Virus record (IMG/VR): IMGVR_UViG_3300036845_000049
Coordinates: 1-64,000 of that record
Length of the DNA: 64,000 nucleotides
Strand: one strand, 5' to 3'
DNA from: a virus
Part shown: in pieces, positions 1 through 64,000 of the stretch
Layout: each line of letters starts with the position of its first letter
Numbering within the stretch: position 1 is the stretch's first letter
Translations under genes and position numbers: made by a program
Notes under the pieces: generated by a model
Databases searched by the model: none
Told to the model about the DNA's origin: nothing
What the model saw: the letters and a program-made list of their open reading frames with translations, nothing else

Positions 1-67
1 CGAGGTTACGTTCGCCAACTCCTGCCGGTAATCATAAGCGTCCTGCTTGTTGGCGAACGTAACCTCG
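1..67. repeat. Perfect 18-bp inverted repeat at the window edge
   Basis: Bases 1-18 are the exact reverse complement of 50-67, with a 31-nt spacer. It lies inside the giant ORF, where the arms encode unrelated peptides (EVTFAN and LANVTS in different registers). Because the left arm starts at base 1 the repeat could extend further left. A cruciform, a duplicated segment or a contig-end artefact are all possible. Confidence 0.7.
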
Positions 68-3000
68 TTATCCTTCACCGACACCGCCTTGGGGGCCTTG
101 GGTAGCTCATGCTCGGCGTTCACCACATAGTCGCCCTTGCGCGAGCCGGGGAAGTATGGGCCTTCCTGTTTCAACCTGCCACGTAGGTCGCGGAGCATTT
201 CGATGTGCGGATCGTTGTTGAACTTGTCGGCCTCGTCGCCCTCGGTCAGTTTGTCGCCACCCAATACCTTGGTGATTGCGTTGTAGCGTTCGACTTGCTT
301 AATTTCAGACGGCGTGCGGTTCGCCTCGGGCGTCTTGAGCGCTTCTTGTAGACCTTCGTTGTTGGCGAAGTTCTCCCGCAGTCCGTTGGAGAACGTTTCA
401 ATGTCAGCCTTAACGGTCTTGTGCCCCTCCTCCATCAGTGCATCGCGCAGATCACTGAACAGTGAGCGCTCCTCCTCGGTCGATTTATCAAAGTCATCGG
501 ACAGACGCTCGTGCGCTTGGATAGCCTCATGATGCTCAACGTTGCTATCGATGCCAAACTTACCCTTAGGGTTAGGTTTGATGTATTCGTTACGTCCGAC
601 GCCTAACGCTTCATCGGGATGCACGTTGAAGTTAGCGCTCTCACTCAACAGAGTGACCAATCGATCTAACCCATTAGGGTTAGTTCGCTTCAGGTTCATC
701 ATGCGCTGCATCAAGGGATCGTGCGCTTGCAGCGCATTCTGGATCATCTTCTCTTGCTTGAGTAGGCCCTCCTGCGCACGGCGCATAGGGTTTGCCTCGA
801 TCTTGTCGCCAAACATATGCTCGTTGTCTATGCGTAACGCATCCGTCGCGGAGGCTTTGGCTTTCGCGTTAAACCATTTCTGTTCTGAGTTGGTCCTAAC
901 TGCTTGAGCAGCGTCACTGTTCCAGAACGATGACGGCTTAACGGCGGCCTCCTGCGCGTCATTAGCCCGTTCATGTATTGCTTCCTCTGGCTCCATCTTT
1001 TGGAACTTAAGTCCAAGTGAGCGCGCCCCGGCCTCCATAGCCATGCCGGGGTCTTTCTTCCACATGGCTTTCTCGGACAGCGCCATCGCTGCCTCGACAG
1101 CGCCCACGTCGCGCGGGCCTAACCCTAGCGCCCTACGGATGATGTTAAGCGCAGCCTCCCACATGGTGGCTTTGCGCCACTTCGGTATGCCGATATCGCG
1201 CGCCAATTCAGGACTAACCTTCTCACCCTTGAACTGATCCTGTAGCTTGTTGTCGGTCATCAAGCGAGTGAGAAATTCTTCCGCGTCTCCCTTGACGCCC
1301 ATCTCATCTTGCAAGCGCCCCATCAATGACTTAAGTTCGGAGTCCTTCAACCCCTCACTGGTCGCCGCGTGGAACCCCTCATGCAGCACCGTGTCATGGG
1401 TCATCTTGTCGGCGTTCAGGAGAATATGATTTTCGTTCGGATCATACAGTCCGCGTACCCGCTCACCCGTCTTAAGCATGTCGTCATGCGATACATAGTA
1501 TGTTGACTTGTCACCTGCACGTCGGTCAATGGCGTCCGTAAGGCGGTCCATCATAGGCCGCATCTCAGGGGAGTAGTTTTTATTATCGTAATGCTCGTCT
1601 AGCGCGTCACTGAGCGTGGTAGATCGCTGCGCCTCCACACCAACCGGGTTACCCTCAGAGTTAGTCACCATGACATGATGCGGCTCGTCCTCCAACTCCT
1701 GCCGTTTGATGGCGCGGCTTTTCTTCACCGCCGTCTGGAAGCCTACCGCCGCCTTGGGAGCTTTATCCTCAGTTCGGGCCGCTTCACGCATTGCCTCACT
1801 CTCCGCGCGGCGCTCAGCCATGCGTTGGGCTTGTCGTTCTGCATCGGTTGGACCGGCAAGAGAAACGTGTTCTTCCTCTCCCCCTGCCGCTGCGTGTTCG
1901 GTCGGCGTTTCTTCGTAGGCCGCCTCTGCGCGTGCTTCTTCTGGCGCTTCTTGCGGCTTGCCTTCTTCATCAACCGCTCCACCTTTAGCACGTACGCCCT
2001 CCGCGCCCCCCTCCAACCCAACCGATCCTGTGCCAAGCGCGCCCTCGTTACGGCGCACGGCGAACGCCTCTTGCCCACGGCCAGTATCGATCAGGTGTTC
2101 GCGATCTAGGAACCGTGCGTAGGCTTCTGGCTTGGGGTACTTAGTTGCAGTCAGGTCCGCCGCTTCCCTGAGTTTTAGCATCGCGTCGTTATGAGGGTGC
2201 CCCTCGGGGAACGTATCGGGAATTTTAATGCCCGCCGCCTTCGCCTCGTTAACCATCGCCTTGGCGCGACTATATTCGTCATTGCGCCAATTGGGAGTAG
2301 GTTCTTGACGCGGATACTTGTCTACAATCCGCTGCGCGCCTATGTTATCGTTGGCGACCTTCGCCTGATCGACTTTCGCTGTATGGACCCGGCCCTTAAC
2401 GCCAGCCTCTTGCGCTGCTGCGGCTTGTTTAGCAGCTTCCTTCGCCCTAAGCTGATCCTGCACGGAGCGCGCAGCCTGCGCCTCTTGGAATGCAGCCTCG
2501 TTTCGCGCACGAACGCTCGCTTCATCCTGCGCCTCTAGGATACGCCCGGTTGGTGGGGCCGCCTTACCCAGTGGGTTAGCAACCTCCGGTTGTACAACCT
2601 GACGAGGTTGTGCAATCTCTGCTTGTCTAGCCGCTACAACGTCCTCCGGGCGCTCCACGCTGACCACGTTGCCGGGGGTCTTGCTAGCCTCTAGGTCCGC
2701 GACTTGGGCCGGGGCAGTCGTCTCTGTGCCCGCCGCCGCCTTGGCTTCGGCCCCGGCTGGGGTGCGCTCGGTCACTGCTACAGGCGTCTCGCCCTCTGCA
2801 ACCCTGGATAGCGCTTCATCCTTGGACACAGGGCCAAGTTGCAAGGCTTCGTTAAGCCGGTCGGTTTTGGCGTAATCCCGTATCTTGGCTACACTCAGAC
2901 CGCTCGGCCCATTCTTGTCGAATTGAACGATGCGCCCATCAGGGAGCTTGACCTGCCCAAACGCCTTTTTATCAACAATATCAATAGGTTGCGACCCTTT

Positions 3001-4461
3001 CGGGTAGACCATCGCCTCCCGTGAGTTGCCCGGATCGAGCAGCGCGGCGTGCTGAGCGGCCAACGTCTCGGGAGTTTCCGGTACGACCGCCCCCACATCC
3101 TCGCGAGGCGGGGCAGGGACCGGGGTAGGACCGACTTCCGTGGGTGGCTGGGGGGGTGATGGCTCCCCGGTTGTATCGCCTGCTGGCGGTGCCTCCCTGC
3201 CCGTTTCTGAAGGGGGTGGGGTAGGTTGTACAACCGGAGGTTGTTCTACAGAGGGAGTTGGTGGTTCACTTACCCTCGGGGTAACTGGCTCGGGATTTAG
3301 AGCCGACGTTTCAGCAGGGCCAACCCCTTTATTCTCAGCCGTTGGGGGCGGTGGGCTAGTGTCAACCACTGGCGTTGCGGTAGCGGTCTTAGTTCCGGGC
3401 GCATCTGGGTCCAGTGAATATCCGCCAGTTGTGCTGCCCGACACACCCGACTTTTGCGTCATATCAACAGGCTTGCGGTAGTTCCGATCTGATCGTGTCG
3501 GCTCGGCGCTTACACCGCCCTCAGGCAGGCGTGTCTTACCATGGAATGCACCACCTGCCAAGCCGACACCCGCGCCGAATAGCCCTTGCCCGACACCAGC
3601 GGTTAATAACTCATCGGGGGTTGCTTCCTCGCCTATCCCTTCTTTTGCCTGCTCATGGCCAGTGACGGCGGTTTGCACCGCCCCCAGCGGACCCATCTCT
3701 GCCGCGCCACGACCGGCACCAACAACGGCGTTCGCCCCCCTGCCAGTTACTCTACGGGTAAGGAAGTTGCTGCCGCCCAGCGCCGCATCTTCGGCGGGGC
3801 CAACACCCAACTTCGCGATACCGGTAAGCTCTACGCCGCCAGCCGCACCAAGCGCGCCGCCTATGAGCGCGGACGGGACGCCGACATTGAGCGCTGTGTC
3901 TTGCCCCAATTTAGTCTTAGCTTGTTCCTCAGTCATCCCCGACTGACGGTAATCCCGGTAGGTCGGGTTCTTATCCATCAGATCGATATCGTTGGTATTT
4001 TGGATCGCTTCCTTGTTCTCGCTAATGGCGCTGCCGCCACTGATCGCCGCGCCTGCGGCTGCGGACAGGGGTAGCCCAACTCCCGGTATGAGCGCGGGAG
4101 CAACCATTGCCGCCGTAGGGGCCGCTTGCTCTGCGATATAGACCGGCCAAGTCTGCTCGGCACCCGGCGTCATCGCCCCACGGCTCGCCGTCGCCGACTG
4201 CCGCTCGGCTTCTGCTTCCTCGGTCTGTCCAGTGACTTCGGCTAGGGGTGCGCCAACGCCGCCATGGAAACCCGCCGCCAGACCATGACCGATATCGGCT
4301 GCGTGCCAGTCTGGCGCATGGGTATATGGAGTATATCCACCACTCTCCCCCGTGCCGAAAGACCCAACCAACGGGTCATCGGTAGACGACGCGGCGACGC
4401 TCGTATCCGTGGCACCGCCGAAGTGCCCAACTAGCGGATCATCTGTTTGCAGATCAGCCAT
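1..4461 (-). CDS. Giant virion-associated polyvalent protein, partial (C-terminus beyond window)
   Basis: The frame is open from an ATG at 4461 to base 1, giving 1487 residues with no stop. The N-terminus repeats a DDPLVGxFG motif and carries Gly/Ala-rich hydrophobic stretches (about residues 115-140 and 195-220). A long Pro/Glu/Thr-rich linker and an Ala/Glu/Arg-rich helical region follow. Near residue 1025 is LHEGFHA, an HExxH zinc-metallopeptidase motif. The start overlaps the stop of the upstream virion gene by 8 nt (ATGGCTGA). Giant multidomain proteins of this kind in podoviruses are usually packaged and injected. That role and any peptidase activity are inference. The leftward gene entering at the right edge (62757-64000) may be its C-terminal part. 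Confidence 0.8.
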   Translation of the reverse strand, partial: MADLQTDDPLVGHFGGATDTSVAASSTDDPLVGSFGTGESGGYTPYTHAPDWHAADIGHGLAAGFHGGVGAPLAEVTGQTEEAEAERQSATASRGAMTPGAEQTWPVYIAEQAAPTAAMVAPALIPGVGLPLSAAAGAAISGGSAISENKEAIQNTNDIDLMDKNPTYRDYRQSGMTEEQAKTKLGQDTALNVGVPSALIGGALGAAGGVELTGIAKLGVGPAEDAALGGSNFLTRRVTGRGANAVVGAGRGAAEMGPLGAVQTAVTGHEQAKEGIGEEATPDELLTAGVGQGLFGAGVGLAGGAFHGKTRLPEGGVSAEPTRSDRNYRKPVDMTQKSGVSGSTTGGYSLDPDAPGTKTATATPVVDTSPPPPTAENKGVGPAETSALNPEPVTPRVSEPPTPSVEQPPVVQPTPPPSETGREAPPAGDTTGEPSPPQPPTEVGPTPVPAPPREDVGAVVPETPETLAAQHAALLDPGNSREAMVYPKGSQPIDIVDKKAFGQVKLPDGRIVQFDKNGPSGLSVAKIRDYAKTDRLNEALQLGPVSKDEALSRVAEGETPVAVTERTPAGAEAKAAAGTETTAPAQVADLEASKTPGNVVSVERPEDVVAARQAEIAQPRQVVQPEVANPLGKAAPPTGRILEAQDEASVRARNEAAFQEAQAARSVQDQLRAKEAAKQAAAAQEAGVKGRVHTAKVDQAKVANDNIGAQRIVDKYPRQEPTPNWRNDEYSRAKAMVNEAKAAGIKIPDTFPEGHPHNDAMLKLREAADLTATKYPKPEAYARFLDREHLIDTGRGQEAFAVRRNEGALGTGSVGLEGGAEGVRAKGGAVDEEGKPQEAPEEARAEAAYEETPTEHAAAGGEEEHVSLAGPTDAERQAQRMAERRAESEAMREAARTEDKAPKAAVGFQTAVKKSRAIKRQELEDEPHHVMVTNSEGNPVGVEAQRSTTLSDALDEHYDNKNYSPEMRPMMDRLTDAIDRRAGDKSTYYVSHDDMLKTGERVRGLYDPNENHILLNADKMTHDTVLHEGFHAATSEGLKDSELKSLMGRLQDEMGVKGDAEEFLTRLMTDNKLQDQFKGEKVSPELARDIGIPKWRKATMWEAALNIIRRALGLGPRDVGAVEAAMALSEKAMWKKDPGMAMEAGARSLGLKFQKMEPEEAIHERANDAQEAAVKPSSFWNSDAAQAVRTNSEQKWFNAKAKASATDALRIDNEHMFGDKIEANPMRRAQEGLLKQEKMIQNALQAHDPLMQRMMNLKRTNPNGLDRLVTLLSESANFNVHPDEALGVGRNEYIKPNPKGKFGIDSNVEHHEAIQAHERLSDDFDKSTEEERSLFSDLRDALMEEGHKTVKADIETFSNGLRENFANNEGLQEALKTPEANRTPSEIKQVERYNAITKVLGGDKLTEGDEADKFNNDPHIEMLRDLRGRLKQEGPYFPGSRKGDYVVNAEHELPKAPKAVSVKDNEVTFANKQDAYDYRQELANVTS

Positions 4462-7400
4462 AACGTTGCATCGGACTTGATGGTATTGCCCCGCCCCGCT
4501 GCCAGCCTAAAGCTTTAGAGATGGGCGTTCCTGCGGACTGCCCAGCGTTATCTGGAATAGGGGGACGGTAAGGATTATTCGCCACAGCCGCCGTATCGGC
4601 TTGGTTGCGAGTTGCTAACGTAGCTTTCGCCCTTTGCATATTGAGAACATTAGCCCAGTCATTCCTTGGTAAGACAACCGTCTCGCGTGATCCATCGCTA
4701 GGACGAGTAATCGTCACTGCATAGCGCGGACCATAGCCATCCTCTGGCACGGCGGCAGTTGTCGCCGTATAAGAGTTAAGCACGAAACCGCGCAACGCAT
4801 CAGCAATAGCTGCTGGTTCCGCATCGTGAGTATAGCGATACCCATTAACCAACGCGTTGTCCATAACCATGCGTTGGTTCCGGTCGCCAAACTCACTGTT
4901 GTAATGGTCATCACGGAATTTCTGATCAGGGTTAACAGTCCCGTCAGGCATCGTTGAGGCTTGATCCTTATAAAAGTCTGCGGGTTGCTTACCCGTAATT
5001 TTACCATTCGCGTCAGTTTGCGTCGAGAACGTTCGTTGTACATCCGTATCAGGGCGCGGCGCACGCGCAGCGTGTTCTTCCGCCGTCTTGACAGCGAGCG
5101 CCTTGGCGTCGGTATCATACTGCATACGTTTATCCGCTTCACCCTGCGTAAACGCCTCGCGTTTATTGGTTTGTTCTTGTGTAAACGTTTCGCGTTTGTT
5201 AGTCTGACCCTCAGTGAACTCCCTCCCCGCTTGGTCACGTAGGGTCTGGAACTGCTTGCTGCGAATGTCTCTGTTATCGGCTATATCCTTATTCATTGCG
5301 TCTTGGGCGCGTTTAGCCTTATCGTTGTACTGCGCCAGCGGACCCTTCTCGTAGGCTTGTATCGCTTGCGTTTGCTCCTGCCTACTCAGTCCTTGCAAAT
5401 TCGGTGGGGCTGGGCGTGCCCAGTCCTGTCCATCAATATGAATGTAACCCTCCGGAGTCTGATACCGAGAGCGTATTGTCGCTGCATCGCTAGCGTTCGT
5501 TTGCTGTTCCTGATTGTTTATCCTCGCCGCAATGCTATCGAAGCTAACATCCTGCCCATCAGGGGTAGGGGCGGTGGGGTTGGGCCGGTCGGCGGGACTA
5601 GGTGGCGGCGGTAGCCCCCCACCATGTCCAGTCGGACCTTTACCCCCTGCCCCAGTAGGCGCAGTACCGTCGGCGGTTGGCGCAGCGCTAGCGCTATCTG
5701 GTGATGCTGACGCAGTTGCGGACGCAGTTGCGGACGCTGGTGTAGGTGTTGGCGCAGTTGCAGAACTAGCTGGGGTTTCTGTTGGTGATTGATCTGTTTT
5801 ACCCACGCGGGTAACTGGCTGCAACTCGTTACCGCCAACAGCATTTGCCACCCGCGTCTCACTAGCAGTCTGCGCGTCCTCTTTACCTTGAGCAATTACA
5901 TTCTTCTGTCGGTTCGTCGCCATGTCCCTGAATGTTGGGTCGTATTTGCCCGCCTGTTCCTCCAACGCGTCCCACTGCATCTGCCCAGTGCGGCCACGGT
6001 TAGTCGCATATTGGAGTATCGCCGCTGCCGAACCTTTATGTTGCCATAGCACACGCCCATCCATGCCCTTGGCTTCCACTATCGCAGTGCCATCATCATT
6101 CAAGTGGACATGGGTCTGCCGCCCATCCGGCACTGCATCAGAGGCGTGGTTGATATTATCCACGGCCCCTTTCAAATTGCCATCATATAATTGTTTAGCA
6201 GCTTCTTCGGCAAACTTCTGCGAGGTCTGCACCGAATATTGCAGAATACTAGCAGCCATTCGGCCTGCACCCTCACTGTTACCTTGGCTGAGCATATACC
6301 GATAAGTACCCTCCATCACTGCAATCTGCCGCTCAGCATCATTAAGCGAGTGGTTAGGATCAATCGTATTGGCTATCTCGTTATGAATACTAGCGTCCAT
6401 ATCGCCAACATTTTTCCCCTGCACAAACCCCTGCCGGTTCCCCTGCGTCTGTGGATCACGAGCGATAGCCGGTGCGGCCTGCGCCCCACCAATACCAAGG
6501 TGATCCCCTAGCCAATGAAGTCCATCACCAATCGCGCTAATCAAACCCTTCGATGGGTTGCCCTGCCCGTCACTAATCTCAGGCGTAATTGGCGAAACAC
6601 TGGATGGACCGGCTTGACTGGGCGCAGGTGTTTGGTAGTCCGCCGGAGTGTAGTATCCATCTTGAGCCATTGATGGCGGTGCATTCGCCGCTGCGTCACG
6701 TTGATCTAGCAGCGCAGTCGTCATCTGGTCGTCGCCAGCCGTCTGCCTTTCCTCACTATAATCGGGAGCCGTATCACCAGCAGATACGTCACCGCCATCA
6801 TCGAACGCAACCGATCCGCCCCTAGCCATCGGCAGGGAGGGGATTGCCCCTGCGCCGAAAGTTGGCGCTGACGTTTGGCTGACGCCCTTGCCCACGGGTG
6901 CGCCTGCGGCTGCATAGGTCGCCGGGTTGTAGTATATGGGAGGGATCGCGCCGCCGCCAGTTGCACCGGGGGGGGCGCCAGCCACGGAGGGGCTAACCCC
7001 GCCGCCATCGTCGTATCGGTTTACCCTGCGGGTAATTGGGCCGCCCTTGCGAGACAGGATTTGGGTGGTTTGATCTTTTGGGTCAGTGCTATAGTTCGTA
7101 CTGCCGGAACTATCGGTGGCAGACCCAGTGCCAGTCGTGGCGATATTATTGGGGTCATAGGTCTTAGCCAGTGTGCCGGTTGTCGGCACGCCGGGAATGC
7201 CAGTCGTCGTAGTGCTGGTCGGGTCAATACCAGTTATATCCACCTGAGGGGTGGTGATAGTCTGCGCCGAGGCACCGGGTTCGTTAAGAGGCGTAGGCGC
7301 GGCAGGCGTGGTAGTAGGCCAAACGGCATTGGGCATCAGCGAAAGCTGGCTAGCCGGATAAGTTGGATTAATCCCTTGAGCGTTTAGCGCAGCCGTTCCT

Positions 7401-10400
7401 TGGTTCGTTCCAGCCCAAGCTTTACTTTGTTGGTCAGCCCATGCTTGCTGATTGGGCGCAAGTTGGGCGTAGGGCGTACCCATCCACCCGCCGGTCGCCG
7501 TAGGCCCGTTGTAGGTGCCCCCCCAAATCGCGTTCATTACCGCTGTAGCGCCAGCGGGGTTAGTCGTCAATCCACCACCGGTGGCAAACGCAGTCGCAGG
7601 AATAGCCCCACCAGCGGCGAACCGCTTGATCGGCCCACCCTTGCGGGACAGGATTTGCTTCGTGGTGTCCTTATCGTCAACACTATAATTCGTACTACCT
7701 GAACTATCGGTGGCGGACCCACTGCCGGTCGTGCCGATCACGTTGGGGTCGTACGAGTTCGCCGTAATGACGTTCGATACACCGGGGGTGCCGGTCGTCG
7801 TAGTCGAAGTCGGGTCCGTCACCGTCGTACTAGTGGGATAATTCGTGATGTTCTGCACCGATGGCGGGTTGACGATTGTCGGCGAAGGCGTAGCCGCCGC
7901 AGGCGCAGCCGCCGCCGCAGCCGCTGGCGTAGTGGGGTAAGAAGCTGGGTTGTAGTACCAACTCGCCCTCCCCCCTCCCGCTATCTCGTTAGCGTTTTGT
8001 TCGTTATACCATTGTTGCTGGGCTGGCGTGAGCGCGTTGATATCAGCGGTTGTTCCCGGCCCACTCATAGTGGCAGCAAGCCCACCAGTGGACGTTGGCT
8101 GGGCCGCAAGCCATTGCGCCGAGTTCCAAGGCTGATACCCTAGTTGCGAGTTCGCATATGCGCCTACACTAGATAACCCACCCATCGACGGCTGTACCGT
8201 CGTAGGCGCAGGACTTCCCACCGGCCCTTGGTATGTCGTATAGGGGGTAGGCGAAGTGGTCGGTTGCCAACTGGTAAGCTGCACGCCGCCAGCGCCAGCA
8301 TAAGCCATTGTCGGGCGAGAAGGGAGCGCCCCACCCTTGGCAAGACTTACCCGCTGGGTAATTGGGCCACCCTTCGCCGCGCCAAGCTGCATACCCAGCG
8401 TCATATCGTCCATATTGGGCGCACCCACCGCGAAGTCTTGGTCATCCGGTCGGCGCATAGCCACCGGAGGAGGCGGGGGTGCTGGCGTTGGCGCAGCTTG
8501 CGACACTGGTGGGTTCGGCCCCCACAAGTGAGAAAGATCAATCGCCGTCATCTGCCTAGGCTGACCGCGAACATTTGGACCTTGGTTAGGCGCATCGATC
8601 TGAACAAAACGCGGGTCTTGTGCTGGCGTGGCGGGGATTGCACGCGTTGCGCTTACCGGCGTTGCATCGGGTGATGGTTTATTGGCTTCCACTGAAGGAG
8701 AACGTGCGGTCAGATCGGGCCGCGCGCCATCGTCCGCTCGTGTTGCCGGACCCATTGGCAACGTCGTACGCCCACCACCTTCCGGCCCCATCTGTGGGGT
8801 TGGAGGCTCAGGCACCGACGATGGTGTTGGGCCAACGTTAGGCGGTGCGCCCGTGCGTTGTGGCGGCCCCATTACTGGCCGGTCAGGCACGGACGAGGGC
8901 GTCATGCCGACGTTGGGCGGCGCGCCCGTACGTTGCGGCGGCCCTAAATCAGGCCGCTCCGGTATCCCTAGCTGACGACCGCGTGCAGCAATCGATGGCT
9001 CATTGCCCAACGTACTGTCGTCAATCGGTGCAGCTTCGACCGGAACGCGGGTGTCACTTTGATCGCTAGTGTTCCGCTGCATGTCGCGAGCGCGCGCCGC
9101 TATCGATGTTTCATTGAACGGCGTATCGTCAGTATCGGAAGGCTTAGCGTCGGGTGCTGCACGATGCTCCGCTAATGTTCTTGCCGCCTTCTCTGCGCCT
9201 GCCTCAGTAACACCATCCGCAGGTCCCGCCACTTGATAGGGGGTATGCAAAACTGGTGGCCCTTCGGGAGCCGCTTGAGCAACTTTATCCTTATTCGGTC
9301 CTTTCGTTGGTGTCTTAGCCGTCGTCGTGGGGGAGGCCAATTCAAAGTGCGGCTTATCCGGGTGCCGCCAGTCATCACCCGCGTTAAGTTTGACGCCTTC
9401 TTCCTTGGCGGCGGTTTTAATCGCGGCGGTGACCTTCGACTGCGCGGCGGGATCGAATGTAACCCGGTTATTACCATCAAGCGCCCATAAGTCGGCAGCG
9501 TTGCCCTTCATATGAACAGACGCGTCCCCGCCATCCTTAGAGCCGACTTGTGACCACCCTACGCTCTTAGCCCAGTCCTGATCGACAGCGGAGCGCTTGC
9601 CATTACCCAGCACGAACTTCAAGTCTGGGTTATCAGCGCGAGCGCGGGCGATAACCTTCTGCATATCGGGATTGATCTGCTTGAGGTTCGCCGCCTCATT
9701 GCCGACTGGATCGGGGTTCCAGCGGGTAAACATTGGTAGTTGATCACGGCCCTTGTCATCCTTGACAGGGATGTTGGCGTAGACGCCATTCGGGCCAGTG
9801 TTTGCGCCACCGCCCTTATCAACTGTTTGTTGGTAACCATCAGTGTTCATCGTAGCAGATTTCACTGATGGCGAAGCGGCGGCGGTGCGCGTAGCTGTGT
9901 CGCCGCCATGCACCGTCGCATACACGCTAGACGTGGGTGTACTGTTCAGTAATACGTCACTGCGCCCACCGCTCTCCTTATAGCCCCCGGCGCGCTCGAA
10001 ATGCATCGCCGCGTAAGAGCCTTCCTCTGGTGACGCGGCGTTCTTAAATTGCTCCTTCGCCCGCGCCTGTTCAGGCGCATCCAAATCTGCGCCAGCGTAA
10101 TATTTCAATTGATCGTCAAAGTTGGTATTGCCCGCAATCGGCGTCTTTCGGTCCCCCAACCATTGGGCGATGCCGAATGCTTTTGAGCTTGGGTTGACCG
10201 AAGTCGGCCCATCCGGTGCTTCCCGCGTCATACGCGCAACCGCACCCGCCGCGCCATACTCGGAAAACTTGCCGCTGTCCATTAAAACATTATAGGCATG
10301 CTGTTGGTTTTCCGGCGTCCAGAATTTACCCGATACTCCACCGCCATAACCGCCACCACCACCACCACCACCACTGCCGCCCTTATCCCAATCCCTCCCT

Positions 10401-10600
10401 GCTGCCTGCCCAGCAGCAATCTCTGCGGGGGTCAGTCCTTTGTTACGCCCAAGCCCACGGTTTGCCCATAATGCTTCCTGCGCAGCGTAATGTTTATTCA
10501 GCGCGTCATAATGCTGCTGCATTAGATACAGCTTCATCATCTCAGTAAATGACTTCGCGAAGCCGCCCGCGAATGCCCCAAAATGCTTGCTGTTAGCCAT
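4454..10600 (-). CDS. Internal/ejection virion protein with lysozyme and M15 peptidase domains (2048 aa)
   Basis: After a helical N-terminus and a poly-Gly linker, residues about 92-215 look like a phage tail lysozyme (Phage_lysozyme2-like; AFGIAQWLGDRK, then a conserved AAMHFERAGG). Residues about 300-424 look like an M15/VanY-type peptidase with the SxHxxGxAxD motif (H363, D370) and a second His in KPHFEL (H418). Such a pair could cleave peptidoglycan glycan and peptide bonds during DNA entry. The middle is Pro/Ser/Thr-rich with recurring KGGAIP-like motifs and a long internal duplication. Near the end is a charged repeat (QTNKRETFTQ, QTNKREAFTQ). It starts 18 nt below the stop of the preceding virion gene and overlaps the next gene by 8 nt. 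Virion location is inferred from context. Confidence 0.8.
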   Translation of the reverse strand: MANSKHFGAFAGGFAKSFTEMMKLYLMQQHYDALNKHYAAQEALWANRGLGRNKGLTPAEIAAGQAAGRDWDKGGSGGGGGGGGYGGGVSGKFWTPENQQHAYNVLMDSGKFSEYGAAGAVARMTREAPDGPTSVNPSSKAFGIAQWLGDRKTPIAGNTNFDDQLKYYAGADLDAPEQARAKEQFKNAASPEEGSYAAMHFERAGGYKESGGRSDVLLNSTPTSSVYATVHGGDTATRTAAASPSVKSATMNTDGYQQTVDKGGGANTGPNGVYANIPVKDDKGRDQLPMFTRWNPDPVGNEAANLKQINPDMQKVIARARADNPDLKFVLGNGKRSAVDQDWAKSVGWSQVGSKDGGDASVHMKGNAADLWALDGNNRVTFDPAAQSKVTAAIKTAAKEEGVKLNAGDDWRHPDKPHFELASPTTTAKTPTKGPNKDKVAQAAPEGPPVLHTPYQVAGPADGVTEAGAEKAARTLAEHRAAPDAKPSDTDDTPFNETSIAARARDMQRNTSDQSDTRVPVEAAPIDDSTLGNEPSIAARGRQLGIPERPDLGPPQRTGAPPNVGMTPSSVPDRPVMGPPQRTGAPPNVGPTPSSVPEPPTPQMGPEGGGRTTLPMGPATRADDGARPDLTARSPSVEANKPSPDATPVSATRAIPATPAQDPRFVQIDAPNQGPNVRGQPRQMTAIDLSHLWGPNPPVSQAAPTPAPPPPPVAMRRPDDQDFAVGAPNMDDMTLGMQLGAAKGGPITQRVSLAKGGALPSRPTMAYAGAGGVQLTSWQPTTSPTPYTTYQGPVGSPAPTTVQPSMGGLSSVGAYANSQLGYQPWNSAQWLAAQPTSTGGLAATMSGPGTTADINALTPAQQQWYNEQNANEIAGGGRASWYYNPASYPTTPAAAAAAAPAAATPSPTIVNPPSVQNITNYPTSTTVTDPTSTTTTGTPGVSNVITANSYDPNVIGTTGSGSATDSSGSTNYSVDDKDTTKQILSRKGGPIKRFAAGGAIPATAFATGGGLTTNPAGATAVMNAIWGGTYNGPTATGGWMGTPYAQLAPNQQAWADQQSKAWAGTNQGTAALNAQGINPTYPASQLSLMPNAVWPTTTPAAPTPLNEPGASAQTITTPQVDITGIDPTSTTTTGIPGVPTTGTLAKTYDPNNIATTGTGSATDSSGSTNYSTDPKDQTTQILSRKGGPITRRVNRYDDGGGVSPSVAGAPPGATGGGAIPPIYYNPATYAAAGAPVGKGVSQTSAPTFGAGAIPSLPMARGGSVAFDDGGDVSAGDTAPDYSEERQTAGDDQMTTALLDQRDAAANAPPSMAQDGYYTPADYQTPAPSQAGPSSVSPITPEISDGQGNPSKGLISAIGDGLHWLGDHLGIGGAQAAPAIARDPQTQGNRQGFVQGKNVGDMDASIHNEIANTIDPNHSLNDAERQIAVMEGTYRYMLSQGNSEGAGRMAASILQYSVQTSQKFAEEAAKQLYDGNLKGAVDNINHASDAVPDGRQTHVHLNDDGTAIVEAKGMDGRVLWQHKGSAAAILQYATNRGRTGQMQWDALEEQAGKYDPTFRDMATNRQKNVIAQGKEDAQTASETRVANAVGGNELQPVTRVGKTDQSPTETPASSATAPTPTPASATASATASASPDSASAAPTADGTAPTGAGGKGPTGHGGGLPPPPSPADRPNPTAPTPDGQDVSFDSIAARINNQEQQTNASDAATIRSRYQTPEGYIHIDGQDWARPAPPNLQGLSRQEQTQAIQAYEKGPLAQYNDKAKRAQDAMNKDIADNRDIRSKQFQTLRDQAGREFTEGQTNKRETFTQEQTNKREAFTQGEADKRMQYDTDAKALAVKTAEEHAARAPRPDTDVQRTFSTQTDANGKITGKQPADFYKDQASTMPDGTVNPDQKFRDDHYNSEFGDRNQRMVMDNALVNGYRYTHDAEPAAIADALRGFVLNSYTATTAAVPEDGYGPRYAVTITRPSDGSRETVVLPRNDWANVLNMQRAKATLATRNQADTAAVANNPYRPPIPDNAGQSAGTPISKALGWQRGGAIPSSPMQRYG
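7036..7818 (-). repeat. Internal duplication in the 2048-aa virion gene
   Basis: Two blocks of about 190 bp (roughly 7036-7225 and 7628-7818) are similar at DNA and protein level. Both encode DPTSTTTTG..., a linker with YDPN, GSATDSSGSTNYS and QILSRKGGPI followed by a basic tail. The sequence between them also has shared Ala/Thr/Pro character. This looks like tandem duplication of a roughly 200-residue linker module. Confidence 0.7.
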
Positions 10601-10617
10601 CTAACTTACTCTAAGGG

Positions 10618-11928
10618 TTAACCGGGGTATGCAGGGATAGCGCCGCCCATTGCGTGCGCTGGACGGGATACAAATGATGGATGCTGCGGGATCGCCGCCG
10701 TAGGCTCCCCGCCTATGTCATTACGCCCTGCAAATTTCTGTTGCTCTTGCCGCGCCTTATCGATCTGCCCTGCAAAATATTGATGACCCTTCCACACCGC
10801 TACGTCTTTTGGGATCACGAACTCGTGAGCGGTCAGCATCGCAGGCACGTCGTCGGTCGCCACGCCCATGCTTGGTGATGCGTGAATAGGCACGGTGCCC
10901 CCCGGTGTCGCCCCTGCGTCGCCACCACGATTGTATACCTGACGCGGCATCATCGGCGCGGAAGGAATGCCTGTCGCACCGCCGCCCTGATCCGGGGTTT
11001 GTTGATACGAAGCCATACCCGGCACAGGAGGAAGCGCTGGCCCGCCGTCAGCATACCCAACCGCACCACCCTTAGCGATCCTCATAATCCCCGCGCCAAG
11101 CACACTACCCAACGCTGAGCCTAACCCGCCCATCTCGCCTGCGCCAGCTTCATTGAATGCAGCCTGCGATTGGTTGTACCCATTGACAGCGCCAACATAG
11201 CTGTTCATGGCGTTGGTGCCAGCGTTGAACCACTGGCTAGGGGCCGTCATCGCTTGCGAACCTGTCGATAAATTCCCCTGCGCCGTACTACCCGCACCCG
11301 ACGCTGCGTTTGCCCCCGCCGATCCTGCTTGCGTACCAGCGCCAGTCAATGTGCCAACAGAATTGACCAGCCCCCGCCCAGTATTAATCGCGCCGCTCTC
11401 CAACTCCATCTGTTGGGCGCGTAAATTTTGCGCCGCCGTCGTTCCAGCGGCGGCTTCCGCCGCGCCAATCATCGGCTGTGCACCTGTGAACAATGACGCG
11501 TAACGCGCAGACCCCGGATTGATACCATAACCTCTAAGCGTCTCGGCAGCGGTATTAACGCCCTGCATCCCTTGCTCACCAACACTTGCCATGGCTTGCG
11601 CACGCGCGGTCGCCATCGCCTGCGGCGACGCCCAATTTTGCGCTTGCTCAACGTAATTCGCTTCAAGCGGAGCGTAATATTGCTGATATTCCTGCCACTG
11701 TGCTTGGCTCTCAGCCTGCGATTGCGCCATGCTCGCTTCTTGCTGCTGAGCTAACGCAATCTGTTGCTGCTCGGATTGGTCCATGAGCGGTTGCTCTTGG
11801 TTCCAAACCTGCTGGGTCCACTGCAATTGCTGCTCACCAAGCGCGTACGCCTGATTGGCGGCCTGCGCAGACGCCATTGCCTGCATCATTCCAGACTGGT
11901 CGGCGCTACCGCCCTTATCGCTACCCAT
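10618..11928 (-). CDS. Structural protein of the internal/tail block (436 aa)
   Basis: The first 110 residues are Gln/Ala-rich and helical. A small-residue Gly/Ala region follows, then a C-terminal segment with PAMLTAHEFVIPKDV, a motif common in phage virion proteins near tail and internal-protein genes. The C-terminus ends in a GGAIP motif like the neighbouring giant proteins. A degenerate copy of the genome-wide palindrome lies directly after its stop. Exact function is unknown; internal or ejection protein is most likely from position. Confidence 0.55.
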   Translation of the reverse strand: MGSDKGGSADQSGMMQAMASAQAANQAYALGEQQLQWTQQVWNQEQPLMDQSEQQQIALAQQQEASMAQSQAESQAQWQEYQQYYAPLEANYVEQAQNWASPQAMATARAQAMASVGEQGMQGVNTAAETLRGYGINPGSARYASLFTGAQPMIGAAEAAAGTTAAQNLRAQQMELESGAINTGRGLVNSVGTLTGAGTQAGSAGANAASGAGSTAQGNLSTGSQAMTAPSQWFNAGTNAMNSYVGAVNGYNQSQAAFNEAGAGEMGGLGSALGSVLGAGIMRIAKGGAVGYADGGPALPPVPGMASYQQTPDQGGGATGIPSAPMMPRQVYNRGGDAGATPGGTVPIHASPSMGVATDDVPAMLTAHEFVIPKDVAVWKGHQYFAGQIDKARQEQQKFAGRNDIGGEPTAAIPQHPSFVSRPAHAMGGAIPAYPG

Positions 11929-11955
11929 CCAAGTTACTCCGTGGGTAAGTTCCCA

Positions 11956-12459
11956 TCAGTTCATCCACCGTGGATGGTCCCGCTCAAACAGTGTCACTGG
12001 CCCAGTCAGATAATCCGGCGCATATTCAATGAATGGCATTGGCATATTCAGCCATTTACAATCTTGTTTGTACATGCTGATAAGATACATGCCATTAATT
12101 CCATCGTCGTAATTGAATACGTCTTCGGTCAGATACTCAATCTTAAAACCAAGATGAAGATTATTATTTCGTGCCTTCACATTACGCTCGGGCACCAAAC
12201 CAAATAATTTCTTAACCCCTAGTTGTACAAATGGGTAATTGAACGCAAGATACAGGATCGCCTTGTTCACCCAGTTCCGTTGAAAGCCAGCCATATGGAT
12301 TTGCACAGACCCGCTCAAGTAATTTGTGAAGATCACGCCACCTGCCAACTTGTCATCTTTATCATACGTCGCGATGCAGTGATGCAATTGGGGCACAAAT
12401 TCTATCTGCGCCGCATGTGCGATAAGTTTGATCGAGTGCACGTCGTTTATTCTAATCAC
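11956..12459 (-). CDS. GNAT-like acetyltransferase-fold protein (167 aa)
   Basis: The start is a GTG overlapping the upstream stop (GTGA). The sequence has the layout of the GNAT fold: a strand with LAGGVIFTNYL, a helix with LYLAFNYPFVQLG, then VPERNVKARNNNLHLGFK, resembling the common GNAT ending N..A...y..lGF. Such proteins are frequent between tail genes of podoviruses. Their substrate is unknown, and this one may have lost activity. Confidence 0.55.
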   Translation of the reverse strand: MIRINDVHSIKLIAHAAQIEFVPQLHHCIATYDKDDKLAGGVIFTNYLSGSVQIHMAGFQRNWVNKAILYLAFNYPFVQLGVKKLFGLVPERNVKARNNNLHLGFKIEYLTEDVFNYDDGINGMYLISMYKQDCKWLNMPMPFIEYAPDYLTGPVTLFERDHPRWMN

Positions 12460-12893
12460 GATACACGCACCATTAAAACCGAACCATTACGATAAACACC
12501 CCCCACCACAACACCTGCACTAGCAGCGGCAGTATCATTTGCAGCATTAGGCGGCAGAGGATTGAAAACCGGGCCTGCCGCAAGCAACACGGGTTGCCAC
12601 GTAAGTCCGTGCCGTCCATACGTGTTGGCGTCATTGGGGGCCTCCGCTATCCCCGGACCCGGAGGCCCCTGCGGGCCTGCGGGACCCTGCGCTCCCACCA
12701 CGCCCGTTGACTTTAATTCATCCTTGGTGACGAAAATTTGGGCCGCCGACGAGGGCGCGAAGTTCGGATTGGGGTTCTGCGCGTTCATCGTGATCATGGT
12801 CAACGTTTGGCGCACAGCATCAAGCGTTGCGCGCATCGACGGCGCGTCGTTGCCCGGTGACGGGATCGATGGATATATCGTCTTGCCAGCCAT
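12456..12893 (-). CDS. Small structural protein with collagen-like Gly-Pro repeats (145 aa)
   Basis: An N-terminal helix (about residues 17-60) is followed by a short collagen-like stretch (GPAGPQGPPGPG) and then a hydrophobic small-residue C-terminus. Gly-x-Pro runs of this type occur in phage fibre or fibre-attachment proteins and form trimers. The gene sits between the nozzle-like gene and the GNAT-like gene, overlapping the latter by 4 nt. Fibre-associated role is inferred. Confidence 0.55.
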   Translation of the reverse strand: MAGKTIYPSIPSPGNDAPSMRATLDAVRQTLTMITMNAQNPNPNFAPSSAAQIFVTKDELKSTGVVGAQGPAGPQGPPGPGIAEAPNDANTYGRHGLTWQPVLLAAGPVFNPLPPNAANDTAAASAGVVVGGVYRNGSVLMVRVS

Positions 12894-15200
12894 TTACGCT
12901 GCCTTAAGCTCTTTCACTGAACTCGCTACCTTGAAGAACCGCACGCCTACCTGACCCTCTATTTGAAACTCCCATAGCTCAGCTTTGAAGTCGCCGGGAA
13001 TTAACAACACTTCTCCCGACTTCTGTATCTCCCGCACCACAATTTCATTGCCATCGGCGTATATGCGAATGATAAGGTACTGGGTGGTGGGGTCGAACGT
13101 CTGCGCTTGGTCGATATTTCTTACCCCAAGGGTAATTGTGACCTCCGGTGGGACTTCGTACAGGACCATGAACGCTTTGAACTGCTGCGGCGCGGTGAAC
13201 CGGAAACGCTTGGTTTTCCACTGCCAACTACGGAGCGTCGTCGTGCCGGGTACACCTATAGGTGGGTTCCACTGCATGATCTGCTTATTGGATTGCAGGA
13301 CGAATATTTGCCCGGACAATTCATCTGATAAAATATTGAGAACTTGAATAGTCCCAATAGCACTGGTGCGCAAGTAAGTAAATGGCGTATTCGTATCACC
13401 ACTATCCATCACGAAGCCATTATACCCAAGCGTATCAATTGGCTCGCTTGGGATTGGCGCACCTTTAATGAACGTTGCGTAAGATGAGCCATACCGCGCC
13501 GACGCCCACTGCGGCGGTAGCAACGAGTAATGAAATTCTTTCTCGTACACTGCTGTAGTTACGTTTTGCGTACCGCCTGAGTTAAGCAACTGGACGCCAT
13601 TAGGTGACGCATAATACGCGCCCTCGCCTGACGCCACGATGGACCCACGTGAAATACATGGCTCGTTGGCGGTGATCTTGCCGATGGTCATCGTGTCTGG
13701 GGTCACACCAGTGGCGATGAAAGGAGAACCTTCGGTAATAATATTAAGCGATGACCCGTTCGCGGTCAGCCCAACAATCGGATAGTCCACTGTCAACGCG
13801 TATTGTGGCGGCCATGCGTGCGGAAGGTAAGCCGCTGAAAACCACACTTCGCGCTCATTGGTAAACCCGGCTGCAATGCCGTTCGCCATCATCACCACGC
13901 CCTGCAATCCTGCCGGAGGAGGAGCAAAGCCTATTGTGCTAAGCTGTAGGTTCGCCGTAATCGACGCGTCAAGCGCACTATCGTGGATCGTCACTGTACC
14001 CGTTGGGTTAATCGGAACCTCGGTGACTTGGTAGTACGTCGCATTGCCGGAACTATCCACCACCGTGCGATAGAGCCGGTAGTGGCCGGGGTTCATAGGC
14101 ACGTTCGTGTTATAGCCAGCCGGTGGCGCTGGAATAACCACTGTCCACGTGCCGGTGCCATCGCCAGACGCGACTGTCGCCGGAGATGGTTCACTTTCCT
14201 CCCCGAAGTCACTTATATAGGTATAAACGTAAGCCCGCGTCTCAGGCAAGGCGCTAATGAACTGGATCGTATCGCCAGCTTGCACGCCCGCTGCTGTCAC
14301 CGCTGAGCTTAGGGTGACCGTAGTTCCACCAATTGATGCAACAGTCGTGCCGTTGGTAATCTGGTTGGCGTTATCAAACTGAAAGGTGTCGCCCGCGATA
14401 ACCGCCCCAACAAGGTTGATGCTGATCGTAACGGTAGTCGCCGTAACCGCCGCCACCGTCGAACCGGTGAACACAACTGCCGGGTTAGACGTACATTTGA
14501 CCGTCATTCCCACGGCGATGTTATTCGGCGCAGTGCCAGTACTAGAAAAATTCAGCGTTGTTGTGCCAACCGCAGACGCCAGCGTCGTCGCGGCGCTCAA
14601 CCGATGGTCGGTCAAGTCGAGGACGTTCATGCCCGCCAGCACGCCCGCAGAAACAGGCGACGAGCCAAACGTCAAGACTGTGCCGCCAACCGCCGTAACA
14701 GCGCTCGTCGTCATGATGATCGACGTTGCCGGTGGCGTCACTGTAACTGGTACGGTAGGCGGCTTGATCCCTAACGTATAGTTGGAAGAACCGCTTTGTA
14801 ACCGCGCCAGCGTGTTGTAGACTGGCCCCGGTGACGACGCAGGCCAGTTTGGATTATCCCCCATAGAGTTATATTCGTCACTCGGGAAGAAATAATACCT
14901 ATCGTACGTGTCGCCAACCGTAGGGTTACGAATAGTCGTCAGATAGGGATCGGGGAACTCCAACCACAACGAACCCGCTGACGAGAAGTCAGGCGGGTTC
15001 GCGTCATTCAGTGGTATACGATAAATAGACTGGCTGTCGTCGTACTGCACTGACGCTACAGCGTGCGCCGCCCGGAACCCACGAATTTGCCCACGGTACA
15101 GCCATGCGTTATTGCAAAGTTGACTATTATTGTCAGGAAGTAAAACCGGGTCCCTTATAGGAAGCATCCCACTGAAGTCAGCGATCATCACAGTCGGCAT
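12894..15200 (-). CDS. Tail nozzle/tail tubular B-like protein (768 aa)
   Basis: The start at 15200 is preferred over a longer frame because AAGGAG lies 7 nt upstream and ATG overlaps the endonuclease stop (TGATG). The opening ADFSGMLPIRDPVLLPDNNSQ followed by NNAWLYRGQIRGF resembles the start of podovirus nozzle proteins. Residues about 170-340 are Thr/Val-rich and repetitive, like an inserted beta domain. FTNEREVWFSAAYLPHAWP in the middle is also typical. It would form the distal tail tube; this is by resemblance, not search. Confidence 0.65.
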   Translation of the reverse strand: MPTVMIADFSGMLPIRDPVLLPDNNSQLCNNAWLYRGQIRGFRAAHAVASVQYDDSQSIYRIPLNDANPPDFSSAGSLWLEFPDPYLTTIRNPTVGDTYDRYYFFPSDEYNSMGDNPNWPASSPGPVYNTLARLQSGSSNYTLGIKPPTVPVTVTPPATSIIMTTSAVTAVGGTVLTFGSSPVSAGVLAGMNVLDLTDHRLSAATTLASAVGTTTLNFSSTGTAPNNIAVGMTVKCTSNPAVVFTGSTVAAVTATTVTISINLVGAVIAGDTFQFDNANQITNGTTVASIGGTTVTLSSAVTAAGVQAGDTIQFISALPETRAYVYTYISDFGEESEPSPATVASGDGTGTWTVVIPAPPAGYNTNVPMNPGHYRLYRTVVDSSGNATYYQVTEVPINPTGTVTIHDSALDASITANLQLSTIGFAPPPAGLQGVVMMANGIAAGFTNEREVWFSAAYLPHAWPPQYALTVDYPIVGLTANGSSLNIITEGSPFIATGVTPDTMTIGKITANEPCISRGSIVASGEGAYYASPNGVQLLNSGGTQNVTTAVYEKEFHYSLLPPQWASARYGSSYATFIKGAPIPSEPIDTLGYNGFVMDSGDTNTPFTYLRTSAIGTIQVLNILSDELSGQIFVLQSNKQIMQWNPPIGVPGTTTLRSWQWKTKRFRFTAPQQFKAFMVLYEVPPEVTITLGVRNIDQAQTFDPTTQYLIIRIYADGNEIVVREIQKSGEVLLIPGDFKAELWEFQIEGQVGVRFFKVASSVKELKAA

Positions 15201-15667
15201 CAAATTCTCCTTTTCAGGTATTTGATCGCCCGACATAAAAGTTCCACGCTATCCTTTGCTCGCCCTAACAATACATTGCAATCATTGCATAGTAGCCCGC
15301 GCACCTTTTCAGTAGCATGATCATGATCCACTTTAACGTCTTTCAACTCTAATGGACCTTCACAGCACGCACACTTGCCACCCTGTTGCTTATACATCCT
15401 CAGGTATGTAGACGCCTCAAGTCCGTACAGAGACCTTAGCGCCCACTCCTGTCTTCTTGTCAATCCACTTGGCTGGACTATATTGGCGTTAGTCTTATTC
15501 CGCGTATTATATCGATCTCTGTTTTTATGGTAAATTGCTAGACTTCTAGCATTGGCACATGCTTTGCATTCAGAGAATAGCCGCCCATTCGTTTTGACAA
15601 AGTAATCCGCATACGGCTTCTGTATGCCACATACAGTACATGCCTTCTGTAGGGCGACTACACTCAT
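15200..15667 (-). CDS. Endonuclease VII-like HNH endonuclease (155 aa)
   Basis: The C-terminal half carries the recombination endonuclease VII signature: KCACCEG, VDHDHATEKVRGLLC and CNVLLGRAK, with zinc Cys pairs and D114-H115-D116-H117. An extra CxxC pair set (C10/C13, C34/C37) forms an N-terminal zinc ribbon. Family members resolve branched DNA, but stand-alone copies among structural genes often behave as homing endonucleases. A second member lies at 48621-49178. It is inserted between the fibre-side genes and the nozzle gene. Confidence 0.85.
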   Translation of the reverse strand: MSVVALQKACTVCGIQKPYADYFVKTNGRLFSECKACANARSLAIYHKNRDRYNTRNKTNANIVQPSGLTRRQEWALRSLYGLEASTYLRMYKQQGGKCACCEGPLELKDVKVDHDHATEKVRGLLCNDCNVLLGRAKDSVELLCRAIKYLKRRI

Positions 15668-15684
15668 GAAAGTTACTCTGTGGG

Positions 15685-15975
15685 TTACTTTTGGCTAGAG
15701 TGTTGCTGTATCACCTTGCGCCCAGTTTCGTGCTCAGCATCATGACGATGGGCATGCTGTTCAAGATGTTTCTTCCCGGCCTCCATCTCCGCACGAGTGT
15801 TATCGGCCAGTCCCTTTGGAGCGTTCTCAGGCGGGGCCATGTCGGGTTGAGGCCCATGACCGGCTTCGGTTGAGTTTGGGTTGGGTGGCGTGTTTGGTTG
15901 CCCGTGAATATTCTTTCCGGCGTTCGGGTCGGTCGGTGGTGCGGGCGGAATAGCTTGCTTCGGGGGTTGCGCCAT
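15685..15975 (-). CDS. Pro/His-rich hypothetical protein (96 aa)
   Basis: The first half is Pro/Asn-rich and disordered. The second half is a charged His/Glu/Lys helix (ending HSSQK). There is AGGAGAAAAATA just before the ATG. It is located between the endonuclease VII gene and a small fibre-linked gene. No family recognised. Confidence 0.6.
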   Translation of the reverse strand: MAQPPKQAIPPAPPTDPNAGKNIHGQPNTPPNPNSTEAGHGPQPDMAPPENAPKGLADNTRAEMEAGKKHLEQHAHRHDAEHETGRKVIQQHSSQK

Positions 15976-16178
15976 TATTTTTCTCCTATTGAGGGTGGGG
16001 TGTATGTGGCAGGCTCATTACCCTCATCGAGCCAAGTCTTGTAGTCTTGATAATTTCGATTGCCTTCATCGGTCGGGACGAAGGCTTCGGTGGGTCCAGT
16101 CAGGTCGCTCCAAGTCTCGCCCTCATCGAGCGTCACCTTGATCGTGGTTTCGTCGGGGTCTGTGTAGGTGAATTGCAT
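15975..16178 (-). CDS. Small hypothetical protein next to tail fibre (67 aa)
   Basis: The start at ATG 16178 is chosen because an AAGGA lies about 9 nt upstream and upstream residues in the longer frame look random. The protein is acidic and begins MQFTYTDPDETTIKVTLDEG. A shortened relative of the same N-terminus is encoded immediately upstream (16190-16255). It could be a small fibre accessory protein or chaperone; unproven. Confidence 0.6.
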   Translation of the reverse strand: MQFTYTDPDETTIKVTLDEGETWSDLTGPTEAFVPTDEGNRNYQDYKTWLDEGNEPATYTPPSIGEK

Positions 16179-16189
16179 GATGGGTGTCC

Positions 16190-16255
16190 TTAGAAGTCCT
16201 CGTCGAGCGTGACCCTGATCGTGGTTTCTTCGGGGGATGTATAGGCGAGGTTCAT
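16190..16255 (-). CDS. 21-aa mini-paralogue of the adjacent gene
   Basis: ATG at 16255 to TAA at 16190 encodes MNLAYTSPEETTIRVTLDEDF. This matches the first 20 residues of the neighbouring protein (YT-P-ETTI-VTLDE) with DNA similarity. It ends 11 nt before the next start. It looks like a truncated duplicate, either a relic or a translated leader peptide. Confidence 0.5.
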   Translation of the reverse strand: MNLAYTSPEETTIRVTLDEDF

Positions 16256-16257
16256 GA

Positions 16258-17487
16258 TCAGAGGTCCGCGTCCGCTGTAAATATCGCGTTAAGGGCGTAA
16301 GTTCCTGTCGCTGCCACAACTGCTGAACCATAAAACATAGTACCGCTGTGCTGGAGCGTAATAGTACCTACATTTGTACTAACCCCGCCTACCTGTGCCA
16401 TTGTCGCAGTGGCGCGCATAAGGACTGGGCACAGAGATGAAGCTATTGCGGCAAAACCAGAAACGTATGCTGCCGAACCACCATAAAGCTGCCCCTTCTG
16501 GTAATACCGCAGGCAGTCGAGCAGGTTGTCGCTTTGCTTGCGGAAGTCCGGCTCGGCGTTAGGCGGTGAGTTAACCATGAGCGCAACGCCAGTGATCGAT
16601 AGCCCGCTGCTGGTCGTCGCCAGCACGTTGACCGCCCCCGCTGTGCTGAGAAAATTTCCGTTTTGCCAAGCATTGACGGTCGCGGTCTGGTAGGTCGAGC
16701 CGATGCACAAACCAAAACGTAAAAGGGCGCATGCGGCACTTGCAGCGACGCTCCACGTTCCCGCTGTGTCGGCGGGAATATCGAGCCTGATCTTAGTCCA
16801 CGTATTGGCGGGAAGAACGAAGGTGGAGACGTAAGACCGCGCGCCTCCAGTATTGCAAAGCGAGAAGGCATAAGCCCCGGCAACGGGCGAACTGGCCCAG
16901 AACTCGACGGTGATCGGCAGGGCGTTCGGCGTGCCCCATTGTGCGTCAAGAAAATTGTAGCCTTCGATAAGATGCTGCCACGAAACCGCGTCGCCTGCCG
17001 CTGGCGAAGCGTAAGCCGTCGCCGTGTTGAAGCTCAGACAATAAAGAAACGGGAACCCGACTGGCGCGTTGCCCGGCGGCGCAGCAAGCGTAACACGGCC
17101 AACACTGCCTTTCGACGCCACGCCGGAGTTGCCGATCTTCCAGCGATCAATGACGTAGGCAGACACCGCGCCCATCGCGATCTGAGCGCCGCCATTGCGC
17201 TGATCGATCGCCATGTCGCCATTGATAATACGATTGCGGTAGCGGATGTTCGACCCCAACGCCGCGTCGCCAGCATCCACGTACTGCTTGGTTGCGCCGC
17301 CGAGCGCCGCCGTGGGATCGGCGGCGAGCGTCAGGTTCGTGACCGGCCCCGACATCGTGCCGCCGGTCAACGGTAAATAGGCGTTATTCAGCCCAGTCGC
17401 CGTCCACTTCGCGCCGTCCCACGTCCACGTGACGCCTGCGGCTGAGAAGTTCTGACCGACTGTCGGACTAGCAGGGAAGTCAATCAT
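16258..17487 (-). CDS. Tail fibre/spike protein, paralogue B (409 aa)
   Basis: The N-terminus has a short shaft with PLTGGTMSGPV and ATKQYVDAGD, typical fibre repeats. It is followed by the RNRIINGDM motif that opens a beta-rich receptor-binding domain. Motifs such as ALPITVEFWA, FRKQSDNLLDCLRYYQKG and a C-terminal TADADL are shared with the adjacent gene at 17506-19041, so the two are tandem paralogues. The region just upstream of the ATG is a degenerate copy of the genome palindrome, the only SD-like sequence. It probably binds host surface polysaccharide (inference). Confidence 0.75.
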   Translation of the reverse strand: MIDFPASPTVGQNFSAAGVTWTWDGAKWTATGLNNAYLPLTGGTMSGPVTNLTLAADPTAALGGATKQYVDAGDAALGSNIRYRNRIINGDMAIDQRNGGAQIAMGAVSAYVIDRWKIGNSGVASKGSVGRVTLAAPPGNAPVGFPFLYCLSFNTATAYASPAAGDAVSWQHLIEGYNFLDAQWGTPNALPITVEFWASSPVAGAYAFSLCNTGGARSYVSTFVLPANTWTKIRLDIPADTAGTWSVAASAACALLRFGLCIGSTYQTATVNAWQNGNFLSTAGAVNVLATTSSGLSITGVALMVNSPPNAEPDFRKQSDNLLDCLRYYQKGQLYGGSAAYVSGFAAIASSLCPVLMRATATMAQVGGVSTNVGTITLQHSGTMFYGSAVVAATGTYALNAIFTADADL

Positions 17488-17505
17488 ATATTTTTACTCT
17501 CAGGG

Positions 17506-19041
17506 TCAGAAGTCCGCGTCCGCCGTCCAGTTGAACTGAAAATATGAAACCCCCGAAACATTACAGATCATGGTCGCTCGGAAATTGCTTGGGCCTAAGT
17601 TGGGGATCGTAGGCGCGCCAGCCGGAAAACCGACATTCGACCCAGACGCAATCGGGGTTATCGTCGGAGTGGCGCGCATCGTTGGGTTTAGGAGCCCGTT
17701 ATAATAATAAGCGCCACTCGCAGTCGCGTTGCCACTCCAGATAGGAGCCGGGTTGTTTCCGGCTTGATAATACCGCTGGCAGTCGATGAGATTGTCGCTG
17801 TACTTGCGGAAGTCAGGCTCGGCGTTGGCCGCCGCCGCGCCAACCATCAGCGCAACACCGGTGAAATAGAGGGTGGCGTTGAGCGTACTGACGACGTTGA
17901 CCGCGCCGGGGGCGGTGAGGAAATTGCCCGCCGTCCACGCGCCCGCCGCAGTCGCGCGGTTCGACCCGACGCCAAGATTGAAATACACGCCAAGCCCGCT
18001 GGCGTTAGCAGCAACACTCCATGACGCCCCAGCCGTGTCGCCGGGAATGGGAATGCGGAACTTCTGCCAAGTGTTCACTACCGTAATAGCGAAAGTAAAC
18101 GTGTAGGAGCGCGTCCCGGCATTATCGCGCAGCGCCCCGGCAAATGTCCCCGTGAGTGACGAAAACGCCCAGAACTCCAGCGTCACCGGCAGAGCGTTCG
18201 CAGTACCCCAATTGGCGTCGTTGAAGTTGCAGCCCTCAACGGCTTGAACCCAACTCAGAACGTCGGCCGCCGCTGGCGTGTAAGCGGCGGTCGTTGTCCA
18301 AAGGAGGTATGAGAGTTGGCCGGTCAGAGAGATCCCGGTAGAACCCATCGCAGTTTGCCCGACGTTGCCTTTGCTGGCGATGGAGGTATTCAGCTTCCAA
18401 CGGTCGATGACGTATATGCTCGACGCAGGCGCGGCGATGACCGCGCCCCCGTTGCGAGCATCCACCGACATGTCGCCGTTGATGATGCGGTTGCGGTAGC
18501 TCGTATTCGCAGCCGTATCAACATATTGTTTCGTTGCCGCACCAAGCGCCTGCGTCGGATCGGCGGCGAGGATCAGTGGGCCAGTCATCGTGCCGCCAGC
18601 CAGTGGAACAAGACCGCTCAGGTCTGTCTTGGCGGCGTTGGTAGCGATTACCCACTGGGTTGTATTGCCATCGTTGTACCAGACGTAGAGTTGCCCCCCA
18701 GCGCTGTCGAACCACATCGTGCCAACGTCTGGCGTCGCAGGGGGTGTATCGCCAACATTGACGTTGCCGCCAGTCAACGACCATTGGATGGAGTTGAACA
18801 AACCGGGGGGGACCGCAGCCTTCGCGGTGTATAATTTACCGCCCTGCACCACATAGTCGCCCTGATTGTACGAAGTCGTAGTAGAGAAGAACCGTACCGC
18901 GATCAAGTCCACCGCCGTCGCAGTGCTATCGACCACGCCCAACTGCTTGTCGGGCCAGTTAACATATAGTTCGCCCGGTTGACGCCCAGTTGGACGATTA
19001 CCAGCAACATTAGATCGAAGTGTTTGTATCCGTCCCGTCAT
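17506..19041 (-). CDS. Tail fibre/spike protein, paralogue A (511 aa)
   Basis: The N-terminal region (about 1-140) resembles phage fibre attachment or hyaluronidase-like shafts (PTGRQPGELYVNWPDKQLG, VGTMWFDSAGGQLYVWYNDG). Then come LAGGTMTGPLIL and ATKQYVDTA repeats and the YRNRIINGDMSVDARNGGA domain shared with the next gene. It has GGGAG upstream of ATG 19041. The conserved shared segment ends DFRKYSDNLIDCQRYYQAG. Likely host recognition. Confidence 0.75.
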   Translation of the reverse strand: MTGRIQTLRSNVAGNRPTGRQPGELYVNWPDKQLGVVDSTATAVDLIAVRFFSTTTSYNQGDYVVQGGKLYTAKAAVPPGLFNSIQWSLTGGNVNVGDTPPATPDVGTMWFDSAGGQLYVWYNDGNTTQWVIATNAAKTDLSGLVPLAGGTMTGPLILAADPTQALGAATKQYVDTAANTSYRNRIINGDMSVDARNGGAVIAAPASSIYVIDRWKLNTSIASKGNVGQTAMGSTGISLTGQLSYLLWTTTAAYTPAAADVLSWVQAVEGCNFNDANWGTANALPVTLEFWAFSSLTGTFAGALRDNAGTRSYTFTFAITVVNTWQKFRIPIPGDTAGASWSVAANASGLGVYFNLGVGSNRATAAGAWTAGNFLTAPGAVNVVSTLNATLYFTGVALMVGAAAANAEPDFRKYSDNLIDCQRYYQAGNNPAPIWSGNATASGAYYYNGLLNPTMRATPTITPIASGSNVGFPAGAPTIPNLGPSNFRATMICNVSGVSYFQFNWTADADF

Positions 19042-19060
19042 ATGACCATTCTCCCTCTAT

Positions 19061-21007
19061 TTAGAAGGTACCAGCATCAATCGTAGCGTTGTCCACATAC
19101 TGCTTAGTGGCAGCATCCAAGTTACCAACTGGGTTACTCGCTAGGGTCAGTGTACCTCCCATCGTACCGCCTGACAAGAGCAAATAATTAGCAAGCGAAG
19201 CGACCGTAGCACGCGTCGTATCACTCGGATGCACATGATCCTCACGCGCCCATCTCACTCCTGCACCAACGGTTGCATTACCATCCATTAACGGCGCAAC
19301 AGTCGCCCCAACCGGCACGGAGGCGATGGTCGCATATGGCCCCAGCGCCGCCGACACTTGCGCCGCCGTCTGGTAGCCCGACGGGTTACTCGTAGGGTAA
19401 TAATTATTCAACGCCGAAGCAACTTGCGCCGCCGTCTGGTAGTTCGATGGGTTCGACGCGTTGTATTTGCTGGCGTCGCTCGGGTGCACGTGATCGGCGC
19501 GAGCGTACGCTGTTGATACGCCAGTCGCCGCATTGCCGTCCATCGGCGGTGGAGAGCCAGATGGCTGTGGCACCGACGAAGTAATGGTGCTGTCAACATA
19601 TCCCTTAGTGGCTGCGCCGCTAGTCGCAGTTGGCGGACCAGAGAGGACCAATAGGCCAGTCATCGTGCCGCCGGTTACCGCCAGTACGTTCACCCATGTG
19701 TGGTTCTGCCGCCCATAGGTTGTGCCGTCAGCATTGGCGTCAGTCAACCCACCCGGCGCATGTGCCTGAAAATAACTTAGAGTGACCGGCTCCATCAAAT
19801 TGACAGGATCAGCGGCGAGTTCAATCGCCCCTGTCATCGTACCGCCAGCCAACTGCAAGAACGGATAACCATTCGAGTTGAATGCGCCAATAATCGCGTT
19901 GTCAACATAATTCTTGTTGGCGGCTTGCTCGGGCGCAATTGGATCGTTGGATATGGCGATAGACCCATAGGCGGTAATGTTGCCGGTAAAGAACGACGGC
20001 TGTTGCACAGCCAGCGTGCCGCTGATAGAAACGTTACCAGCAATTGATAGTGAGCCTGTTACTCGACCACCGCTCACCCATCCGCGATTGCTTCGCATAT
20101 AGCTATTGCCATCGGTGGGTGCATCCACACCAATGACTGCGGGCGGGACAATCGTCCATGCTGCGTTCAAACGGCCATACACATTGCCATTAATCGGCGC
20201 GTCAGCAAGAATAGGTTCCTGCGGTATAACAGTCCACGCACCGTTCTGCCGCCCGTAGATATGCCCATCATTCGACGCATCGTTCTGAAGCGGGTCTAAT
20301 ACCCACCCGCCGTTACCCCGTGAGTAATTCTGTCCGGTGCTTGGCGCGTCAGCTTGGATAATGTCTGGAGCCCAATAACCGTTATAACGGCTATAGAGCG
20401 TGTTGCTTTGCGGCGCTTCCGACACCAAATTGATGCTCATCATGACTTGCCAGAAGAATTTCGTGCCGTCAGTGACCCATTCATAGAGCGTCTGTGTGTC
20501 GGGGCTATACCACTGATCCATCACGTTCGGAGCAACTGGCGGCGCAGACCCCCAAAAATAGCGCACCGCCGTGTTGGCATAACCTTGCGTCGGCTCACCT
20601 AGTGGGATTTCAGTGTACAACGCGGGGACCGAGTTGCTCGTACCGCAGGCGCAATCGCCGGATGACGGGATATTGATCAGCACAGTATCAGTGCGCGGCG
20701 ACCCACTAGAATTGATAGTCATCGTCAGCGTGTATTGCTGGCCTGCAATGCCACCACTCAACAAGAACGCCAGACGGCCCGCGATATCCGAATGCGCATA
20801 ACTCACCACCAACGCCGGGTTGCTTGTCACATCAAGCTCAAATGCCCACGAGTTCACCAGCAACGGTGGCGAAAGGTTAGAGTAATCCACCACGACCAGT
20901 GTTTGGTCGGTTGGTTGCTTAGTAACCGTCGCAAGCGTCAACGTCACATCTGCGAATAGATAGACCGCATCCGTATTGACGACGCCCGCTGGGAGCATAA
21001 AACCCAT
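19061..21007 (-). CDS. Large tail fibre with Trp-repeat shaft (648 aa)
   Basis: Residues 1-130 form a domain shared with the 21017-21874 protein (FLLSGGIAG, RTDTVLINI, then a CAC motif). Residues about 205-310 contain about five repeats of the form DAPxxGNxYxRxNGxW. Further on are several fibre repeats (AxKxYVDxxI, LAGGTMTGAI) and two HVHPSD repeats. Shared N-terminal domains suggest both proteins dock to the same tail site. Exact copies of the genome palindrome occur within the reading frame (19386). Confidence 0.75.
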   Translation of the reverse strand: MGFMLPAGVVNTDAVYLFADVTLTLATVTKQPTDQTLVVVDYSNLSPPLLVNSWAFELDVTSNPALVVSYAHSDIAGRLAFLLSGGIAGQQYTLTMTINSSGSPRTDTVLINIPSSGDCACGTSNSVPALYTEIPLGEPTQGYANTAVRYFWGSAPPVAPNVMDQWYSPDTQTLYEWVTDGTKFFWQVMMSINLVSEAPQSNTLYSRYNGYWAPDIIQADAPSTGQNYSRGNGGWVLDPLQNDASNDGHIYGRQNGAWTVIPQEPILADAPINGNVYGRLNAAWTIVPPAVIGVDAPTDGNSYMRSNRGWVSGGRVTGSLSIAGNVSISGTLAVQQPSFFTGNITAYGSIAISNDPIAPEQAANKNYVDNAIIGAFNSNGYPFLQLAGGTMTGAIELAADPVNLMEPVTLSYFQAHAPGGLTDANADGTTYGRQNHTWVNVLAVTGGTMTGLLVLSGPPTATSGAATKGYVDSTITSSVPQPSGSPPPMDGNAATGVSTAYARADHVHPSDASKYNASNPSNYQTAAQVASALNNYYPTSNPSGYQTAAQVSAALGPYATIASVPVGATVAPLMDGNATVGAGVRWAREDHVHPSDTTRATVASLANYLLLSGGTMGGTLTLASNPVGNLDAATKQYVDNATIDAGTF

Positions 21008-21016
21008 ATCGCTCTC

Positions 21017-21874
21017 CTATATGCTCGGAAGGTATGGGGCAAACCACAGCATGAATATAATGCTGTCAGCGGATGGCGCTTGCGCGAACGCGATCTGATT
21101 GTTCACCGCCGTATATTGCGTCACTGCGTCTTGCCATACCCCATCAACCGACACGAATACGGTATTACCGCCGCTAATTGTGACCGGCCTGCCAACGACG
21201 CTCGTCAGATTGAACACAGTTGTCGTGCCGTCCGGGTGAATTGGTTGGAGGCTAAGGATGGTGACATTACTACCGCCGCCACCACCCCCACCGCCACTAC
21301 CCGCCTCCTGCCAAAGGCTCGTAATGCCGTTGCTGATATAATCGTACAGTAGACCATTCGACGTGTCGTACCAACGATCCAACACGTTCGCGCCAACCGG
21401 GATCGTGCCACTGACAAAGAACCGTGGTGCGGTGTTGACAATAATCGACCCGTCTCCACTCACGTCCCCATTCACCGGAGGCGGCGTAGGCAGAGGGGTA
21501 CACCCACAATCATCACCCAGCACATTCACAGTCAGCTTGTCGGTACGCACTTCTCCAGTCGTCAAGGTGGCGCTAATCATAACGTCGTAAGCGCACCCCT
21601 CAATACCGGCGGAAAGAAGGAAAGTGAGTTGCGTTTTTCCAGTGTTCAGCGTTGCTTTGCTAATACCCAAGTTTGGGGAGCCACCCGGAGTTACCCTGAG
21701 GGTAAAATTGGCGAGCGTCACTGCCGGGATAAGCTGGCTGTAATCCACGGTAATAAACGTGTTCGTATCGACTGATGTTTTGTCGAAGAAGCCGAGGTCA
21801 TGCGTCGTGTCAGCAACGAACATCGCTTGGTTAGTCTGTGCACCGGGGATCGGGTATGGGTAAATTTGGTTCAT
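21017..21874 (-). CDS. Fibre adaptor-like protein (285 aa)
   Basis: The N-terminal 130 residues are homologous to the N-terminus of the next fibre (FLLSAGIEG, RTDKLTVNV, DDCGC). RWYDTSNGLLYDYISNG follows, also matched there, then a poly-Gly linker and a C-terminal beta domain (VTILSLQPIHPDGTTTVFNL...). It lacks the long repeats, so it may be a shorter fibre or an adaptor. The start overlaps the upstream stop (ATGA). Confidence 0.6.
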   Translation of the reverse strand: MNQIYPYPIPGAQTNQAMFVADTTHDLGFFDKTSVDTNTFITVDYSQLIPAVTLANFTLRVTPGGSPNLGISKATLNTGKTQLTFLLSAGIEGCAYDVMISATLTTGEVRTDKLTVNVLGDDCGCTPLPTPPPVNGDVSGDGSIIVNTAPRFFVSGTIPVGANVLDRWYDTSNGLLYDYISNGITSLWQEAGSGGGGGGGGSNVTILSLQPIHPDGTTTVFNLTSVVGRPVTISGGNTVFVSVDGVWQDAVTQYTAVNNQIAFAQAPSADSIIFMLWFAPYLPSI

Positions 21875-22620
21875 GCGTGACCTACATACATACCAGTGTT
21901 CCGGTGGCCGCTATTCCACCCCTGCGGATAACCCCAACGTTGTGTGGCGTAGCCGAACATGCGCCGAACCTCAGTGCGGCATAGCCCAATGCCTTGGTTG
22001 AACATGCGCCCGTGATACTGCGCGCCCGGTAGCGACGAGTAAGGCTTGCCGGGTTGCAGCATCAACCGCATGTTGACGCCGTTGGCGATATAGTTCAAGT
22101 ACTTTTCCATCACCCAGTTGGGCGGCGATACGAACCCCTCGCTGTCAACCGGATCACATGGCGTCAACGCCAGCGTGGCGATCCACGTTTCATCGGAAGT
22201 TGGGTTATCACGAATACGCAATATAGGACATTTCTCCCCAGCGTTTAAAAGTGCCCCCGACCGCTGGGTCCGAAACAACGGGTCCTGAGCTTCCGACGCC
22301 GCGTTGCGCCCGTCAGTACTTAAGTATTGAGGAGGGCACATTGGGAGGTATGGAGGCAGTGGATACTCAGCAGACGGTGGGGGCGAGCGCGGTCGATCCA
22401 AACCCATGAGCCGATTGACTACCACATTCTGCCCGGTGCCAACCTGATAGTCATTGGTATATGGAACGATGTAGATTGGAACTTCCAACAGCCATGCGTC
22501 TGTACGCTGGAAGAAGTCCTTGAGAGTGTTGAAAACCTCAAGCCTTATAATTCCATCTAAAGCTCCGCCACAGGTCATCCTGACCATATCGTTTAAGCGG
22601 GCTAAATTGGTCGTCGTCAT
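21871..22620 (-). CDS. Head-tail connector/tail tubular A-like protein (249 aa)
   Basis: The gene lies between a small adaptor and the fibre genes. It starts MTTTNLARLNDMVRMTCGGALDGIIRLE and has a C-terminal GIGLCRTEVRRMFGYA. Size, position and N-terminal helix match podovirus connector proteins that ring the portal. Assignment is by context and general resemblance. Confidence 0.55.
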   Translation of the reverse strand: MTTTNLARLNDMVRMTCGGALDGIIRLEVFNTLKDFFQRTDAWLLEVPIYIVPYTNDYQVGTGQNVVVNRLMGLDRPRSPPPSAEYPLPPYLPMCPPQYLSTDGRNAASEAQDPLFRTQRSGALLNAGEKCPILRIRDNPTSDETWIATLALTPCDPVDSEGFVSPPNWVMEKYLNYIANGVNMRLMLQPGKPYSSLPGAQYHGRMFNQGIGLCRTEVRRMFGYATQRWGYPQGWNSGHRNTGMYVGHA

Positions 22621-22623
22621 GGC

Positions 22624-23055
22624 TTATGCCGCCGATAGCGTGGTTAAGTGCGATTGGAACTTGGCCATAAATCCTTGTGCCCGTGCGTCCTGCGTATCGG
22701 TCACGTCGAGGAACTGCGCCCACCCGTTGACGAACCAATCGAGTGTTGACATGTACTTGTTTGGAACCGGCACGAGAGTGCCCTTGCCGAGAATATAGCT
22801 CCCATCCGGGTTGGTCGCCACGTCATCTGTCGTGTATTGTGGCGGGTTGCCATCATCAGTATCGCCCTTACGCAAAGGTCGCTGATACTTCAAATCCAAA
22901 AATATATCGGGGCGAACGCGGCCCATCTCACCCAAGCCAATGTTGAGCGCGATCAATAACGTTGTGTCGGGATAGCGATAGGGCGACACTGCATCTTGCA
23001 GGCCCAATCGCGCTACCCCTAGATAATCCGTCACGGTTCGATAACGTTGTGCCAT
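22624..23055 (-). CDS. Head-tail adaptor protein (143 aa)
   Basis: The ATG at 23055 is chosen over a longer frame because the upstream 74 residues are Arg-rich noise opposite the capsid intergenic region. The protein (MAQRYRTVTDYLGVARLGLQD..., LDWFVNGWAQFLDV) has the size and helical pattern of gp6-type connectors. An exact palindrome (23058-23072) ends 2 nt before the start and provides the only GGGTAA SD-like sequence. It follows the capsid gene. Confidence 0.6.
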   Translation of the reverse strand: MAQRYRTVTDYLGVARLGLQDAVSPYRYPDTTLLIALNIGLGEMGRVRPDIFLDLKYQRPLRKGDTDDGNPPQYTTDDVATNPDGSYILGKGTLVPVPNKYMSTLDWFVNGWAQFLDVTDTQDARAQGFMAKFQSHLTTLSAA

Positions 23056-23149
23056 TTTTACCCATAGAGTAATAAGACGGTCCCGGCGTACACGGGAGTA
23101 TTCACGCCGGGACCTAGCAGACGCTACACGCAACGACAACAGGCAGGCG

Positions 23150-24145
23150 TTACGTGCCAGCGACCTGCGTAACAATGGCTTGCGCCAGCGCTTTGCCGTC
23201 CAACACCTGACGGCCATAGACTTGCAGACCGCGCAGGATTTGACCGAACGTCCGCTCGGAACGGATCGTTTCGACATTCGTAAGCTGCGAGGCGAACGTC
23301 AAACCGTGCGCGTGACCAGCATAGATCACCCACTCGCCCGCCGCCAGCCCAGCCGCAACGCCGCTCGGAAGCAAGTTGGAGGCGTAGACCGTGAACCGGT
23401 CGATCTGCCCGAACTTGCCATTGCGCAGAATGCTCACGCTGTCGCCAGACACGAACACTTCACGCAGTTCCGAACGCTTGATCTGGAACGTCGCCCATGT
23501 GGGCATAACGACCCAACGCCCCGTCTCGGGGATGTTCTGCTCGTCAAGCGCCTGACCCAACCTTAAGAGTATGTCGATGATTTCGACTTGTCCGGTGGTT
23601 GGATTGCGGCCCACCGACGCAAGGGGAGTGCCGGTCACACCGAGATTGATGTTGGCGGAAACCGCGCCAGCGGCGAGGCCACGATTGAGAGCGTTCGCCT
23701 GATTGAGGATGTAGAGCAGTACGTCCGTATCGACAACGATCTTCATCTGCTCGGATGCGTCATCCGACCATAGGCTCATATTGTTAATGTCGGACTGCTT
23801 CTCGATCACGTCATCAATGATCGCGGCGAAGTATTTGCCTTGGTCGATAGTCAACTCAACGCTGCTACCGGCTGGCCTTTGGAGCGCCAAGTCACCGTTG
23901 ACGAGGTAATTATTGATGATCAGCGTCGGCTTCGTGCGAATTTTCACACGGTCGCCGTAGCTCTTGATTTCGCCCTCGTAGTCCGTGTTACTGATCGCGG
24001 CTAGGACGGTCGCCGCATAGAACTTTTCGATCAGCTTCCCCGACCAGATTTCTGGAATAAAACCGGCGGCGACGTAATCAGTAGACGTACTACCGGGCGG
24101 GTAAATTGGAGGGGTTGTACCAGAGCCAGCTAGACCCAGTGCCAT
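23150..24145 (-). CDS. Major capsid protein (331 aa)
   Basis: It follows the scaffold gene and precedes connectors. The sequence has a Gly/Pro-rich N-arm, FIPEIWSGKLIEKFYAATVLAAISNTDYEGEIK, GDRVKIRTKPT and a C-terminal ERTFGQILRGLQVYGRQVL. This is typical of phage coat proteins with the HK97 fold. It has a strong AGGAGAA before ATG 24145. The capsid call is firm from order and pattern; no subfamily is claimed. Confidence 0.85.
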   Translation of the reverse strand: MALGLAGSGTTPPIYPPGSTSTDYVAAGFIPEIWSGKLIEKFYAATVLAAISNTDYEGEIKSYGDRVKIRTKPTLIINNYLVNGDLALQRPAGSSVELTIDQGKYFAAIIDDVIEKQSDINNMSLWSDDASEQMKIVVDTDVLLYILNQANALNRGLAAGAVSANINLGVTGTPLASVGRNPTTGQVEIIDILLRLGQALDEQNIPETGRWVVMPTWATFQIKRSELREVFVSGDSVSILRNGKFGQIDRFTVYASNLLPSGVAAGLAAGEWVIYAGHAHGLTFASQLTNVETIRSERTFGQILRGLQVYGRQVLDGKALAQAIVTQVAGT

Positions 24146-24189
24146 GATATTCTCCTATCGTTAGACCTGTGTTACTACCTTTCTTTATG

Positions 24190-24262
24190 GCCCAACGAGC
24201 GGATTTATCGGCTCGGCTTCGCTCTCTCAGTTGCCGGGGTGTTAATGCCGGGGGACTGAGAG
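24190..24262. terminator. Two stem-loops between scaffold and capsid genes
   Basis: CTCTCAGT (about 24224) pairs with ACTGAGAG (about 24255), enclosing two GCCGGGG copies. Next to it CGAGC pairs with GCTCG around 24191-24209. No U-run follows on the minus strand, so it may be a processing or attenuation site, or an mRNA-stabilising hairpin for the abundant capsid message, instead of a full terminator. Confidence 0.45.
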
Positions 24263-24292
24263 CCAGAAATTTAAATTGCCTAACAAATAATT

Positions 24293-25495
24293 TTATCGAA
24301 TACGCCCTTCGTTACCAGCGTCGAAGATTTGCCTTTCGATAGCAGCCGCTTCGTCCTCTCGGCCTGCGTACTTGCCTTGGGTCTTGTCTGTGTAGAACTG
24401 CTTAATTTCCGATCTGTAGACAATGCCCTTATCCGGGGGAGCTTGAGTTTGACCACTTTTCGCCCTGCCGGGGGCAGCGAGCGCCATCAAGTCGAATTGC
24501 TGCGGGGACGGCGGCGGGTTACCCTGAGAGTAACCGGCTCCGTTGCCTGCGCCATTGGGCTGGCTGGGGGCTGCGCCTACGGCTTGTAGAAACGTATTAA
24601 AGATATCGATAACCTGTCCCGCTTGGTTCGAGTTGTGAGCGCCATTCAGAAACTCACGCCGCGTCCGATGCGAGATGGGGTCGATCTGATCAAGCCACTG
24701 TCCAAATTGCGGACTGTCGTTAATCGCACTCCACTGCGGCACTGCTCGCGCCAGATCGTCATACATTTTAACGCGAGCGTCAAAGACAACGGTATTTTGC
24801 ACACCGCCGACCTGACGCTTAACTTGCGCCAATTCACCAGCCAATTGCTGCAAAAACGGCTCGTAAACTTCAGCGGCGCGACGCCCCATCACGTCCATAA
24901 GCTCAGCGCCGTACTCAGTTACCTCGGTCGGTTTGACAAAGCGACCGGGGGGTGGGGGTGCGACGTTAAATCGCAACCCCGACCCCTCGCCCTGCGGCGC
25001 GGCGGGAGGGGGGCTCCCCACCTGCGCTAGCAGCCTTTGTTGGTCGAGCAACGTCTGTTGCAGACGACGCGTGTTCTCTTGATCACGGTCATAACGACCT
25101 TTAAGTGACTTGAACTGATGCTCCCAATCCGCTTCGTTCTGCGGTTGGGGAGGTTGGGGAGCCGCTGGCGGCTGGGGCGGTGTGAACGTGCGCGACTGTA
25201 CACGCGTGTCGCTCGGATCGCCAACCGGATCAAACTCGGGCGGGCGCGGATTGTTCGGATCAAAGTTGGCGGTAATCACGCCGGGGTTAGGACGAGCCGC
25301 AGGCACAACCGGCCTAACCAGTTCGTTGCCGCCAGCCGCTTCATTGGCGGCCTTCGCCTGCTTGGCTTGCTCAATAAGGGCATTGGCGCGATCTGCCTGC
25401 GCCTTCACACCGGAGGGGACCGGCACAGAAGGATCAGGCGCACCACGCTTGGTTGCACCGCCAACTGCGTTATGTCCTTGGACTGTGGTGTTCAT
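24293..25495 (-). CDS. Scaffolding protein (400 aa)
   Basis: The gene is directly upstream of the capsid gene. The N-terminal third is disordered (Pro/Asn-rich, FDPNNPRPPEFDP). A coiled coil follows (DWEHQFKSLKGRYDRDQENTRRLQQ), then helical VMGRRAAEVYEPFLQQLAGELAQV, and a charged C-terminus (EDEAAAIERQIFDAG). These are classic scaffold features. An exact palindrome sits in the frame at 24519. It would direct procapsid assembly and leave. Confidence 0.8.
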   Translation of the reverse strand: MNTTVQGHNAVGGATKRGAPDPSVPVPSGVKAQADRANALIEQAKQAKAANEAAGGNELVRPVVPAARPNPGVITANFDPNNPRPPEFDPVGDPSDTRVQSRTFTPPQPPAAPQPPQPQNEADWEHQFKSLKGRYDRDQENTRRLQQTLLDQQRLLAQVGSPPPAAPQGEGSGLRFNVAPPPPGRFVKPTEVTEYGAELMDVMGRRAAEVYEPFLQQLAGELAQVKRQVGGVQNTVVFDARVKMYDDLARAVPQWSAINDSPQFGQWLDQIDPISHRTRREFLNGAHNSNQAGQVIDIFNTFLQAVGAAPSQPNGAGNGAGYSQGNPPPSPQQFDLMALAAPGRAKSGQTQAPPDKGIVYRSEIKQFYTDKTQGKYAGREDEAAAIERQIFDAGNEGRIR

Positions 25496-25731
25496 TTACG
25501 ATACTTATCCATCGTCTTTTCGATATCGATACAGTCGTCTCGTAGCTCTTTCATCCTACGCCCGAACCCGATGGCGATGGGCGCATGTTCTACTGAGGCA
25601 GTCGTAATCCTCTCCAACTCATCCGCCGTATACACCTTGAACGCTTCAACATATGTCGCCCACACACTCGGGTCACTCTTGCTCAAGGCATACAGCGCCT
25701 TGAGATATTCGTCGCGCGCCTCACTAGCCAT
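25492..25731 (-). CDS. Small helical hypothetical protein (79 aa)
   Basis: The gene overlaps the scaffold start by 4 nt (ATGA), which supports translation. The protein is all-helical (EARDEYLKALYALSKSDPSVWATYVEAFKVY). A degenerate palindrome lies just upstream. No family recognised. Confidence 0.6.
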   Translation of the reverse strand: MASEARDEYLKALYALSKSDPSVWATYVEAFKVYTADELERITTASVEHAPIAIGFGRRMKELRDDCIDIEKTMDKYRK

Positions 25732-25745
25732 ACTTACCCAGTGGG

Positions 25746-26024
25746 TTAGAGAACTCTATTCGGCTTACTCACGTTGGCGAACGGTGGCCCACTGTTGACG
25801 ATATCATCGATCAGGTCGCCGGTGGACGCTTTACCCTTGTCCTCTTTGCAGTAGTTGTTGGAGAGCAACCGGCCAAGCCCCTGCCCGACAACTTCCTCGG
25901 GGGCGTGATCCCATATCCCTTCAAGCTCGGCCCGCTTGTTACAGGGACCGAACGTGCGGATAGTGCCCGCGTCAGTATCGCCAAACGACTTCGAGTCTTT
26001 CTTGCGCTCAGATGGCTTATCCAT
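25746..26024 (-). CDS. Small hypothetical protein (92 aa)
   Basis: The ATG at 26024 overlaps the upstream stop by 8 nt. The protein is polar, with two Cys and ELEGIWDHAPEEVVGQGLGRLL, ending in a helical DLIDDIVN. A competing overlapping frame (to 25811) is less protein-like. Function unknown. Confidence 0.55.
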   Translation of the reverse strand: MDKPSERKKDSKSFGDTDAGTIRTFGPCNKRAELEGIWDHAPEEVVGQGLGRLLSNNYCKEDKGKASTGDLIDDIVNSGPPFANVSKPNRVL

Positions 26025-26193
26025 CGACAGTCTCCCAATCGTCCGCCAGCAAGTCCTCGTAGGTTAAATCAAGATCATCAGTATCTTTTGTTTCCTCATG
26101 ATCAATAAATCGATCCTTATCCTCCCACCCAGCACGGGCAATCCTGTCGCCACTGCGAAGTCGCTTGACTGCTTGTCCAATATCCATGGTCAT
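26017..26193 (-). CDS. Mini DUF2829/Tad2-like protein (58 aa)
   Basis: The start at 26193 (or 26187) gives MTMDIGQAVKRLRSGDRIARAGW, closely matching the DUF2829 N-terminus (F/IGxAxxxLxxGxxVxRxGW). The end YEDLLADDWETV matches the family ending (DLLAxDWxxV). Tad2, a member, sequesters the signalling nucleotide of the bacterial Thoeris defence. The usual central part is missing here (58 residues against roughly 75-110), so it could be a minimal or dead version. It lies between capsid-side small genes and the dyad repeat at 26225. Family call from sequence; anti-defence role is inference. Confidence 0.6.
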   Translation of the reverse strand: MTMDIGQAVKRLRSGDRIARAGWEDKDRFIDHEETKDTDDLDLTYEDLLADDWETVDG

Positions 26194-26224
26194 CCACTTT
26201 ACGTTGCGCCCACTTACGATCATT

Positions 26225-26252
26225 TCGCATGTGCGTGTACGCAAACATGCGA
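26225..26252. repeat. GCATGT dyad, copy 1
   Basis: TCGCATGT, a 12-nt loop (gcgtgtacgcaa) and ACATGCGA form an 8-bp perfect dyad, followed by cacgcaat. The loop contains its own GCGT/ACGC pairing. Same element as copies at 30451-30478 and, inverted, 31555-31582. It lies in the leader of the Tad2-like gene. Confidence 0.75.
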
Positions 26253-26264
26253 CACGCAATAACC

Positions 26265-26507
26265 TTAGGGAACTAATGCTACAAGTACGTTAAGAGCGCT
26301 TGTAAAGCCACCATAATCAAGCGACGTTAGACGGGGTAGCGCCTCGACCATCCGAATGTTGTTTATCCATACCAAGCAATGCTGATCACCCTGCGATGCG
26401 CTCTGGCTTGGCAAAGAGGCGGTGGGTATGGCTAAAGCTGCGCCAACCGCCCGTATCACAGAAATGCGCTCGTTATCACCGATATTTTGGTACAGAGGCA
26501 TTGGCAT
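26265..26507 (-). CDS. Small hypothetical protein (80 aa)
   Basis: MPMPLYQNIGDNERISVIRAVGAAL followed by Ser-rich and hydrophobic segments (LNVLVALVP at the end). An exact palindrome (26513-26527) sits 5 nt before the ATG. Possibly a small beta-rich structural protein; no family recognised. Confidence 0.5.
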   Translation of the reverse strand: MPMPLYQNIGDNERISVIRAVGAALAIPTASLPSQSASQGDQHCLVWINNIRMVEALPRLTSLDYGGFTSALNVLVALVP

Positions 26508-26597
26508 CGTAGTTACCCCGAGGGTAAAAGAACAAACCGGGATCAGACAGTGCCCGAACTAGGAACTTCTAGATACAAGCACAAAATCGACCCACTG

Positions 26598-26837
26598 TCA
26601 ACCGGATTGTGTCTCTTTTCCAGAAACACCGGGCACTTTCTTTCCCGCCGATCCCTTGCCAAACATATGGCCTGATCCACCTTTGGCGAATTTTTCGCTG
26701 CCACCGGGGGGTGAGTTTGACTCTTTGCCCGACACGCCGTCCGCTGCTTTGCCTGCGGTGCCCTTACCGAACATCTTGCCGGTGCCACCTTTGGCGAAGA
26801 ACCCCGGCTTGTCGCCACTGCTGATCACTTTACCCAT
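26598..26837 (-). CDS. Small Gly/Lys-rich repeat protein (79 aa)
   Basis: The protein repeats FAKGGTGKMFGKGTAGK and FAKGGSGHMFGKGSAGK. It has an excellent GGAGGT before ATG 26837. Short KGG-repeat proteins of this type recur beside portal genes in podoviruses, and the same KGG motif appears in the virion proteins of this phage. Probably minor virion component. Confidence 0.65.
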   Translation of the reverse strand: MGKVISSGDKPGFFAKGGTGKMFGKGTAGKAADGVSGKESNSPPGGSEKFAKGGSGHMFGKGSAGKKVPGVSGKETQSG

Positions 26838-26867
26838 GATGATACCTCCATTTACCCATAGGGTTGC

Positions 26868-27380
26868 TTACCTACCCTTATGGACCGTGCCCTTATGACG
26901 CGCCTTCACGTCGCCGCCCACAGCGCCTCCCTTAGCATAACCGGATCGGAGACCCGTATCTGGTGGCGGTGATGGCGGCGGGGAACTTTTGAGCGCCGTG
27001 TCCGGCGGTGCGTCAGGCGGTGACTGGCGCTTGAGGCCCGCATCCGTTACATCGGGCGGTGGCCCACGCTTAAGGCCAGCATCGGTAGGTCCACCTTTTG
27101 CGAACCCGCCTGACCCACCCATGCCACCGGGAGGCGGTGGGGGCGGACCTGCGCCTGCACCCCCACCGGGCATGGGCGGCGGTGCGCCTGCACCGATACC
27201 GGGAGGCCGTACGTTTGCCACCTTGGGGGCCATTGGCGGCGCACCCATATGAGCGGCGGGCGAGCCGGGTCCTGCACCCAATCCACTGCCCGCCATAGCG
27301 GTAGGGGGACGCCCTGCTTTAATGCCCGCGCCGCCCATCTTCTTACTGCCGGGACCAGCCATCGCTCGGTTGCGAGCCAT
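26868..27380 (-). CDS. Pro/Gly-rich protein (170 aa)
   Basis: Low-complexity Gly/Pro/Ala stretches are followed by three related repeats (DAGLKRGPPPDVT, DAGLKRQSPPDAP, DTALKSSPPPSP) and a C-terminal YAKGGAVGGDVKARHKG. GGGAGG precedes ATG 27380. It overlaps the upstream gene by 38 nt. The KGG tail suggests a virion-associated role. Confidence 0.6.
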   Translation of the reverse strand: MARNRAMAGPGSKKMGGAGIKAGRPPTAMAGSGLGAGPGSPAAHMGAPPMAPKVANVRPPGIGAGAPPPMPGGGAGAGPPPPPPGGMGGSGGFAKGGPTDAGLKRGPPPDVTDAGLKRQSPPDAPPDTALKSSPPPSPPPDTGLRSGYAKGGAVGGDVKARHKGTVHKGR

Positions 27381-27846
27381 TGCCCGCCTCCCTGTTATCT
27401 AGTAGCTCCTGCTGGGGGTTGTCCCCCAACTCGATACGTCTTACCGGCACGGAGCTACGAATGTGCCGTGTCTCCTGCCACGAAGCGGGTACGCCGGTAA
27501 ACGTACGATATACCCACATATCGATATCATCAAACATGTAGTATCGTTCACCCCGGCTCTTGTCGGGCGGTTCTTTGAATGAATTGCCGCCGAAGATCGT
27601 CCACTTCGGCCCACTCTCGTCGCGGCTGAACGCTTCCAGCACGTCAGCACGTAATGCTTTGCCCCAACGTCTTTGCATGTAAATGATCGCGTCGTCTACA
27701 TGAATGTATCCGGCAGGGATGTTCGGGTCCCACTTGGCGATCAGCGGCTTACGCGCTTGTGCATCGGCGCGACGCTCTTGGTCCCGTTCTTTACTCTGCG
27801 GGTAAAGCCCCCGATCAGTTTTATCAATAAAATCTTTCACGTTCAA
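27343..27846 (-). CDS. Hypothetical protein downstream of portal (167 aa)
   Basis: The start overlaps the portal stop (ATGA). The sequence is globular: IPAGYIHVDDAIIYMQRRWG, KWTIFGG, ERYYMFDDIDMWVYRTF. No family recognised. Tight coupling with the portal suggests a head-related role. Confidence 0.6.
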   Translation of the reverse strand: MNVKDFIDKTDRGLYPQSKERDQERRADAQARKPLIAKWDPNIPAGYIHVDDAIIYMQRRWGKALRADVLEAFSRDESGPKWTIFGGNSFKEPPDKSRGERYYMFDDIDMWVYRTFTGVPASWQETRHIRSSVPVRRIELGDNPQQELLDNREAGNGSQPSDGWSRQ

Positions 27847-30425
27847 TGGGTCGGCCCTCCCTGATTAACCAAGTTCGCTCGCGGCTGTCCCGGCTGGGGC
27901 GCGGGCGTGGGCGGTGCGCCCCCCTGCGCCACCTGTGCGGGTCCGGGTGCGCCTACGTTGGGTGGTGCTTGTGGGGGTCCACCCTGACCGGGAGGCACCG
28001 GAGGGCCGCCCATGGGCGCATGCCCCGGCTGGCCTTGTGACGCCGCCATCGCCGCCGCTTGCTGTTGTTGCTTTTCAAGATCGGCTTCGCTCGGGACGAT
28101 GTTCTCGCCCGGTAGACCAATCTCGGTGGCGACGCTACGAAGAACTTGCGCCCGACCTTTCGGCCCAATGATCCCCATATCAATCGGATTAGCAGTAAGT
28201 TGCAGGAACTCCAATTGTCTTGCACGTTGCGTTTCGCGCTGTTGCGCCACCTGCACGCCCAGCACACGAACTTTTTCTTCCCCAGTCAAAAGCCCTGTTT
28301 GATCTGTCAACATCACCATATCGAGCAGCGCATTGATGACCGGCTCGATCACGTCGATATCAATGTTCGACGCTACAGTCTGTAGGATTTTGGAACTGTT
28401 CTGCATCAACATGGAAAGGCCGCTGGCCGTACGGCCAAGGCCCCCACTAGGAGGACTACCAGTCATGAACTTCGGTATGGCGCTGGCTTCATCCGCCATC
28501 GCGGAGAACGCCTGATACACCGCCAGCATCTCGCTCGCGTTGCTGGATGGGGAGAAGAACTCGACCGCCTTCTCGGTGTTGTTCCCAAATGGATCGCTCT
28601 TAACGTGCCAGCGCTTCCATGGGTACATGTCCTCGCCGTTCTCGCCGTCGCCTAGTCGGTCATCATTGACGACGACCTGCGGGCCAGAACTAATCGAGAG
28701 GTTATTAACCAGAGCGCGCAGCGTAGCATTAGCCACCGAAGAAACGTCTGCGAGTAGATCAGGCAAGCCGTTTCCAGCCGGAGTGCCGGGAACCTTCTCG
28801 AAACTAGTGATGTAATATTGATGGCGTTTGCGGGGCGAGGGAATGAGTTGTACCTTAATGATATGACGGCCAATAAGCCAAGCATTGCAAAAGTAATCCC
28901 TGAGCGGGTCCGGTATCTCAGTGGGGTCCATCCCCAAGTCTAGAAGGAACCGACCCTGTGCGTTCCCCTGAAACTCCAAACAGGCTATAAGGCCACTCTG
29001 ATTAAAACGCGGGTCCTCGCGTCCTTCAAGGATACTACGCTCGCTGTCGGTTTGGTCCCAGTTGTCAACCAGACCGCCTCGACCATATTCGTCCAATACG
29101 GCTCGGACTTCCTCACTAATAAATCCCGGTAAATCCAAGAGTGTGTTAATTTCAGAGCGTGTAAGACGACTACGCTGGATAATGTTTGCATCTTCGATCT
29201 GCGCTACGCCGGGGGTCCAGTAAATATCGAATGGGCTAACGCGCTCCCAGCATAGCACCGGCACGTCTTGCACAGTCGGTTTAGCTAATTGCGCTTGCGG
29301 ATTTGCGGCTCCTTGCATGGGAGAGTTGCTTAATCCGCCTTGGGCGGGCGTTTGTTTTGGAGCAGGAGGCGCAATGCCAGAACTTACCCCCGGAGTAAGT
29401 TGGGAGTCGGGCATTGGCAAGTCAGTGGACGGATTGCCGGGTAAGGCCGACGCAGGGGAGTTGCTGTTCGCCGGGAACGGCGATACATCCTTTGTCCACT
29501 TGACTTGGGTCTTGATCCGAACCGTAGGCCCCTTCATACAGGCGTACGGGAACATCGGTAGATCGACTAGAAACTCAGCGAGGGCGGTATAGAACCCGCC
29601 CATCGCCAGCAGTTCTTCAAGCTTGTCCTGCGCCACCTTGCATTGATCGTTGGCCTTCCGCTTCGCCTCATCGCGGGCGTCACTCATCATCAGGTCATAC
29701 ACGTCCCTGACCTGATTAGGGTCAGGTAATGGCGGTGGGGGTGGAGGTGGGACCATGCCAGCCCCCACACCCGGAGGCGGTGCCGCGCCGGGAGGTATTG
29801 CACCGGTATGCATGCCTTGCGACGGCCCGGACGCTGAGGGTATTGCTTGATCTGTAAACGCTGGGGATACCCCAGCACGAGCACCCGCCGCTTGCGCTGC
29901 TGCTGTGCCAATCTGGTGAGCGACATTTGCTGATGCTGCCTGAAAGTGCGCTTGTATCTGAGATGTGACCGTCTCGCCGATATGCTGGGCGATGGCTTGC
30001 ACAACTTCGTCGGGAACGTCGGGGTCGCTCGACGGCTCAAGCCCCCACGGCTTGTCTGTACCTAGATAAACATCACGAAGGAGCGCCGAGGTGCCCCGAC
30101 ACTTCATCGCGATAATGCGAGCGTAGACGTTGCTACCGCCGAACTTCTTAATCTCTTGAATAACGTTCGTGTCGTAGATGCCATTAAACGCTCGCAAGCT
30201 TGCGAGCAGTCTATCGCTCCACCCGCGACCGACAGTATCTCTATGGCGTCGCATGAGAGAGTATTGATCGGTAATGAACCCAGCTAGGCCGACCGGCGCG
30301 AGCAGGGCGCTATCAGGAGGACGCTGGTAAGCCTGCGCCCGCGTGGCGTCCATCACCTGCTGCTGTGCAGCCGTGTCGTCGCGTCCAACGACGCGTAGGG
30401 CCGGTGCATTCGGTAGCGCCGCCAT
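27843..30425 (-). CDS. Portal protein (860 aa)
   Basis: The ATG at 30425 is preferred because an exact palindrome and GGCGGGG precede it and the longer frame reads through the GCATGT dyad. The protein contains NVIQEIKKFGGSNVYARIIAMKCRG, PMFPYACMKGPTVRIKTQVKW, CWERVSPFDIYWTPGVAQIEDAN and a C-terminal helical region with Gln/Pro-rich tail, matching large podovirus portal proteins. The ring would be the DNA gateway and terminase docking site. The call comes from motifs, size and its position just upstream of the scaffold and capsid genes. Confidence 0.75.
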   Translation of the reverse strand: MAALPNAPALRVVGRDDTAAQQQVMDATRAQAYQRPPDSALLAPVGLAGFITDQYSLMRRHRDTVGRGWSDRLLASLRAFNGIYDTNVIQEIKKFGGSNVYARIIAMKCRGTSALLRDVYLGTDKPWGLEPSSDPDVPDEVVQAIAQHIGETVTSQIQAHFQAASANVAHQIGTAAAQAAGARAGVSPAFTDQAIPSASGPSQGMHTGAIPPGAAPPPGVGAGMVPPPPPPPLPDPNQVRDVYDLMMSDARDEAKRKANDQCKVAQDKLEELLAMGGFYTALAEFLVDLPMFPYACMKGPTVRIKTQVKWTKDVSPFPANSNSPASALPGNPSTDLPMPDSQLTPGVSSGIAPPAPKQTPAQGGLSNSPMQGAANPQAQLAKPTVQDVPVLCWERVSPFDIYWTPGVAQIEDANIIQRSRLTRSEINTLLDLPGFISEEVRAVLDEYGRGGLVDNWDQTDSERSILEGREDPRFNQSGLIACLEFQGNAQGRFLLDLGMDPTEIPDPLRDYFCNAWLIGRHIIKVQLIPSPRKRHQYYITSFEKVPGTPAGNGLPDLLADVSSVANATLRALVNNLSISSGPQVVVNDDRLGDGENGEDMYPWKRWHVKSDPFGNNTEKAVEFFSPSSNASEMLAVYQAFSAMADEASAIPKFMTGSPPSGGLGRTASGLSMLMQNSSKILQTVASNIDIDVIEPVINALLDMVMLTDQTGLLTGEEKVRVLGVQVAQQRETQRARQLEFLQLTANPIDMGIIGPKGRAQVLRSVATEIGLPGENIVPSEADLEKQQQQAAAMAASQGQPGHAPMGGPPVPPGQGGPPQAPPNVGAPGPAQVAQGGAPPTPAPQPGQPRANLVNQGGPTH

Positions 30426-30432
30426 CCCCGCC

Positions 30433-30447
30433 TTACCCTCAGGGTAA
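30433..30447. promoter_or_regulatory. Palindrome copy at portal start
   Basis: TTACCC-TCA-GGGTAA lies 7 nt upstream of the portal ATG. It lies between the ATG and the GCATGT dyad, so it may be an operator or translational hairpin for the structural operon. Confidence 0.6.
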
Positions 30448-30450
30448 CTA

Positions 30451-30478
30451 TTGCATGTGCGTGTTCGCAAACATGCAA
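30451..30478. repeat. GCATGT dyad, copy 2
   Basis: TTGCATGT, loop gcgtgttcgcaa and ACATGCAA. Compared with copy 1 the second position has changed C to T and the matching arm base G to A, so pairing is kept. It lies in the leader of the portal gene, downstream of the predicted minus-strand promoter. Confidence 0.75.
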
Positions 30479-30492
30479 CACGCAATTTATGC

Positions 30493-30521
30493 TTGACTTA
30501 TGCCCAAATTTATGCCAACAT
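30493..30521 (+). promoter_or_regulatory. Candidate plus-strand promoter
   Basis: TTGACT, 17 nt, CAACAT. The upstream box is good, the downstream box is weak (3 of 6). It lies in the divergent intergenic region and would drive the plus-strand gene at 30574. Confidence 0.35.
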
Positions 30522-30523
30522 TC

Positions 30524-30552
30524 CCTTTACCACAGAAATACCGGCTTGTCAA
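30524..30552 (-). promoter_or_regulatory. Candidate minus-strand promoter for the structural operon
   Basis: On the minus strand a perfect TTGACA (30552-30547) is followed after 17 nt by TAAAGG. It is about 100 nt upstream of the portal start and overlaps the divergent promoter, a layout that would allow mutual control. Confidence 0.4.
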
Positions 30553-30573
30553 GAGGGTTAGGAAAATATTTTT

Positions 30574-31104
30574 ATGACCCCCATTTCTACGGCGTTGCTC
30601 ACAAAAGACGACGAAAAACGGCTCCGCGATCTGGCTGCTGGCCTGATCCGAGGCATAGAAGAACCCGAAACGGTCATGAGCCGCTGCGGGTTCAGCCCCG
30701 GCGATTACACGGAACTGAGCGAGACCCGCATGTTCCGGCAGATGCTCAGCGAAGCGCAGGAAGAATGGGAGGGCGCGCGCAACACGCACAAGCGCATCAA
30801 GCTGAAGGCCGCCGTCAACGTCGAGGAAGCGCTGCCCCATTTCTACAAGGCGATGATCAGCGAGAAGGAGCCGCTTAGCTCCAAGGTCAAGGCGTTGGAG
30901 GTCGTCGCCCGGATCGGCGGGCTTGGCAACCCGGAGCCAGTCGTGGCGAGCAACGGTCAGTTCTTCAAGCTGGAAATTAACCTAGGCGGGGGCGTCGCCC
31001 CTATCGTGGCGGCGATTGGGGTGGAGAATGTGACCATCGAGCATGAAGCACAAGTTTTTAATCAAAGCCGACTGTTCGACGCGTTGCCACTTGAGGATTT
31101 GTAA
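30574..31104 (+). CDS. Putative terminase small subunit-like protein (176 aa)
   Basis: This is the only plus-strand gene in the structural arm. The N-terminal half is helical with a possible HTH (EEPETVMSRCGFSPGDYTEL), then RNTHKRIKLKAAVNVEEALPHFYKAMISE and a coiled region, ending in a beta-like tail with an NLGGGVAP turn. Small terminases have this layout (HTH, oligomerisation helices, tail). Its position between portal and large terminase supports the idea. The 3' end overlaps a convergent gene by 47 nt. Moderate certainty. Confidence 0.5.
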   Translation: MTPISTALLTKDDEKRLRDLAAGLIRGIEEPETVMSRCGFSPGDYTELSETRMFRQMLSEAQEEWEGARNTHKRIKLKAAVNVEEALPHFYKAMISEKEPLSSKVKALEVVARIGGLGNPEPVVASNGQFFKLEINLGGGVAPIVAAIGVENVTIEHEAQVFNQSRLFDALPLEDL

Positions 31105-31276
31105 TTAAGTCGCCGTCGCACACGACGAGCGCCAGCCACTCATCATCGGCTATCTTAGCGACACACGTTACGGCAAGGGAGATATCCTCGGTTTCCTCCT
31201 TGTCAACGTCGAACATGTTTGTCACTGGCCATATCCCGCCTTCGTACTTTACGTACACGATCTTTGTGCCAGCCAT
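31058..31276 (-). CDS. Small hypothetical protein (72 aa)
   Basis: The start at 31276 has AAGGAG 8 nt upstream. The protein starts MAGTKIVYVKYEGGIWPVTNMF and contains WLALVVCDGDLI, a compact beta-rich pattern. It ends inside the 3' end of the convergent plus-strand gene. No family recognised. Confidence 0.6.
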   Translation of the reverse strand: MAGTKIVYVKYEGGIWPVTNMFDVDKEETEDISLAVTCVAKIADDEWLALVVCDGDLITNPQVATRRTVGFD

Positions 31277-31373
31277 CCAGATGCTCCTTCCAACGCATCG
31301 CGGGGTCGTATCGGGGTGGCAGGAGAACGCACACCACCGCAATTACCCCGAGGGTAAGTCCGAACCAATCCAT
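31203..31373 (-). CDS. Small membrane protein (56 aa)
   Basis: ATG 31373 follows GGAGAAAAA. The N-terminus (MDWFGLTLGVIAVVCVLLPP) is one transmembrane segment, followed by a basic tail with RRRDMASDKHVRR. It overlaps the next gene by 74 nt in another frame. An exact palindrome (31343-31357) encodes part of the transmembrane segment. Function unknown. Confidence 0.55.
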   Translation of the reverse strand: MDWFGLTLGVIAVVCVLLPPRYDPAMRWKEHLDGWHKDRVRKVRRRDMASDKHVRR

Positions 31374-31418
31374 TTTTTCTCCTACGCGTTTAGCGTGTTC
31401 GCTTGCGACGAAGTGTAC

Positions 31419-31582
31419 GCCTCGCCAACAGGCGAGGCTTTGACGCGCACGCTTGAAGTAAGTTTGGGGGGAGCCTGCCGTTCTCCCCCCATTCCGTCCA
31501 GCCTGCTAACGGCAGGTTGAGGCTGGGCTACCACACCCGGCTCTCTCTTGCGTGTCGCATGTTTGCGAACACGCACATGCGA
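31419..31582. other. Structured noncoding segment with pseudoknot-like pairing and GCATGT dyad copy 3
   Basis: Hairpin 1: GCCTCGCC/GGCGAGGC around AACA (31419-31438), followed by TTT, possibly terminating the plus-strand gene. Hairpin 2: GGGGGGAG (31466-31473) with CTCCCCCC (31483-31490). Its whole 9-nt loop (31474-31482) is complementary to 31508-31516. A third stem CCAGCCT/AGGCTGG (31498-31504 with 31520-31526) encloses that partner. The inverted copy of the GCATGT dyad lies at 31555-31582. No convincing gene covers 31383-31595. Confidence 0.55.
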
Positions 31583-31595
31583 GAAAGCGGGGGGA

Positions 31596-31823
31596 TTACT
31601 CATCTGGTTTAGGTTTATGTTTGTGCTTTCGTTTATGGTGAGTTGCTGGTTCATCTGTAACCTCCGGGCTATCCCTGAACAAGTTCGCCGGGTAGCCTTG
31701 GTTTATGGTTGAGTTCGCTGGGCACTCCACGTCCTGCGTCGTCGGCGTGTTGACCGTATGGCAGGCGAACGGTTGCCCGCCACATATCCACAAGGTTGTG
31801 ACCGCCGTGCACATTACACTCAT
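31596..31823 (-). CDS. Cys-containing small protein, possibly exported (75 aa)
   Basis: MSVMCTAVTTLWICGG... has four Cys in the first 34 residues, then a polar tail ending in a His/Lys-rich HHKRKHKHKPKP. An exact palindrome (31827-31841) ends 4 nt before the region of the ATG. Weak composition evidence; could be a lipoprotein-like or zinc-binding peptide. Confidence 0.4.
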   Translation of the reverse strand: MSVMCTAVTTLWICGGQPFACHTVNTPTTQDVECPANSTINQGYPANLFRDSPEVTDEPATHHKRKHKHKPKPDE

Positions 31824-31842
31824 AAGTTACTCACTGGGTAAC

Positions 31843-32067
31843 TCAAACAAGCGTGTCAATACGTCGTATGATTTCGTCCTCACCCAAGCACAGCCACGCC
31901 GGATCGTTGAATGCATGCACGGCGAACGCCGCCTTGGCATGATCCAGCGGCCCGGTAGGGCCAGCGTAATTAGCGTTCTGCGCCTCACGCTTGCAGATCG
32001 GCCACAAGATATTGAGGTCGATCCTACGCTGGTAAGCGCGCCACCAGTTGAGCGGGTTCAGGTCCAT
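31843..32067 (-). CDS. Small hypothetical protein after terminase (74 aa)
   Basis: The start overlaps the terminase stop by 10 nt. Sequence MDLNPLNWWRAYQRRIDLNILWPICKREAQ, then AWLCLGEDEIIRRIDTLV, is helical and basic. It resembles small proteins encoded next to large terminases. Function unknown. Confidence 0.6.
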   Translation of the reverse strand: MDLNPLNWWRAYQRRIDLNILWPICKREAQNANYAGPTGPLDHAKAAFAVHAFNDPAWLCLGEDEIIRRIDTLV

Positions 32068-33563
32068 GCTAGAGCGCTAGGCGCCTGCCGCATCGGGCGG
32101 CGTGGCTTGAGTGATTGCACGATCCGTCCCAGCACCCAAGCATAGGCACCTGCATTACCCGTCACCAGACACACATATTGCAGACAATCCGCCACGTCGC
32201 TCCAAGGGTGCAGCTTCTCGGGGATGGCTTTCTGGTAGGTGCCTCCCGACTTGTCCTGATCCACGTCGAACTTATACTGCCCGTTCAGCGCCGCTACGAG
32301 GGTAGGGCAGCGCGTTCCATCAATAAGGATCGCTGGCCCACCCTGTATGTTCCTAATGAAAAACTGCTCGACGCCACGTAGTCTTGGATCGAGGTCGTTT
32401 GTAGGGGCAGGTTCTGCCGCCAGCCCACAATTTTTCAGAACATCAAAACTATTCCACTCAAACAGGCTATCCTTCGCCCGCCCGCTCGGGTCGCCCACCA
32501 ACCCGATAGGCCTACCGGCGTATCGGGCGCTAAGGAGTGTAGGTATGAGGTTCTGCTTACAGTGCTGCTCCAACCCAATATTCTCTCCTGTCGGCCCGCG
32601 CCCCGGCACTTCTTCGAGGACTAACAATCGTCCTGAGTGGTCGAGTTGGCAGATGAGGCTCCACGGCGATCTGCCAAAATCTTGGCCCACGATCAACATC
32701 CGAGAGTACACAGGTTCTAGGGGAGATATTGATACATGGTAGTCATACCTGAAACTCTCCGCGAATACCGCCGCACCAGATGGATCACGCCCTAGTTGTG
32801 CGAATACATACCGGCGTTTATAGTCTTCAGACCCAACCTCCATAAGTCGCTCATAGTACCCCCGCCCCTGTTTGATGCGAACAGGGTCATCCTCCGGCAG
32901 GAGGACTGTTTCGGCGGTTTGATTAAGGTGCGGTAGGTTCTCTGCGTCTGGCGACATACCGGATGGTTGATGGAATATCTGCCACTGGGGTGGGGGCGCT
33001 TCAAGAAAGCTAGCCCACGGCGTATTCATAATTGGACTGTTCGTATCACACCAGATGCCCGACCACGTACAAGGACCAAGTTCGCCGCTGGGATAACGCC
33101 CAACACGACCGGCAATATCAGAAAGAAGGTTGATGTCGGTTTCAATCGACTCGTTTACAAACGCGCCGGTTAATTGAAGTGATAAAAGCCGCTTAACGTC
33201 ATCGGGCTCATCTAGCGGGATCAACAGCCACTCCGAGTACACCTCGCCGTACTCAAGATAGATCGTACTCTCGCTGACCCGCCAATCCGCGATGTTGCCG
33301 AACCATGCACGGATATCTTTTAGGATCGTGCTTTTGAGGTCCTTGAGTGATTGCCGGATGATGGCAAAACGGGTATACCTTATCCCATCGGCAGCAGGAG
33401 CTTGTTGCGCCATGCGGCGAGCCATCTCTACGATACAGGCAGTGGATTTGCCTGATCCGACCGGACCCCATATCAAACGTCCAAAACTGTCCGATTGAAG
33501 AAATTGAGATATTACGGGTGGGGCGTTGTAAGTCCATTGCGATCTAACCGTGCCAGTACGCAT
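32058..33563 (-). CDS. terL: Terminase large subunit (501 aa)
   Basis: The ATG at 33563 is preferred over 33740 because the upstream frame reads through a strong promoter. Walker A is GPVGSGKS (residues 33-40), with TRFAIIRQSLKDLKSTI as the next ATPase strand and a Walker B-like GAFVNESIE. The RNase H-like nuclease shows GQDFGRSPW, LVGDPSGRAKDS and HPWSDVADCLQYV with the expected Asp residues. It cuts and packages DNA at the portal. A sigma-70-like promoter lies 70 nt upstream. Confidence 0.92.
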   Translation of the reverse strand: MRTGTVRSQWTYNAPPVISQFLQSDSFGRLIWGPVGSGKSTACIVEMARRMAQQAPAADGIRYTRFAIIRQSLKDLKSTILKDIRAWFGNIADWRVSESTIYLEYGEVYSEWLLIPLDEPDDVKRLLSLQLTGAFVNESIETDINLLSDIAGRVGRYPSGELGPCTWSGIWCDTNSPIMNTPWASFLEAPPPQWQIFHQPSGMSPDAENLPHLNQTAETVLLPEDDPVRIKQGRGYYERLMEVGSEDYKRRYVFAQLGRDPSGAAVFAESFRYDYHVSISPLEPVYSRMLIVGQDFGRSPWSLICQLDHSGRLLVLEEVPGRGPTGENIGLEQHCKQNLIPTLLSARYAGRPIGLVGDPSGRAKDSLFEWNSFDVLKNCGLAAEPAPTNDLDPRLRGVEQFFIRNIQGGPAILIDGTRCPTLVAALNGQYKFDVDQDKSGGTYQKAIPEKLHPWSDVADCLQYVCLVTGNAGAYAWVLGRIVQSLKPRRPMRQAPSALAWT

Positions 33564-33632
33564 CTTAGTCTCTCGCGTTCGCTTACCGCTCACGCTCGGT
33601 TGGAGGTTACCCCGAGAGTAAGTCGTGAGGGA

Positions 33633-33661
33633 ACTATAACACGAAGGTAAAGGGTTGTCAA
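33633..33661 (-). promoter_or_regulatory. Sigma-70-like promoter upstream of terminase
   Basis: Minus strand: TTGACA (33661-33656), 17-nt spacer, TATAGT (33638-33633). This is the best promoter match in the window. An exact palindrome (33607-33621) lies just downstream near the transcript start, in operator position. Confidence 0.7.
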
Positions 33662-33670
33662 TAAGGAAAA

Positions 33671-33698
33671 CCCAAAGAATTTGGGTTCCCGGAGGGAA
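33671..33698. promoter_or_regulatory. Paired palindromes just upstream of the terminase promoter
   Basis: CCCAAA-GAA-TTTGGG (33671-33685) abuts TTCCC-GGA-GGGAA (33686-33698). The 6-3-6 architecture equals that of the dispersed TTACCC palindrome. Placed right behind the -35 box, they could bind an activator or repressor. A longer CCCAAA...TTTGGG palindrome lies at 51904-51921. Confidence 0.45.
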
Positions 33699-33798
33699 AT
33701 TCCGAAAAGAGTTTTTGGCCCCAAGATGTTGTACGCGCACCTAAAGGCCGCGCCCCCGGTCCATGCCTTGGTCCAGATAGGGTTACCCCTAGGGTAAG

Positions 33799-34275
33799 TC
33801 GCGCCGTCTCAGTATGATGTAGATAGGCTAGACTGAGACAACGGGTCAAGGCAATCTACCACCAACGCGAGGAGCGGGCTTAGGAGCCGTGGTGTCGAGG
33901 CAATGTCAAAGGGTACTTTGACGCGCTTAATGCATGGAACCGGGCACAACTTCCCGAGACATGACGCGCGGAAGTCTGCTACATGGCGGGACGTAGGTCC
34001 TTCTGATCGGCGGGCGCAAAGGAGAGTAATGACTAGGCTTTAGTGGCGAACGCCACGAAACGCGACTTGCGGGTATAGCAACCCGTAGCGTTGACAACAT
34101 TTGGTGGTGCGGATCGCACCTAGGTAAGAACCCTGAGCAGACACGATATGCTGCTAATAAGAGGCAAAGCTAGGCAGTGTCCATAAAGTTTTACCCGCAA
34201 GGGTAAACGCCAATAAAAATTAAGTCTTATTGATAAAATCAACCGCCGGGGAGCAATTCCCGGCGGTGTTTTACG
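33799..34275 (+). ncRNA. Candidate long structured noncoding RNA
   Basis: No coding frame is convincing here. Local perfect stems crowd the plus strand: GTCTCAGT/ACTGAGAC (33806/33832), CACCA/TGGTG enclosing GGCT/AGCC (33860-33894), GTCAAAG/CTTTGAC with loop GGTA (33905-33922), ACTTCC/GGAAGT (33949/33970), GTGGC/GCCAC (34043-34056), AACGC/GCGTT enclosing CGGGT/ACCCG (34059-34092), GGTGCG/CGCACC (34106-34120), AGCAG/CTGCT (34136-34155). A 9-bp terminator hairpin closes it at 34242. Exact palindromes flank it (33783-33797, 34191-34206). It is not a tRNA, RNase P or recognisable tmRNA. Large phage RNAs such as GOLLD or ROOL are a comparison, not an identification. Confidence 0.5.
34242..34275 (+). 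terminator. Rho-independent terminator
   Basis: ACCGCCGGG (34242-34250), 8-nt loop, CCCGGCGGT (34259-34267), then GTTTTACG and a further TTCTTTTT. A perfect 9-bp GC-rich stem; it would end the candidate noncoding RNA. Confidence 0.75.
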
Positions 34276-34548
34276 TTCTTTTTAGTCTTATTAGTCTTAT
34301 TCGTCTTATCAGAAAAAACCCACTACTTGAGTCATAGGTTTCGGATAAGACCAAAACCGGCCTTAAGTCACTGGCAGGAGAGGCTTTTTATATGTATGTC
34401 TTATAGTCATATAGTAATATGCAAGTAGGAAGCAAACATAGGACCTACAACTTACCCGCGTGAATTGTGGGTAACTCGGGGCCTCCCCCCTATAGGTTGC
34501 TATCTAAAAATTTTTCGTAAGACTAATTTTTCCACTCTTATCCTAACA

Positions 34549-34614
34549 ATATCAATGGGTTAGCGTGATAAGCGCAAGTGCTACTTTAAAAGACTAAAAC
34601 TAACCCATTGATAT
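34549..34614. repeat. 15-bp perfect inverted repeat
   Basis: 34549-34563 (ATATCAATGGGTTAG) is the exact reverse complement of 34600-34614, spacer 36 nt. It is within the iteron region. It could be an initiator site or a long RNA hairpin. Confidence 0.7.
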
Positions 34615-34707
34615 ATTTGGAGATAAGACTTCTCAGTCTGAAAAGTTAGTCCTATCCCTGCCGTTCAGCGGCGTTTTAGGCTAGCTTACCCCTGGAGTAA
34701 CATCGAA

Positions 34708-34902
34708 ATGAAGCCTTTTACATACATACTAAAGGGTAACGGCAAGCACTGCACCGCTACCATTTTTCGGCCAAATGGCAGTGGTATAGATATTAATACC
34801 ATGACAAGCCAACGAAACGATGCTAAGTCCCGTGCCAAGAAATGGGCAGAAAAGCGCGTTGCGTTCTACAACGCCAATTTTCCCGATTTGACTGAGGAAT
34901 AA
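34708..34902 (+). CDS. Small early protein (64 aa)
   Basis: MKPFTYILKGNGKHCTATIFRPNGSGIDIN then a basic amphipathic helix (AKSRAKKWAEKRVAFYNANFP). An exact palindrome (34686-34700) ends 7 nt before ATG and supplies GGAG. First gene of the rightward block. No family recognised. Confidence 0.65.
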   Translation: MKPFTYILKGNGKHCTATIFRPNGSGIDINTMTSQRNDAKSRAKKWAEKRVAFYNANFPDLTEE

Positions 34903-34906
34903 CGCT

Positions 34907-35101
34907 ATGATGCTCAAAGTAGGCGACAGGATCGAAATACCCGTGCATTACGATATGTGGATGCGTGGGGCGCGTTTTGGCGTGGTTACGTCAATTAAGC
35001 GCAACATTCCGGGCTTTTCGGATTGTGCGTATGTGAAGCTCGATATGCTGCCTAACAAGCGCTTGCGTTTGTGGCGCATTGACTGGGAGTATTGCAGATA
35101 A
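34907..35101 (+). CDS. Small beta-rich early protein (64 aa)
   Basis: MMLKVGDRIEIPVHYDMWMRGARFGVVTSI... reads as a small beta barrel (SH3/KOW-like pattern: VGDRI...G..G.V). GAGGAA precedes the start, 4 nt after the previous gene. Function unknown. Confidence 0.6.
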   Translation: MMLKVGDRIEIPVHYDMWMRGARFGVVTSIKRNIPGFSDCAYVKLDMLPNKRLRLWRIDWEYCR

Positions 35102-35182
35102 TCACTAGCATTATAGGCAGCGTGAGACCTGCCTATATTAGTAGTGATTTTGCTACTGTTTTAACCCTGAGAGTAACTAACC

Positions 35183-35278
35183 ATGAAAAAGTATGTGCAC
35201 CTTGTTTGTTATATCGCTTGCTTCTGGGTGATCGGCATTAACCTCACCCTTCTCGCTGCCGAATTCCGGTTAATCTAA
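35183..35278 (+). CDS. 31-aa single-pass membrane peptide
   Basis: ATG 35183 to TAA encodes MKKYVHLVCYIACFWVIGINLTLL and a short polar tail: one transmembrane helix with a basic N-terminus. A degenerate palindrome (35162-35176) lies 6 nt upstream. Its stop overlaps the next start (TAATG), so the two are coupled. Confidence 0.5.
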   Translation: MKKYVHLVCYIACFWVIGINLTLLAAEFRLI

Positions 35279-35493
35279 TGTATTGGGTAATAGGAACGGC
35301 TATTGGCGTGGGTGTTATCGCCACTCTCATTAAAGAGCATCTTAATGCTGGCGGTAAGATCACTATCGGCGGCTTGATCTTTATCATGCTGCTAATCATT
35401 GGATGGGAGGCGCAGATCGACAAGCAAGTCTCGTGCGACAATGGCAATCAGACTGCATGTGAACAGATTGAACGCGCCCACGACGACAACTAA
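35278..35493 (+). CDS. Two-pass small membrane protein (71 aa)
   Basis: Hydrophobic segments at residues 2-17 and 30-43 flank a short charged loop; the tail has two Cys and is acidic. Coupled to the preceding membrane peptide. An early membrane protein of unknown role. Confidence 0.6.
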   Translation: MYWVIGTAIGVGVIATLIKEHLNAGGKITIGGLIFIMLLIIGWEAQIDKQVSCDNGNQTACEQIERAHDDN

Positions 35494-35567
35494 TCGTTTA
35501 CTCAACCCATGCGAGTATGCTTGAGAACTGCTCGCATCAGTTGTGTAAAATAAAGTAAAGCACCCAC

Positions 35568-35596
35568 TTGACAAGCCCCTTCTTTCATGCCAAATT
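35568..35596 (+). promoter_or_regulatory. Candidate promoter of the early operon
   Basis: TTGACA, 17 nt, CAAATT. The -35 box is perfect; the downstream box shares ATGCCAA with the 30493 candidate. It is 55 nt upstream of the 35651 gene. Confidence 0.45.
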
Positions 35597-35650
35597 GGCA
35601 CGACGCAACGGCACCATGCGTAATTGAGTGTCATAACAGGAGTAGTATAA

Positions 35651-36832
35651 ATGGCAAGACGACCGAAGCTGGATAACACCGGCAACGAAAACGAGGATGC
35701 AGGCGGGTTCGCACCGGGCGTTGCGGAGCATATCGCTACCGACACGAGCGACGAGGCAGGCGAGACTGAGCGGTTCGATGCAAGCGAAGACGAGCCGACG
35801 CAGGAAGAAGGCCCGGACGTAGCTACGATCACGGACCCTTCAAACACAAGGACTGCGCGTCCTGCCGCTAACCCACAGGGTAACGGATCGAACGCGCCCC
35901 GCGCTACGTCGCCTCGCTCAGCGTACAACACGCTGAAGAAAAAGGTGCAGGACCTTGGCGAGCAGCTTGGCGGCGGCAAGACCAGCATGATCAGGCTGGC
36001 CGAGATTGTCACTGAGGCTGCGCAGGATGGCGACATTTCAGTAGCGCAAGTTCCTGAAATCTACGACCGGTTCAAGGCTGGCGCAGCTAAGGGTTCGACC
36101 ATGACCGAGATTGGCGAAGTCTCCGACGAGGCGGCAATGGGCATGGCTCCGGCCAAGTCAATCGAGCAGCAGTTGTCGAAGCTTCTCCGGTTCGTCTATC
36201 TTGGCATCCAATACAACACCGATGCGCTCGACCTTATCTACAAGGCGCGCAACATGCACATCGAGTTGCTGCGTGCTGCAAACGGTGACGCCGAAGTCAA
36301 GAAGGGCATCAAACCCGGCTCGACTTACAGCGTGCTTGTTGACGTGGCTCGCGCCCAACTCAAGAAGCAGAAGGATGCGGTCGAGGATGGCAAGAAGTCC
36401 GGCGTCAAGCACACTGGCCTTGCGCCATTGCTGACCGACGCTGAGCTTCGCGACATCATGACGCAGGAAGTCAAGGAGCCTGTGGACAAGACCGGCGAGG
36501 ACTACTTGCTTGACACGCTGATCAAGGCCCGCGCTACAGCCAAGGGCAGTGACAAGCGCAACGCGATCACATGCGTTGAGCTTGACAACGCCATCGAGTG
36601 GCTGCGCGCCGCGATGGGTGTTGTTGCGCCCGACAAGCTGGCGGAATACGACGCCTCGGAAGCCAAGGCTATTCAGGCCAAGGCTGACGCCAAGGCGGCG
36701 AAGGAGGAAGCCGAAGCCGAGAAGGCGCGCAAGGCACAAGAAGCGAAAGATGCGCCGAAGCCGTCTAAGGCTGAGCGGCAGGCTGCGCTTGCTACTCCGG
36801 CACAACAGGGGAACGCGCAACCCGCTGCTTAA
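35651..36832 (+). CDS. Abundant-looking early protein with acidic N-terminus and Lys/Ala-rich coiled-coil tail (393 aa)
   Basis: AGGAG precedes ATG. The first 100 residues are acidic and disordered. Residues about 105-330 are helical (RLAEIVTEAAQDGD, QLSKLLRFVYLGIQYNTDALDLIYKARNMHIELLR). Residues 335-375 are Lys/Glu/Ala repeats likely to be coiled coil. Own promoter and a strong terminator make it a monocistronic unit. No family recognised; may bind DNA or be a scaffold for replication. Confidence 0.7.
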   Translation: MARRPKLDNTGNENEDAGGFAPGVAEHIATDTSDEAGETERFDASEDEPTQEEGPDVATITDPSNTRTARPAANPQGNGSNAPRATSPRSAYNTLKKKVQDLGEQLGGGKTSMIRLAEIVTEAAQDGDISVAQVPEIYDRFKAGAAKGSTMTEIGEVSDEAAMGMAPAKSIEQQLSKLLRFVYLGIQYNTDALDLIYKARNMHIELLRAANGDAEVKKGIKPGSTYSVLVDVARAQLKKQKDAVEDGKKSGVKHTGLAPLLTDAELRDIMTQEVKEPVDKTGEDYLLDTLIKARATAKGSDKRNAITCVELDNAIEWLRAAMGVVAPDKLAEYDASEAKAIQAKADAKAAKEEAEAEKARKAQEAKDAPKPSKAERQAALATPAQQGNAQPAA

Positions 36833-36897
36833 TACATAAGAACGCGCGTTCGCTTACATCGAAACGCTTACGCGCGTATTACTCGCTGAGTAACAAG

Positions 36898-36921
36898 CCC
36901 GCGCCCCAGCGCGGGTTTTTT
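36898..36921 (+). terminator. Rho-independent terminator
   Basis: CCCGCGC, loop CCCA, GCGCGGG and TTTTTT. Classic form, 65 nt after the 35651-36832 gene and just after an exact palindrome (36879-36893). Confidence 0.9.
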
Positions 36922-36980
36922 GTTGCGCACCTATCATCAACGCCAACCGTGAACGCCGCAGCGTTTAGAAAGGAGAAACC

Positions 36981-37106
36981 ATGAAGACCCTTATCGCCAT
37001 GCTGGCGGTCGTTGTCTCGCTGAGCGCCGTCGCGCCCGCCGTTGCTGGATATCATTCCTGCACAACGTCGTGCTACGGCAATTCCTGCACAACCAACTGC
37101 TACTGA
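36981..37106 (+). CDS. Exported Cys-rich micropeptide (41 aa)
   Basis: AAAGGAG lies 6 nt before ATG. MKTLIAMLAVVVSLSAVAPAVA is a textbook Sec signal peptide with an AxA cleavage site. The mature part is 18-19 residues with four Cys in two SCTT-CY repeats, spaced for two disulphides. Export to the periplasm is strongly suggested; purpose unknown (envelope modification or superinfection exclusion are guesses). Confidence 0.7.
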   Translation: MKTLIAMLAVVVSLSAVAPAVAGYHSCTTSCYGNSCTTNCY

Positions 37107-37147
37107 CCCCAACCCCATAGCGGCCTCATATCTACCTGCCGCAGTAG

Positions 37148-37447
37148 ACCCTGACTGTATCATATACACTCGAACCTTCGAAGCTCCGTGCGCTTGGCGC
37201 TAACGAGTACAAGGTTCAACTCTCGCTAACGCGCATCCATGCGGAAGATGTAAAACCAAGCCAGTGTACCGAGGCGGCGCTGCGTCCCGCCCAACCCAAT
37301 TCCTATTGCCGTCAAGTCCCCGCATCCTTTTCTCCATTTGAGGATCGGGCGTTGCATATCCCCAGCAACGAAATTGACGGCAGGGCGGCAGGGACGTGGC
37401 CGCAACCGTTTCCCTGCCGCCCACAATTACCCTTTGGAGTAAACTGA
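37148..37447 (+). CDS. Possible gene lacking a canonical start (about 99 codons)
   Basis: From a TAG at 37145 to a TGA at 37445 the frame is open and protein-like (YTLEPSKLRALGANEYKVQLSLTRIHAEDV...). It has no ATG, GTG or TTG at its start; a CTG at 37151 is possible. Its stop lies 1 nt before the next gene's GTG, the usual packing here, and its end carries the 16-bp palindrome (37427-37442). It may be a CTG-started gene, a remnant, or affected by an indel. A 12-bp inverted repeat (37383-37394 with 37411-37422) lies inside. Confidence 0.35.
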   Translation, partial: TLTVSYTLEPSKLRALGANEYKVQLSLTRIHAEDVKPSQCTEAALRPAQPNSYCRQVPASFSPFEDRALHIPSNEIDGRAAGTWPQPFPCRPQLPFGVN

Positions 37448-37448
37448 C

Positions 37449-37646
37449 GTGACCGATCTGGAACAATTCGAGGCGATGCTAAACCGCGCCAACATCCCAC
37501 ATAGCCGCCTAAAGCTAGACCCTTACGATGATGTCAATAAGCACCTTATCGTGGTCGATGTGCACGGACATAGCTTTGTGCATTGCTATTGCTGGGCAAA
37601 GTTCACGCTCGACGGCGCGCTCGTTGCCGTCGACTATGGGTACTAA
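37449..37646 (+). CDS. Small hypothetical protein (65 aa, GTG start)
   Basis: GTG 37449 directly follows the previous stop. MTDLEQFEAMLNRANIPHSRLKLD, then HLIVVDVHGHSFVHCYCWAKFTLDGALVAVDYGY, a helix followed by beta strands, similar to small phage ab proteins. Function unknown. Confidence 0.6.
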   Translation: MTDLEQFEAMLNRANIPHSRLKLDPYDDVNKHLIVVDVHGHSFVHCYCWAKFTLDGALVAVDYGY

Positions 37647-37648
37647 TC

Positions 37649-37975
37649 ATGCGCAACCTACGTGTAATGCGCCGCGCCGACGACATGCCATTGTATGGGC
37701 TGCTTACCCGCGTGGGTAAGTGCAAGTACGAGGTTATCATTAAGTTCGTCAAGTCGAAGCGCGTGCTGCACAAAGAGCAACTTCCCCTGCCGACACGTGC
37801 GGCGGTGCAACAGTTTTTCGCCCGCGAGTATCCATCGCTCACATGGGGTGAGCCGAAGTTCCGCAAGCCGCGCATCAAGATAGTGCGCAGCAAGCCACCA
37901 AAGAAGAAAGTTACCCGCAAGGGTAAGTCCCCCAAGCCACGCAAAAGAAAGAAAGAAAGAAAGAAAGCACAATGA
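37649..37975 (+). CDS. Basic hypothetical protein with Lys-rich tail (108 aa)
   Basis: ATG 37649 begins 2 nt after the previous stop. The N-terminal 75 residues look folded (MPLYGLLTRVGKCKYEVIIKFV, TRAAVQQFFAREYPSLTWGE). The last 35 residues are almost all Lys/Arg/Pro and probably bind nucleic acid. Two exact palindromes (37704, 37911) lie in frame, encoding LTRVGK and VTRKGK. Confidence 0.55.
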   Translation: MRNLRVMRRADDMPLYGLLTRVGKCKYEVIIKFVKSKRVLHKEQLPLPTRAAVQQFFAREYPSLTWGEPKFRKPRIKIVRSKPPKKKVTRKGKSPKPRKRKKERKKAQ

Positions 37976-38166
37976 CCAAGAAAGACTTCAACGAACTGTC
38001 GCAGCAACTAGCCATCGTCAAGCCGGACACAGACCATGGCGTCGTGTACGCTAAATGGTCCGAGTGTGTCTATGCCGTCATGCTGGCGTGCAAATCAACC
38101 AGCGCCAACTTTGATCGTGGGCGGTTTTTAACCGCTTGCGGCGTGCCGAATATAGGTGTGAAATGA
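37972..38166 (+). CDS. Small hypothetical protein (64 aa)
   Basis: Overlaps the previous gene by 4 nt (ATGA). MTKKDFNELSQQLAIVKPD... resembles small phage proteins with an N-terminal helix and a C-terminal FDRGRFLTACGV motif, a pattern frequent in phage early regions. Function unknown. Confidence 0.6.
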   Translation: MTKKDFNELSQQLAIVKPDTDHGVVYAKWSECVYAVMLACKSTSANFDRGRFLTACGVPNIGVK

Positions 38167-38306
38167 CCCACCAGTTCGACGGACCCTATTGCAGACGACA
38201 GCGCAAGCTCGCCAAGATATGGCGTGCCATCGCCCGACGCTGGCGCGATGCGCCGTTGCGCCGGATCGTCATCAGCTATCACGAACACGATGACGACGAT
38301 GGTTAA
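38163..38306 (+). CDS. Small Arg-rich protein (47 aa)
   Basis: ATGA overlap with the previous stop supports expression. It is highly basic (CRRQRKLAKIWRAIARRWRDAPLRR) then has an acidic HEHDDDDG tail. Possibly nucleic-acid binding. Confidence 0.45.
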   Translation: MTHQFDGPYCRRQRKLAKIWRAIARRWRDAPLRRIVISYHEHDDDDG

Positions 38307-38436
38307 AATTTATGTGCTTGCCGCCATGCTATCGCTCCTAGCAGGTGCAGCCGCAATGACGTGGTACGCACCATCAAAAGCGTGCTACATCGACCCAAAC
38401 GGCGATGCGATGGGCTATTCGTTGTGCAAGAAATAG
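38290..38436 (+). CDS. Small secreted or membrane-anchored peptide (48 aa)
   Basis: MTTMVKIYVLAAMLSLLAGAAA is a signal-peptide-like or transmembrane N-terminus, followed by a 25-residue tail with two Cys (CYIDPNGDAMGYSLC). It overlaps the previous gene by 17 nt. Start could also be 38299. One of several tiny exported proteins in this genome. Confidence 0.5.
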   Translation: MTTMVKIYVLAAMLSLLAGAAAMTWYAPSKACYIDPNGDAMGYSLCKK

Positions 38437-38483
38437 CTTGCGATAATCAGAATGTCGCTCGTAATTTTTCTGTTTTAACCCTC

Positions 38484-38512
38484 TTGACAGCATCTTACGC
38501 TTATGGTAGTAA
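38484..38512 (+). promoter_or_regulatory. Candidate promoter of the AAA-VWA operon
   Basis: TTGACA, 17 nt, TAGTAA. An exact palindrome (38531-38545) sits 19 nt downstream of the -10 box, overlapping the expected transcript start, in operator position. Confidence 0.5.
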
Positions 38513-38566
38513 GGGTGTGTCATGCAACCGTTACCCATTGGGTAACTAACTTTAGAAAGACTGACG

Positions 38567-39676
38567 ATGAAACTCAACCAACTTGCGGCTCGAATACCAG
38601 CGCTGTACTATAGCGCGCTGGAAACGGGCGGCCCGTCCTATATCACCGAGAGTGCGCCCGGTCGTGGCAAAACCAGCGTGTGGTGTCAGTTTCCGAAGCT
38701 AATGAAACGGATTGACCCACAGGGTAACTATGGGCTGAGCGTCATCAATGGCGCGAACTTCACGCTGATGACAGCGATGGGGTTCATGGTTCCCGTCACC
38801 GACGCCAACGGCAGGCAGGTATCTCAGTTCACCCTGCCGTATTGGTGGCAGTCAACCGAGGGCAAGCCGCTAGACGCGTATGATGGCGGTATCATCCTTG
38901 TTGACGAGGCCGACAAGCTCGGCATGGATGAGAAGAAAATCGTTGGCGAGGCAGCGCTGAGCAAGATACTCGGCACGCATCGGTTCCCACCGGGCTGGGT
39001 GGTTGTGTTCGCTGCTAACCGAATGTCGGATCGTTCGGGCTCGACGCGCGAGTTGGATCACCTGATCAATCGTCGCATCAAGATTGAGATAACCGACGAC
39101 GTTGAGGCATGGGTGGAATGGGCGCTAGCTGAGAAGTTATTGCCTGAGACAATCCAGTTCGGCGAGGAAAACCCGCAGCTATTGTTCGAGCCGAAGCCGG
39201 ACGATCAGCGTCCATGGTGCACGCCAAGGTCATTACACCAGATTGATATCCATCTGCAATCGCTCATGCGTTCGTTTGACAGCGACAAGATACCGACCGA
39301 TCCTCTGACGCAGGAGGAAATCAAGGGTGGCATTGGTGCGCCAGCATGTGCGCAGTTCGTCAAGACGATACGGCTTGGGCAGGAGCTATCGAGCTACGAG
39401 GACGTGATCGCCAACCCGACAACAGTTACTCTGCCGGGTAAGCCTGACGCGATGCGGCTCATGAGCTACAAGATTGCGTCACGTGTGAGCGTTGAGGATG
39501 CTAAGCAAGCGCTCACGTTCATGTCTCGCATGCCTGTAGAGCATCAGACGATCTTCGTTCGCATGGCGATACAGCGAACATATACTCTGGCGTTTGAGCC
39601 TAACTTCGCTGCGTGGTGCGGCAGGAATACCGCGCTAATCGCTATTCTTAACAGGTACAAGACTGAGAACAAGTAA
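38567..39676 (+). CDS. MoxR-like AAA+ ATPase (369 aa)
   Basis: Walker A APGRGKTS (30-37), Walker B GGIILVDEAD (107-116), then WVVVFAANRMSDRSG as sensor 1 and a RRIKIEI strand, the usual MoxR order. The C-terminal lid region runs to residue 369. MoxR ATPases work as chaperones with VWA-domain partners, and such a partner follows at 40136. Function in phage is not established. Confidence 0.8.
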   Translation: MKLNQLAARIPALYYSALETGGPSYITESAPGRGKTSVWCQFPKLMKRIDPQGNYGLSVINGANFTLMTAMGFMVPVTDANGRQVSQFTLPYWWQSTEGKPLDAYDGGIILVDEADKLGMDEKKIVGEAALSKILGTHRFPPGWVVVFAANRMSDRSGSTRELDHLINRRIKIEITDDVEAWVEWALAEKLLPETIQFGEENPQLLFEPKPDDQRPWCTPRSLHQIDIHLQSLMRSFDSDKIPTDPLTQEEIKGGIGAPACAQFVKTIRLGQELSSYEDVIANPTTVTLPGKPDAMRLMSYKIASRVSVEDAKQALTFMSRMPVEHQTIFVRMAIQRTYTLAFEPNFAAWCGRNTALIAILNRYKTENK

Positions 39677-39680
39677 CCCT

Positions 39681-40019
39681 ATGGGTAAAAGACGAGTGGT
39701 TAACCTATACCGCGCTTCACCACGCCCTGACTGGAACCAAAACCCACCCCACTGCCAAGTGTCAGTCACACTTAACGAGACAATTATAGGAACCGACACT
39801 ATGCGTTTAGTATTCAATACCTCACTCACTGTTGACGTGAGCGCCAACGATGATGAACTGCGTAAGGCGTTCATGGAGTTGGTTACCCAGTCCGCGCGCA
39901 CGATCTACGGACCGGCAGCGATGCTGGCCAAGTCCCGACCGATCATCAAGATCACGGAGACTTCGCGCGATGGCATGAAGGATGTTGACCTGTTCGATGA
40001 AGCGTTACCCAATGAGTAA
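39681..40019 (+). CDS. Hypothetical protein between AAA and VWA genes (112 aa, or 72 aa)
   Basis: ATG 39681 lies inside a degenerate palindrome directly after the ATPase stop. An internal ATG at 39801 has AGGAA 8 nt upstream and begins a more protein-like section (MRLVFNTSLTVDVSANDDELRKAFMELV). The stop is within an exact palindrome (40005-40019) that also contains the next gene's start. Function unknown. Confidence 0.55.
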   Translation: MGKRRVVNLYRASPRPDWNQNPPHCQVSVTLNETIIGTDTMRLVFNTSLTVDVSANDDELRKAFMELVTQSARTIYGPAAMLAKSRPIIKITETSRDGMKDVDLFDEALPNE

Positions 40020-40203
40020 GGGACATTACTTTTGCCGCAATAATTTGTGGTACTACCTCAATGAGTACGGCAAATTGTACCGCTCAAAATTGCTGGGACC
40101 AAGCCGTAGTCAACTCAACATAGAAAGACAGATCGATGCCCGCAACCCAAGTATTCGACCAGTCGCCAGTCGCAGGCGAGATAGAACTGTGGCCACAACT
40201 TAA
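40012..40203 (+). CDS. Possible small protein (63 aa)
   Basis: ATGAGTAAG in the palindrome gives MSKGHYFCRNNLWYYLNEYGKLYRSK, plausible as protein. The last 20 residues overlap the next gene out of frame by 68 nt and look random. Uncertain. Confidence 0.4.
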   Translation: MSKGHYFCRNNLWYYLNEYGKLYRSKLLGPSRSQLNIERQIDARNPSIRPVASRRRDRTVATT

Positions 40204-41518
40204 GCTTAGCCCGCAGCACGAGCGGCAGTGGGCTGAGTTTAAAGCCTGCATGCTGTGGGCTGTGCCATCGTTCAGCGACATATGGCTGGCGATGATGGTG
40301 GACAAGTATTGCGACCATGCATGGTTCACCGATCAGATACCAACGGCGGCGACCGACGACAAGTATCTGTACATCAATGCCGAATGGTTCTTCAAGTTGA
40401 CGCTTGACGAGCAGTTGTTCGTCGCCTGCCATGAGGTGGAACACGCCATGTATGGTCACGCTGGGCTGGGTTACTCTCTGAGTAAGGAGGGTAAGGTTCG
40501 CTACAGCGATGGTGTTGTCCTGCCGTACGACAGCGAACTGATGAACGTGGCGATGGACTACGTTATCAACGATCAGCTTGTCCAAGCCAAGATCGGCAAG
40601 ATGCCTGAGGGTGGATGCCATTGGCCTAGAGTTGTCAACGGCGACATGGGTGTGCTGGATGCGTATCGCGCCTGCTATAAGCGCAAGCCGCCCCCGCCGC
40701 CGCGTGGTGGGAGCAGCAACGGTGAAGGTGAAGGCAAGGGCGGTAAAGGCAACCAGCCGGGTAACCCACAGGGTAATCCATGCAATGGTCCCGGCCAGCC
40801 GTTCGACAAGCTGTTGCGCCCCGGCCAAGGCCGAGGCAAGAGCGCCAACAAGGCTGTGAGTGAGCGCAGCCAAAGCGAGTGGGACACAACTGTCACGGCG
40901 GCGATGGAAGCGGCGAAATTGCGTGGGCAGTTGCCAGCCAATCTTGACCGGGCATTCAACAAGCGCCTGCAACCCAAGGCAGACTGGCGTGATCTGTACA
41001 TGCTGGCGGTTAGCAGGAAGATCGGCAATGACCGTTATACTTGGGATATTCTTAATCAACAGTTGGCTTATCGGGGTATTGGTGCACCGGGGCGAACTTC
41101 GTATGGCTGCGATCTTGTTGTTATTGCTGTTGATACTAGCGGCAGCATTAACCAAAGAACTCTCGACGTGTTCTTAGCCGAGACGAGCGCTCTGTTGGAG
41201 CAGGCGAAGCCGAAGCGCGTCATCTTCGCGCAGTGCGACGCCAAGATACATGAGTGGGACGCTATCGAAGGCACCGACGACTTGTTTGGGCGCAAGCTTA
41301 AGGGCGGTGGCGGCTCGCGTACTGAGCCAGTGTTTGAACGTATCGATGAGGAAGGGCTTGTCCCCGATATGCTTGTGTACCTCACAGATGGGTACATATC
41401 CTATCCCGATCATGCGCCAAGCTTCCCAGTCGTGTGGGGGTTCGTTGATAGCGGCGATAACAAGCCGCCGTTTGGCGAGCTAGTAATCGTGCCAGCGCAA
41501 CATGAGCTTACCCAGTGA
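40136..41518 (+). CDS. VWA-like protein with HExxH metallopeptidase domain (460 aa)
   Basis: Residues about 90-115 hold VACHEVEHAMYGHAG, an HExxH motif of the DUF2201-type N-terminal metallopeptidase-like domain. A Gly/Pro-rich linker follows (about 190-220). Near residue 331 a von Willebrand A-like domain has DTSGS, and TDGYISYPD near 420, the MIDAS positions. Such pairs (MoxR ATPase plus VWA-HExxH) also occur in bacterial genomes, with no clear role. It is 4 nt from the next gene (GTGA overlap). Confidence 0.8.
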   Translation: MPATQVFDQSPVAGEIELWPQLKLSPQHERQWAEFKACMLWAVPSFSDIWLAMMVDKYCDHAWFTDQIPTAATDDKYLYINAEWFFKLTLDEQLFVACHEVEHAMYGHAGLGYSLSKEGKVRYSDGVVLPYDSELMNVAMDYVINDQLVQAKIGKMPEGGCHWPRVVNGDMGVLDAYRACYKRKPPPPPRGGSSNGEGEGKGGKGNQPGNPQGNPCNGPGQPFDKLLRPGQGRGKSANKAVSERSQSEWDTTVTAAMEAAKLRGQLPANLDRAFNKRLQPKADWRDLYMLAVSRKIGNDRYTWDILNQQLAYRGIGAPGRTSYGCDLVVIAVDTSGSINQRTLDVFLAETSALLEQAKPKRVIFAQCDAKIHEWDAIEGTDDLFGRKLKGGGGSRTEPVFERIDEEGLVPDMLVYLTDGYISYPDHAPSFPVVWGFVDSGDNKPPFGELVIVPAQHELTQ

Positions 41519-41877
41519 GTAAGATTGGTAGTTGGCTCAACGTGCATTGGAGGCAGCACATGGATGCACAGCTAAAGCGTTGGATCGAAAAACGCGATGC
41601 GCTGTTCACCAACCCCAACATCGTGGATGCAACAAAGTGGTGGGTCAGTCAGGGTTTACCCAACCCGACTCGACCCACCGTGCCACTCGCCACCGTGCAC
41701 AAGGCGCGACTGCAATGGCTCGACGCCACCGACGAGATGATTGCTGAGAGTATGAAGTGGTTGCTAGACCATGGATATAAAACAACTATGCGAGGCGCAC
41801 CGCCGATCACGCCAGAGCAACGTGACGCCGAGCGTGCGTACCTTGGCAAGCCGCCGCTTACCCCGAGGGTAAAATGA
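41515..41877 (+). CDS. Hypothetical protein (120 aa, GTG start)
   Basis: GTG 41515 is inside a palindrome (41508-41522) that also contains the previous gene's TGA. The protein is helical (HWRQHMDAQLKRWIEKRDALFTNP, WLDATDEMIAESMKWLLDHG). The end is formed by another exact palindrome (41858-41872) encoding LTPRVK. Unknown function. Confidence 0.6.
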   Translation: MSKIGSWLNVHWRQHMDAQLKRWIEKRDALFTNPNIVDATKWWVSQGLPNPTRPTVPLATVHKARLQWLDATDEMIAESMKWLLDHGYKTTMRGAPPITPEQRDAERAYLGKPPLTPRVK

Positions 41878-42281
41878 TTGAAGTCACCAAAGGATTGTAT
41901 ATTAGTTGGCTTCGCACTGAGGCGGATAGGGTCGAAGCATTCCGCAGCGCACATAACGACGACAAAGGTTGGGACCGCAGTGCGCGGTTGTTCGACTTGG
42001 TGCGCACTATCATCAAGGCTGTGCACCCTAGTACGCGAATGACAAAATACGCTTACATCGAATTTATCGAGGACGAAGCGACGCGGATCGAGGCGTTCAA
42101 AAGCAATAGTGGAAGTGATCATGGGTGGGACCGCGCCGCTATCCTATTTCATGCCGTACGCGCAACGATCCATTCGGAGCAACTGGCGCGACAGGAAGAT
42201 CACGAGGCTCGCTATCCAAGGCCGAAACACCACGGCGATGCGCAATGGCTCACTGATGGCGGATGGAGTGGCAAGCGTTGA
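41874..42281 (+). CDS. Hypothetical protein with tandem repeat (135 aa)
   Basis: Overlaps the previous stop (ATGA). Two repeats of about 48 residues: LRTEADRVEAFRSAHNDDKGWDRSARLF and IEDEATRIEAFKSNSGSDHGWDRAAILF, each followed by a VR-TI helix. An intragenic duplication of a small helical domain. Function unknown. Confidence 0.6.
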   Translation: MIEVTKGLYISWLRTEADRVEAFRSAHNDDKGWDRSARLFDLVRTIIKAVHPSTRMTKYAYIEFIEDEATRIEAFKSNSGSDHGWDRAAILFHAVRATIHSEQLARQEDHEARYPRPKHHGDAQWLTDGGWSGKR

Positions 42282-42309
42282 GTAAACCAAGCAGTAACCC
42301 GGAGGGTAA

Positions 42310-42528
42310 ATGATGCCTTGTCCCAAATGCGGCGGCGTGTGGACACGTCAAAGCGGCATGCGCCGCTGCAAGAAATGTGGGTATGTGTATGGCACGCAGG
42401 ATACGCATACCCCAATCCCACGCCCAACAATATACGCGTCTACCCATATCGATGAATGGGAGGACGAAACGCTCATACGTGATAAACCGGGGAGGCAAGA
42501 TACACCACTAAACTTCGACAATTCGTAG
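42310..42528 (+). CDS. Zinc-ribbon protein (72 aa)
   Basis: CPKCGG and CKKCGY form a Cys4 zinc ribbon in the first 25 residues; the rest is polar. A degenerate palindrome (42295-42309) ends at the start codon and supplies GGAGGG. Could regulate transcription; unknown. Confidence 0.6.
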   Translation: MMPCPKCGGVWTRQSGMRRCKKCGYVYGTQDTHTPIPRPTIYASTHIDEWEDETLIRDKPGRQDTPLNFDNS

Positions 42529-42530
42529 CT

Positions 42531-42654
42531 CCCCACCAAGGGGTTTTCTCCGGCAGCGGGCGCGGTGGCACCGGCTAGGCATTGGCTCAATGGGTTAGGG
42601 ATTTTCCTGTTGAGTGCATGGGCCTTCAAGGTTAGGTTCGGGTCCTTGGTGGGG
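42531..42654 (+). ncRNA. Closed multi-branched RNA element in leader
   Basis: CCCCACCAAGG (42531-42541) pairs perfectly with CCTTGGTGGGG (42644-42654), enclosing 102 nt with further stems (CTCAA/TTGAG; CCGG/CCGG). It begins 3 nt after the previous stop and lies about 90 nt before the next start. It may be a regulatory leader or small RNA. It contains D- and T-arm-like words but is too long for tRNA. Confidence 0.45.
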
Positions 42655-42743
42655 GCGTTAGTCACTGTCCCCGTGAAACCTAACAAACCACCGTTTATAT
42701 TTTCTCTTACCCGTTGGGTAACAACTTTAGAGTGGTAACCGAC

Positions 42744-43589
42744 ATGAACCGACATTTGGTAGGCCACATAGATACGTGGTTGGATAGGGCGGCTAACTTC
42801 GTGATCGCATACATGCCAGTGGACATTAGTGTTGACATAGCATATGAGGAAATGCTGGCGTGCACTACGATCAACACCGAGGCGATGATCGCCGCGTTCA
42901 GCGAAGCCGTGAAGTACCTACAACCACAGGGCCAGTTCAAGCGGTTCAACTTCACGCTCCCCGATGGGCGCACCGCTACTATTCAGGCGCGGTTCGCCCC
43001 AACATCGAAGTGGCCGATGTTTCTGATCCCTGAGCAGAACCTTACCATTGACCCCGAGGGTAAGTTCGCCGCACTACTCGACACGCCCTTACGCGTAGCG
43101 ACCGAGTGGGTGCATCTGGAATACATCTGGCAGCAGCTACGCATGGCTCATCATGAGCTGAGCAACGACCAGCTTGTCTATCTCATGCCGTGGATACGTG
43201 AGTGTTTGGCTGACTTTGACATAACCTCCCTGCCGGTTGAAGTGAAGCAGGTTGAACGTAGGGTAATCGACAAAGAACATGCAACTATCATGCGCGATGC
43301 GAACGTGCTGTTTTTCCCGCGCTTGTCCAAGTCGCTCATGGCAGTGGCGCGTTCAGGGCGCGTGCTTATAAGCCAGTATCGAATGATCGACGCTGCGTAT
43401 GGACACGAACAATTGGTGCGCTCTCCGCTATCTGTAGATCGTGCCATGGGACTTGTCGAACCATGGGTGAAAGAACACTTCACCGAGGCGATGGACGAAT
43501 GGACGCTTGACAGAAATCATCAAGCCGCACGGCAGTTGGCAGTGATTAGAGCGCGTGACGCTGCTAAGGATAACCCTAAGGGTAAGTAA
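42744..43589 (+). CDS. Hypothetical early protein (281 aa)
   Basis: ATG 42744 chosen; a TTG 10 codons upstream sits in a palindrome. Features: LVGHIDTWLDRAANFVIAYM, a beta segment FNFTLPDGRTATIQARF, then DNA-binding-like helices and a basic C-terminus. No family recognised. It precedes a HTH gene. Confidence 0.6.
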   Translation: MNRHLVGHIDTWLDRAANFVIAYMPVDISVDIAYEEMLACTTINTEAMIAAFSEAVKYLQPQGQFKRFNFTLPDGRTATIQARFAPTSKWPMFLIPEQNLTIDPEGKFAALLDTPLRVATEWVHLEYIWQQLRMAHHELSNDQLVYLMPWIRECLADFDITSLPVEVKQVERRVIDKEHATIMRDANVLFFPRLSKSLMAVARSGRVLISQYRMIDAAYGHEQLVRSPLSVDRAMGLVEPWVKEHFTEAMDEWTLDRNHQAARQLAVIRARDAAKDNPKGK

Positions 43590-43599
43590 GGAAGCTAAC

Positions 43600-43926
43600 A
43601 TGGCCGGGTTCACCTATAAGTCGTACAACTTCATTGACAAGGACCCGATCATCGATCAGGTTCGCACCGTCACCACTGGTATGAAGTACGCCATGATCGC
43701 TGAGGCGAGCGGCGTAACCAAGCAAACCATACGCAACATGCTAGACGGCAAGACGAGACGACCACAAGCGGCAACCGTTAACGCCATACTGCGCGCGTGT
43801 GGACACAAACTGAGCATCCGCCCCATTGCTGAGCTAGAGACAGTCGCGCCGACCATCACCATGCGACACGTAGTGCAGATCGCCAAATATCGCAACCTCA
43901 AGAAACAGAAGACGAAGCGCGCCTAA
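43600..43926 (+). CDS. Small HTH DNA-binding protein (108 aa)
   Basis: ATG 43600 follows AAGGAAG. Residues about 27-75 form an XRE/Cro-like HTH (YAMIAEASGVTKQTIRNMLDGK, then TVNAILRACGHKLSI). The C-terminus is Lys/Arg-rich. It is one of the few recognised transcription-factor-like proteins in the window and a candidate reader of the dispersed palindrome or a phage repressor/Cro. Degenerate palindromes flank it on both sides (43571-43585, 43924-43938). Confidence 0.7.
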   Translation: MAGFTYKSYNFIDKDPIIDQVRTVTTGMKYAMIAEASGVTKQTIRNMLDGKTRRPQAATVNAILRACGHKLSIRPIAELETVAPTITMRHVVQIAKYRNLKKQKTKRA

Positions 43927-43939
43927 CCCGGAGAGTAAG

Positions 43940-44395
43940 ATGCCAGTAAAATTCAAGCTTGGGTTTACTATTGACGCCGAGACGCTTTTCGGTATAATGT
44001 CCAAGTTCTTGCCGGTAGAGAATTTGGTTGTGGAAGAACTCGCTCCGATGCCTGACCCAGCGATACGGTTTGACAAGCGGTTCGATCTGCCGAAGCCGAA
44101 ACGTGCGCCGCAAGTACGCAAAACAAAGGGCAGCGGCTATGCGATGAACTTGCATGCGGGCGGGAACGCTATCATCATGGCGGTGTTCAGCGACGGCGAG
44201 GAACACAGCGTCATGGAATGTTCGCCCGGCTTGAAGGCGGCTGGATATTCCACCAATGGAACGTTCGGCAGGTTCGAGCGCTTGAAGCGCCACGGGGTAT
44301 TGGTCCCCCACGGCAGGGGGAGATGGAAACTTACCCCCAAGGGTAAGGAACTATGGGAGCATCCGCCAAGAGCAGCGCGGGAGAACGCAGCATGA
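43940..44395 (+). CDS. Protein with C-terminal winged-helix-like domain (151 aa)
   Basis: Residues about 70-145 look like a winged helix (HAGGNAIIMAVFSDGEEHSVMECS, FGRFERLKRHGVLVPHGRGRWKLTPKGKEL). The N-terminal 65 residues are a separate Pro-rich part. An exact palindrome (44331-44346) encodes the wing end LTPKGK. Possibly a DNA-binding regulator. Confidence 0.55.
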   Translation: MPVKFKLGFTIDAETLFGIMSKFLPVENLVVEELAPMPDPAIRFDKRFDLPKPKRAPQVRKTKGSGYAMNLHAGGNAIIMAVFSDGEEHSVMECSPGLKAAGYSTNGTFGRFERLKRHGVLVPHGRGRWKLTPKGKELWEHPPRAARENAA

Positions 44396-44979
44396 TCGAA
44401 GTGCCTGACCGCATGAAGCATCTGGACCGCGACCATCGCGGCTATCCGATACCGTTCCTTGTGTTCCGTGATATCGATGGCAAGCCGCACTTCACGATCA
44501 ACGACGAGCATAAAGCGCAGCGTTGCAGGACGCATGACGTGTGTGCGATATGCGGCTCGAAGCTATTGCGTGGGCGCTGGTTCGTCGGCGGACCCATGTC
44601 AGCGCTCGCGCCACTGGGCGCATACATCGATCCGCCGCTGCACCACGAGTGCATGCAGTTCGCTCTACAAACATGCCCATACCTTCTCAATGCCAGCTAC
44701 CAAAAGCCGCTCGATGGTAGGACGCTGGACCCTGCGAAGGCACCGGGTGTGATCGGGCTGATTGATAAGACTATGATCCCTGAACGACCAAAGATATTCG
44801 TCGGCGTCATGGCGGTGGGTCAGTTCTACACCGACCGTGGTTATATCGTGCCGAAGAAACCATTCCGCGCCATGGAGTTCTGGCGTGACGGCAAGATGGA
44901 ACAGCGGTTTGAGCGCGACCAGATTGCTTTCGCTATGCACCAAGCTGCGATAGCGTTTCAGAAAGCTGGCATGCTGTGA
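44392..44979 (+). CDS. Hypothetical protein with Cys/His cluster (195 aa)
   Basis: ATGA overlap with the previous gene sets the start. CRTHDVCAICGSKLLRGRWFVGG, then PPLHHECMQFALQTCPYL, look like a zinc-binding domain of the treble-clef type. The C-terminal half has beta strands. No family recognised. Confidence 0.6.
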   Translation: MIEVPDRMKHLDRDHRGYPIPFLVFRDIDGKPHFTINDEHKAQRCRTHDVCAICGSKLLRGRWFVGGPMSALAPLGAYIDPPLHHECMQFALQTCPYLLNASYQKPLDGRTLDPAKAPGVIGLIDKTMIPERPKIFVGVMAVGQFYTDRGYIVPKKPFRAMEFWRDGKMEQRFERDQIAFAMHQAAIAFQKAGML

Positions 44980-45000
44980 GGATGGGTTATGGAGAGATAT

Positions 45001-45036
45001 ATGCAGACAGCCAACGAACCAGAAACCAGACATTAA
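45001..45036 (+). CDS. Possible 11-aa leader peptide
   Basis: GGAGAG 7 nt before ATG 45001, encoding MQTANEPETRH, then TAA. It is just upstream of the polymerase start. May be chance. Confidence 0.25.
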   Translation: MQTANEPETRH

Positions 45037-45055
45037 CTTACCTACGGGGTAAACC

Positions 45056-46969
45056 ATGCTGCGCATCTTTGGCGACTTCGAGAGCTACTACGACACCATA
45101 TACTCGCTTAAGAAGATGAGCCCCGTCGAATACATACTTGACCCACGGTGGGAGACGTTGGCGTGTTCCGTGGCTATCGACCACGAGCCGCCAATGCTCC
45201 TGCCGCAAGACGACATAGCAAAGTTTCTTAAAGACATAAAGCAACCGTATTGTTTCATTAGTCACAACGCTCTGTTCGACGCCTGCGTGCTGGCGTACCG
45301 CTACGGTATACACCCGCCCGCGCTGCACTGTACGTTGAGCCTAGCTCGCGCCACGATCTACCACCAGATACCTAACGGCAGGCTGAGCCTTAAGAGCGTG
45401 CTTAAGCATCTTGGGCTGGGCGAGAAGGGCGACTTTATCCACCAGATGCGTGGCAAGCATTGGGCCGACTTAGTTGCTGACCCCGGCCTGATGATGTTGT
45501 TCGCTGCGTACGCGCACAACGACAGCACTGGGTGCCGCGACATATTCTATTACCTACGCCAATACTTCCCCAACCAAGAAGCCATCGTGATGGATCACGT
45601 GATTCGCATGGCGACCTCGCCAGTGCTGCAAGTGGACGCGACTGGGCTGCAAGTCTATCGCGAGGAAGTGCGGACGAAAAAAGCTGCCTTACTCTCTAGG
45701 GTAACTTTAACGGACCCCGGTAGTTTAGCTAGCTCTATCAAGTTCGCCGCTATGCTGCAAGCGTTGGGCGTTGACCCGCCGATGAAGATATCGCCATCTG
45801 ATCCTGATGGCAAGAAGATGACATACGCGTTCGCCAAGTCGGACCAAGCTTTCACCGACCTGTTGGAGCATGACGACCCCATGGTGCAAGCGCTGGTATC
45901 CGCGCGGCTGGGTATCAAATCGACCATAGAGGAAACCCGATCCACTCGGTTTATTAGTATCGCGCTGGCGACCCACGCCAACCTTGGCGCACCCTACATG
46001 CCGATACCGCTCAAGTACAGCGGCGCGCACACACATAGGTATTCGGGCGACTGGCTTCTCAACATGCAGAACCTATCGGCCCGCAAGAGCAAAGCGATGC
46101 GCCGCTGTTTGTATGCGCCCGCAGGCTATACGATTGTGGCCGTGGACGCCGCACAGATCGAGGCTCGCATCGTTGCATGGTTGGCGCAACAGATGGATTT
46201 GCTCGACATGTATATCATAGGCGAGGACACGTACAAAGCCTTCGCTGCCGACATATTCGGGATTGCACTTACCCTAGTGAGTAAGGTGCACCGGTTCGTG
46301 GGTAAGACTTGCATCTTGGGGCTGGGCTTTGGCATGTCGGCAAGGAAGCTTTTCTTCACCATTCGTACGCTGGCGCGCGAGCAGGGGATTGACCTTGGGT
46401 TCGTGTTGACGCTTGAAATGTGTGAAGCTTGGGTGATGACGTACCGCCGCAAGTTCGGCTACATTCAGCAGCTATGGACCGACTTGAACCACCTTGTTTC
46501 GTTGATGGCGCAAGGGCACGCACAGGACTATAGGGTTGGGCCATGCATCGTGGATGGTACAACTGTCATACTTCCGAGCGGCCTGCGGTTGTTCTACGAT
46601 AACTTGCGGTTTGAAGTTAACCCACAGGGTAAGGGCAACTACGTTTATGACCAAGCCCAGTTCACTAAGCGTCTATACGGCGCGAAATTACTTGAAAATA
46701 TCGATCAGGCGCTCGACCGGCAGCATGTCGTTGAAGCTGGGCTGCGCACGGAGATGCGAGCGTTGGCGCAGGGCATACCCGACCCACGCGTGTTGCTCAA
46801 TATTCACGACGAGAATGTTTATGCGGTCCCGACCGAATATGCCCCCGCATTAGCTAAGATTGCCTATGAAGAAATGATCCGCAACACGGAGTGGAGTGAG
46901 GGCTTACCATTAGCGGCGGAAGTCAAATTGGGTAAGAACCTAGCAGACATGGTGGAATGGAAGCCATGA
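45056..46969 (+). CDS. Family A DNA polymerase with 3'-5' exonuclease (637 aa)
   Basis: Exonuclease: GDFES (D7, E9), FISHNALFDACV (exo II) and YAHNDSTGC (exo III). Polymerase: motif A VAVDAAQIEARI (near 362), O-helix region RFVGKTCILGLGFGMS (near 416; Phe where Tyr is common), motif C NIHDENV (near 583). It replicates the phage genome. Two exact 16-bp palindromes (45689, 46269) and a degenerate one (46618) lie in the frame, near or between conserved motifs. The 45038 degenerate palindrome precedes ATG. Confidence 0.93.
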   Translation: MLRIFGDFESYYDTIYSLKKMSPVEYILDPRWETLACSVAIDHEPPMLLPQDDIAKFLKDIKQPYCFISHNALFDACVLAYRYGIHPPALHCTLSLARATIYHQIPNGRLSLKSVLKHLGLGEKGDFIHQMRGKHWADLVADPGLMMLFAAYAHNDSTGCRDIFYYLRQYFPNQEAIVMDHVIRMATSPVLQVDATGLQVYREEVRTKKAALLSRVTLTDPGSLASSIKFAAMLQALGVDPPMKISPSDPDGKKMTYAFAKSDQAFTDLLEHDDPMVQALVSARLGIKSTIEETRSTRFISIALATHANLGAPYMPIPLKYSGAHTHRYSGDWLLNMQNLSARKSKAMRRCLYAPAGYTIVAVDAAQIEARIVAWLAQQMDLLDMYIIGEDTYKAFAADIFGIALTLVSKVHRFVGKTCILGLGFGMSARKLFFTIRTLAREQGIDLGFVLTLEMCEAWVMTYRRKFGYIQQLWTDLNHLVSLMAQGHAQDYRVGPCIVDGTTVILPSGLRLFYDNLRFEVNPQGKGNYVYDQAQFTKRLYGAKLLENIDQALDRQHVVEAGLRTEMRALAQGIPDPRVLLNIHDENVYAVPTEYAPALAKIAYEEMIRNTEWSEGLPLAAEVKLGKNLADMVEWKP

Positions 46970-47487
46970 CCTTACAGTGTGCAAGCTGTAGAGTTCGCGT
47001 GTTTGCTGGCTTCCCGCCATGGGAGAACTGTGTTACATGTCAAACTTTCAACGAAATGGAGGCAGGTAAACGTGCCCTCGTTGAATATCAACCAACAGAG
47101 GACGAGAAACGTAGGTCTGCATATCTGGCAATCCGTCAAGCTACCTATTCATATGCGCCCCGCAAACCAGCGTGGACTAAGCCGCATGTGTGGTGGCCCA
47201 TGCGGGAGAGTTATGAACGTGAGCGCGACTGGAATACATATTATCCTTCATCGGGTATTGATGCCTACAAACGCATGGGGGAACATTGGCCAGATCGCAG
47301 TCATCAATTATCCTACGAGTGTTTTGCAGACTTCACTTACTCTAAAGAGTTACGCGATAAAATGCAGACGCAACTCGATATAGAGTTCGATCTAATGCCG
47401 GAAGAAGATGGTGTTGGTGACAACGAGCATCTGGCATTTATGTGGAAGATACGAAGCAAGAAAAAGAAAAAACAACACAACCTATAA
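46966..47487 (+). CDS. Zinc-finger-like hypothetical protein (173 aa)
   Basis: ATG 46966 overlaps the polymerase stop (ATGA); a longer start at 46957 is possible. LQCASCRV and NCVTCQTF form a Cys4 ribbon. The rest is polar and ends KKKKKQHNL. Translationally coupled to the polymerase, so it may be an accessory factor. Confidence 0.55.
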   Translation: MTLQCASCRVRVFAGFPPWENCVTCQTFNEMEAGKRALVEYQPTEDEKRRSAYLAIRQATYSYAPRKPAWTKPHVWWPMRESYERERDWNTYYPSSGIDAYKRMGEHWPDRSHQLSYECFADFTYSKELRDKMQTQLDIEFDLMPEEDGVGDNEHLAFMWKIRSKKKKKQHNL

Positions 47488-47514
47488 GCGAGTGAAATAC
47501 AACTACTAGTATAC

Positions 47515-47543
47515 TTGACAACTCGTTACGCTCGTGTTACATA
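47515..47543 (+). promoter_or_regulatory. Candidate promoter of the recombination operon
   Basis: TTGACA, 17 nt, TACATA. It lies 30 nt after the 46966 gene and 40 nt before the next start. Confidence 0.45.
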
Positions 47544-47578
47544 TGTTTACGGTCAAGGGGCCTATATAGGTGAGTAAA

Positions 47579-47890
47579 ATGGTAAACTTTGTGACCGTGG
47601 AACCGGATGTTGACGTTCCCGCCGACGAGAAGACGCTTATCCTTGCGTTCGGGGTAACTCCCATGGAAGCTAGGTTTATGCAGGCGATGCTTAACACCAC
47701 CGATTGGATCGGCAAGGATGAACTACCAGAGATTAAATACAGCATTCGCCAAGTCATCTACACGCTACGCACGAAGCTAGAGAAGCGCAAGATTTGGGTG
47801 ATTAACGATGGCAATGGACGATATTCTATCCCGCCTGCGTGCAAAGAAATTATTAGACAAACAATCGAAACCATCTTACCCACAGAGTAA
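47579..47890 (+). CDS. Winged-helix-like protein (103 aa)
   Basis: AGGTGAG precedes ATG 47579. ILAFGVTPMEARFMQAMLNTTDWIGKDEL..., IRQVIYTLRTKLEKRKIWVINDGNGRYSIP resembles the C-terminal DNA-binding domain of OmpR-type regulators. The last six codons lie in an exact palindrome (47876-47890). Likely DNA-binding regulator. Confidence 0.6.
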   Translation: MVNFVTVEPDVDVPADEKTLILAFGVTPMEARFMQAMLNTTDWIGKDELPEIKYSIRQVIYTLRTKLEKRKIWVINDGNGRYSIPPACKEIIRQTIETILPTE

Positions 47891-48338
47891 CCCACCGACG
47901 CTGAGAGATTATCAAGTGGCGTTAGGCGATCCGAACGATTTTGGTGCTCTTGCTAACATTGTAGGCACGCCGGATATGTGGTCAAATATTATCAAATCGC
48001 AGGCTGAGCAAGATATAACGCGCCAAATGGCGCAGGCGCAGATGAACGCAAATGTGCAACAAGCACAGCACTTCCCAGCGCCAGTAACGCCACCCAACCG
48101 GCCATCCACCGGGGCAACCCTATCGCAGCGCGCCCGCGAGATGTTCCTCAAGCGCATGGGCGGGCTGCGCGCTGAGATGACGATTGCGGCAGAGGATTAT
48201 CTTCACTGCCATATCTTTGGCGATAAGGTGTATCTGTTCTATTGTTTCGCTGGGCGCGATGGGTGTGTGAAGGAAGATATCGACCTGTTCCCGAGCGATC
48301 AGTTGATAACCCAATTCAGGATGGTGCTGGCTACATGA
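47808..48338 (+). CDS. Hypothetical protein (176 aa)
   Basis: Overlaps the previous gene by 83 nt in another frame; start may be 47814. Contains ILSRLRAKKLLDKQ, a Gln-rich middle and a C-terminal beta domain (HIFGDKVYLFYCFAGRDGCVKEDIDLFPSD). No family recognised. Confidence 0.55.
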   Translation: MAMDDILSRLRAKKLLDKQSKPSYPQSNPPTLRDYQVALGDPNDFGALANIVGTPDMWSNIIKSQAEQDITRQMAQAQMNANVQQAQHFPAPVTPPNRPSTGATLSQRAREMFLKRMGGLRAEMTIAAEDYLHCHIFGDKVYLFYCFAGRDGCVKEDIDLFPSDQLITQFRMVLAT

Positions 48339-48751
48339 TCTGCGAAGTATGCGACGGCTCTGGTCACTACTGGAATACGCTGCTAGAGCAAACTTTCTAT
48401 TGTCCAAACTGTCTTACTCTATGGGTAACGCCAATGATAACGAGGGTTGAACACCGGGACAAGGGTTGGTACATCTGCAAATATGACACAGCGGAGAATA
48501 TGCGGTCTGGTTTTGTGGGAGTAATAACTGGCCCATATGACACCGAGGCAGGGGCGAAACGGGCGCTTGCCGAAACGACCGACGATAAAGAGAACACTGG
48601 CCTGACTACGAGGAAAGTCTATGACCCTAGCCGCGACCCCACCCCAGCCACCTTCAAAGTTAACCTCGACGCCGGTATCCCAACCGACAACGACGAAGAT
48701 ATGTCAGAAGTGCAAATCGGTGAAGTTAGTAGTGGAGTTTCGTCTACGTAA
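48335..48751 (+). CDS. Protein with DnaJ-type zinc motif (138 aa)
   Basis: Start at 48335 by ATGA coupling. CEVCDGSGHYWNT and YCPNCLTL give a CxxCxGxG zinc ribbon as in DnaJ-like fingers. Then a small alpha-beta domain (GWYICKYDTAENM...GPYDTEAGAKRALAETT). Unknown role. Confidence 0.55.
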   Translation: MICEVCDGSGHYWNTLLEQTFYCPNCLTLWVTPMITRVEHRDKGWYICKYDTAENMRSGFVGVITGPYDTEAGAKRALAETTDDKENTGLTTRKVYDPSRDPTPATFKVNLDAGIPTDNDEDMSEVQIGEVSSGVSST

Positions 48752-49178
48752 ATCATTCGTAACAGGGGAACACTATCGGGGACGAGTATGTAAGCGCTGC
48801 CACCAAGACACAGCCAATGCACGCAAGCAAAATAGCTATCCGGCACGAAAGAAAGCACGAGATGCTACAGCACGGTGGAGAGAAAACAACCCAGAGAAAC
48901 ATCGTCAGCTTGCACTGCATTATGCTCGCATGCGAAAGTTTGGGATCACTCTGGCGGAAAGAGACGAACTGCTTGCAGCGCAAGGGAATGTTTGCGCTAT
49001 CTGCCAAGGGGACAATTCTGGGAGTAAGCGGGACTGGCACATAGATCACTGCCATAAGAGCAATCAGATACGAGGCATTCTATGCCATCCATGTAACCTA
49101 CTGCTAGGGTTTGCGAAGGAAGATACCCATGTCCTTGAACGCGCAATCAGCTATATCAAAGCCCATGAAAGCGACTAA
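48621..49178 (+). CDS. Endonuclease VII-like HNH endonuclease (185 aa)
   Basis: CQKCKS...CKRCH is an N-terminal zinc ribbon. CAICQGDN, WHIDHCHKSNQIRGILC and HPCNLLLGFAKED are the endonuclease VII signature. In this neighbourhood (Cas4-like, VRR-NUC, SNF2 helicase) it is likely a Holliday junction resolvase. It overlaps the upstream gene by 131 nt, so the true start may be later. Confidence 0.85.
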   Translation: MTLAATPPQPPSKLTSTPVSQPTTTKICQKCKSVKLVVEFRLRKSFVTGEHYRGRVCKRCHQDTANARKQNSYPARKKARDATARWRENNPEKHRQLALHYARMRKFGITLAERDELLAAQGNVCAICQGDNSGSKRDWHIDHCHKSNQIRGILCHPCNLLLGFAKEDTHVLERAISYIKAHESD

Positions 49179-49872
49179 CTTTTCATGGTCCTATAGTAAG
49201 CTCAAAAATTTTGAAACCTGTGCCCGGAGGTATAAAGAGATTGATGTTGACAAGACTATAGAACAACCCCGGTCTGCCGAGTTGGATCGGGGCGACGATC
49301 TGCATGCTGCAATGCAGAGACGGGTGCAGGGTACGACACCACTTCCTCCGCAGTTCATATATATGGAACCATGGGCAGAGAAGTTAACCCGCGTCCTGCA
49401 CCCGTTCCAGATTATTCAGTGCGAGCTAAAGCTGTCCATGAACAAGGCAGGGTTACCCACTGGGTACTTCGACAAGACGACTTGGTATCGCGCCAAGATA
49501 GATTACTTCCGCTTGATGCCGACCGGGGTTGATGGCGTGGACTACGGGCATATCGTTGACTATAAGACCGGCAAGCCGCCAAGGTTCCCTGACAACACGC
49601 AACTCATGCTCAGTGCATGGACGATCTTCCAGCACTACAAGACAGTGCAGAACGTCCGGGTGGATTATCTATGGACTGAATACAGCGACACGTCGCATGA
49701 GAACTATGGGCGTCATGAGATGCCCGCGCAGTTGGAGCAACTTACCCCACGGGTAACTGCCCTAGAGACGGCGCATCGCAATGATGACTTCCCGCCGAAG
49801 CCTAACGGGCTATGCTACGAATACTGCGACGTGATTAAGTGTGAGTTCCACGGCAAGAGGTCAAAGCGATGA
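49129..49872 (+). CDS. Cas4/RecB-like PD-(D/E)XK nuclease (247 aa)
   Basis: AAGGAAG supports ATG 49129. FSWSYSKLKNFETCARRY is the family N-terminus with a Cys; GHIVDYKTGKPP is the D..DYKTG catalytic motif. The C-terminal CYEYCDVIKC adds three Cys, so an iron-sulphur cluster as in Cas4/AddB nucleases is likely. Family enzymes resect DNA ends. ATGA coupling to the next nuclease. Confidence 0.8.
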   Translation: MSLNAQSAISKPMKATNFSWSYSKLKNFETCARRYKEIDVDKTIEQPRSAELDRGDDLHAAMQRRVQGTTPLPPQFIYMEPWAEKLTRVLHPFQIIQCELKLSMNKAGLPTGYFDKTTWYRAKIDYFRLMPTGVDGVDYGHIVDYKTGKPPRFPDNTQLMLSAWTIFQHYKTVQNVRVDYLWTEYSDTSHENYGRHEMPAQLEQLTPRVTALETAHRNDDFPPKPNGLCYEYCDVIKCEFHGKRSKR

Positions 49873-50264
49873 CGCCTGAGGGCAGGGTTAAAAAGAAAGT
49901 AACGGAGCTACTTAAAACGTTCCCTTCGGTCTACGCCTTTATGCCCGTACAGCACGGCTTAGGCGCGTCAGGACTGGACTACCACTGCGTAGTGGGTAAG
50001 ATGCTTCAGGTGGGGCCTATAGCTGAGATGATCCCCCTAGCGTTCTTCATTGAGGCGAAGAAACCGGGTGGCGAGCCTACCCAACGGCAGGATGATTTTA
50101 TCTACGAACGCAAAGTAAAACAGAACGCGCGGACGTTCGTAATTGACGAGGACCCAAGCATAGGCAAGGGCAAGGGGCTGGATGATTTGGCCCTATGGTT
50201 AGGAGAGATAGAGCGTCACAATGAACATATCCGTTCCATTATCCAACACGAATTTACCCAGTAG
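49869..50264 (+). CDS. VRR-NUC domain nuclease (131 aa)
   Basis: GLGASGLDYHCVV, then LAFFIEAKKPGGEPTQRQ, are the VRR-NUC motifs (G.pD, E.K). Stand-alone VRR-NUC proteins can act on Holliday junctions or flaps. It overlaps the helicase gene by 44 nt; its stop lies in a palindrome (50254-50269). Confidence 0.85.
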   Translation: MTPEGRVKKKVTELLKTFPSVYAFMPVQHGLGASGLDYHCVVGKMLQVGPIAEMIPLAFFIEAKKPGGEPTQRQDDFIYERKVKQNARTFVIDEDPSIGKGKGLDDLALWLGEIERHNEHIRSIIQHEFTQ

Positions 50265-51690
50265 AGTAACTAGCGACCAAGCCGGGGCAGCAATGCTGAC
50301 GGCTGGGTACGCGTTCCCTGAGGGAACGTTTCAAGTGCAGAAGTGGACAGCAGCGCTGTTCATCGAGAACCCGCGTGGGTACTGCATCAATGAGCTAGGC
50401 ACAGGCAAGACAAGAAGTATTTTATTTGCGTTCGATGCGCTCAAGCGGGCGGGTTTGGTGCAGCGGATGATTGTGTTATGCCCACTGACCGCCATGAGAC
50501 GCACGTGGTATCGGGAAGTGCTGCTATATTTCCCATGGCTCAAAGCGATAATTCTGCACGGCCCTAACAAGGCCGCTCGCTTCAAGAAACTGGTAGAGAG
50601 AGTTGACATTTATATCATCAACCACGATGGGCTTGAAGTGCTAGAAGATAGCTTGATGTTGCGTGACGATATCGACTGCGTATGTGTTGACGAGATTGGC
50701 GGCTACCGGAACGGACGGGCTGAGAAAACTAAACTATTGCGCGCATACGTCGCGTCGAAAGACTACGTGTGGGGCCTGACTGGTTCGCCTATCCCTCGCG
50801 CCGTCACCGACGTATGGGGGCCATGCTCATGTCTTACTCCCCATACTGTACCGAAATTCTTCACGATCTTCCGCGACCAACTGATGCTCAAGAAAGGTCA
50901 GTTCAAGTGGGTGCCTAAACCCGGTGCGGAGGAACGCGCCGTATCGTGCATGCAGCCAAGCGTGCGGTTCAAACTCTCGGACGTGACCGAGTTACCCGAG
51001 AGGGTAATTAAGTATTACCAAGCAGACCTGACGCCGAAACAGAGTTACGTTTATGAGGCGATGCGCAAGCAATCAATCGCGCTAGTTGGGGAACACAAGA
51101 TCGATGCGCTCAACGCTGGCGCGGTGCTAAGCAAACTGATGCAGATCGCTATCGGTTACGTGTACACGCGCGACGGCAAAACGATCCATATGGACAACAC
51201 GCCGCGCTTGCAATTGATCCTAGACCTGATCGACAGCACGCAACGCAAGGTGCTTCTGTTCGCGCCATTCAAATCGGCAGTGAGTGCGTTTAGTGCGTTT
51301 CTGACAACCAACAAAGTCTCTCATGCCGTAGTGACGGGCGATACAACGCTCAAGCGACGTGACGAGATATTCGGGGACTTTCAAGACACGCCCAAGTACA
51401 AGGTTATTGCCGCGCATCCCGGATGCATGTCTCACAGCCTTACGCTCACAAAGGCGAACACGACGATATGGGCAGGGCCAGTGACTTCACTGGAAACGTT
51501 CCAACAGGCGAACGGGCGCACGTATCGAGTGGGGCAGGACGACAAGACGTTAGTAGCGATGGTTGGCGGAACGGCGATGGAAGAAAAAATGTACAAACTT
51601 CTCGCCGCCAACGAACAGCTACAAAATCGTTTCCTTGAAATAGTCGAGGCAATCACAGAGCAGATCACAGAAGGGGAACTTACCCAGTGA
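50221..51690 (+). CDS. SNF2-type DEAD/H helicase (489 aa)
   Basis: Motif I NELGTGKTRS, Ia LCPLTAMRRTW, motif II VCVDEIGG (DEIG), III GLTGSP, and motifs V-VI SLTLTKANTTIWAGP...QANGRTYRVGQ. The order and spacing match SNF2 helicases found beside VRR-NUC genes in phages. Probably remodels or branch-migrates DNA in recombination or replication. AGGAGAG is upstream of ATG 50221. Confidence 0.88.
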   Translation: MNISVPLSNTNLPSRVTSDQAGAAMLTAGYAFPEGTFQVQKWTAALFIENPRGYCINELGTGKTRSILFAFDALKRAGLVQRMIVLCPLTAMRRTWYREVLLYFPWLKAIILHGPNKAARFKKLVERVDIYIINHDGLEVLEDSLMLRDDIDCVCVDEIGGYRNGRAEKTKLLRAYVASKDYVWGLTGSPIPRAVTDVWGPCSCLTPHTVPKFFTIFRDQLMLKKGQFKWVPKPGAEERAVSCMQPSVRFKLSDVTELPERVIKYYQADLTPKQSYVYEAMRKQSIALVGEHKIDALNAGAVLSKLMQIAIGYVYTRDGKTIHMDNTPRLQLILDLIDSTQRKVLLFAPFKSAVSAFSAFLTTNKVSHAVVTGDTTLKRRDEIFGDFQDTPKYKVIAAHPGCMSHSLTLTKANTTIWAGPVTSLETFQQANGRTYRVGQDDKTLVAMVGGTAMEEKMYKLLAANEQLQNRFLEIVEAITEQITEGELTQ

Positions 51691-51884
51691 GTAACGATGC
51701 ATTAGGTGAACGGTTCGCTGACGCCATTACGAGGGTATTAGAGATATTACCGAAGGATGGAACGGAAGGACATTTCCCCTGCCCCGCCTGCGGCATAGGC
51801 GAAGTGCACTGGCTGCGTGTCGGCAGGAAGAAGCATTTGCGGATCGGATGCACTACACCAGAATGCGTAATGTTGATCCAATAA
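51687..51884 (+). CDS. Zinc-finger protein (65 aa, GTG start)
   Basis: GTG 51687 and the helicase TGA are both inside the palindrome 51680-51694. CPACGIGEVHWLRVGRKKHLRIGCTTPEC is a Cys4 ribbon, similar to zinc-finger accessory proteins of phage replication genes. Function unknown. Confidence 0.6.
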   Translation: MSNDALGERFADAITRVLEILPKDGTEGHFPCPACGIGEVHWLRVGRKKHLRIGCTTPECVMLIQ

Positions 51885-51903
51885 GTTAGGGCGATATTTT
51901 GGA

Positions 51904-51921
51904 CCCAAAAAATTTTTTGGG
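51904..51921. repeat. Perfect 18-bp palindrome
   Basis: CCCAAAAAA followed by TTTTTTGGG, 30 nt upstream of the next start. Resembles a bidirectional terminator core or an operator; related to the CCCAAA-TTTGGG site near the terminase promoter. Confidence 0.6.
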
Positions 51922-51950
51922 AATTTAGGAACCTAATAGGCTAATCTCAA

Positions 51951-52703
51951 ATGGACAACGATGATGACCACGGACTGGCTAGACATACTGACCCTAGTAC
52001 GTCTCATGAAGCCGCTGAGATTACCAAAGCTAAGAAACTAGTAGGTGATATATGCGATGCATTGAAAGCGGTTAGCGGTAACAACAAATGGTACAACTGC
52101 TTTGAACTAGCCGAAGATCATGGCGGCATAACAAATATCAAGTATGCCACACTCACCCCACGCATGCCAGACCTACGAGACACTGGGCTAGTAGACTGGC
52201 AGAAGATGAAAGCGCCCAACGATAAAAATATACTGACGAACTTACTACACTACCGATGGAGAACAACACCTATCATGGCTAATTTTGATCTAGGCGAGCG
52301 TATAAAACAAGTGCGTGAAGTCGAGAAAATCATCGAGGACAAACAGGAAGAACTAGATACGTCGCTCGCAAAGCACCACGAGTTCGTGAAGCTGGGGCGA
52401 GCAGAAATCCTAGAGTTCTTGAATAAAACTAACCAGAAGTCATCCAACACCGAGTATGGTGGGTGTCACTGGAAGCCGAAGATCACATACCGCGTGGAAG
52501 ATAAGGACGCTTTCAGGCGGCACGTGATTGGGGCCGAGGCGTGGGAGCTTATCACTTGGGCGTCGGCTCCTGTTAACTGTGAGGCGTTCACCGAAGAACA
52601 CAAGATGACGCCTCCCGGCCTCGTGCGTAACGCGGTGAACATTCTCTACATCACCCCGCCAACCAAGCCCAAAGACAAGAACAAGATCGTACAACAACCG
52701 TAA
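51951..52703 (+). CDS. Hypothetical recombination-region protein (250 aa)
   Basis: N-terminal ARHTDPSTSHEAA and a winged-helix-like segment (KWYNCFELAEDHGGITNIKYATLTPRM) precede a long coiled coil (REVEKIIEDKQEELDTSLAKHHEFVKLG). A globular C-terminus follows. The coiled coil and location suggest a DNA-end or regulator protein. No clear family. Confidence 0.55.
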   Translation: MDNDDDHGLARHTDPSTSHEAAEITKAKKLVGDICDALKAVSGNNKWYNCFELAEDHGGITNIKYATLTPRMPDLRDTGLVDWQKMKAPNDKNILTNLLHYRWRTTPIMANFDLGERIKQVREVEKIIEDKQEELDTSLAKHHEFVKLGRAEILEFLNKTNQKSSNTEYGGCHWKPKITYRVEDKDAFRRHVIGAEAWELITWASAPVNCEAFTEEHKMTPPGLVRNAVNILYITPPTKPKDKNKIVQQP

Positions 52704-52737
52704 CTTACCCGCAGGGTAAACAAGAAAGGACAATAAC

Positions 52738-53946
52738 GTGGCTAATAATGTAGCAAATAGAGGCAACGGGGCGCAGGCAATCATGCCACAGTCCCAGTTG
52801 TTCGATACTCTGCCCGCAGAGTGGGATGACTTGACGGCTAACGTAGCCATCAGCTTTCCAATTCTTGGGATCAAGGGGGGTAAGTGGCACTATCGGTTCC
52901 GTGGCGAGGAACAAATCCTTCTGGACGCACAGGGCCGGTTCCCCACCCCTGCCGTTCATGTCGTCATCCTCAAGGCGCAGAAGGAACTGTCCCGCACGTA
53001 TTACGCGACCGGCTATGTCGAGGGTGCCAACGCTCCCCCGGATTGTTGGTCATCGGACGGCGTTGCTCCCGATATGTCGGTGGCGCAGCCGATCAATCCG
53101 GTGTGCGCGACGTGCCCGTGTGACGCATGGGGTTCGGGCGCTACGCCTGCCGCTCCCAAGGCGAAGGCATGCCAGCAACGACGGCGCACCGTCGTCGTGC
53201 CGTACAGCAGTGACCTGACGAATGAGACTGGCGGTGGGCCTATCCTCTTGTCAGTGCCACCCGGTTCACTCACCAATCAGGTGGCGTATGGCAACATGCT
53301 CCGCGACAATCGCGTGCACTACGCTGGCGTGGTAACGGAACTGAGCTTCACGCAAGACCCAAGCATCGCGTTCCCGAAAATCGAGTTCACCTATGTGAAG
53401 TCGCTCACGGACGAAGAAGCGCAAGTGATTATCGAGATACGCGAACACGAACAGGTGGGCCGTATCTTGCAGTCCAAGATGGTCCCTGCCGAAATGGACA
53501 GCGCGCCGCCTCCTGAAGCACAGCAGCAGGCCGCAACTGCGCCGCCACGACCGGCAACGCAAGCTAGACCGGCCCCACGCCCCAGTGTCGTACGTGCGCC
53601 CGTACCGCAGCAGCAACCCATGCAATCGGAACTTACGCAGGCAGGAGTAGCAGCGACAGCACCCCCGCCACCCCCGCCACCGCCTCCGGTAAATCGGGTG
53701 GGGGGGTTCGCGATGGGACCAGCGACTAAGGCAGCGCCGCCCCCGCCCCCGCTGCCCGGTACTATCGCGGATGCAATGAAAACACCTGCCGCCCCGCCGC
53801 CATCTATGCGTGGTGTCGCCAAGCCGTTGCCGCCACGCCAGCCAGAGGAACCAGAAACGGAGGACGCGACCGGCGAGCCAGAAGCAACTGAGGGGGCGGT
53901 TCCCTCAGACTTGAACAAACTATTCAGCAACTTGATGACTGGCTAA
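52738..53946 (+). CDS. Possible ssDNA-binding protein (402 aa, GTG start)
   Basis: AAAGGA before GTG 52738. Residues about 15-235 look folded (VAISFPILGIKGGKWHYRFRGEEQILLD, CATCPCDAWG zinc-like site, VVPYSSDLTNE). The second half is Pro/Ala-rich and the end is acidic (EPETEDATGEPEATEGAVP). Folded core plus disordered tail and acidic end is the layout of phage SSBs. The function is inferred from layout and operon. Confidence 0.45.
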   Translation: MANNVANRGNGAQAIMPQSQLFDTLPAEWDDLTANVAISFPILGIKGGKWHYRFRGEEQILLDAQGRFPTPAVHVVILKAQKELSRTYYATGYVEGANAPPDCWSSDGVAPDMSVAQPINPVCATCPCDAWGSGATPAAPKAKACQQRRRTVVVPYSSDLTNETGGGPILLSVPPGSLTNQVAYGNMLRDNRVHYAGVVTELSFTQDPSIAFPKIEFTYVKSLTDEEAQVIIEIREHEQVGRILQSKMVPAEMDSAPPPEAQQQAATAPPRPATQARPAPRPSVVRAPVPQQQPMQSELTQAGVAATAPPPPPPPPPVNRVGGFAMGPATKAAPPPPPLPGTIADAMKTPAAPPPSMRGVAKPLPPRQPEEPETEDATGEPEATEGAVPSDLNKLFSNLMTG

Positions 53947-54009
53947 CCTTACCCATAGAGTAAAAGGGCGGGGCGAACCCGCCCATCTCTGCTTACTGGG
54001 GAGGTAAGT

Positions 54010-56964
54010 ATGAGCGACATGTTGCGGTTCATGAATATGGTTGCGCCTGTGAGCCAAGAAACATGGTTCACAATACATCACCGTACCTTCGTGCCGGGTA
54101 GGGTAGACCCTATCTTCCCCGGCAATGCCCACAAGACGATCAAGACAGCGATGAATGACGCCCAGTATTGGGCGCAGAGAGGCCACTGCGTTTACATATC
54201 GCAGGGCATATACCGCAGCGCAGGGCCGGTAACCGGGATTTACCCGAAGGCTGATCGGACGTACCCTAATCTCGTTGCCTGCAAGAACCTCTACATGGAC
54301 GTAGACGTTAAGCCAGACGGTTATCCAACTCACGACGCAATGAAGGCCGCAGTTTTTGGCTTCCTTAAATGGTTCGGCTTATGGCCGACCGTCATCGTCG
54401 GCAGTGGATCGGGCGGGTGGCATTTATACTGGACCCTACACACTGCGATTGACGAGCGCGAATTTAAGAACCTTGCAGGGCGATTGATCAATGCCGGTAC
54501 AGAGTACGGCCTGCTATTCGATAAGCAATGTACACGTGATGCGACGCGGCTTCTCCGGGTAGCTGGGACGTGGAACTTCAAGCATGCCACTGATGACGTG
54601 CCAGCTTCGTCCGTGACGTTGGAGCATAGCAGCGACGGGGTTCATATCGATGTTGATACAGGGCGCAAGCATTTGGAGCGCTGGCCTACCGCAGTTACCC
54701 AAGAGAGTAAGCCGCATGTAGGGAGCGTAGACGCACACGGATTACCACTAGACGAGAACGCCGACCTGACTGGGGGTATGAAGAAAGAATATGCGCCCGT
54801 ATCTATTGATGAAGTCGCCGTTCACTGTCCTTTTGTTAGAAACACTCTGGATGCTGGGGGAGCTAATCTGGTGGGCGACCCGCAGTGGCATACGGTCGTG
54901 GCGCTCGCGTGCCATACCACGGACCCACGGGGAACGGCTCACCGACTGTGCAACAAGTCGCCTCACTACACCGAGGAAGGAACTGACGACAAACTTACCA
55001 CCGCGCAGTTGGCGAGGGAGCAGCGCTCGACTATTGGACCGCCGAAGTGCGCCACCATCGCCATCGAGCGAGAAGAATGCAAGACTTGTCCACATTTGGC
55101 TCTTGCTACCACTCCATTGGCGGTTGGTTTTAAGCGGACCAACGGTCACGCTTATCAACCCTTCACCGCCGCCCCCGGTGCACAACCCATAGAACTGCCT
55201 TGGCCTTACTACCAAGACGCCACCAGTTTACAAATATTCAAGCCACCAGTAGATAATGGTAAGGCTAACGAGGTTGGTGGGCTGGTGTTTGAATACCCTA
55301 TCCTGCCGGGTGCCATGCTTGAGGTAGGGCATCCATCGTACCAATTCATCCTGAACACTATGCAGGGAGGTAAGGAAGTGACCAAGCAGTTCGATAGTTC
55401 CATCGTTGCTGACAATATAACTTTTGCCAGAGCGTTCTCCGCTGCGGGGTTGCCGCTCACAGTAAGGCCAATCGACATGCCTAGGCAATTCATGACTAGC
55501 TACATCAAGCAGCTACAGCATAAGCCCGAAACCCTTATCACTGTGCCCGCCTTCGGTTGGTCGCCGGATGCGAACGGAGACATTGGGTTCGCCTTCGCTG
55601 GCGAGTATGTCTCCCCTGCCGGTACGTCTAGATGCGCTCACCCGTCGGGTGGTACGGCGAACTACAGGGTAATGGGCGACGAGCAAGTATGGAGGGATTT
55701 AGTAAAGCTTATCGTCACCCCTGACAGACCTGACTTATCGTGCATGATCGCGTCAAGTTTTGCTGCGCCGCTGGTGGGTATGACCGGCGAGAATGGGTTA
55801 CTCATGGGGGTAACTTCGCCTGCATCCGGCATAGGGAAATCCACGGCGCTGACGACAGGGCAGGCGGTATGGTCAAATCCGGGTGGCGTCGGTGGGCTAA
55901 GCGACACCGTGAACTTCACGTTCGCTAAATGTGCCGAGCTTAGACACCTGCCAGTATTCTATGACGAAATTAAGGGTGACCAACAACTAAAGGATATGAC
56001 GAAAATTGCTTTTCAGTTAACAAGAGGACAGGAGAAGGGACGCTCAGATCGTTCTGGTAAAATGCGCAAGGTCAATGAGTTCAAGACGCTGTGCGGGTAT
56101 GCCGCCAACGGCTCCATTGTTGATGGCGTACGCGAGGAAGATAAGGGTACTGACGCATCGTGGCTGCGTATCTTCGAGATGCGGGGTATCAAAATACCAG
56201 AAACATCTCCCAACTTCGCGACGAGTGTTCAAGACTTACTCAATGGGTTAGAATTGAACCACGGTGGGATCGGCAGGAGATACGCAACGTACTTGGGTCA
56301 GAACCATGCCAAAACTTACAAGATGTTGGCTGCGTTCAAGATGGATATTGCACAGGAGCTTCGTGCAAGCCCAAAGGTCGAACGGTTTTGGGTAGCAGCC
56401 ATTGCGACGACGATGCTGGGCGCTTATCTTGCCAATGCATTGGGTGTCGTAACGTTCCCAGTGGATGACATGAAGAAATTTATGTTCTCTGAGTTCCATC
56501 GCATGAAAGATGCGATGGCTGAGGACCCAAGCGACCTGACTAAAGAACGGGCGTTAATGAATACGATTGGCGCGTTCCTTAACGAGAAGCAACCCCGTAA
56601 CATGGTGATCCTCGACAAGACGTGGAGTCAACCGCTGCGCCCACCTAAGGGATACGCTAATATCCTCAATGAGAAGCCTGATCAGAACTGGGGCAAGCTA
56701 GAAGCACAAGTATCAGGTGACCCGCTCACTCTACGTATAGCTGACATCGCCCTAACCGAATGGTGCGCCAAAGGTAAACGCCCGAAGAACGTTCTTGTCG
56801 ATCAGATGCGGAGCGTGATGGGGGCTAAGATGACAAGCGGCATCATCGGGTCTGGCTCACGCAAGGGTGGAGCTAAAGAGAATATATGGCTTATCAACGC
56901 CAAGCCGGGTACAGAAATAGCAAGTTACCTCGAATACACGATCAACTATAAATTCCTGCCATAG
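54010..56964 (+). CDS. Primase-helicase, AEP/PrimPol plus DUF927-like ATPase (984 aa)
   Basis: Residues 1-220 resemble an archaeo-eukaryotic primase: MDVDV (D97, D99), GSGSGGWHLYW (H138), RLLRVAGTWNFK. A Cys-rich linker (CNKSPHY, CKTCPHL) follows. From about residue 570 is a helicase: Walker A SPASGIGKST (near 605), Walker B FYDEI (near 650), RGQEKGRSDRSGK as sensor/arginine region. It would unwind and prime DNA. Palindromes at 54695 and 55798 lie in frame. Confidence 0.82.
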   Translation: MSDMLRFMNMVAPVSQETWFTIHHRTFVPGRVDPIFPGNAHKTIKTAMNDAQYWAQRGHCVYISQGIYRSAGPVTGIYPKADRTYPNLVACKNLYMDVDVKPDGYPTHDAMKAAVFGFLKWFGLWPTVIVGSGSGGWHLYWTLHTAIDEREFKNLAGRLINAGTEYGLLFDKQCTRDATRLLRVAGTWNFKHATDDVPASSVTLEHSSDGVHIDVDTGRKHLERWPTAVTQESKPHVGSVDAHGLPLDENADLTGGMKKEYAPVSIDEVAVHCPFVRNTLDAGGANLVGDPQWHTVVALACHTTDPRGTAHRLCNKSPHYTEEGTDDKLTTAQLAREQRSTIGPPKCATIAIEREECKTCPHLALATTPLAVGFKRTNGHAYQPFTAAPGAQPIELPWPYYQDATSLQIFKPPVDNGKANEVGGLVFEYPILPGAMLEVGHPSYQFILNTMQGGKEVTKQFDSSIVADNITFARAFSAAGLPLTVRPIDMPRQFMTSYIKQLQHKPETLITVPAFGWSPDANGDIGFAFAGEYVSPAGTSRCAHPSGGTANYRVMGDEQVWRDLVKLIVTPDRPDLSCMIASSFAAPLVGMTGENGLLMGVTSPASGIGKSTALTTGQAVWSNPGGVGGLSDTVNFTFAKCAELRHLPVFYDEIKGDQQLKDMTKIAFQLTRGQEKGRSDRSGKMRKVNEFKTLCGYAANGSIVDGVREEDKGTDASWLRIFEMRGIKIPETSPNFATSVQDLLNGLELNHGGIGRRYATYLGQNHAKTYKMLAAFKMDIAQELRASPKVERFWVAAIATTMLGAYLANALGVVTFPVDDMKKFMFSEFHRMKDAMAEDPSDLTKERALMNTIGAFLNEKQPRNMVILDKTWSQPLRPPKGYANILNEKPDQNWGKLEAQVSGDPLTLRIADIALTEWCAKGKRPKNVLVDQMRSVMGAKMTSGIIGSGSRKGGAKENIWLINAKPGTEIASYLEYTINYKFLP

Positions 56965-57028
56965 AAGTTACTCTATGGGTAATATGGAAAATCAGAAACA
57001 CTTGTAGAAACTTTCTAATTTACCCTTC

Positions 57029-57057
57029 TTGACAACAGGTTACGGGTAAGATATTGT
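57029..57057 (+). promoter_or_regulatory. Promoter of the exported-protein region
   Basis: TTGACA, 17 nt, TATTGT (4 of 6), followed by the 57081 gene. It is downstream of the primase stop and a palindrome (56968-56982). Confidence 0.6.
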
Positions 57058-57080
57058 CAAGGGCTAACCGGGAGTATTCA

Positions 57081-57287
57081 ATGTCTGATCCTAACGACTT
57101 CTCAGAGATATCAAACGGCGCTGCCCGCAACGTTCAACAGCGCAGCCTGCGTAGGGCGCTCGCGGTCAATGCGGTCACCATGGCGAGGGAACACGCCGAG
57201 AGGGGCGGGGAGCCGTTTACGCAGTCTGATGCGGACGTAATAATGTACATAACCGAACTGTTAGATAGGGTAGCCGAGAAGCCGTGA
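57081..57287 (+). CDS. Small helical protein (68 aa)
   Basis: GGGAG 8 nt before ATG. MSDPNDFSEISNGAARNVQQRSLRRALAVNAVTMAREHAERGG is mostly helix and polar. Function unknown; overlaps the next start (GTGA). Confidence 0.6.
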   Translation: MSDPNDFSEISNGAARNVQQRSLRRALAVNAVTMAREHAERGGEPFTQSDADVIMYITELLDRVAEKP

Positions 57288-57586
57288 AACGAGCTATCAT
57301 GGTTTTATTACTCTGTGGGGTAAGTAATGCCAGCGCTGACGCTCGCTGCTTTAAGCTTTGGCATTACCCATGGCCTCAGAATTGTAATGCGCATGGGGTC
57401 TATCTACGCACGTCGAAACCCAGTCGGGCTATTCTACCTGCTGTATTTCACCCTCCTGTTAGCGTTCCTGATCCTGTTCCTGATATTCTTCTGCCGGACA
57501 TGAGCGCAACATGGGGCGGGGCGATGGATAGCGAGCTTGAATTGCAAATGCAACGACAAAGAGCGATTAGATCACTCGAAAAATAA
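57284..57586 (+). CDS. Secreted protein (100 aa, GTG start)
   Basis: MKRAIMVLLLCGVSNASADA is a signal peptide. The mature part has two Cys and a Pro-rich middle, ending in a helical SELELQMQRQRAIRSLEK. A Cys in the signal region could allow lipoprotein processing, but no lipobox is clear. Located at the end of the right-arm genes; a spanin-like role is only a guess. Confidence 0.5.
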   Translation: MKRAIMVLLLCGVSNASADARCFKLWHYPWPQNCNAHGVYLRTSKPSRAILPAVFHPPVSVPDPVPDILLPDMSATWGGAMDSELELQMQRQRAIRSLEK

Positions 57587-57650
57587 GTACAACCTGTACG
57601 TGTATCACGAAATATTACAGGTTGTTCATAATAATTACACAAAAAAGAAC

Positions 57651-57679
57651 TTGACAAATACTCCCAATAAGAGTATGGC
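57651..57679 (+). promoter_or_regulatory. Candidate promoter for Gly-rich secreted proteins
   Basis: TTGACA, 17 nt, TATGGC. About 140 nt upstream of the 57818 start; a palindrome (57732-57746) lies between. Confidence 0.5.
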
Positions 57680-57817
57680 AATATTGTGGCTTATACGGGC
57701 TGGGGTTCGTGGCCTATTTTCCCTTTCAGAGTTACCCAGCGGGTAAGCCTATTCCCGTCGCATGTGCGACTGGGGTCCGGGGCGGCGGGGTCCGCTCACT
57801 TCACATGGGGTAATAGT

Positions 57818-58120
57818 ATGAAGCGCATTGTTCTTGCAACGGTTGCGGTGCTTGCTCTCACGAGCGCATCGTTTGCGGCTGGCGGGATCGGGATTGGCTT
57901 TGGCCATACCGGGACGGCAGCTTCCTCAACCGGCCATAGCGCAGCCTCGGCTGGCGCAACTGGCTTCGGCGTCGGCGTCGGCGCGGGTGCAGGCCGCACC
58001 AGTTTAGCGGCTGGCCTTGGCGTTGGCGGGGCTACGTCCTCGGCTTCGTCCATCGGCAATGGAGCGGCGGCTTCATCGGCGTCGGGCCTTGGCGTCGGCG
58101 CTGGTTTCGGCACCCGCTAA
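57818..58120 (+). CDS. Secreted Gly/Ala/Ser-rich protein (100 aa)
   Basis: MKRIVLATVAVLALTSASFAAG is a signal peptide. The mature 78 residues are low-complexity Gly/Ala/Ser with repeated GxGxGxG units (GIGIGFGHTG, FGVGVGAGAG, LGVGAGFGTR). No globular domain. The first of three such genes. Confidence 0.65.
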   Translation: MKRIVLATVAVLALTSASFAAGGIGIGFGHTGTAASSTGHSAASAGATGFGVGVGAGAGRTSLAAGLGVGGATSSASSIGNGAAASSASGLGVGAGFGTR

Positions 58121-58186
58121 ACCACCAACGCGAGGCGCGGCTCCGTTCCAAGACAAGCGGGGCCGCTTTCTCATGGAGATAGCGCC

Positions 58187-58513
58187 ATGAAGAACATACT
58201 TGCGATGGTTGTGTTGCTTGCGTTCCCCATGACCGCGTTTGCTGGTTCGTTGCCGACTGCTCCCAAGCCCCCCTCTGTGTCCACAAGTCACGGCGGGGCC
58301 TCTGTACCGGGTATTAACGTCAGTCCCGGTATGGCGGCAGGGCTTGGTGGCGCAGCGGCGACGGGGACAGGCAAAGGTCCAGCTAACGCTTTCGGCTTTA
58401 GCGTCGGACCCGGCCTTGTCCAAGCTGGCTCAGCGGCTACGTCCGCTGGCGGGGCGGGCGCAGCGGCGGGTTTTGGGTCTGGTCCCGGCGGCGTTGCTGG
58501 GACCGGGTACTAA
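58187..58513 (+). CDS. Secreted Gly/Ala-rich protein (108 aa)
   Basis: MKNILAMVVLLAFPMTAFAGS signal peptide, then Pro/Ser and Gly/Ala-rich sequence (GLGGAAATGTGKGP, GGAGAAAGFGSGPGG). GGAGA precedes ATG. A strong terminator follows. Confidence 0.65.
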   Translation: MKNILAMVVLLAFPMTAFAGSLPTAPKPPSVSTSHGGASVPGINVSPGMAAGLGGAAATGTGKGPANAFGFSVGPGLVQAGSAATSAGGAGAAAGFGSGPGGVAGTGY

Positions 58514-58538
58514 TCTGTATGTTTGCTTTGTAATATAG

Positions 58539-58564
58539 TAGGGGGCTAACAACCCCCTATTTTT
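58539..58564 (+). terminator. Rho-independent terminator
   Basis: TAGGGGG, loop CTAACAA, CCCCCTA, then TTTTT. Ends the secreted-protein transcript. Confidence 0.88.
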
Positions 58565-58601
58565 CTAACGGGAGGTACGGCAGAGATGACTTGGGGCGTC
58601 T

Positions 58602-58745
58602 ATGTTTACTCGGGTGCTGGAAGCCATAGGCGCTTTCCTAATAGTGTGCGCGGGTATGTTCGCCATCTTGGCGTGGCGCGCACCGTATATACCCGATGAA
58701 GATGACCTTGAACACGAAGATCAAAACGATTTACCCGATGGGTAA
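58602..58745 (+). CDS. Small acidic-tailed membrane protein (47 aa)
   Basis: MFTRVLEAIGAFLIVCAGMFAILAW is one transmembrane helix, followed by an acidic tail (PDEDDLEHEDQND). Its stop is inside palindrome 58731-58745. A second frame from ATG 58586 (37 aa, with the better GGGAGG) overlaps it, so translation could be coupled. Confidence 0.5.
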   Translation: MFTRVLEAIGAFLIVCAGMFAILAWRAPYIPDEDDLEHEDQNDLPDG

Positions 58746-58771
58746 GCTCACACCATAAGGAGAAAGGTTCA

Positions 58772-59518
58772 ATGAAAGCTTTAGTTGCGGCTATGGTAGT
58801 CGCGCTCTGCCCCCTGCCGTATATCAGCGAGGCTAACGCTCAATCTGCCACCGGTATTGGTGTCGGCACGTCACGCTCAACCGCCATTGGGGTGGGTAAC
58901 GCCTTCGGCAACCAGTCCAACCGGCTCGTCAATAACAACATGATCACCATTGATCCGGGTACGCCCACCAACACCGGCAGGAATGCAGGGGCGACCAACA
59001 GTGGCAACCGCACTAGCAACCTCTCGAACAGCGGCAACGTCCTGACCAGCAACAGCGGCAACTTGAACGAGCCACACCAAGCGCCGTCCGTGTTCGCTCC
59101 CTCAGTCGGTTCGTCCTCGCCATGCGACAGCTATTTCTCGCTCGGCGCGTCCGGTCCCGGCGCGGGCGCTTCGTTCGCGTTCCCGTGGCAGAACCACAAC
59201 TGCGACATGAGGGCGAACACCCTCGTCTTGCAGCAGTTGGGCATGCACGTGGCGGCGAGACAGCGCATGTGCTATGACAACGATACGGCAGAGGCAATGG
59301 CGGCGGCTGGGTTCCAGTGCACGGTAGGGCCACGCGCTCCGAAGCCGGAGCAGACACAGCAGTATACCCCTACGGCGGTGGTCACCCCAGCAGCGGCTCT
59401 CGGTGCGCCTACAGGTGGAGACTTCTACTACTCTCGGGGAGTGCGGTATGTGCCTGTTTCATGCAGTCAGAAGCACCAGACCCATAGCCCGGATGGCGTG
59501 TGCCTCAACCGAGGTTAA
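58772..59518 (+). CDS. Secreted Asn/Gly-rich protein with Cys-containing C-terminus (248 aa)
   Basis: AAGGAGAAAGG precedes ATG. MKALVAAMVVALCPLPYISEANA is the signal peptide. The mature N-terminal half is Gly/Asn/Ser repeats (TGIGVGTSRSTAIGVG, NSGNRTSNLSNSGN). The C-terminal half has six or more Cys (CDSYF, NCDMR, MCYDN, QCTVG, VSCSQ, VCLNRG), so a folded periplasmic domain. Unusual for phage; possible envelope role. Confidence 0.6.
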   Translation: MKALVAAMVVALCPLPYISEANAQSATGIGVGTSRSTAIGVGNAFGNQSNRLVNNNMITIDPGTPTNTGRNAGATNSGNRTSNLSNSGNVLTSNSGNLNEPHQAPSVFAPSVGSSSPCDSYFSLGASGPGAGASFAFPWQNHNCDMRANTLVLQQLGMHVAARQRMCYDNDTAEAMAAAGFQCTVGPRAPKPEQTQQYTPTAVVTPAAALGAPTGGDFYYSRGVRYVPVSCSQKHQTHSPDGVCLNRG

Positions 59519-59538
59519 GCAACTTACTCTATGGGTAA

Positions 59539-59575
59539 CAGCGGGGACCGCATTTGCCCCCGCTGCTATTATTTA
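59539..59575. terminator. Bidirectional terminator-like hairpin
   Basis: CAGCGGGG (59539-59546) pairs with CCCCGCTG (59558-59565), followed by CTATTATTTAA, between convergent genes. A palindrome (59524-59538) lies just before. Confidence 0.55.
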
Positions 59576-59591
59576 ATGAATAGCTCGTATA

Positions 59592-60107
59592 CTAAGTACC
59601 CGATGACGATGCCGGTGGTGATCCAGAAGGTGCCGCTGCTGGGGCCACTGCTTCCGCCGTCTGAGGGGAGTTCGGGCCTTTGTGGTAACGCTTCTCTGGC
59701 GTTCCGCTCTTTCTGTCGCTGCCAACACTCGGAAAGCCCTTCGCCATCGTGTTCAGCTTTGGGTCCGTGGGGTCCATTGGAACCGCTGCCGTCGTCGGGT
59801 CCAAAGGGGTTCGGTGCACACCCGAAGTGGTGGTCAACCCCGGCTCTGCATCCGCCAAGGGCTGTTCCACCGCAGGGCTGGCGCGGGTAGCGTCACCGCC
59901 GAGTGCAAGGATTTTGTCCCGCGTCTCGTCGTCAACGATACCCGCCGTCGAGCGGGCATAGATCAGGTCATCTGCCGCCTTGTCAGCCGCAGCCTGATCC
60001 TTCATCCGTTGCTGATACCGATCCTTGGCCGTAGGGGCTCCTGACGGTGCCGCTGGCGGCGCGGTCGTTCCGTCTCCACTCGTCGTTGGTACTGGTGCTG
60101 TAGCCAT
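59592..60107 (-). CDS. Disordered protein, possibly frameshifted into a C-terminal membrane anchor (171 aa)
   Basis: Ala/Pro/Thr-rich protein with one helical stretch (KDRYQQRMKDQAAADKAADDLIYARS). The -1 frame stays open at the end to 59569 and encodes TFWITTGIVIGYLVYELFIK, a good membrane anchor with high GC at third codon positions there, unlike the annotated frame. This suggests a programmed frameshift or an indel. It is the last gene of the lysis-side block. Confidence 0.5.
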   Translation of the reverse strand: MATAPVPTTSGDGTTAPPAAPSGAPTAKDRYQQRMKDQAAADKAADDLIYARSTAGIVDDETRDKILALGGDATRASPAVEQPLADAEPGLTTTSGVHRTPLDPTTAAVPMDPTDPKLNTMAKGFPSVGSDRKSGTPEKRYHKGPNSPQTAEAVAPAAAPSGSPPASSSGT

Positions 60108-60112
60108 TGTAT

Positions 60113-60469
60113 CTACTCCTGCGGCCCTTTGTCCTTTCCGCCAGCGGGTGGGCCATTCCCGTTAGACGAACTATCGCGCCCTATCCAGTGGGCGATGACT
60201 GCGCCAAAGGCGGCGACTAATCCCCCAATCACGCCTGACGTTATCTCGTCATTAGGGATAGTGAAAAACATACAGAACGTAACCACACCGATGAACGCCA
60301 GCACGATCAACAGCGATATCGTCAGTACACCCCCAGTATGATCAAACTTGCTTGATATGATAAGCAGAACGGTTATAAAAACAATGCCGACCCCAATACC
60401 AATCGTCGCCGGATAGTCTAACAATTTTGGGGTAAGAGGGAGGACGACAATATCATGTGCGTCGGTCAA
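60113..60469 (-). CDS. Holin-like membrane protein (118 aa)
   Basis: Three hydrophobic segments (about residues 20-38, 45-70 and 77-94) and a polar basic/Gly C-terminus with SSSNGNGPPAGGKDKG. It is two genes downstream of the endolysin gene, overlapping the previous gene's stop. Holin is the simplest reading, not proven. Confidence 0.5.
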   Translation of the reverse strand: MTDAHDIVVLPLTPKLLDYPATIGIGVGIVFITVLLIISSKFDHTGGVLTISLLIVLAFIGVVTFCMFFTIPNDEITSGVIGGLVAAFGAVIAHWIGRDSSSNGNGPPAGGKDKGPQE

Positions 60470-60690
60470 TATTTTTCCCCATCATTGAACTTACTCAGCA
60501 CAGCCGCGCATGTTTCCATCACACCTATAAACTTGCCGTTTGAAGTATCGACAACGCAATGAACATCATTGTCCACATGACCCTCGTACAGAGGGGGGCG
60601 CAAACTGATGATTTTATGTGGGTTAACATCGACGGTTTGCCCTCCCGGCAAGGTGAGGACCAATAGACCAGCCGCCATCCATTGTCTCAT
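60466..60690 (-). CDS. Small hypothetical protein of lysis block (74 aa)
   Basis: MRQWMAAGLLVLTLPGGQTVDVNPHKIISLRPP... could be a weak signal or membrane N-terminus, followed by a beta-like fold with two Cys. ATGA coupling to the holin-like gene. Confidence 0.5.
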   Translation of the reverse strand: MRQWMAAGLLVLTLPGGQTVDVNPHKIISLRPPLYEGHVDNDVHCVVDTSNGKFIGVMETCAAVLSKFNDGEKY

Positions 60691-60697
60691 TTCCTTT

Positions 60698-61417
60698 TCA
60701 TTCCGTCCCGTCGTAGACCACTATTCCATTAACTGAGACAACAACTGTCCCCGTTGCTGTAATATCTACTCGTCCCGACATTTCTGGTAGCGGGTCGGGC
60801 GGTGGCGGCGCAGGCTCTGACGTTTTGACCAGCGCAGGCTTAAACTTGTTATAGTACCCAGCGATGGTGCTTGCCTGATCAGTGCCGTTGACGGTGCGCC
60901 GTGCGTTAACTGCGTCCTCGGTGGTAGAATTGAAGTATTTGGGCAGGCCCACCCCGGTGAACCACCCCACCGTCATGCCGTCATACATCACCAGCGCCGA
61001 TGGCTCGTTCTCTAGCATCTTGTCTGGATACTGATACAGCGGGACATCGAGGCCATAATCTTTCTTAAGTTGATCTTGGCCCATCTGGTAGTTGGTGTCC
61101 CACGTCAGTTGAACGTGGCCGCGCCCATAATACACGTTATTATAGGGGCCGGTAGCCGTCCAATACTTACCCGGTGGGTTACCATACGGCTTGCCGCCGT
61201 TCTCTTTTACCGGAACCATCTTCTGGCCGGTTTCATGGTACGCAGTGGCGAAGCAATAGGCAAGCCAATTCGTGCCGTCGCGCGGGTTAGGCTGCTCGAA
61301 ATATTTCTCCCAAACGTCAAGCATATAGTTCATGCCATCCACTTGGGACTGACTAAGCGTACCGCCGAACAGGGATGACCGGACGGCAGGGAAGAATTTG
61401 TCGCGATCATATGGCAT
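60698..61417 (-). CDS. Endolysin, GH19-type (239 aa)
   Basis: Residues 1-190: FFPAVRSSLFGGTLSQSQVDGMNYMLD, AYCFATAYHETGQKM (catalytic Glu), YYGRGHVQLTWDTNYQ and PSALVMYDGMTVGWFTG are the GH19 chitinase-like lysin motifs. A Pro-rich linker and a short C-terminal beta segment follow. No signal peptide, so a holin is needed. It would cut glycan strands. Confidence 0.85.
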   Translation of the reverse strand: MPYDRDKFFPAVRSSLFGGTLSQSQVDGMNYMLDVWEKYFEQPNPRDGTNWLAYCFATAYHETGQKMVPVKENGGKPYGNPPGKYWTATGPYNNVYYGRGHVQLTWDTNYQMGQDQLKKDYGLDVPLYQYPDKMLENEPSALVMYDGMTVGWFTGVGLPKYFNSTTEDAVNARRTVNGTDQASTIAGYYNKFKPALVKTSEPAPPPPDPLPEMSGRVDITATGTVVVSVNGIVVYDGTE

Positions 61418-61450
61418 GACTTACAACCTTACAGTTACCCTTAGAGTAAA

Positions 61451-61472
61451 CGGCGGGAGTCGCCCCCCGCCG
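61451..61472 (-). terminator. Terminator-like hairpin
   Basis: CGGCGGG pairs with CCCGCCG across an 8-nt loop. On the minus strand it is followed by TTTACTC, overlapping the palindrome 61435-61449. Lies between 61488 and the endolysin start. Confidence 0.5.
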
Positions 61473-61487
61473 CGTGTCACTTACTTA

Positions 61488-62018
61488 TTAGGACGAAGCA
61501 GCCGCAGAAGGCGTCGGAACCGGCGCTTCGGGGGTGATGACGCCAACCGTCACCCAACCCGTAGCCTGCGACCATCCCGATTTCCACTCGACCTTGCTGG
61601 TATCCTCCGGTGGTTCAACCGGGGGACCATTCGGCGGGAAGTAGATCGGCGGCATAATGCTGGGGGGCAACGAACCGGGACCACCCGAGATATGGCCGGG
61701 AGGACGGCCACCCGGAAGCGTATTATCGATCCAGTTCGGAGGTCCGCCCCAGATGCCCGGAGGCTGGCCCGGAAGCGTGTTATCAATCCAGTTCGGAGGC
61801 TGACCGCCCCAGATGCCGGGAGGCTGACCACCCGGCGCGATGGGATGACCGGGATGGGGAAGTGGAGCGCCACCCCAGATACCCGGAGGCTGGCCGGGTC
61901 CACCACCGCCCCCACCACCGGGCGGATAGGGCTGGCCACCGCCGCCCCAAGTGGGGGGCATACCCCCACCAGCTATATCGACTTCAAGAAACCCGCCTGT
62001 AACTTTCACTATCGTCAT
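61488..62018 (-). CDS. Pro/Gly/Trp repeat protein (176 aa)
   Basis: Start 62018 chosen by AGGAAG. Repeats of QPPGIWGG and PNWIDNTLPG with long Gly runs; a folded C-terminus (VEWKSGWSQATGWVTVGVITP). Such GIWGG repeat proteins are frequent in podovirus genomes near virion genes. Role unknown. Confidence 0.6.
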   Translation of the reverse strand: MTIVKVTGGFLEVDIAGGGMPPTWGGGGQPYPPGGGGGGGPGQPPGIWGGAPLPHPGHPIAPGGQPPGIWGGQPPNWIDNTLPGQPPGIWGGPPNWIDNTLPGGRPPGHISGGPGSLPPSIMPPIYFPPNGPPVEPPEDTSKVEWKSGWSQATGWVTVGVITPEAPVPTPSAAASS

Positions 62019-62090
62019 TACAACTTCCTCCGTGCTAGACCGCCCATTGCGATCATAGAACCTATACCACACAATTATGACACTATCAAC

Positions 62091-62291
62091 TCACCACCGA
62101 CGCCATCCGTGTTTTTTAGCTGGCGTTGTCGGTTCACTGATCGGCTTTATTGGGCCACCCTTCTCATGCTTCTGCGCCTGATCGGCAGCGAAAAAGTCCT
62201 TGCCGACACTCTGTGACACTCCCCCAAAGCCACCCTTGGTGTGCGCGGCTGCGGCCATAAGTCTCTTTTGGGCTGGTGACGTGCTAGGCAT
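62091..62291 (-). CDS. Small KGG protein (66 aa)
   Basis: MPSTSPAQKRLMAAAAHTKGGFGGV..., DFFAADQAQKHEKGGPIKP is a well-conserved type of small phage protein of unknown function. It shares the KGGPI motif with the giant virion proteins. Start overlaps the previous stop (TAATG). Confidence 0.65.
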   Translation of the reverse strand: MPSTSPAQKRLMAAAAHTKGGFGGVSQSVGKDFFAADQAQKHEKGGPIKPISEPTTPAKKHGWRRW

Positions 62292-62470
62292 TAGAGACGC
62301 CCCAACAGCACAAGCACAAGGATGATGACTAGGATTAGGCCAATACCACCTACGCCATAGTGGCCTGCACCATAGCCGTAGCCCCAGTATGGCACCGCTG
62401 AACCGCCGCCTAGGCCACCCACCAAAACGAGGACTAGGATAACGACCAGAACAATACCGAGTATAGACAT
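62291..62470 (-). CDS. DUF3309-like two-pass membrane protein (59 aa)
   Basis: MSILGIVLVVILVLVLVGGL, then a Gly/Tyr/Trp turn (PYWGYGYGAG), then GLILVIILVLVLLGRL. This is the pattern of the DUF3309 family of small membrane proteins. Possibly holin-related. Confidence 0.65.
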   Translation of the reverse strand: MSILGIVLVVILVLVLVGGLGGGSAVPYWGYGYGAGHYGVGGIGLILVIILVLVLLGRL

Positions 62471-62491
62471 TGTACCTTACTCCATGGGTAA

Positions 62492-62770
62492 CTATTTATC
62501 AATAGGCACTGAGTAGCCTTTTTGCCCTTTTCTCCATGAGCGGTTTTTATGCACGCTCTCCACACGAGAGTTACCCATAGAGTTACCCCCGCCCCCAGCC
62601 AATGGGTTGATATGCGCCACGTCGCCCGTTGGGGAGTGGCCTAACCGCTTAGTTGTCTGCGCACGCAATTGATTGCGTTCCTCACGGTGCTTGATCTGCT
62701 CGGGCGTGTCTTCGTAGCGTTCCTCTTTCTTGTAGTCGCGACGTTGAGGGGGGTTGCTACTGGTAGACAT
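62492..62770 (-). CDS. Hypothetical basic protein (92 aa)
   Basis: MSTSSNPPQRRDYKKEERYEDTPEQIKHREERNQLRAQ forms a charged helix; GDVAHINPLAGGGGNSMGN then SWRKGQK. It resembles small phage proteins with HNH-like GDxxHxxPL motifs but has no complete site. Overlaps the giant gene by 14 nt. Confidence 0.6.
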   Translation of the reverse strand: MSTSSNPPQRRDYKKEERYEDTPEQIKHREERNQLRAQTTKRLGHSPTGDVAHINPLAGGGGNSMGNSRVESVHKNRSWRKGQKGYSVPIDK

Positions 62771-64000
62771 TGTATTCCTCCGCGTTGGCGCGCTGCCGTG
62801 GCGTCATTGGCTTACTAGCCCTACCAGCCTGCCTAGCTTTGAGGATATGCCCTGCCGTGATACGGTTCTGTGGGTGGGCGAGGTTCCATCTATTCGCCGC
62901 CGCCCGGTCCCCCTGCCCCGCCGCCGCGATGGCTTGCTTACGTTCGGCGCTATCCTCCTTGATCAGCCCAGTCTCTTTGTTGTACAGCGCCTCGCGCGTC
63001 GGCGTGCCGCCCGCCGCCTTAATGAACGTCTCATAGGGATCAAGTGGCGTCATGTCGGGTTGCCCGTGCTGACCCGGCTTGCCACTCTCATTTTCTGCAT
63101 ACGCCTTGGCTATATCGGAGAACAACCTGATCGGGATAACACTGGGTATGCCATGCTTGTAATCACCCTTGAGTATGCTGTTGACGCCATCCCATTCGTC
63201 CTTGACGTAGCCCGTCCCAGAACCAACCATATCAAACAGGAAGTCTTTTGGCGACTGCAACGCTTGGTTCTTAACCATCAAGTCGTTCAACCCAATGCGC
63301 GAACTGGCGCTCAGCCCTGCCGCGCCAAGAATGCCATCCATAACCAAATGACCACCGAACTTACCCATAGAGTTAGTCGTCGCCCTGCGCGCCGCATCCT
63401 CATATTCATCCCAGCTACGGGTCAACCCAAGAGCATGGGACATCTCAACTGCCAGCCGTATAGGCTCTGGCACGCCAGACGCCACCCCTGCTAGCGCCGC
63501 CGTGGTGCCCATGGTGGACACGAGCGATATGATGGCAGCGCGCTGAATTTCCGGTGTCTCCCCCCTGATCGCGTTGTATACATTCTTCGCCAGCAACCGG
63601 TATATCATCATGGGCACCGCACGGAACTGCATCGCTGCCCGTACAACAGGGTTCTTTAAGAACGATGCACGGTTACTCGCAGAGTAAATGCCCAATGTCG
63701 GGCTAACTGTATCCTTCGCATAACGCACCGCTTGCGCATGATGTGCGACACTCTGCGCAAGCGTTTGAGGCTTGCCCATCTTCGCGCGCTCTAAATCGTA
63801 CGCCGACATATAGGTGGCCACACGATTGGTACTGTCGACCGCGTGGCTCATCTCATTGCCGATGTTCTGTAGATACTGAGTGGCGCGATCCACCATGCCA
63901 GTGCGGTCGAAGCTCTTCCGGTAGTCCGTGATAATCGAACCTAGATGAGGAGTTTCCCTGCCACTATCGAAAGCTTTAAGCTGGTCAGTCGTAGCTCCGT
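62757..64000 (-). CDS. C-terminal part of a giant virion protein, partial
   Basis: The frame is open to base 64000 (no start in window) and gives 414 residues. Contents: RASFLKNPVVRAAMQFRAVPMMIYRLLAKN, hydrophobic SLVSTMGTTAALAGVASG, then SPKDFLFDMVGSGTGYVKDEWDGV and a basic C-terminus. These are typical of the ends of giant phage polyvalent proteins. Its partner is probably the 1-4461 ORF. Two palindromes in frame (63361 degenerate, 63673 exact). Confidence 0.7.
   Translation of the reverse strand, partial: GATTDQLKAFDSGRETPHLGSIITDYRKSFDRTGMVDRATQYLQNIGNEMSHAVDSTNRVATYMSAYDLERAKMGKPQTLAQSVAHHAQAVRYAKDTVSPTLGIYSASNRASFLKNPVVRAAMQFRAVPMMIYRLLAKNVYNAIRGETPEIQRAAIISLVSTMGTTAALAGVASGVPEPIRLAVEMSHALGLTRSWDEYEDAARRATTNSMGKFGGHLVMDGILGAAGLSASSRIGLNDLMVKNQALQSPKDFLFDMVGSGTGYVKDEWDGVNSILKGDYKHGIPSVIPIRLFSDIAKAYAENESGKPGQHGQPDMTPLDPYETFIKAAGGTPTREALYNKETGLIKEDSAERKQAIAAAGQGDRAAANRWNLAHPQNRITAGHILKARQAGRASKPMTPRQRANAEEYNVYQ

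Follow-up and report, generated by a model that had tools for sequence, protein, structure and literature searches.

Dispersed palindromes in a family of podophages as predicted genome-wide sites for a phage-encoded dimeric protein

Why would a phage genome carry the same short palindrome more than fifty times? In the window (the whole stretch of 64,000 nucleotides analyzed here, positions 1 to 64,000 of IMG/VR record IMGVR_UViG_3300036845_000049), the symmetric sequence TTACYC-N3/4-GRGTAA occurs in 54 exact copies, and the full record (65,815 bases) has 55. Only about 0.03 copies would be expected by chance, the figure that the original prediction had also given, and 100 dinucleotide shuffles yielded a mean of 0.03 exact sites and a maximum of one. 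We consider these palindromes probable double-stranded DNA sites, spread over the entire genome, at which a sequence-specific dimer encoded by the phage would bind, since there are about 80 evenly distributed copies, counting variants, and since related phages have their own versions of the word.

The array was originally described as 53 exact copies, and it is borne out with one copy more. The recount gives 40 sites with a 3-nt spacer (previously 39) and, as before, 14 with a 4-nt spacer; of the arm classes, CCC/GGG (22), CTC/GGG (13) and CTC/GAG (3) are unchanged, and CCC/GAG rises from 15 to 16. Spacing is indeed flexible, as had been proposed, with both N3 and N4 present, and no exact arms with N0–2 or N5–10 spacers were found in the window. 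(For a rigid dimer, such variation in spacer length would be unusual.) The N3 sites, other than those described below, lie at 3270..3284, 3747..3761, 7021..7035, 8347..8361, 11934..11948, 13121..13135, 19386..19400, 20313..20327, 21691..21705, 23058..23072, 24519..24533, 26513..26527, 27791..27805, 29384..29398, 30433..30447, 31343..31357, 31827..31841, 33607..33621, 33783..33797, 34686..34700, 40471..40485, 41858..41872, 42707..42721, 48414..48428, 49742..49756, 57732..57746, 58731..58745, 61435..61449 and 63673..63687; the N4 sites are at 5799..5814, 34191..34206, 37427..37442, 37704..37719, 37911..37926, 39426..39441, 44331..44346, 45689..45704, 46269..46284, 50254..50269, 50992..51007, 54695..54710, 55798..55813 and 57308..57323.

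A weight-matrix scan of the window added 28 variant sites, in most of which the arm that is 5' with respect to transcription reads TAACCC or TGACCC; about 20 one-mismatch variants had been claimed originally. Apart from those at stop codons and in the candidate reader gene (see below), variants are found at 560..574, 667..682, 1649..1663, 2564..2578, 19134..19149, 35162..35176, 38713..38727, 40762..40776, 42295..42309, 43049..43063, 43571..43585, 45038..45052, 46618..46632, 47337..47352, 56236..56250, 61167..61181, 62571..62585 and 63361..63375, with weak ones at 19122..19136 (overlapping the 19134..19149 variant), 26852..26866 and 49453..49467.

Is the palindrome maintained, and is it particular to the phages? 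Dozens of related podophages, found via TerL, each have a dispersed palindrome of their own with a drifted sequence, including TTACTC-N4, TTACC-N6, GTTACCG-N3, TAACTGC-N2, TCACTA-N4, AACTAT-N2 and TACGCCC-N1, and the outer span is about 15–16 bp in most. Cultured members of the family include Rhizobium phage RHph_TM3_14A, whose host is Rhizobium and whose palindrome is TTACCY-N4-RGGTAA, and its near relatives. Between the window and three relatives (G001–G003), the arms are 84–97% identical, the spacers 57–78% and the flanks 70–78%, and 10–18 sites are intact where about 1–4 would be expected. The palindrome arms are thus under purifying selection, and the pattern that the original prediction had proposed to look for, conserved positions with drifting spacers, is seen in relatives (for example, in the spacer of the site at 38531..38545). 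In one further genome, G006, CTAACA-N1 occurs in 13 copies; these span only about 10 kb, p35651 (the candidate reader discussed below) was not detected, and this is probably a different thing. A scan of likely hosts and other phages, also suggested at the outset, found no array in sampled chromosomes: 115 alphaproteobacterial genomes had 31 site matches in total and at most four in any one genome, and nine other genomes had none or one each. No sampled chromosome therefore uses this word. Nor is the array present in eight reference phages whose polymerase or portal is related; seven reference phage records had no site matches.

Where do the sites sit? As originally reported, they occur both inside and between genes: about half are within genes called here, and the others lie between genes or across gene ends. 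In most contigs the sites are spaced more evenly than chance would give, with coverage across all modules, and most sites are away from obvious promoters. Gene ends are enriched, above all over stop codons; across 18 genomes with different consensus types, a site is present at 93 of 271 orthologous gene ends, where 14.3 would be expected. Among exact N3 sites, the stop codon of a gene forms the end of the site at 40005..40019 and at 47876..47890 (a position conserved family-wide), is overlapped at 41508..41522 and 51680..51694, and lies just ahead of the sites at 52705..52719, 53949..53963, 56968..56982 and 59524..59538, as well as that at 62477..62491, which follows a minus-strand gene. Variants that include a stop codon are those at 10606..10620 (gene 10618-11928, minus strand), 15673..15687 (15685-15975, minus), 17494..17508 (17506-19041, minus), 25734..25748 (25746-26024, minus), 39674..39688 (38567-39676, plus) and 43924..43938 (43600-43926, plus). 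In the window, one-arm deviations favor the 5' arm by 23 to 2, which might be taken for orientation with transcription. This was rejected when 14 genomes were compared: the bias comes from stop codons, with 53 versus 0 deviations at stops, 64 versus 19 in gaps, and 68 versus 64 inside genes. The sites occupy positions of low coding constraint, namely short gaps and stop codons, as would be expected if even coverage outweighs exact position.

The original prediction had entertained a hairpin. Such a form would act in the transcript as a 6-bp stem with a 3–4-nt loop, possibly as a terminator. The loop length fits, and many sites lie just 3' of stop codons, but the palindrome is very unlikely to be an RNA hairpin or terminator, because the arms do not covary and there is no U-tract. 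Among 84 sites, the two arms vary independently (CCC/GGG 40, CCC/GAG 21, CTC/GGG 19, CTC/GAG 4), with a p of 0.18 and a trend that opposes pairing; the sense strand shows C-A mismatches (23) as often as U-G wobbles (17), and one-arm changes at stop codons are seldom matched in the other arm. None of the 84 sites is followed by TTTT, 16 of 55 hairpins have near-zero energy, and an Rfam search gave no match. In relatives, moreover, the N1 and N2 spacers are too short to form loops. On the other hand, this independence of the arms, at position 5, fits two half-sites that are read separately. A dimeric protein would read each half-site, TTACYC, with one subunit and would tolerate a spacer of 3 or 4 bp; the reader would presumably be encoded by the phage, and its job would concern the whole phage genome, which it might fold, mark or silence, rather than a few promoters.

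Other proteins and other purposes have to be weighed against this. The reader could block transcription genome-wide, in the manner of mycobacteriophage stoperators, and so silence a prophage, a carrier state or a superinfecting genome. Sites throughout the genome, with many in short gaps or where genes end, and a consensus that drifts among relatives would suit such a repressor array, yet the sites are symmetric and, inside genes, show no orientation with transcription, and the majority lie away from obvious promoters. The window proteins that were scanned include no recognized integrase, and a TerL scan across 84,980 species turned up no more than weak relatives (at most 40% identity) in bacterial contigs, with no close prophage relative. 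We regard this as a minority possibility; it overlaps with the silencing version of our preferred explanation. The analogy to stoperators in the original prediction thus holds for distribution and fails for orientation, and these are not true stoperators, since the in-gene sites are without strand preference. A host repressor or nucleoid protein, exploited by the phage or used by the host to silence it, is improbable: drift of the consensus could track changes of host (the known host of RHph_TM3_14A being Rhizobium), but the near-absence of sites from the sampled bacterial genomes speaks against it. Self-marks akin to Chi sites, meant for a phage DNA enzyme, are equally hard to credit; the enzyme could be a methyltransferase, or a nuclease that recognizes its own genome or leaves it intact. 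The even spacing over all modules would suit such marks, as would the RecB-like and endonuclease VII family nucleases that the phage encodes. However, a modification site would not usually have twelve specified bases and two spacer lengths, the window proteins that were scanned gave no recognizable methyltransferase, and Chi-like sites are asymmetric.

If a phage-encoded dimer reads the sites, which protein is it? The best available candidate is p35651 (35651..36832, plus strand; 393 aa), which has a variant site within its gene (35869..35883) and an exact N3 site a short way beyond its 3' end (36879..36893). Gene co-occurrence was profiled for 19 families. Every palindrome-bearing relative whose sequence spans the region has this protein, and relatives without palindromes lack it; in whole records, 29 loci have both and 10 have neither, a co-occurrence for which the well-supported branches of the TerL tree offer a single independent pair. 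(The contigs of five further palindrome-bearing loci cover the region only partly.) Several structural genes and a TerS-like gene are just as clade-specific, and G026 has strong palindromes and no p35651 in 53 kb, its record ending about 4 kb past TerL. The protein has an all-helical domain (residues 85–252), with no match in Pfam or the PDB and no recognizable DNA-binding fold, and the conserved domain has little positive charge (net about +2). We tentatively propose p35651 as the reader. Its alignment is divergent and lacks conserved stretches; the homologue in RHph_TM3_14A is QIG67493.1. Covariation of residue 176 with base 2 of the half-site is only suggestive: the residue is Ala or Gly in TAAC and TNAC genomes and Ser in a TCAC genome, with exceptions in two TTAC genomes that also have Ala or Gly. 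The motif SKLRxFIxLG raised the idea of a tyrosine recombinase, but profiles gave no match to MrpR or phage integrases. Autoregulation through a cluster of sites at its own promoter was rejected as well, there being no consistent cluster. The tandem trio of sites in G010, spaced by 21 bp, is located some 1.6 kb further upstream.

Two other proteins were considered. The product of 47570..47890 (plus strand; p47570, 106 aa), the second candidate, resembles a winged helix of the OmpR type by eye only, has no Pfam match, and is present in most, not all, palindrome genomes; as a reader it was set aside, given a weak occurrence in palindrome-free G030 and none found in G016. The reader originally put forward, a Cro/CI-type HTH protein (43600..43926, plus strand; HTH_31 match), is a poor candidate and not likely to be the reader, because it was undetected in palindrome-bearing G004, G013, G014, G016, G017, G018 and RHTM3 and because TTACCC genomes have different versions of its recognition helix while the site stays constant.

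It is conceivable, if somewhat doubtful, that virulent podophages fold, mark or silence their own DNA through binding of p35651, as a new all-helical family, to 20–85 palindromes, with specificity and sites having changed together many times. Should p35651 bind, it would represent a new DNA-binding fold and give the first explanation of a phage-wide palindrome array among phages that appear virulent. The question is testable, since the family is diverse and has cultured members; the drift supplies natural swaps of specificity, and co-occurrence points to a candidate reader.

How does this array compare with known systems? Plasmid KorB and ParB operator arrays are likewise dispersed palindromes, read by a dimer; in the present phage, Pfam scans of window proteins (small ORFs in part) gave no ParB match. 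Phage SPbeta has repeated 15-bp sites (SPBRE), as here, with a repressor, MrpR, that has a tyrosine-recombinase fold, and is temperate (PMC10516654); p35651, by contrast, has no alignment to MrpR or integrases and no fold match in the PDB, a difference that applies only if p35651 is the reader. The T1-like phage TLS is a virulent phage with a repeated element of unknown function, as here, but its 21-bp repeats are direct and oriented, upstream of start codons (PMC11447400). Like the stoperators of Cluster A mycobacteriophages, the present sites number in the tens, genome-wide and often in short gaps; stoperators, however, are asymmetric and oriented with transcription (PMC4351075), whereas here the half-sites are symmetric and a bias arises only at stops and gaps.

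The nearest known case comes from Cluster O mycobacteriophages such as Corndog, whose 17-bp palindrome, TGTTCGG-N3-CCGAACA, has 34 copies, partly intergenic and about one-third in genes, at positions mostly common to relatives (PMC4351075). Those phages are not obviously temperate, and the function of the palindrome, described in 2015, was unknown (PMC4351075). Both are dispersed palindromes of about 15–17 bp with a 3-bp spacer and tens of copies (40 of the 54 here), and in both cases positions are largely common to relatives. The sequences and the phages are unrelated, however, and the Cluster O element has a fixed, AT-rich N3 spacer and invariant arms, whereas 14 sites here have N4; for Cluster O, neither a candidate reader nor drift between distant relatives is described (PMC4351075). 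The present phages form a second family, unrelated to Cluster O and far more diverse, with at least seven consensus words and cultured members, and what is new in them is concerted drift across the family, the 3/4 spacer and a candidate reader.

The window carries 54 exact copies of the palindrome TTACYC-N3/4-GRGTAA where 0.03 would be expected, in line with the 53 copies of the original prediction, and 28 additional sites score above shuffled DNA. In the half-site matrix, TTAC and the C are strong, position 5 is C or T and the spacer holds no information, bearing out the earlier statement that it lacks a consensus. The palindrome array is real and under selection. Identity to the related contigs G001, G002 and G003 is 97, 84 and 87% in the arms, 78, 57 and 74% in the spacers and 78, 70 and 70% in the flanks, and the covered sites are intact in 18 of 23, 11 of 16 and 10 of 18 cases (neutral expectation about 4, 1 and 1). 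The spacer or the C/T position is altered in many of the intact sites; positions are thus conserved while spacers drift, the behavior that the original prediction had looked for.

Relatives were gathered via polymerase, portal or TerL and scanned de novo without a preset word, and most of them have a dispersed palindrome, at densities of 0.3 to 1.6 sites per kb across genomes. Among these contigs and loci (G and L numbers), the word is TTACYC-N3/4 in G000–G003, TTACTC-N4 in G005, G007, G010 and G011, TTACT-type N3 in G009 and G012, TTACCY-N4 in G013 and Rhizobium phage RHph_TM3_14A, TTACC-N6 in G014 and G016, GTTACCG-N3 in G018, T-N-ACTC in G004, TAACTGC-N2 in G015 and G023, TCACTA-N4 in G008 and L238, AACTAT-N2 in L192 and TACGCCC-N1 in L243. 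The outer span is 15–16 bp in most, so that the centre-to-centre geometry is kept while the letters drift. Orthologous gene ends, too, carry sites across consensus types (93 of 271 gene ends, 14.3 expected). In G010, four palindromes cluster in the control region (26874–26981, equal to L113 8874–8981), three of them 21 bp, or two helical turns, apart.

Could the array simply reflect a density shared with unrelated phages or bacterial chromosomes, as the original prediction had considered? No such family was found in eight phages (KPP25, HMO-2011, phiM6, RHph_N3_19, CRP-1, phiA008, V45iii and Rollin), nor in the examined stretches of G020, G030, G031 and G032. The 115 alphaproteobacterial genomes, a sample that may not include the phage's host, gave 31 matches in total and at most 4 in any one, no more numerous than those of a reversed control pattern; nine genomes reached via distant TerL matches had 0 or 1 each. 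Scanning 84,980 species for TerL turned up no relative above 40% identity, the closest ones being on short MAG contigs, and hence there is no sign of lysogeny. The other alternative, an RNA hairpin, fares poorly: the two arms vary independently at the C/T position, the sense strand has U-G and C-A pairs at about the same frequency, the sites are never followed by TTTT, spacers are as short as 1 or 2 in some relatives, and an Rfam search gave zero matches, all of which argues for DNA rather than RNA. We infer that a flexible dimer, which would read the two half-sites independently, is the better fit.

In most contigs the sites are spaced more evenly than expected at random. Of the 54 sites of RHph_TM3_14A, judged by its GenBank gene calls, 15 are found between −18 and +30 relative to a stop codon (4.2 expected) and 35 are inside genes, which make up 88% of the DNA; by gene calls made in this analysis, 20 of 84 window sites are near a stop codon (4.0 expected). 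Where only one arm deviates, the change is mostly a stop codon embedded in the site (TAACCC). This accounts for what looks like an orientation bias; sites inside genes show none overall. This suggests that sites are placed where coding permits.

Which protein might read the sites? The Cro/CI-type HTH at 43600–43926 (+), the binder originally suggested, was rejected as a likely reader, being undetected in many palindrome-bearing genomes; it is followed by a winged-helix-like protein (43940–44395), and the pair occurs together in ten family genomes. The uncharacterised 393-aa protein p35651 (35651–36832, +) is present in every palindrome genome whose contig spans its usual place beyond TerL, was not found in genomes without palindromes, and has a site 3–14 bp past its stop in most genomes. 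Before whole-record checks, 27 loci had both, 10 neither and 7 were discordant; the checks resolved 2, and 5 are on four contigs with incomplete coverage of the region. It was not found in the TCACTA-type contig G008. On well-supported branches of the TerL tree, the association has a single independent pair behind it. The protein is fast-evolving (members of the wider family share about 16–37% identity with the version in the window), and its conserved domain, only slightly basic, has a confident helical fold prediction (pLDDT 88, pTM 0.82) with no relative found in a PDB comparison. We regard p35651 as a tentative candidate for the reader, one that may well prove wrong.

Other observations concern neighboring genes and relatives. 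A small protein at 47570–47890, by eye resembling an OmpR-type winged helix, is conserved in many relatives, and a palindrome overlaps its stop codon in several genomes. G008 (L143) encodes a ParB-like protein, again by eye, near the contig end (25137–26168, contig coordinates). The distant relative G006 (L139–L141), which lacks p35651, has 13 copies of CTAACA-N1-TGTTAG inside about 10 kb, probably a different repeat.

The full IMG/VR virus record has 65,815 bases, 64,000 of them in the window, whose gene content is podophage-like: internal virion protein (12894–15236), major head protein (23150–24145), portal (27843–30485), TerL (32058–33740, −), DNA polymerase A (45056–46969) and a primase/helicase-like protein (54010–56964), along with an SNF2-type helicase, a PD-(D/E)XK nuclease and an endonuclease VII nuclease. 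Structural genes are on the minus strand and replication genes on the plus strand, and the gene-poor gap between these divergent blocks (about 33740–35278), some 1.5 kb without a long gene and with several palindromes inside, is a possible control region or origin. A TerS-like gene (30574–31104, +) lies on the strand opposite TerL, whose strand relative to neighboring genes varies among relatives. An ATPase (38567–39676) and a DUF2201 VWA protein (40136–41518) form a pair conserved across the podophage family, also in G006. The nearest cultured kin are Rhizobium phages RHph_TM3_14A, TM27A, TM27B and TM29, with KPP25 and HMO-2011-type phages more distant; a "putative integrase" of RHph_TM3_14A (L094 42239–45322) is in fact a homologue of the primase/helicase-like protein.

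A literature search found nothing on palindromes of this podophage family. Among known systems, the repeated element SPBRE of SPbeta is a binding site of MrpR, a repressor with a recombinase fold (PMC10516654), and T1-like TLS has oriented 21-bp repeats (PMC11447400). Cluster O mycobacteriophages carry 34 copies of TGTTCGG-N3-CCGAACA, of function not known, for which a dimeric DNA-binding protein with a role other than transcription initiation was predicted (PMC4351075). The window palindromes may be alike in manner of working, but belong with these repeats neither by sequence nor by phage kinship. Compared with Cluster O, the podophage palindromes offer much richer natural variation, plus cultured members.
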